A DNA stretch of 13,504 bases from Methanobacteriaceae archaeon (GTDB lineage: Archaea > Methanobacteriota > Methanobacteria > Methanobacteriales > Methanobacteriaceae), in assembly GCA_900766745.1 (NCBI GenBank), contig CAAFWR010000025.1:1-13504 (forward strand). The letters are read 5' to 3'. Shown here one piece after another: positions 1 through 13,504 of this stretch; position 1 is the stretch's first letter; each line of letters opens with the position of its first letter. Below the pieces are notes generated by a model. That model was given only the letters and a program-made list of their open reading frames with translations, had not been told where the DNA came from and ran no database searches. The position numbers and the translations under genes are program-made.

Positions 1-115
1 AAGAAACATTATTAACATTCTGAAGATTTACAGAATTATTAATAAAAATACAATCAGTTAAAGTACCCTTTTCACCATTCCAAAGCACAGCACCTCCATT
101 TTGGAAACTGAAGTT
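1..115 (-). CDS. Adhesin-like protein (ALP) repeat, partial, no start codon
   Basis: Read on the minus strand, 115 down to 1 is an open frame of 38 codons that runs off the left edge. It begins NFSFQNGGAVLWNG and continues with GTLTDCIFINN, the GGA-V-W / F-x-N-N pattern of Chlam_PMP-type right-handed beta-helix repeats found in methanogen surface adhesin-like proteins. The codon just before is an in-frame TGA (118-116), with a TAA a few codons further upstream, so there is no signal peptide and no usable start. GTG at 88 follows a GGAGGTG string only 2 nt away, which is probably a chance product of Gly codons. The frame points away from the genes in the window. The family call is good for the visible stretch; whether it is a pseudogene, a silent cassette or an expressed gene cannot be decided from 115 bases. 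Confidence 0.7.
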
Positions 116-131
116 TCAAAAAGAAAAAAAT
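100..131 (-). repeat. Junction element, left copy (T-run plus palindrome)
   Basis: On the minus strand this reads A, seven T, C, four T, then TGAAACTTCAGTTTCCAAA. It contains the 14-bp palindrome GAAACTTCAGTTTC (104-117; 6-bp arms, 2-nt centre). A closely matching copy lies in opposite orientation at 12316-12349. In both copies the ALP reading frame opens just after the TGA inside the element. Confidence 0.8.
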
Positions 132-192
132 TATATTGGATGCACTTCTTTTTTAAAAATATGAAAAACTAGAACAGATAATCAATAGTGAA

Positions 193-247
193 AAAGCATA
201 AAAAAGAGAATTGAGGAATAATATGTTTGATTTTTAAAACCCTCAAT
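193..247 (-). terminator. Hairpin plus T-run after the NSS transporter gene
   Basis: About 12 nt past the transporter stop, the minus strand has ATTGAGG (247-241) and CCTCAAT (216-210) as perfect 7-bp arms around a 24-nt AT-rich loop. TCTCTTTTTTATGCTTTTT follows. The position and T-run fit termination of the dprA-transporter transcript. The long loop lowers confidence in the stem; the T-run alone could suffice in archaea. Confidence 0.5.
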
Positions 248-259
248 AAACAAGAACAT

Positions 260-1732
260 TTACTCTTCACTTGGAACCGATTTACCATATTTGGTAAGAA
301 GTGCAGCTCCACCAATAACACCAACTAATAGTATAATTCCTACAATAGCTTCTAAAGGCTTTAATGATAATAATAATGAAGATAAACCCCATATCCATAT
401 TCCAATAAGAATGACAGGAAGGATATATTTAATAATAGCAATCCAGACTCTCCCAACTTTAAATAGAGAGTTCTTATTAAGAATATCTACCAAATGATCA
501 ATTCCATATAACCATCCAAATATTATACATTGAAGAGCTATAATAAACAATATACCGAATTCATTTACAAATCCATCTACAATACTTACTAGATAACTTC
601 CAATACCTGATGTGAAACAAAGAGATATTAAAAAACCAATAATACAAAGGATTGTAGCTGCTCTTTTACGTGATATTCTGAATTTATCAGCTAATGAGTT
701 TGCAAGTGGTTCGAAAAAACCTACAGCAGAAGTGATACCTGCAAATAAGATTGCAAGGAAGAAAAGAGGTCCAAGAATCTTACCGATACCTCCCATAGCA
801 TCGAATATTGTTGGAAATACGATGAAGATCAGACTGGTACCTTCAGCAATTAGCTGATCAATTGGAATACCTGAGTTAACTGCCATGAATCCGAGAATTG
901 CAAAAACACCAAAAGCCGTAAAGATTTCAAAACCTGAATTTGAACCGACTACAAGTAACACATAATCGTTTAATCTTGCATTTTTATCTAAATAGCTAGC
1001 ATAGGTAATAGCTATAGCCTGACCCATTGAAAGTGAGAAAATAATCTGTGCAAATGCTGAAATCCAAATATCAACATGAGTTAAACTAGACCAATCTGGT
1101 TGTAGGAGAACATCGATACCAAGTTCATGACCTGGCAATGTAAAGGCGAAAACGACAATAATCCCCATGATAATGAAAAGTATAGGGATTAAGAATTTAG
1201 AGACTTTACCAATACCCTTTTCAACTGATCTGTGTGAAATAAACCAGATAATAATCCACATAACAGCTACTCCAACTACTGCTGGAAGAATAACTCTTTC
1301 GATACCCCCAATGTCAGATCCCCCACCTACAGATTGTGAGAAGAATAATCCTGGATTATTACCCCAAATCTGGAAAGGACTTCCAACAAGATAAATCAAA
1401 TCCCAAGCTACAATAACTAAATAATAACAACAGACAATAAAAACCAGTAAAGCTAGAATCCACCCTATAATTTCAAGTTTAGGTTTTATATGTTCCAAAA
1501 TCCTTGCAAAAGACTTTTTAAAACTGAATCCTATTCCATATTCCAAGATTAAAAATGGAATACCCATAATCAATATAGCTGTAAAATATGGAATGAAAAA
1601 TGCTCCTCCACCATTACTGTAGAGAACATAACTAAATCTCCAGATATTTCCAAGTCCAACTGCCGCTCCAATCATTGCCATTAGAAAAGCAAGAGAACTG
1701 TCCCATTTCTGTTGTTCATTTTTATTTGACAT
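260..1732 (-). CDS. Sodium-dependent transporter, NSS (neurotransmitter:sodium symporter) family
   Basis: A 490-residue integral membrane protein of the LeuT-fold NSS family, which imports amino acids or similar small molecules with sodium. Visible family marks are the TM1 motif AAVGLGNIWRF (residues 23-33), the unwound TM6 segment FSLSMGQAIAITYASY (232-247), GITSA in TM8 (332-336, where LeuT has its Na2-site Thr-Ser pair), and an Asp in TM10 (VDGF, about 386) at the position of the LeuT extracellular-gate Asp. The Arg after TM1 (about 32) would be its gate partner. There are about 11-12 hydrophobic segments and the length is normal. The start ATG has a GTGAT sequence 3-4 nt upstream. It lies 25 nt after dprA and may share its transcript. 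It is a paralogue of the transporter at 4945-6417. The substrate cannot be read from the sequence; an amino acid is most likely. Confidence 0.93.
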   Translation of the reverse strand: MSNKNEQQKWDSSLAFLMAMIGAAVGLGNIWRFSYVLYSNGGGAFFIPYFTAILIMGIPFLILEYGIGFSFKKSFARILEHIKPKLEIIGWILALLVFIVCCYYLVIVAWDLIYLVGSPFQIWGNNPGLFFSQSVGGGSDIGGIERVILPAVVGVAVMWIIIWFISHRSVEKGIGKVSKFLIPILFIIMGIIVVFAFTLPGHELGIDVLLQPDWSSLTHVDIWISAFAQIIFSLSMGQAIAITYASYLDKNARLNDYVLLVVGSNSGFEIFTAFGVFAILGFMAVNSGIPIDQLIAEGTSLIFIVFPTIFDAMGGIGKILGPLFFLAILFAGITSAVGFFEPLANSLADKFRISRKRAATILCIIGFLISLCFTSGIGSYLVSIVDGFVNEFGILFIIALQCIIFGWLYGIDHLVDILNKNSLFKVGRVWIAIIKYILPVILIGIWIWGLSSLLLSLKPLEAIVGIILLVGVIGGAALLTKYGKSVPSEE

Positions 1733-1757
1733 ATAATCACGTCATTAATGAAATAAA

Positions 1758-2675
1758 TTAAATAAAATCTAATAATGTAGATTGATAATCTCTTTTTTTA
1801 GGTTTACTTTCTAAGAATTGAATAAATCTAGAAACATCCCCCTCATTATCAACCCTAATTGATTGGTGCCTATATTTGTTTAAAATTAATTTACTGCCAG
1901 TGAAATCATCACTTCCGCAGTCTTCAGGTAAAAAGCAAGCAAGTTTACGATTCAACCTTCTTGCGTAATCAACTGTTTCCATAGTGCCGCTGTCAGTTGA
2001 ACACTGCCCTACGAAAATACCATCAGATAATGAAGCCACATACTGATTTCTTATTGAATAATTGGATTGATTGACATCTGAATTAGGTTTGAATCCTGAA
2101 ATAAGACATCCCTCATTGTTAACAATTAATTTAGCAAGGCCTATATTATTTTCAGGAGAGATTTTATTGATCCCATTAGGCATAACTGCAATAGTTGGCT
2201 CTCCAATATCGACAGCTGCAGTATGTGCTATTTTATCACAGCCTAAAGCAAATCCGCTTACAATGACCCTTTCAAAGTTCATTATAATGTCATGGACGAA
2301 TTTATATTCAAAGTTTTGAGTATCAAGACTAGGTTTTCTAGTACCAATAACACCAATATTAGGTTTAGAAAGTATTTTGTAATTTCCAATAACATATAAG
2401 AAAGGAGGTGCTTTAGCTCCCAAATCCTTTAAATTATCTGGATATTCTTTATCAAATATTGTAACAGCAGTAAGATTTTGACTATTCTCAATTTGTTCAT
2501 ATGTTTTCTCAGAAATCTCTAAAGCTTTATCAACATCTTCTTTAGAATATTCCTTCAAAAGATAGCTATTGAAATCCTTAATTTTAGGAATGCTTGGAAC
2601 ATAGTCATTATTTATCTTAATATGACTCATTCTTTTAATATTTGATAAAAGTAATAATTCTTTAAAATACTTCAT
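1758..2675 (-). CDS. dprA: DprA/Smf-like DNA-processing protein (SLOG Rossmann fold)
   Basis: About 305 residues from the ATG at 2675; a TTG at 2690 would add five residues, and neither start has a strong SD. The DprA core is clear: FDKEYPDNLKDL with PPFLYVIGN (the usual YPxxL...P..L...G entry), VIGTRKPS, IVSGFALGCDKIAH (the SGxAxGID-type loop), LISGFKPN, RNQYVASLSDGIFV and SGTMETVDYARRL. The N-terminus before these motifs (about 70 residues) is helical and poorly conserved. The C-terminus after the Rossmann domain is short, so the winged-helix domain of many bacterial DprA proteins is missing. Bacterial DprA binds single-stranded DNA and loads RecA during transformation. The archaeal role is less clear, and some SLOG proteins act in defence or nucleotide sensing. 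It is followed at 25 nt by an NSS transporter gene. Confidence 0.88.
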   Translation of the reverse strand: MKYFKELLLLSNIKRMSHIKINNDYVPSIPKIKDFNSYLLKEYSKEDVDKALEISEKTYEQIENSQNLTAVTIFDKEYPDNLKDLGAKAPPFLYVIGNYKILSKPNIGVIGTRKPSLDTQNFEYKFVHDIIMNFERVIVSGFALGCDKIAHTAAVDIGEPTIAVMPNGINKISPENNIGLAKLIVNNEGCLISGFKPNSDVNQSNYSIRNQYVASLSDGIFVGQCSTDSGTMETVDYARRLNRKLACFLPEDCGSDDFTGSKLILNKYRHQSIRVDNEGDVSRFIQFLESKPKKRDYQSTLLDFI

Positions 2676-2723
2676 ACAACCCACAAACAATATCTTTGTA
2701 AGTTTTTATTAAAATAATTTTAT

Positions 2724-2760
2724 TAAAAAAAAGTTGAAAGAAACTTTAATTGTTTCTTTC
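2724..2760 (-). terminator. Intrinsic-type terminator with the stop codon in its loop
   Basis: On the minus strand GAAAGAAAC (2760-2752) and GTTTCTTTC (2744-2736) form a perfect 9-bp stem around a 7-nt loop, AATTAAA. The gene's TAA stop (2748-2746) lies inside that loop. AACTTTTTTTT follows. This is the clearest hairpin-plus-T terminator in the window. It separates the 125-aa gene from dprA, so the two are probably not one transcript. Confidence 0.72.
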
Positions 2761-3123
2761 ATATTTGTTGAAAAACCAGGCAGCAAGCTCTACAAGAGTG
2801 CTACGCAATGCCAATACCCTATCAATAGATCCGTCTCTTTCCATTACATAATCACGTAATAGCTTAGCCCTTTCAAATTTATCTCTGATTTCAGGAGTAA
2901 TAACCCCTTCTTCCCCTAATTCAAACATGTTTCTTGTAAAGAAACTTTTGTAGACATAATTCATGTTTTCTTTTGCATAAACCTCTTTAATTAGTGCATT
3001 TAAAAAGTCACTACCAGACTGTGCACTTGCCTTGTGGTCTAAAAACATGTTCTTTTCCATTTCAGAACCATACTTGTATAAAGCAGGGTTTGTATTTTCT
3101 AACAAGTCAAAATTTAATCCCAT
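2746..3123 (-). CDS. Small helical protein, weakly DUF4145-like; function unknown
   Basis: A 125-residue soluble protein, predicted mostly helical. The start is set at the ATG at 3123 (MGLNFDLL), because GGGAGATGAT sits 3 nt upstream; the longer frame from 3138 begins inside that SD. The layout resembles DUF4145, an all-helical domain often found beside or fused to restriction and other defence proteins. There is an N-terminal LNFDLLENTNPALYKYGSEME stretch, a middle helix with FLNALIKEVYAKEN, and a C-terminal ALRSTLVELAAWFFNKY helix that resembles the usual end of that domain. No RxxxxH motif of active HEPN RNases is visible, and there is no signal peptide or metal site. It has its own TATA-like promoter and terminator, so it is probably monocistronic. 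The family link is inference by eye and could be wrong. Confidence 0.6.
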   Translation of the reverse strand: MGLNFDLLENTNPALYKYGSEMEKNMFLDHKASAQSGSDFLNALIKEVYAKENMNYVYKSFFTRNMFELGEEGVITPEIRDKFERAKLLRDYVMERDGSIDRVLALRSTLVELAAWFFNKYERNN

Positions 3124-3166
3124 TTTATCATCTCCCATTTAATATTAACAATTAAGTTGAATAAAC

Positions 3167-3180
3167 TTATATTTAAATAT
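3167..3180 (-). promoter_or_regulatory. TATA-like promoter of the 125-aa gene
   Basis: The minus strand reads ATATTTAAATATAA here, about 45-57 nt upstream of the ATG at 3123. An archaeal TATA box places the transcript start some 25 nt further on, near 3145, giving a leader of about 20 nt that includes the GGGAGATGAT ribosome binding site. Confidence 0.45.
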
Positions 3181-3289
3181 TAAGATTAATTCCCATGAAA
3201 ACAAGAGATAGAATATTAAAAAGAAACACAATCACTTATAAAAAAACTCAATAATGTTTGATATGGTGAAAAATAGATCATGTAATAAA

Positions 3290-3328
3290 TAAAAAGTAGA
3301 AGTAATGAAAAAACTTCCAATAACTTCT
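3290..3328 (-). terminator. Putative terminator of the zinc-ribbon gene
   Basis: Some 15 nt after the stop at 3343, the minus strand has AGAAGT (3328-3323) and ACTTCT (3303-3298) as 6-bp arms, followed by ACTTTTTATTT. The arms are short, so the T-run may be the real signal. Confidence 0.4.
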
Positions 3329-3342
3329 TTATTTATAAAACA

Positions 3343-3741
3343 TTAAGCCATGAGAGCCCTTAAAAAAATAAGAGCTGACAATATTGCAACAATTACGCCG
3401 TGCATAACAGTTTGTTCATCACTGATTAATTTTAATGACACGTAAATAGATAACATGACTGATAATAATGGATATAAGATTAATCTATCTGCATTTATTA
3501 CCTTAACACTACCCCATGCAAAAAATACTGAACCTAAAAGTATTAAAACGGTTAAATAACCAATTCCTATAAATGCATATTTTTTAATTTTTTCATAATG
3601 GCTATCCACATTAGCTACAGTAACTTGATTATTTGAAATAGGTCGGCTATTTAAACTAGACCCCTCCATTTTTGTTCCACATTCATTACAAAATTGAGCA
3701 TTTTCTTCAACTAATGCACCACAGTTAGGACAATAACCCAT
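3343..3741 (-). CDS. Zinc-ribbon membrane protein
   Basis: A 132-residue protein starting at the ATG at 3741, which has GGAGGT 6 nt upstream. A longer frame from 3780 lacks any SD and would add 13 residues before the zinc ribbon. Residues 1-25 hold MGYCPNCGALVEENAQFCNE followed by CG, two CxxC knuckles of the zinc_ribbon_2 / DZR type. After a polar linker come three hydrophobic segments: KYAFIGIGYLTVLILLGSVF, then LILYPLLSVMLSIYVSLKLI, then a C-terminal one ending in FLRALMA. Such proteins are common and poorly understood in archaea and bacteria; the ribbon probably faces the cytoplasm and binds a partner. It is the last gene of the run that begins at ftsY and is preceded by a 20-codon small ORF. 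The specific function is unknown. Confidence 0.85.
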   Translation of the reverse strand: MGYCPNCGALVEENAQFCNECGTKMEGSSLNSRPISNNQVTVANVDSHYEKIKKYAFIGIGYLTVLILLGSVFFAWGSVKVINADRLILYPLLSVMLSIYVSLKLISDEQTVMHGVIVAILSALIFLRALMA

Positions 3742-3772
3742 AAATAACCTCCATTTGTTTTTATTTATCTTA

Positions 3773-3835
3773 CTAAACATATTTAATTTCTTTTAATTCA
3801 TTTTCAATATTCAGATATGCATAGATATCTTCCAT
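3773..3835 (-). CDS. 20-residue small ORF or leader peptide between capA-like and zinc-ribbon genes
   Basis: The ATG at 3835 has a textbook AGGTG ribosome binding site 5 nt upstream (3845-3841). It opens MEDIYAYLNIENELKEIKYV and stops at TAG (3775-3773). It lies 32 nt after the capA-like stop and 31 nt before the ATG of the zinc-ribbon gene. The peptide is acidic and helical with no membrane segment. The SD is as good as those of the neighbouring real genes. It could be a small protein, a leader peptide coupled to the next gene, or the stub of a decayed gene. No homologue is recognised. Confidence 0.45.
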   Translation of the reverse strand: MEDIYAYLNIENELKEIKYV

Positions 3836-3867
3836 TTAATCACCTTTGTTTAGTTATCTATTTGGAA

Positions 3868-4926
3868 TTAATCAGTAAGATTATAAGATACCCTTCCAAT
3901 TCCATCATCGCCAATAGCTAATTTATCACAGGAAGGACTTAAACTCTCAAGTAGGGATTTTCCATTGTCCGCTGACATGAACTGAGGCAGATATCCAACA
4001 ATACTGATAGGATAAACAGTACATTCAACAGTGCCGTTAATCAAATCTATTTCCACAAAATATGCAGAGTGTGTTGCAGGATTTTGCTGATCGAAAATAA
4101 AGTTTCCTAAGCTATAGAAAATCATTGATCCGTTGTAGAATTCCATTCCTTGAGGAACGTGAGGATGTGAACCTAGAACAATATCTGCTCCTGCATCAAT
4201 TACCTCATGAGACATATTTACCTGGTATTCGTTTGGAGATGTGTGGTACTCATTTCCATAGTGGAAAAATACGATTACAAAATCTGAATTCTCATGTGCT
4301 TTTTTAATGTCTTCACAAACGCTGGAATCATATGCAGAGTAACCTGGTGAATCATCAGTAGCTACAGGCATCACGTCGTTACCGTATTCTGCAAAGTTTT
4401 GGGAATCCATAAAATTGAATATAGTAATGTTACGACCGTTAATTTCTTTTGTAACACTTCTATGTGCTTCATCAGCATTATCTCCAGCACCGATTGGAGT
4501 TATGTTGTTTTTCTCAAGATTTTCCACTGTATCATGCATTCCCTCAATTCCATAGTCAAATGCATGATTGTTTGCAAGTGAAGCTACAGTATTTGGATTG
4601 TTTCGAGCCAAAGGCACAAAGTCAGGACTTGTCTTTAGAGGAACATCTCCTTTAACTGCATTTCCGGAAGTTGTAGCTGCATTTTCAAAATTAATCAAAA
4701 GCAGGTCTGTTTTAGATGTTACATTAGCTACATTTACAAAAGGACTTTCCCCACTTGAAAGCACTCCTGCCATGTTACGTGCAAACATAACGTCCCCTGT
4801 AACAGCTATTGAGACATTCCCCTTATTTTCACTGACAATACCAGTACTGCTGTCAAAGGCCATTAATCCTATTAAAACAGCCCCCAATATAATAATAGCT
4901 ATTATGATTAATTTTCTAGAGTTCAT
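3868..4926 (-). CDS. CapA/PgsA-family metallophosphatase-like protein, membrane-anchored
   Basis: A 352-residue protein with an N-terminal hydrophobic anchor (residues 5-23, KLIIIAIIILGAVLIGLMA), then an extracellular domain of the PGA_cap / CapA family. Its calcineurin-like motifs appear in order: TGDVMFAR (43-50), INFENA (78-83), LANNHAFDYG (117-126), FFHYGNEY (220-227), LGSHPHVPQG (251-260) and YSLGNFIFDQ (271-280). The Asp, Asn and His residues in these motifs fit a metal site. In Bacillus, CapA/PgsA takes part in poly-gamma-glutamate capsule synthesis or export. In methanogens related proteins are single and not next to capBC, as here, so capsule synthesis is not shown; an envelope phosphatase role is equally possible. 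The start at 4926 has only a weak GGTAG upstream, but it lies 18 nt after the transporter stop, which suggests coupling. Confidence 0.85.
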   Translation of the reverse strand: MNSRKLIIIAIIILGAVLIGLMAFDSSTGIVSENKGNVSIAVTGDVMFARNMAGVLSSGESPFVNVANVTSKTDLLLINFENAATTSGNAVKGDVPLKTSPDFVPLARNNPNTVASLANNHAFDYGIEGMHDTVENLEKNNITPIGAGDNADEAHRSVTKEINGRNITIFNFMDSQNFAEYGNDVMPVATDDSPGYSAYDSSVCEDIKKAHENSDFVIVFFHYGNEYHTSPNEYQVNMSHEVIDAGADIVLGSHPHVPQGMEFYNGSMIFYSLGNFIFDQQNPATHSAYFVEIDLINGTVECTVYPISIVGYLPQFMSADNGKSLLESLSPSCDKLAIGDDGIGRVSYNLTD

Positions 4927-4944
4927 TTAACTACCACTCGCTAG

Positions 4945-6417
4945 CTATGCTTCATTAACCTTCCTTGATTTTGCAAAATGATTCAATATAAACGGCACAA
5001 CAAGCAATACTGCAAACAATATCAGCTCAACAAAGAGAGACATGTTGTTTGAAAATGAAAGTGTTGAAACAAGACCTGTTACCCATAAAACGAGAAGAAC
5101 AATAGGTAAAATAAATTTAATCAGATATTTCCATAATGATCCAATTTTAATGGAAGTGTTTCTGTTTAAAACTTCAATTAAATCATCGATTTTATAGAAC
5201 CAGGCAAATATGATACATTCAAATACAATAGCTAGAATCAGTGCAAAATTGTTTAATATTCTGTCAAAGATTCCTAAAACAGTACTTCCAGCACCGGTTG
5301 TAAATATTGCTGTTACACAAAAACCAATAATACAGAGAATTGTTACCGCTTTTTTACGGGTTAAATCAAATTCTGTTATTAAAGATGAAGTTACGGACTC
5401 TGCAAGAGCAATAGCTGATGTGATACCTGCAATTAAAATACAGAAGAAGAACAATGGCCCTATTATATAAGCTGCACCACCCATCACATTAAATACTTCC
5501 GGAAATGCAACGAAAGCAAGCCCTGTTCCTTCAGTAACCAGACCGTCAAAACCAACACCTGTAGAAAGTGCCATGAATCCTAAAATTGAGAAAACACCAA
5601 TAGCGTTAAATACCTCGAAACCAGAGTTGGAAGCAACTACAATACCTGCATTCTTAGTCAAATTAGTTTTTTTGCCTAAATAGCTTGAATATGTAATAGC
5701 TATTGCCATACCAATAGATAATGAGAAAATAACCTGACCAAATGCAGCTAACCAGATATTGGCATCAAGTAATGCATTCCAGTCTGGTGTAAACATAGCA
5801 GTATAACCGATAGAAGCTCCAGGTAAAGTTAAGGAAAATCCGACGATAATAACAATTAAAACAAATAAGAGAGGTACAGCAACGTTACTGAATTTAGAAA
5901 CTCCGTCATTAATGTTTCTATGTGAGATTAACCAGATTACAAACCAGACTATTAAACAGGATATGAAAACAATAGGAACAATCTCCAACATACCTCCAAA
6001 TGTAGGATTGTCATGTAAAACTGATGTAACAAAATAATTGTTAGGATCTGCTCCCCATCCTTTAAAGAAACTTAACACAAGATAAATTAAATCCCATCCT
6101 ACTATACAGACATAGTAACTTAAGATTAAAAATACAATAAGAAGGGTAAACCATGCGATAACCCTAAATTTAGTTTTGATTTTACCATAAATCTCTAAAA
6201 GAGAAGTTTTAAATTTATACCCTACAGCATATTCAAGCAGAACACCTGAAAAACCTAAAAGAACAATAGCTACGATATAAGGTATCATAAAAGATCCTCC
6301 ACCGTGAGAATAAAGAACATAAGGATATCTCCAAATATTCCCAAGTCCAACAGCAGAACCGATCATAGCCATCAAAAATGAAAAATTACTATTCCATTGA
6401 GTACCGTTTTCTGACAT
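4945..6417 (-). CDS. Sodium-dependent transporter, NSS family (second copy)
   Basis: A 490-residue paralogue of the transporter at 260-1732, with the same length and motif layout. TM1 has SAVGLGNIWRYPY (residues 21-33), TM6 has FSLSIGMAIAITYSSY (231-246), TM8 has GITSA (331-335), and TM10 has an Asp in FDRILNNFA. The two copies agree well at the membrane core and differ in loops, so they are older duplicates, probably with different substrates. The ATG at 6417 is 6 nt past the ftsY stop. Its likely SD (AGGGGAATAG) lies inside the last codons of ftsY, so translation is probably coupled. Role: sodium-driven uptake of an amino acid or related solute; the substrate is not readable. The pairing with ftsY is probably positional rather than functional. 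Confidence 0.93.
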   Translation of the reverse strand: MSENGTQWNSNFSFLMAMIGSAVGLGNIWRYPYVLYSHGGGSFMIPYIVAIVLLGFSGVLLEYAVGYKFKTSLLEIYGKIKTKFRVIAWFTLLIVFLILSYYVCIVGWDLIYLVLSFFKGWGADPNNYFVTSVLHDNPTFGGMLEIVPIVFISCLIVWFVIWLISHRNINDGVSKFSNVAVPLLFVLIVIIVGFSLTLPGASIGYTAMFTPDWNALLDANIWLAAFGQVIFSLSIGMAIAITYSSYLGKKTNLTKNAGIVVASNSGFEVFNAIGVFSILGFMALSTGVGFDGLVTEGTGLAFVAFPEVFNVMGGAAYIIGPLFFFCILIAGITSAIALAESVTSSLITEFDLTRKKAVTILCIIGFCVTAIFTTGAGSTVLGIFDRILNNFALILAIVFECIIFAWFYKIDDLIEVLNRNTSIKIGSLWKYLIKFILPIVLLVLWVTGLVSTLSFSNNMSLFVELILFAVLLVVPFILNHFAKSRKVNEA

Positions 6418-6423
6418 AAAAAT

Positions 6424-7623
6424 CTATTCCCCTATTTCTTCCTCATCACTGGAAAATAGCTGATTAAGCATCCATTCCGGATCATATTCCTTAATATCAT
6501 CATAACCCTGACCTACACCTAAAAAGAGAATCGGTCTTTTAATTACATAACCTATAGAAAGTGAAGCGCCACCCTTACTGTCAGCGTCTGCTTTAGTTAG
6601 AATAACTCCATCGATGTCAATAGCTTCATTGAATTTTGCAGCCTGTTCAGTTGCATCATTACCAGTTAAGGCATCACCAACAAATACAACCAAATCAGGT
6701 TTGGATACACGTTTGATCTTTTTCATTTCATCCATAAGGTTTGTGTTGGTCTGCATCCTACCTGCAGTATCTATTAAAACAAGTTCCTTACCTTTAGCTC
6801 TTGCATGTTCCACAGCATCAAATGCAACAGCTGCAGGATCAGAACCTTTTTGGTGCTTAATGATTTTAACACCAACATTGTCAGCATGGTGAGTTACTTG
6901 TTCAATTGCTCCAGCACGAAATGTGTCACTGGCAGCTATTACAGGTTCATAACCTTTTTTAAGATAATAATTAGCTAATTTACCAATAGTGGTGGTTTTT
7001 CCAGTGCCGTTAATACCTACAAACATAACAACAAATGGTCCGTTTTCCTTCTCTTCAATCATTTCAGTCATTGATTTGCCTGGAATGTCAATAATGTCAG
7101 ATACTGCATCTTTAAGTGCATTGAAAGTATATTCAGTAATGTCATTGCTTCTTTTAATTTTACGACCAACTAAATTGTTTTTAACAGAATCGACCACATT
7201 ACTTGCTACTTCCATAGCCACATCCCCTTCAAGAAGTCCCATTTCAAGGTCCCAAAGAGTATCCTCTAAATGTTTTTCAGAGATGGTTTTCTCACGGACA
7301 AATGAAAAAATACCCCCATTGCTTTTTTTATTTCTTTTAAAATTAAAACGGGATTTTTTCTCTTCCTCAACAGGTTCATCTTCTATATTTTCTCCTTCAG
7401 ATGAGTTGGAAGTTGAATTTTCATCTTCCCCATCATCTGCCTCAGGCAATTCTGGAGTTGAAGGTTCTTCCTCTTTATTTTTATTACCAAATGAGAAGAA
7501 AGACTTCTTTTTTTCTTGAGGCTCTTCATCAGAAATATTATTTTCCTCTTCAGCTTCCTCTTTAAGTTCTTCTTCTAATTTGTCACTAGTTTTAGAAAAT
7601 TTTTTCTTTAAAGATTCAAACAA
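6424..7623 (-). CDS. ftsY: Signal recognition particle receptor FtsY
   Basis: A 399-residue SRP receptor GTPase that docks ribosome-SRP complexes at the membrane and pairs with SRP54. Residues 1-105 are an acidic/basic low-complexity A-region (runs such as KLEEELKEEAEEEN and DEPVEEEKKSRF). The helical N domain follows at about 110-190. The G domain carries the P-loop GINGTGKTTT (203-212), DTFRAGA (233-239), DTAGRMQTNTNLMDE (285-299) and TKADADSKGGA (343-353). The start is TTG at 7623, supported by GGTGAT 5 nt upstream. A TATA box lies about 60 nt upstream, and a second possible promoter plus structured leader lies further out. It heads a run with the transporter, the capA-like gene and the zinc-ribbon gene. 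Finding it just after pfdA is a known archaeal gene order. Confidence 0.97.
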   Translation of the reverse strand: MFESLKKKFSKTSDKLEEELKEEAEEENNISDEEPQEKKKSFFSFGNKNKEEEPSTPELPEADDGEDENSTSNSSEGENIEDEPVEEEKKSRFNFKRNKKSNGGIFSFVREKTISEKHLEDTLWDLEMGLLEGDVAMEVASNVVDSVKNNLVGRKIKRSNDITEYTFNALKDAVSDIIDIPGKSMTEMIEEKENGPFVVMFVGINGTGKTTTIGKLANYYLKKGYEPVIAASDTFRAGAIEQVTHHADNVGVKIIKHQKGSDPAAVAFDAVEHARAKGKELVLIDTAGRMQTNTNLMDEMKKIKRVSKPDLVVFVGDALTGNDATEQAAKFNEAIDIDGVILTKADADSKGGASLSIGYVIKRPILFLGVGQGYDDIKEYDPEWMLNQLFSSDEEEIGE

Positions 7624-7680
7624 GCTAAATCACCATCATTATGAATATTAAGAAATACAATAATTTAAGATAAGAAAAAT

Positions 7681-7691
7681 TATTATATACC
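7681..7691 (-). promoter_or_regulatory. Proximal TATA box of ftsY
   Basis: The minus strand reads GGTATATAATA, about 58-68 nt upstream of the TTG start. A transcript start about 25 nt downstream (near 7660) would leave a short leader containing the GGTGAT ribosome binding site. Confidence 0.55.
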
Positions 7692-7741
7692 ACCATTTTT
7701 GTTGCTAATTGATAATAAATGAATATGGTTTTTTATAAAAA

Positions 7742-7790
7742 ATTGCATGTTGAGATCCTTGGTTTGGGGAGCCTCTCTCAACTATGCAGT
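7742..7790. ncRNA. Candidate structured RNA or attenuator hairpin between ftsY and pfdA
   Basis: The plus strand has TGCATGTTGAGA (7744-7755) pairing with TCTCAACTATGCA (7776-7788), a 12-bp stem with one bulged base. The loop is 20 nt and contains a possible inner GGTT/AGCC stem (7761-7764 with 7770-7773). The strand is unclear. Plus-strand RNA gains G-U pairs (7743-7789, 7763-7771). On the minus strand the stem is followed at once by TTTTTTAT (7737-7730), as in a terminator, and a TTTATATA box lies upstream at 7885-7878. A second small hairpin (TGCACA 7818-7823 with TGTGCA 7837-7842) lies 28 nt to the right. It may be an independent RNA of about 110-125 nt or the attenuated leader of ftsY. 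No known RNA family was recognised. Confidence 0.4.
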
Positions 7791-7877
7791 GGTTACAATT
7801 TAAAAAAAAGAGCGTATTGCACACTACATAATTACCTGTGCATATATCATAACCAGTTAATTAGTAGATAATTGTAC

Positions 7878-7886
7878 TATATAAAT
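7878..7886 (-). promoter_or_regulatory. TATA box, distal ftsY or small-RNA promoter
   Basis: The minus strand reads ATTTATATA, containing TTTATATA, the methanogen TATA consensus. The expected transcript start is near 7857. Transcription from here would cross both hairpins before reaching ftsY at 7623. Confidence 0.45.
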
Positions 7887-7919
7887 ATTATTATTAATGC
7901 CAAAAAAGACTTCAGTTAA

Positions 7920-7964
7920 TTATTGTTTTTTTAGTATGAACATATACTTTCACAAAAACAATAA
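7920..7964. repeat. Compound inverted repeat (cruciform-like) downstream of pfdA
   Basis: TTATTGTTTTT (7920-7930) and AAAAACAATAA (7954-7964) are perfect 11-bp arms. Inside them AGTAT (7933-7937) and ATACT (7944-7948) form a second stem with a 6-nt loop. The unit lies just beyond the T-rich runs after pfdA and before the TATA box at 7878. It may be a terminator or processing hairpin, or a protein-binding site. Confidence 0.5.
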
Positions 7965-7975
7965 CAATTAAAAGT

Positions 7976-8010
7976 TACTAAAAAAAAGAAATAAAAAAGA
8001 AATTAAAATA
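7976..8010 (-). terminator. T-rich terminator of the ribosomal-protein/pfdA transcript
   Basis: Directly after the pfdA stop the minus strand has a long pyrimidine stretch with runs of six and seven T (TTTCTTTTTTATTTCTTTTTTT). Archaeal RNA polymerase stops at such runs without needing a hairpin. The location at the end of the long operon fits. Confidence 0.6.
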
Positions 8011-8013
8011 AGT

Positions 8014-8445
8014 TTATTGTCCAGTTAATGGACCTTGTGCAGATGCAGCTAACTGATTAGCCTGATTAGTTAAAGCTCCAACAACGTCAGTGACTTGTTG
8101 TAAGTTTGCAAGCATTTTATCTAAGCTATCTTTTAAGTCTTCTTTTTGACCTGCAACAATAGCTTTAGCTCCTTCAACATCTTTTTTAATAGCATATCCT
8201 GCACCAATACTTATAATAATTTCGTCTGTGTTTTCAAGATTCCCTTTCATGAAAGAACCAGCACCAACAGGCACAAATGCTTCAACGGAATCTTTACCTT
8301 TTAAATCATCTAAAGTGTTAGTTAATGTGTCAATTTCAGCCATTGACGCTTGTATTAATTCAATTTGTTGTTGAATTAATTCTGCTTGTTGGTTGTACAT
8401 ATTGATTTCATTAACTATTTGTTCTAAATTTTGCTGATCTTCCAT
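8014..8445 (-). CDS. pfdA: Prefoldin subunit alpha
   Basis: A 143-residue subunit of the hexameric (alpha2 beta4) prefoldin co-chaperone, which passes unfolded proteins to the thermosome. It has the expected form: an N-terminal coiled-coil helix rich in Gln and Ile (NLEQIVNEINMYNQQAELIQ), a beta-hairpin core with FVPVGAGSFMKGNL and EIIISIGAGYAIKK (GAG..KG and SIGAGY are typical), and a C-terminal coiled coil ending in a low-complexity QLAASAQGPLTGQ tail. The start is the ATG at 8445, with AGGTGA 5 nt upstream; a GTG at 8454 belongs to that SD and is rejected. It is the last gene of the ribosomal cluster, 57 nt after LX, followed by a T-rich terminator. Confidence 0.95.
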   Translation of the reverse strand: MEDQQNLEQIVNEINMYNQQAELIQQQIELIQASMAEIDTLTNTLDDLKGKDSVEAFVPVGAGSFMKGNLENTDEIIISIGAGYAIKKDVEGAKAIVAGQKEDLKDSLDKMLANLQQVTDVVGALTNQANQLAASAQGPLTGQ

Positions 8446-8473
8446 ATTTTTCACCTACTTTAAAATGTAATAT

Positions 8474-8488
8474 TAACATATATTGTTA
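8474..8488. repeat. Short inverted repeat in the LX-pfdA gap
   Basis: TAACA (8474-8478) and TGTTA (8484-8488) flank TATAT. On the minus strand the sequence ACAATATATGTTAAT lies about 30-45 nt before the pfdA ATG and could be a TATA element for an internal pfdA promoter, or an RNA processing site. Confidence 0.25.
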
Positions 8489-8502
8489 TATTATTTAAGT
8501 GT

Positions 8503-8733
8503 TTATAGAATCTCTTTTACAATTGGATCAGTAACGTCTTCAGGTGCAATTTCAACAATCTCATCAATGGAAATCTGATTTCTATTGAGATGGTGTTTGC
8601 TTCCAAAACGTTCGTAGACTTTTTCTTCAATATCAGCTTCGCTAGTAGCTTTATATTCTTTAACGAATATGCTTTTGTCGTCACCCATTATAAAAGTACC
8701 TTTAACTCTGTAAATTTTTGTTTTTGTTTCCAT
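8503..8733 (-). CDS. rpl18a: Ribosomal protein L18Ae / LX (L20e)
   Basis: A 76-residue small archaeal LX protein of the large ribosomal subunit, homologous to part of eukaryotic L18a. It begins with a strand-rich KTKIYRVKGTFIMGDDKSIFVKEYKA (here split as KTKIYRVKGT and FIMGDDKSIFVKEY), followed by a helix (EADIEEKVYERFGSKHHLNR), then the NQISIDEIVEI strand typical of the family, and an acidic tail. Length is normal. The ATG at 8733 follows GAGGT at a spacing of about 6 nt, and eif6 ends 18 nt upstream. The order eif6-LX-pfdA is conserved in many Euryarchaeota and ties it to the same operon. Confidence 0.93.
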   Translation of the reverse strand: METKTKIYRVKGTFIMGDDKSIFVKEYKATSEADIEEKVYERFGSKHHLNRNQISIDEIVEIAPEDVTDPIVKEIL

Positions 8734-8751
8734 AAGAATACCTCAGAAGTT

Positions 8752-9423
8752 TTAATAATCATCTAAAAAGCCTAATGATTCTTCAACTCTAGCCATTTCA
8801 GGACCAGTACTGTCTTTAGCAACAATAGCTCCTTTAGAATTTGCAATGGAACATGCTCCAACTAAAGAAATTCCATGTCCAACAGTACCTACATCACCTT
8901 CAACACCAAATACATCACGAGCAAAATCAATTTCAGATTCTGTAGCATTTTTACCCATTAAAAATCCTTTATTTGTAGAAGTGATAAGAGAACCGATAAT
9001 GTCACTACCAACCATAGATGTAGCTTGAACATCAACATCTAAAGTATTGGACAAGACATCAATAGCATCTTCATCTAAAAATGGACTTACAATAGCACCA
9101 TTGTCATTACATGCAACAATGTTACCTACTGCAGTATATTTTCCAGGAATTTTAGCTACATTCAAACCTAAATCTTCAAGTTGCTTGATTTCTCTGTCTA
9201 ATGCATGTGGACTTACAACAATACCATTTGAATTAGCTACAGCTAAAGATCCAATAAGGTTACTACCAGCTATTGAAGATCTTACAACATCAACTTCTAA
9301 TGCTTCTTTAATGATGTCCACTTTATCATCTAAAAGATTAAATGGAACAATAGCAATATCTTCTGTTGTAAGAATAAAGACTCCTACATTAGGATTTCCA
9401 ATTATATCTGTTCTTTTTAACAT
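8752..9423 (-). CDS. eif6: Translation initiation factor 6 (aIF-6)
   Basis: A 223-residue anti-association factor that binds the large ribosomal subunit and keeps it from joining the small subunit until assembly is complete. The fivefold pseudo-repeat (pentein) is easy to see: repeated blocks such as SSIAGSNLIGSLAVANSNGI, AVGNIVACNDNGAIVSP, TSMVGSDIIGSLITSTNKG and HGISLVGACSIANSKGAIV. The start is the ATG at 9423 (MLKRTDIIGNPNVGVF), with AGGTGAT 4 nt upstream; the GTG at 9432 is part of that SD. It lies 48 nt after rpl31e. Length matches the family. Confidence 0.96.
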   Translation of the reverse strand: MLKRTDIIGNPNVGVFILTTEDIAIVPFNLLDDKVDIIKEALEVDVVRSSIAGSNLIGSLAVANSNGIVVSPHALDREIKQLEDLGLNVAKIPGKYTAVGNIVACNDNGAIVSPFLDEDAIDVLSNTLDVDVQATSMVGSDIIGSLITSTNKGFLMGKNATESEIDFARDVFGVEGDVGTVGHGISLVGACSIANSKGAIVAKDSTGPEMARVEESLGFLDDY

Positions 9424-9452
9424 GGTAATCACCTTTGACTTTAATTATTTAC

Positions 9453-9475
9453 TAGTATAAAAACATGATGTTTAT
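9453..9475 (-). promoter_or_regulatory. Hairpin and TATA-like run between rpl31e and eif6
   Basis: Overlapping the rpl31e stop, the minus strand reads AAACATCATGTTT, two 6-base arms around one base, followed by TTATACTAG. It could be a weak internal terminator, an RNA processing site, or a TATA element for an internal eif6 promoter. The arms are short, so this is tentative. Confidence 0.25.
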
Positions 9476-9717
9476 TCTGCTAAAGTTGCTTCAACAACAC
9501 CATCATCATCTTTAACTGCTTTAACAGTAATTTTAGAAGGTATTTTTTGAATACCTCTTTCCCAAATCATATGATTAATAGATTCATCTAATTTTACTTC
9601 TTCAGCTTTCATATGTTTGATCAAGAAGTTTTGTACTTCCTTAATAGCCCTAGGAGCCCTAATAGTCCTTTTAACTTTTTTAGCGTTTCTAAGTGGAATA
9701 GTGTATACTCTTTCCAT
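9472..9717 (-). CDS. rpl31e: Ribosomal protein L31e
   Basis: An 81-residue archaeal/eukaryotic large-subunit protein. It opens [20 protein letters not shown], followed by [20 protein letters not shown], which is the L31e pattern (I.PL..a..v.r..RA..A...ir.Fi.kHmk). The conserved [20 protein letters not shown] follows, then a C-terminal strand, [18 protein letters not shown]. The ATG at 9717 has GGGGGAT about 6 nt upstream and is 12 nt past the rpl39e stop. L39e and L31e lie together near the peptide exit tunnel and their genes are adjacent in most archaea. Confidence 0.96.
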
Positions 9718-9729
9718 GAAAAATCCCCC

Positions 9730-9885
9730 TTATAATTTAAGACTGTTTCTTCTCCAATGTCTAGGTTTAGGTCTGTATCTAAGTTTACGGTTAGTTTTAG
9801 CATAAGCCCAGATTGGAATTCTTCTGTTTTGTTTAGTTGCTTTTGCCATTCTTAATTTTTTAGCTAATGGTTTATTTCTACTCAT
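9730..9885 (-). CDS. rpl39e: Ribosomal protein L39e
   Basis: A 51-residue, highly basic large-subunit protein that lines the exit tunnel. The translation is [20 protein letters not shown], then [20 protein letters not shown], then [11 protein letters not shown]. The RR.P.W...KT...R.....R.WRR..L.. signature is diagnostic, and 51 residues is the usual length. The ATG at 9885 has AGGTGA 4 nt upstream. It sits 14 nt after the PP-loop gene and 12 nt before rpl31e. It is easily missed because of its size. Confidence 0.96.
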
Positions 9886-9899
9886 TATTTCACCTTTAA

Positions 9900-10481
9900 T
9901 TATTTATATCCAATAACACGAGTTTGATAATGTTCAGGGAAAATATCTGTTGAATTTCCGCCTTTTTCATCAATTAAAGTTCTTATTTCAACTTCATAAT
10001 CAGAATTATTATCCTTATTGCTCCTTTCACTAGAAACTTCAAATAAATTAGAAGTAACCATGTTAATAGTCTTAAATCCAAAACTGTCTAAATTAATATA
10101 TTGAACATCCTTGCGGTCTTCAAGACTTCTAATTTGGTTTTTATCAAGTTTAGGAGTTCTATCGTCTCTACGAGTTCCGTCAGCAATTACGTCAAATCTG
10201 CTAGCAACCTCTTCAACTACATTTTCATGAAGAAACTTAATACCATCATTTGGAAATCCGTCTTCCATAATCATATTACATGCTTCATCTAAAATGTCAT
10301 TATCAAGGTTTACTACCTTATGAGTAAAACCGAGAGATTCAGCTGAAAGACTAGCGGGAATAAATGAATCATAGACTCCGAAATTAACAGTACATAACTC
10401 TACATCAAAACCTAATCTCTGTAAAGTAACGCCCATTAATGAGCTGTCCTTTCCTCCGCTGTATAGAACGCAAGCTTTCAT
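9900..10481 (-). CDS. PP-loop (N-type ATP pyrophosphatase) protein, asparagine-synthase/tRNA-thiolation-like
   Basis: A 193-residue protein with an N-terminal PP-loop, [13 protein letters not shown] (residues 5-17), the ATP-binding SGGxDS motif of adenylating enzymes such as ThiI, TtcA, GuaA and asparagine synthase. A second conserved patch is [20 protein letters not shown] (about 95-115), where GTRRDDR probably takes the place of the GHxxDD-type loop. The final [15 protein letters not shown] stretch is also typical of this archaeal family. The family sits between PDCD5 and L39e in many methanogens, which hints at a translation role such as RNA modification. The substrate and product are not known from sequence. 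The ATG at 10481 is 6 nt after the PDCD5 stop, with AAGGA overlapping that gene's end. Confidence 0.85.
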
Positions 10482-10487
10482 TTAAAA

Positions 10488-10844
10488 CTATTTCCTTGTA
10501 ATTTTAATCTCTCTTTTCTGACCTGCAATCTGTTGAAGAAGTACTTTTAACTGTTCATCAGTTACTTTACCTCTAAGACTACCAGCCTGTGCTGACTGAA
10601 TAAGTTGAATTTCAATTTGTTGAACGAGCTCAGGTTTAGTTAATCTTAAATTAGCTAACCTATTACGCGCTTCAGAAGTTAAAATCTGAGACAAAATTTG
10701 TTTCTTTTGAGATTCAAATTGTCTTTGTGCCTCTTCTTGCTGCATTTGCTGTTGTGCTTGCATTTGCATTTGCTGTTGTGAAGCAGCTTGTTGTGCTTGT
10801 AATTCAGCCATTCTTTTACGACGTATTTCATCAAGATCGCTCAT
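10488..10844 (-). CDS. PDCD5-family DNA-binding protein
   Basis: A 118-residue protein of the archaeal/eukaryotic PDCD5 (TFAR19) family. It starts at the ATG at 10844 (MSDLDEIRRKRMAELQAQQ), with AGGAGAG 6 nt upstream; the longer frame from a TTG at 10868 has no SD. The N-terminal third is a Gln-rich helix (AASQQQMQMQAQQQMQQEEA). The core carries the family marks ILSQILTSEARNRLANLRL, KPELVQQIEIQLIQSAQAG and a KVTDEQLKVLLQQI helix, ending with a basic IKITRK tail. Homologues bind double-stranded DNA weakly, and the eukaryotic protein interacts with chaperonin complexes. The cellular role in archaea is unclear. It lies 24 nt after rps19e, a conserved pairing. Confidence 0.94.
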   Translation of the reverse strand: MSDLDEIRRKRMAELQAQQAASQQQMQMQAQQQMQQEEAQRQFESQKKQILSQILTSEARNRLANLRLTKPELVQQIEIQLIQSAQAGSLRGKVTDEQLKVLLQQIAGQKREIKITRK

Positions 10845-10868
10845 ATCAAACTCTCCTATTAAATCCAA

Positions 10869-11306
10869 TTAATATTTTTCAAGTTCAGGAATATCTTCAA
10901 TGATTTTACCAGATATTTTATCTAAGTAAGATCTTCCTGCAGGAGTAACAACTCTTCCACCTTCAACTTTTTCAACAAAACCTGCATCTTCTAATTGGTG
11001 TAAAGCTCCTCTAATAATAGCTCCACTACCTTTTTTAAATACCTCTGGACGTACACCACGGTCTTTTTTACCGCCGTAGTAAGTTCTTAAACTCATAACT
11101 CCAACAGGACCATCCATATAAACTCTTCTAAAAATAGAAGCAGCTCTGACAAACCACCAGTCTGGGTTTTCAGGTTTTCTTTCTTTATGGACACCAGTTT
11201 TTACAAAGTCCGCCCATTCAGGAGGATTGATTTTATCATTGTTTTTAAATTCTTCTGCAACAGTATCAATTAATACTTCTGCAGGTACATCAAATACAGT
11301 AGTCAT
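10869..11306 (-). CDS. rps19e: Ribosomal protein S19e
   Basis: A 145-residue small-subunit protein needed for 30S maturation. Family marks are [19 protein letters not shown] at the N-terminus, [40 protein letters not shown] (the most conserved block), [40 protein letters not shown], and a C-terminal [16 protein letters not shown]. The ATG at 11306 has GGAG about 7 nt upstream. A 92-nt gap with two TAAATTTAAG repeats and a hairpin separates it from the gene before, so it may have its own promoter and head the downstream ribosomal run. Confidence 0.97.
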
Positions 11307-11353
11307 ATTAATTCTCCAATATTTTTATTAAATAATGGCCTCATAATAAACTG

Positions 11354-11392
11354 TAAATTTAAGACCTTCAGGTCCGTAACTCTAAATTTAAG
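11354..11392 (-). promoter_or_regulatory. Repeat pair flanking a hairpin upstream of rps19e
   Basis: In the 92-nt gap before rps19e the decamer TAAATTTAAG occurs at 11354-11363 and 11383-11392. GACCTTCAGGTC (11363-11374), a short hairpin, sits between them. The two copies (CTTAAATTTA on the coding strand) could be tandem TATA-like elements or operator half-sites, and the hairpin could belong to an autoregulatory leader. A chance AT-rich repeat is possible. Confidence 0.3.
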
Positions 11393-11398
11393 CAATGT

Positions 11399-11656
11399 TT
11401 AAGGCTTTCTTTTATAAATGACAGCAACATTTCCTCTAACATCGACGAGTTTAGCTCTAGTTTTCTGGACAATGTCATTTATATAATCATCTTTATCTTT
11501 AGCGATATTTTTTGCAAATTTGAGCTTAACAATTTCATTATCCTTAAGCTGACGCTTAATTTCCTCGATTACATTATCATTAACCGCAGCTTTACCAATG
11601 TTAATTGTCATAGCGTTAAGAGCTCTATTCATAAGTTCTTTTTTATTTCGAATCAT
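11399..11656 (-). CDS. CRM-domain (YhbY-like) RNA-binding protein
   Basis: An 85-residue stand-alone CRM domain protein related to bacterial YhbY, which associates with pre-50S particles. The pattern visible is LMNRALNAMTINIGKAAVND (the I.IGK.G...V loop, here GKAAV instead of the usual GK.G), then IEEIKRQLKDNEIVKLKFAK, and a C-terminal AKLVDVRGNVAVIYKRKP (the GN..vlYr motif). Its ATG lies inside the end of rnp4 (14-nt overlap), with GGAG 8 nt upstream, so translation is probably coupled. The pairing with an RNase P subunit suggests a role in RNA processing or ribosome assembly; the exact role is unproven. Confidence 0.88.
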   Translation of the reverse strand: MIRNKKELMNRALNAMTINIGKAAVNDNVIEEIKRQLKDNEIVKLKFAKNIAKDKDDYINDIVQKTRAKLVDVRGNVAVIYKRKP

Positions 11657-11990
11657 GCTTAGCTCTCCTTTTATTTTTTTTCTCCTTTTGATAAGGAATT
11701 TTCATAGTATGACCACATTCACCACAAAAAATATGAATATTTTCATCAATTAGCCGGACGGTAGAATTATGGCCATAGTAAAGGAAGTTATTACAATTTT
11801 TACAATACCTTCTAGACCATTTTTCAGGAATTTTAGTATTGTACTTAGTTGATATCTTTTTAGCCATTTCAACATACCTTTTAGATCTTTCAGGATGTTT
11901 ATGAAACTGCTTTTCTGCATTTTCAAAAAGGATATCCATCCTTTCAATAGCTATATCAATAATCCACTTAGGTCTTTTTCCTCTACTCAA
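11643..11990 (-). CDS. rnp4: RNase P protein component 4 (Rpr2/Rpp21)
   Basis: A 115-residue zinc-binding subunit of archaeal RNase P, which removes 5' leaders from tRNA precursors. It starts with a basic SRGKRPKWIIDIAIERMDIL helix, then a second helix with HPERSKRYVEMAKKISTKYN. The zinc ribbon follows: RYCKNCNNFL and, 24 residues later, FCGECGHTMKIPY, giving four cysteines as in Rpp21. The tail is strongly basic. The start is taken as TTG at 11990, because GAGGGA lies 5-6 nt upstream; the first open-frame TTG (12002) overlaps that SD. No other start is close. It overlaps the next gene by 14 nt. It is the first gene of the minus-strand run. Confidence 0.94.
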   Translation of the reverse strand: MSRGKRPKWIIDIAIERMDILFENAEKQFHKHPERSKRYVEMAKKISTKYNTKIPEKWSRRYCKNCNNFLYYGHNSTVRLIDENIHIFCGECGHTMKIPYQKEKKNKRRAKHDSK

Positions 11991-12127
11991 AATATCCCTC
12001 AAATTAATAATAGGATATAATATTCAAGAATTTGAATTAAAATGATTTGCGCATAATAAAACAAAGAACCATAGTTAAAAAATTAACCTTAGGTTATTAT
12101 GAATATTAGGAATAATTATGTTTTTAG

Positions 12128-12139
12128 ATATTTATAAAT
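12128..12139. promoter_or_regulatory. TATA-like element in the right-hand spacer
   Basis: TATTTATAAATG contains the near-symmetric TTTATAAA, so it could work either way. Leftward it would start rnp4 with a leader of about 115 nt. Rightward it would start an RNA near 12160, at the hairpin described next. The 12003-12333 spacer has no gene; this box, the hairpin, T-runs and a second TATA box are all I see in it. Confidence 0.3.
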
Positions 12140-12149
12140 GTTAGGTTTA

Positions 12150-12173
12150 AACTGACAAATTTGATTGTCAGTT
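12150..12173. repeat. Perfect 9-bp inverted repeat in the right-hand spacer
   Basis: AACTGACAA (12150-12158) and TTGTCAGTT (12165-12173) are perfect arms around ATTTGA. On the plus strand, T-runs follow at 12206-12220 (ATTTTTTATTTTTTC). Together with the TATA-like box just upstream this could bound a short plus-strand RNA of about 60-70 nt, or be an operator for one of the flanking units. Confidence 0.4.
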
Positions 12174-12268
12174 AGACAACAAGTCCCTTCTTAGACCCAA
12201 CAGATTTTTTATTTTTTCTAATTTCACATATATTTGGTTAAATAGGCAATATTATAGTTTAAATTCTA

Positions 12269-12278
12269 CTATATAAAT
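12269..12278 (+). promoter_or_regulatory. TATA box upstream of the right ALP frame
   Basis: CTATATAAAT matches the archaeal TATA consensus on the plus strand and would start transcription near 12300, some 30 nt before the TGA at 12331. The RNA would therefore enter the ALP frame, but no start codon with an SD exists in it. TTG at 12313 opens only six codons before the TGA. Confidence 0.4.
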
Positions 12279-12315
12279 TCTAAATACTCTAAAATTAAAA
12301 AGATTATTTTAATTG

Positions 12316-12349
12316 ATTTTTTTATTTTCGTGAAACTTCAGTTTCCAAA
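12316..12349 (+). repeat. Junction element, right copy (T-run plus palindrome)
   Basis: It reads A, seven T, A, four T, CG, then TGAAACTTCAGTTTCCAAA. The last 19 bases are identical to the left copy at 118-100, and the T-run differs only by one base and the CG insertion. The 14-bp palindrome is at 12332-12345. The in-frame TGA of the ALP frame is at 12331-12333. Orientation is opposite to the left copy. Confidence 0.8.
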
Positions 12350-13504
12350 CTGGGAATGGAGGAGCTGTTTTTTGGAATGGGGTTAATGGTGTATTGACTA
12401 ATTGTAATTTCATCAATAATACTGTTACTAATGGTAATGGTGGAGGTATTCATTGGAGTACTAATGCTATTAATGGTAAATTATCTAATTCTAATTTCAT
12501 TAATAATACTGCTTCTAATTATGGTGCTGGTATTTCTTGGTATGGTGCTAATGGTACTATTATTGATTCTAATTTTGCCAGTAACTATGTTAAGAATAAT
12601 GGTGGTGGGGTTTACTGGTGGGGTGCTAATGGTACTTTAACGGGTTCTAATTTTACTGATAATTCTGCTGATAGTATTGGTGGTGGTGTTCGTTGGTATG
12701 GTGCTAATGGTACTTTAACTGATTCTATTTTCACCAATAATACATCTAATGGTAATGGTGGTGGTGTTTATTTTACCGGAGTTAATAGTATTTTAACTGG
12801 TTCAATATTCATTAATAATGTTGCTAAAAATGGTAATGGTGGTGGTATTTTCTGGAATGGGGATAATGGTACTTTATCTGGTTCTACTTTCATTAATAAT
12901 AAAGGTAATATTGGTGGTGGTGTTCGTTGGCTAGGTATTAATGGTACTGTAACTAGTTGTATTTTTAATAGTAACACCGCTACCAATAGTAATGGTGGAG
13001 CTATTCATTGGGGTGGTGCAAATGGTACTGTAACCGATTCTACATTCACTGACAATTATGCTAATGCTGGTGGTGCTGTTTTTTGGAATGGTGCTAATAG
13101 TACTATGTTTGATTGTAATTTCATAAACAATTTTGGAAATTATGGCAGTAATGTTTATTGGTCTTGGACTATAGATGACTTTTTAAACAAATATGCTCAG
13201 ATCAATGATTATGATTATGTTCTAATTTTAAGGAATGGTGTTGGAACCCCCTCAAATACTATTAATTTAAATAGAAAAGGCATAACCATCTCCAGTCAAG
13301 GAAATGTAACATTCGATGCAAAAGGAGGAAATCTTCATTTTGAAGTTACTGGAGACAATGTATTAATTGAGAAAATTACTTTCCGAAACCTCAATTTCAC
13401 CAATCTGGGTGGTGCGATACAATGGACAGGAAATAATGGAACACTAAAAAACTGTAACATTATAAATAACACAGCTAAAAATCATGGTGGTGGTATTCGT
13501 TGGG
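12334..13504 (+). CDS. Adhesin-like protein, beta-helix repeats, start-less open frame, runs off the window
   Basis: Open without a stop for 390 codons to the right edge, but the first ATG is at 13105, about 257 codons in, and no SD-supported start exists upstream. It follows an in-frame TGA directly. From 12355 to about 13150 there are ten units of roughly 25-28 residues on the theme NGGGVxWxGANGTLTxSxFxNN, e.g. NGGAVFWNGVNG, GGGVYWWGANGTLTGSNF and GGAIHWGGANGTVTDSTF. These are Chlam_PMP-like right-handed beta-helix repeats of methanogen surface adhesin-like proteins. Then comes a non-repeat block (DDFLNKYAQIND, VLILRNGVG, NRKGITISSQGNVTFDAKGG, VLIEKITFRN) like the start of a NosD/pectate-lyase-type helix, and repeats resume. 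No signal peptide is present. It may be a silent cassette, a truncated pseudogene, or a gene whose 5' end has been moved by recombination. Confidence 0.75.
12355..13150 (+). repeat. Ten tandem degenerate repeats of about 81 bp in the ALP frame
   Basis: The coding repeats keep a DNA-level core such as GGTGCTAATGGTACT (seen exactly near 12544, 12613 and 12694) and GGTAATGGTGGTGGT. Codons GGT, AAT, ACT and GCT dominate, giving long stretches of near-repeat DNA that could recombine with other ALP genes. Confidence 0.75.

Follow-up and report, generated by a model that had tools for sequence, protein, structure and literature searches.

Why should two outward-facing open frames for adhesin-like proteins (ALPs) begin at identical, inverted sequence elements 12.2 kb apart in the genome of a methanogenic archaeon? 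The window, by which we mean the whole stretch of 13,504 nucleotides analysed here, from a Methanobacteriaceae archaeon, has the following features:

1..115, minus strand: left silent ALP cassette, 5' part, NFSFQNGGAVLWNGEKGTLTDCIFINNSVNLQNVNNVS, 38 codons, leaving the window
100-118, minus strand: 5' border element TGAAACTTCAGTTTCCAAA, with an in-frame TGA at 116-118
119..259, no strand assigned: left flank without ALP sequence, rich in T on the minus strand, reaching from the border to the SNF symporter 3' end
260..12002, minus strand: core chromosomal block, from SNF symporter to RNase P component 4
12149..12330, no strand assigned: spacer, from the conserved stretch upstream of the core operon to the right border
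12331-12349, plus strand: 5' border element TGAAACTTCAGTTTCCAAA, inverted relative to the left copy, with an in-frame TGA at 12331-12333
12334..13504, plus strand: right silent ALP cassette, with an open frame of 390 codons that leaves the window
13385-13398, plus strand: internal border homologue GAAACCTCAATTTC, coding for RNLNF, with 12 of 14 bases in common with the element

The original prediction placed the same 19 bases at the edges of both ALP frames on opposite strands, and the match is indeed exact. When the window was searched for the 19-mer with up to 3 mismatches, these were the 2 matches found, against 0.01 expected from 200 shuffles. The surroundings are also as described: on both sides a seven-T run lies upstream of the element, DNA unrelated to ALP lies behind it, and the ALP frame opens directly after the TGA, reading NFSFQNGGAVLW... 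on the left and NFSFQTGNGGAVFW... on the right. The third, diverged copy of the element, inside the right cassette, stands in the protein context ITFRNLNFT, and because it codes for RNLNF there, the element is a homologue of conserved ALP coding sequence and not foreign to it. The related protein P0001 starts with NLNF at the position of NFSF in the window, which argues that the 5' border is not invariant. Within the element lies the palindrome GAAACT-TC-AGTTTC; palindromes of this 6+2+6 form make up 9 stretches in the window, and by itself the palindrome is not rare. Elsewhere, the element had no match apart from an exact one on a viral contig (L033), which was rejected, being antisense and in an unrelated phage gene.

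The 12.2 kb between the elements is ordinary core chromosome and not an inserted 12-kb block, as had been suggested, because gene order is conserved in relatives, where the run from RNase P4 to ftsY is arranged in the same way. The block comprises genes for an SNF symporter, dprA, a zinc-ribbon protein, PGA_cap, a second SNF symporter, ftsY and prefoldin, and then L18a, eIF6, L31e, L39e, DUF7411, PDCD5, S19e, YhbY and RNase P component 4. A Pfam scan covered 9 core-block genes, with no match for the gene at 2746; the names eIF6, L18a, L31e, L39e, PDCD5, S19e and RNase P4 are putative assignments. On the left side, DNA homology to the relative G065 starts at 288. The spacer on the right, which contains TATATAA at 12270-12276, lacks a specific counterpart in relatives, and the weak matches that it gave besides the conserved upstream region are read as AT-rich noise. 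Scans of the window for tRNAs and RNA families gave no match.

Neither the left cassette nor the right cassette frame has a signal peptide. The left cassette is most similar (76% over 29 aa) to the start of P0124, a cassette that precedes a HAD phosphatase gene. In the right frame, the earliest possible start codon is a TTG at 12394, 20 codons in. The right cassette has a beta-helix repeat body that matches Pfam PF13229, and is confidently predicted to form a right-handed beta-helix (mean pLDDT 91.3, with low confidence for the first 6 residues).

Among 233 related proteins, 32 are ALP cassettes of the same signal-less kind that carry the motif VLNNETYYYPPNxNIN at a second, 3' border. They were picked by a search for VLNNETYYYPPN.NIN with up to 4 substitutions, and their sharing of the motif is thus a product of selection. 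By 12-residue hydropathy over the first 40 residues, all 32 lack a signal-like start: the best value was at most 1.76 in the cassettes versus 3.44-3.60 in five full-length ALPs. Behind the motif, 28 of the 32 continue for at least 4 residues, and these tails fall into 23 groups, those of P0008 and P0082 seemingly representing a single place (giving 22 or 23 different sequences). Among the 25 best matches, 8 are without the 3' motif, a count in which ends that were reached and ends that were cut are indistinguishable. Beyond the window, the evidence for cassettes is at the protein level throughout, and any one of the 32 may be affected by misassembly at shared border sequence.

The key case concerns P0042, P0121, P0122, P0124 and P0126. 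In all ten pairs of these proteins, identity is 99.7-100% over the 287 residues that follow the motif (21 of spacer, then the HAD phosphatase), as against 49-57% for the cassettes that precede it. As judged from the protein sequences, these are five different cassettes at one place, with the phosphatase as flank. P0039 and P0056 similarly have a 20-residue tail in common and cassettes that are 44% alike. At the 5' border, P0019 and P0020 (on contigs 1496 and 1773 bases long) are identical in 214 of 214 residues up to FRNF and then in 24 of 36, and this point of divergence falls on the codons that match the window element. One further pair, P0005 and P0009, switches elsewhere, inside the WTVEEFLNKY domain.

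The full-length ALPs P0123, P0125, P0136, P0158 and P0159 have a signal-like start, a domain up to ITFK, a beta-helix body and an Ig-like end. Their bodies are 42-52% alike, in a comparison that leaves aside P0158 and P0159, which have one body in common, and lie between front parts that are 68-86% alike and the VLNNET or VLDNET motif. At the places matching the borders, they read ITFK followed by NF or SF, and VLNNET or VLDNET followed by SPNQ, not PPN; the YYYPPN form of the border was absent from all full-length genes in the related-protein set.

We think it probable that the cassettes belong to a dispersed set of silent ALP sequences, an archive whose members end at fixed borders on the 5' and 3' sides and are exchanged by recombination. 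Recombination would exchange cassettes between chromosomal places at the conserved borders, and cassettes would pass to an expressed adhesin gene of the P0123, P0125, P0136, P0158 and P0159 kind, with variation of the surface protein as the presumed purpose. A cassette-exchange border had been put forward as a good explanation of the shared junction and two independent random truncations as a poor one, and the natural variants bear out both judgements, since their breakpoints lie at matching ALP codons and at the second, 3' border. We favour homologous recombination over a site-specific enzyme as the means of exchange, since the 3' border, though conserved, does vary and the palindrome is unremarkable. 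We infer that the window and the related proteins come from one lineage, a Methanobrevibacter-like archaeon. A bolder idea, which we regard as tentative and rather doubtful, is a chromosome-scale shufflon, where single silent cassettes stud the core chromosome and recombine at two border sites embedded in coding sequence, so that cassettes and the blocks between them would be reshuffled genome-wide and the surface of a gut methanogen would vary as a result.

Silent cassettes as a source of surface-protein variation are familiar from parasites, both bacterial and protozoan. The Borrelia vls system likewise has many incomplete surface-protein cassettes with short conserved borders and varies by recombination; as in systems of the vls type, we found more than one cassette without a signal peptide, common borders and, at the protein level, different cassettes at one place. 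In contrast to vls, the archaeal cassettes seem to be dispersed, each by itself next to housekeeping genes, and both an expression site and switching are here proposals. In the vsa locus of Mycoplasma pulmonis and the pilV shufflon, too, a short conserved site in coding sequence joins variable to constant parts, but those systems form clusters and depend on a known recombinase, whereas no recombinase was noticed in the archaeal window. Right-handed beta-helix domains, as in our full-length relatives, are described for Methanobrevibacter ALPs in the accessible text of PMC11532034, from which the window copies differ in having no signal peptide; by term counts, recombination, cassette and truncated each have 0 occurrences in the main text of that paper. 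Among the titles and abstract openings of papers listed in searches of an open-access library, there was no report of silent-cassette surface variation in a methanogen, and a survey of small inversions (PMC5903667), as far as its accessible text goes, reports no such inversion for the six datasets from archaea. If confirmed, the archive would mean that a gut archaeon diversifies its adhesins in the manner of pathogens, would help to explain the strong variability of methanogen ALPs, and would make a case in which surface variation driven by recombination could be tested in Archaea.

That the elements are crossover sites for site-specific inversion, with the 12.2-kb block or larger pieces turned round by a recombinase of the serine or tyrosine type, seems unlikely to us. 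The sites are identical and inverted, and 6-base arms around a 2-base centre resemble the layout of known invertase sites, but the nine palindromes of this shape in the window, together with the coding homology at 13385, lower the serine-invertase reading. Integrase-family genes occur in 3 of 3 close genomes, but a Resolvase-family match occurs in 0 of the 3 (completeness unstated). No recombinase was noticed among the window frames, 10 of which were scanned with Pfam, and no reverse transcriptase of a diversity-generating retroelement was noticed in the window. Further copies of the element in relatives, as envisaged originally, did not turn up either: with one mismatch allowed, the 18-base core matched once (with that mismatch) in 138 family genomes, and its reversed control matched twice. 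The proposed promoter-swapping phase switch between the copies is not supported by the sequence either, because the same in-frame TGA precedes both ALP frames and neither has a signal peptide, so that an inverting pair would leave both silent.

Plain decay, in which paralogous ALP genes were truncated before duplication or independently and are now pseudogenes, is quite improbable. It agrees with the missing signal peptides and the TGA in front of the frames, and also with the larger numbers of pseudogenes and ALPs reported for intestinal Methanobacteriota in the accessible text of PMC13135261; it fits poorly with a right frame open over 390 codons and with 32 similar open frames that have one 3' motif. 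Moreover, the left and right cassettes diverge right after the element, being about 77% alike directly beyond it, which argues against a recent joint duplication.

An assembly artefact, in which core DNA from the metagenome became linked to ALP reads at a repeated border sequence, is very improbable, although both window ends lie in ALP repeats and the border sequences are repeated. The 19-base element would be short for an assembly overlap, the flanks differ, and P0121 and P0122 were each found on 2 contigs, the longest with the P0121 join measuring 113,954 bases. A transposon, inserted as a 12-kb piece with the element as its terminal repeats, was rejected in view of the core-chromosome content of the block and of its outer sides, which are 3' ALP parts in opposite orientation and not halves of one gene.

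Observations on the relative G065 speak for the archive reading: the gap between the AMP kinase and RNase P4 genes is 178 bases there, and the site of the right-hand cassette is empty. No ALP-like frame adjoins the RNase P4 gene in 18 relative loci. Counting against the archive, there is no ALP beside the phosphatase gene in G060 or G065 (about 100 bases upstream covered in the latter). The cassette 3' motif had no match in the 138 family genomes, in a search without a positive control, and no cassettes were found in viral, phage and plasmid collections. In G065, of which 1.55 of about 1.6 Mb was read, the motif had no credible match (best E 0.47), and we counted 12 ALP-like frames, 11 with a signal-like start by a loose rule. 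The ALP matches in relatives are mostly long open frames, and some are short.

The window is a 13.5-kb piece of chromosome from a Methanobrevibacter-type archaeon; all of the loci matched by its eIF6 protein are titled Methanobrevibacter (31/31, the closest at 90%). Each window end carries one outward-pointing frame for an adhesin-like protein (ALP), and a block of core genes is located as follows:

260-12002, minus strand: core genes

From RNase P4 to ftsY, gene order is conserved in the relatives whose DNA covers that run, and some relatives have additional genes in the prefoldin-ftsY interval. Two SNF-family symporter genes are found in one block (260-1732 and 4945-6417); the related genome G065 has three within ~26 kb.

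As originally noted, an identical element opens both ALP frames on opposite strands. The 19-base sequence TGAAACTTCAGTTTCCAAA is present in exact copies at 100-118 (minus strand) and 12331-12349 (plus strand), and both frames start at the codon following its TGA, coding NFSFQ. No third copy was detected in the window within 3 mismatches. On the right, the frame runs open for 390 codons, with a TTG at 12394 as its earliest possible start. The further copies looked for in relatives did not turn up, as the 18-base core of the element, allowing ≤1 mismatch, matched once in 138 family genomes, whereas the reversed control matched twice; because of this, and because nine stretches in the window have the same 6+2+6 palindrome shape, the palindrome carries less weight. 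Viral contigs gave one exact match, on the antisense strand of an unrelated phage gene. It remains striking that the left and right cassettes, which are ~77% alike, have precisely one common starting point and are identical there over 19 bases. Inside the right cassette, GAAACCTCAATTTC at 13385-13398 codes for RNLNF within ITFRNLNFT and has 12 of its 14 bases in common with the element, and the element is thus homologous to part of the ALP coding sequence that is conserved. The right cassette is predicted to form a beta-helix (mean pLDDT 91.3, with low confidence in the first six residues); its best matches among solved structures have low TM-scores and are beta-helix proteins such as PL6 lyases.

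Compared with relatives, the window junctions interrupt gene order. AMP kinase is located upstream of RNase P4 in 15 of the 23 relative loci containing RNase P4; five of the remaining eight (L002, L009, L015, L018, L029) have <450 bases of upstream DNA, and AMP kinase is absent from the 1.0, 3.9 and 1.25 kb of upstream DNA covered in L004, L017 and L019, respectively. An ALP-like frame upstream of RNase P4 was found in none of the 18 stretches examined in relatives. In G065, of which 1.55 of about 1.6 Mb was covered, RNase P4 and AMP kinase have 178 bases between their matched parts. Homology at the DNA level between the window and G065 stops at 12144 on the right side and begins at 288 on the left, where G065 has the symporter and then a different gene. 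The symporter and dprA of G065 are 16 kb away from the rest of the block, and there too the two sequences differ. This 16-kb stretch (119-135 kb of contig C2; loci L138 and L139), which separates dprA from the counterpart of the window gene at 2746 and is absent from the window, contains long frames, a DNA methylase among them by eye. A perfect 9-base inverted repeat with a 6-base loop, AACTGACAA / TTGTCAGTT, is found at 12150-12173 in a spacer without a specific counterpart in relatives; Rfam families and tRNA gave no match anywhere in the window.

Three overlapping protein searches (best 120 of 644, 13 of 13 and best 120 of 1180 matches) yielded 233 distinct related proteins, a set that is no census, because the searches admit only 0.55-1.75x the query length. 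The motif of the 3' border, VLNNETYYYPPN.NIN (≤4 substitutions allowed), is present in 32 of the 233, and these cassette proteins were chosen by the motif itself. Among the 25 best matches of the first search, it was present in 17 and absent from 8, which may have been cut by contig ends. None of the 32 has a signal-like start, their maximum hydropathy being ≤1.76 vs 3.44-3.60 in the full-length ALPs P0123, P0125, P0136, P0158 and P0159; one, P0057, has an odd start, and this start seems to be out of frame. At least 4 residues follow the motif in 28 cassette proteins, and these following sequences form 23 groups, although P0008 and P0082, counted among them, are probably one place. At the protein level, the public records thus appear to contain many cassettes, all cut at one point, in differing surroundings.

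P0042, P0121, P0122, P0124 and P0126 continue past the motif into one shared spacer of 21 residues and a shared HAD phosphatase. Each of the 10 pairs shows 99.7-100% identity over the 287 residues that follow the motif and 49-57% identity in the cassettes ahead of it; that these are five cassettes at one place is read from protein records only, with longest contigs of 3,589 to 113,954 bases. The left window cassette is closest to the beginning of P0124 (76% over 29 residues), a similarity that gives a weak link between the window and the lineage from which these proteins come. The phosphatase of G065 shares 75% identity with theirs and that of the related genome G060 shares 70%, and no ALP-like frame is present in the ~100 bases (G065) or 1.5 kb (G060) upstream of the phosphatase gene. 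P0039 and P0056 have a common 20-residue tail and cassettes 44% alike. P0019 and P0020 share 214 identical residues up to FRNF, whose codons match the element of the window, and then agree at 24 of 36 aligned residues; both contigs are short. Among the cassette proteins as a whole, metagenome assembly error may lie behind individual joins. P0005 and P0009 are 96% alike over the first 77 residues but part ways within a conserved domain, which means that exchange would not be limited to the borders.

The data agree with an exchange of cassettes between chromosomal places in which the two borders serve as the constant joints. Homologous recombination would suit the 3' border better than a site-specific enzyme, because one or two residues of this border vary among cassettes; a site-specific enzyme may perform the exchange, since integrase-family genes are present in 3/3 close genomes. 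The evidence weighs against a dedicated inverton, with no recombinase noticed in the window, a Resolvase-family match in 0/3 close genomes and an unremarkable palindrome. A promoter or phase switch between the two elements does not work in the form originally proposed: a TGA directly precedes both frames and both lack a signal peptide, so that after an inversion they would still be silent.

Searching for the 3' module in 138 family genomes gave no match at E 0.001, an empty result that is not informative without a positive control, and in G065 (1.55 Mb) the best match had E 0.47. G065 has 12 ALP-like frames, 11 of them with a signal-like start by a loose rule. The cassette archive therefore seems particular to one lineage, or else it drops out of binned genomes because it assembles badly. 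The systems used for comparison are Borrelia vls, Mycoplasma vsa and pilV; among the papers listed in searches of an open-access library, none, judged by title and the beginning of the abstract, describes silent cassettes of ALPs or phase variation of these proteins in methanogens.

The five full-length ALPs are candidates for the expressed recipients of cassettes. Their layout, with Pfam results for P0136 and P0123, runs from a signal-like start through a domain that ends in ITFK to a beta-helix body opening with NF or SF; the motif VLNNET or VLDNET comes next, and an Ig-like part closes the protein. In none of them does the 3' border have the PPN form. Their bodies are 42-52% alike and their front parts 68-86% (leaving aside P0158/P0159, which have one common body), and their end parts are 60-79% alike, with 33-35% in comparisons with P0125. 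P0158 and P0159 are identical save for 87 further residues that P0159 alone has; these form a second copy of a repeat of Ig-like appearance, which suggests repeat-number variation in the stalk.
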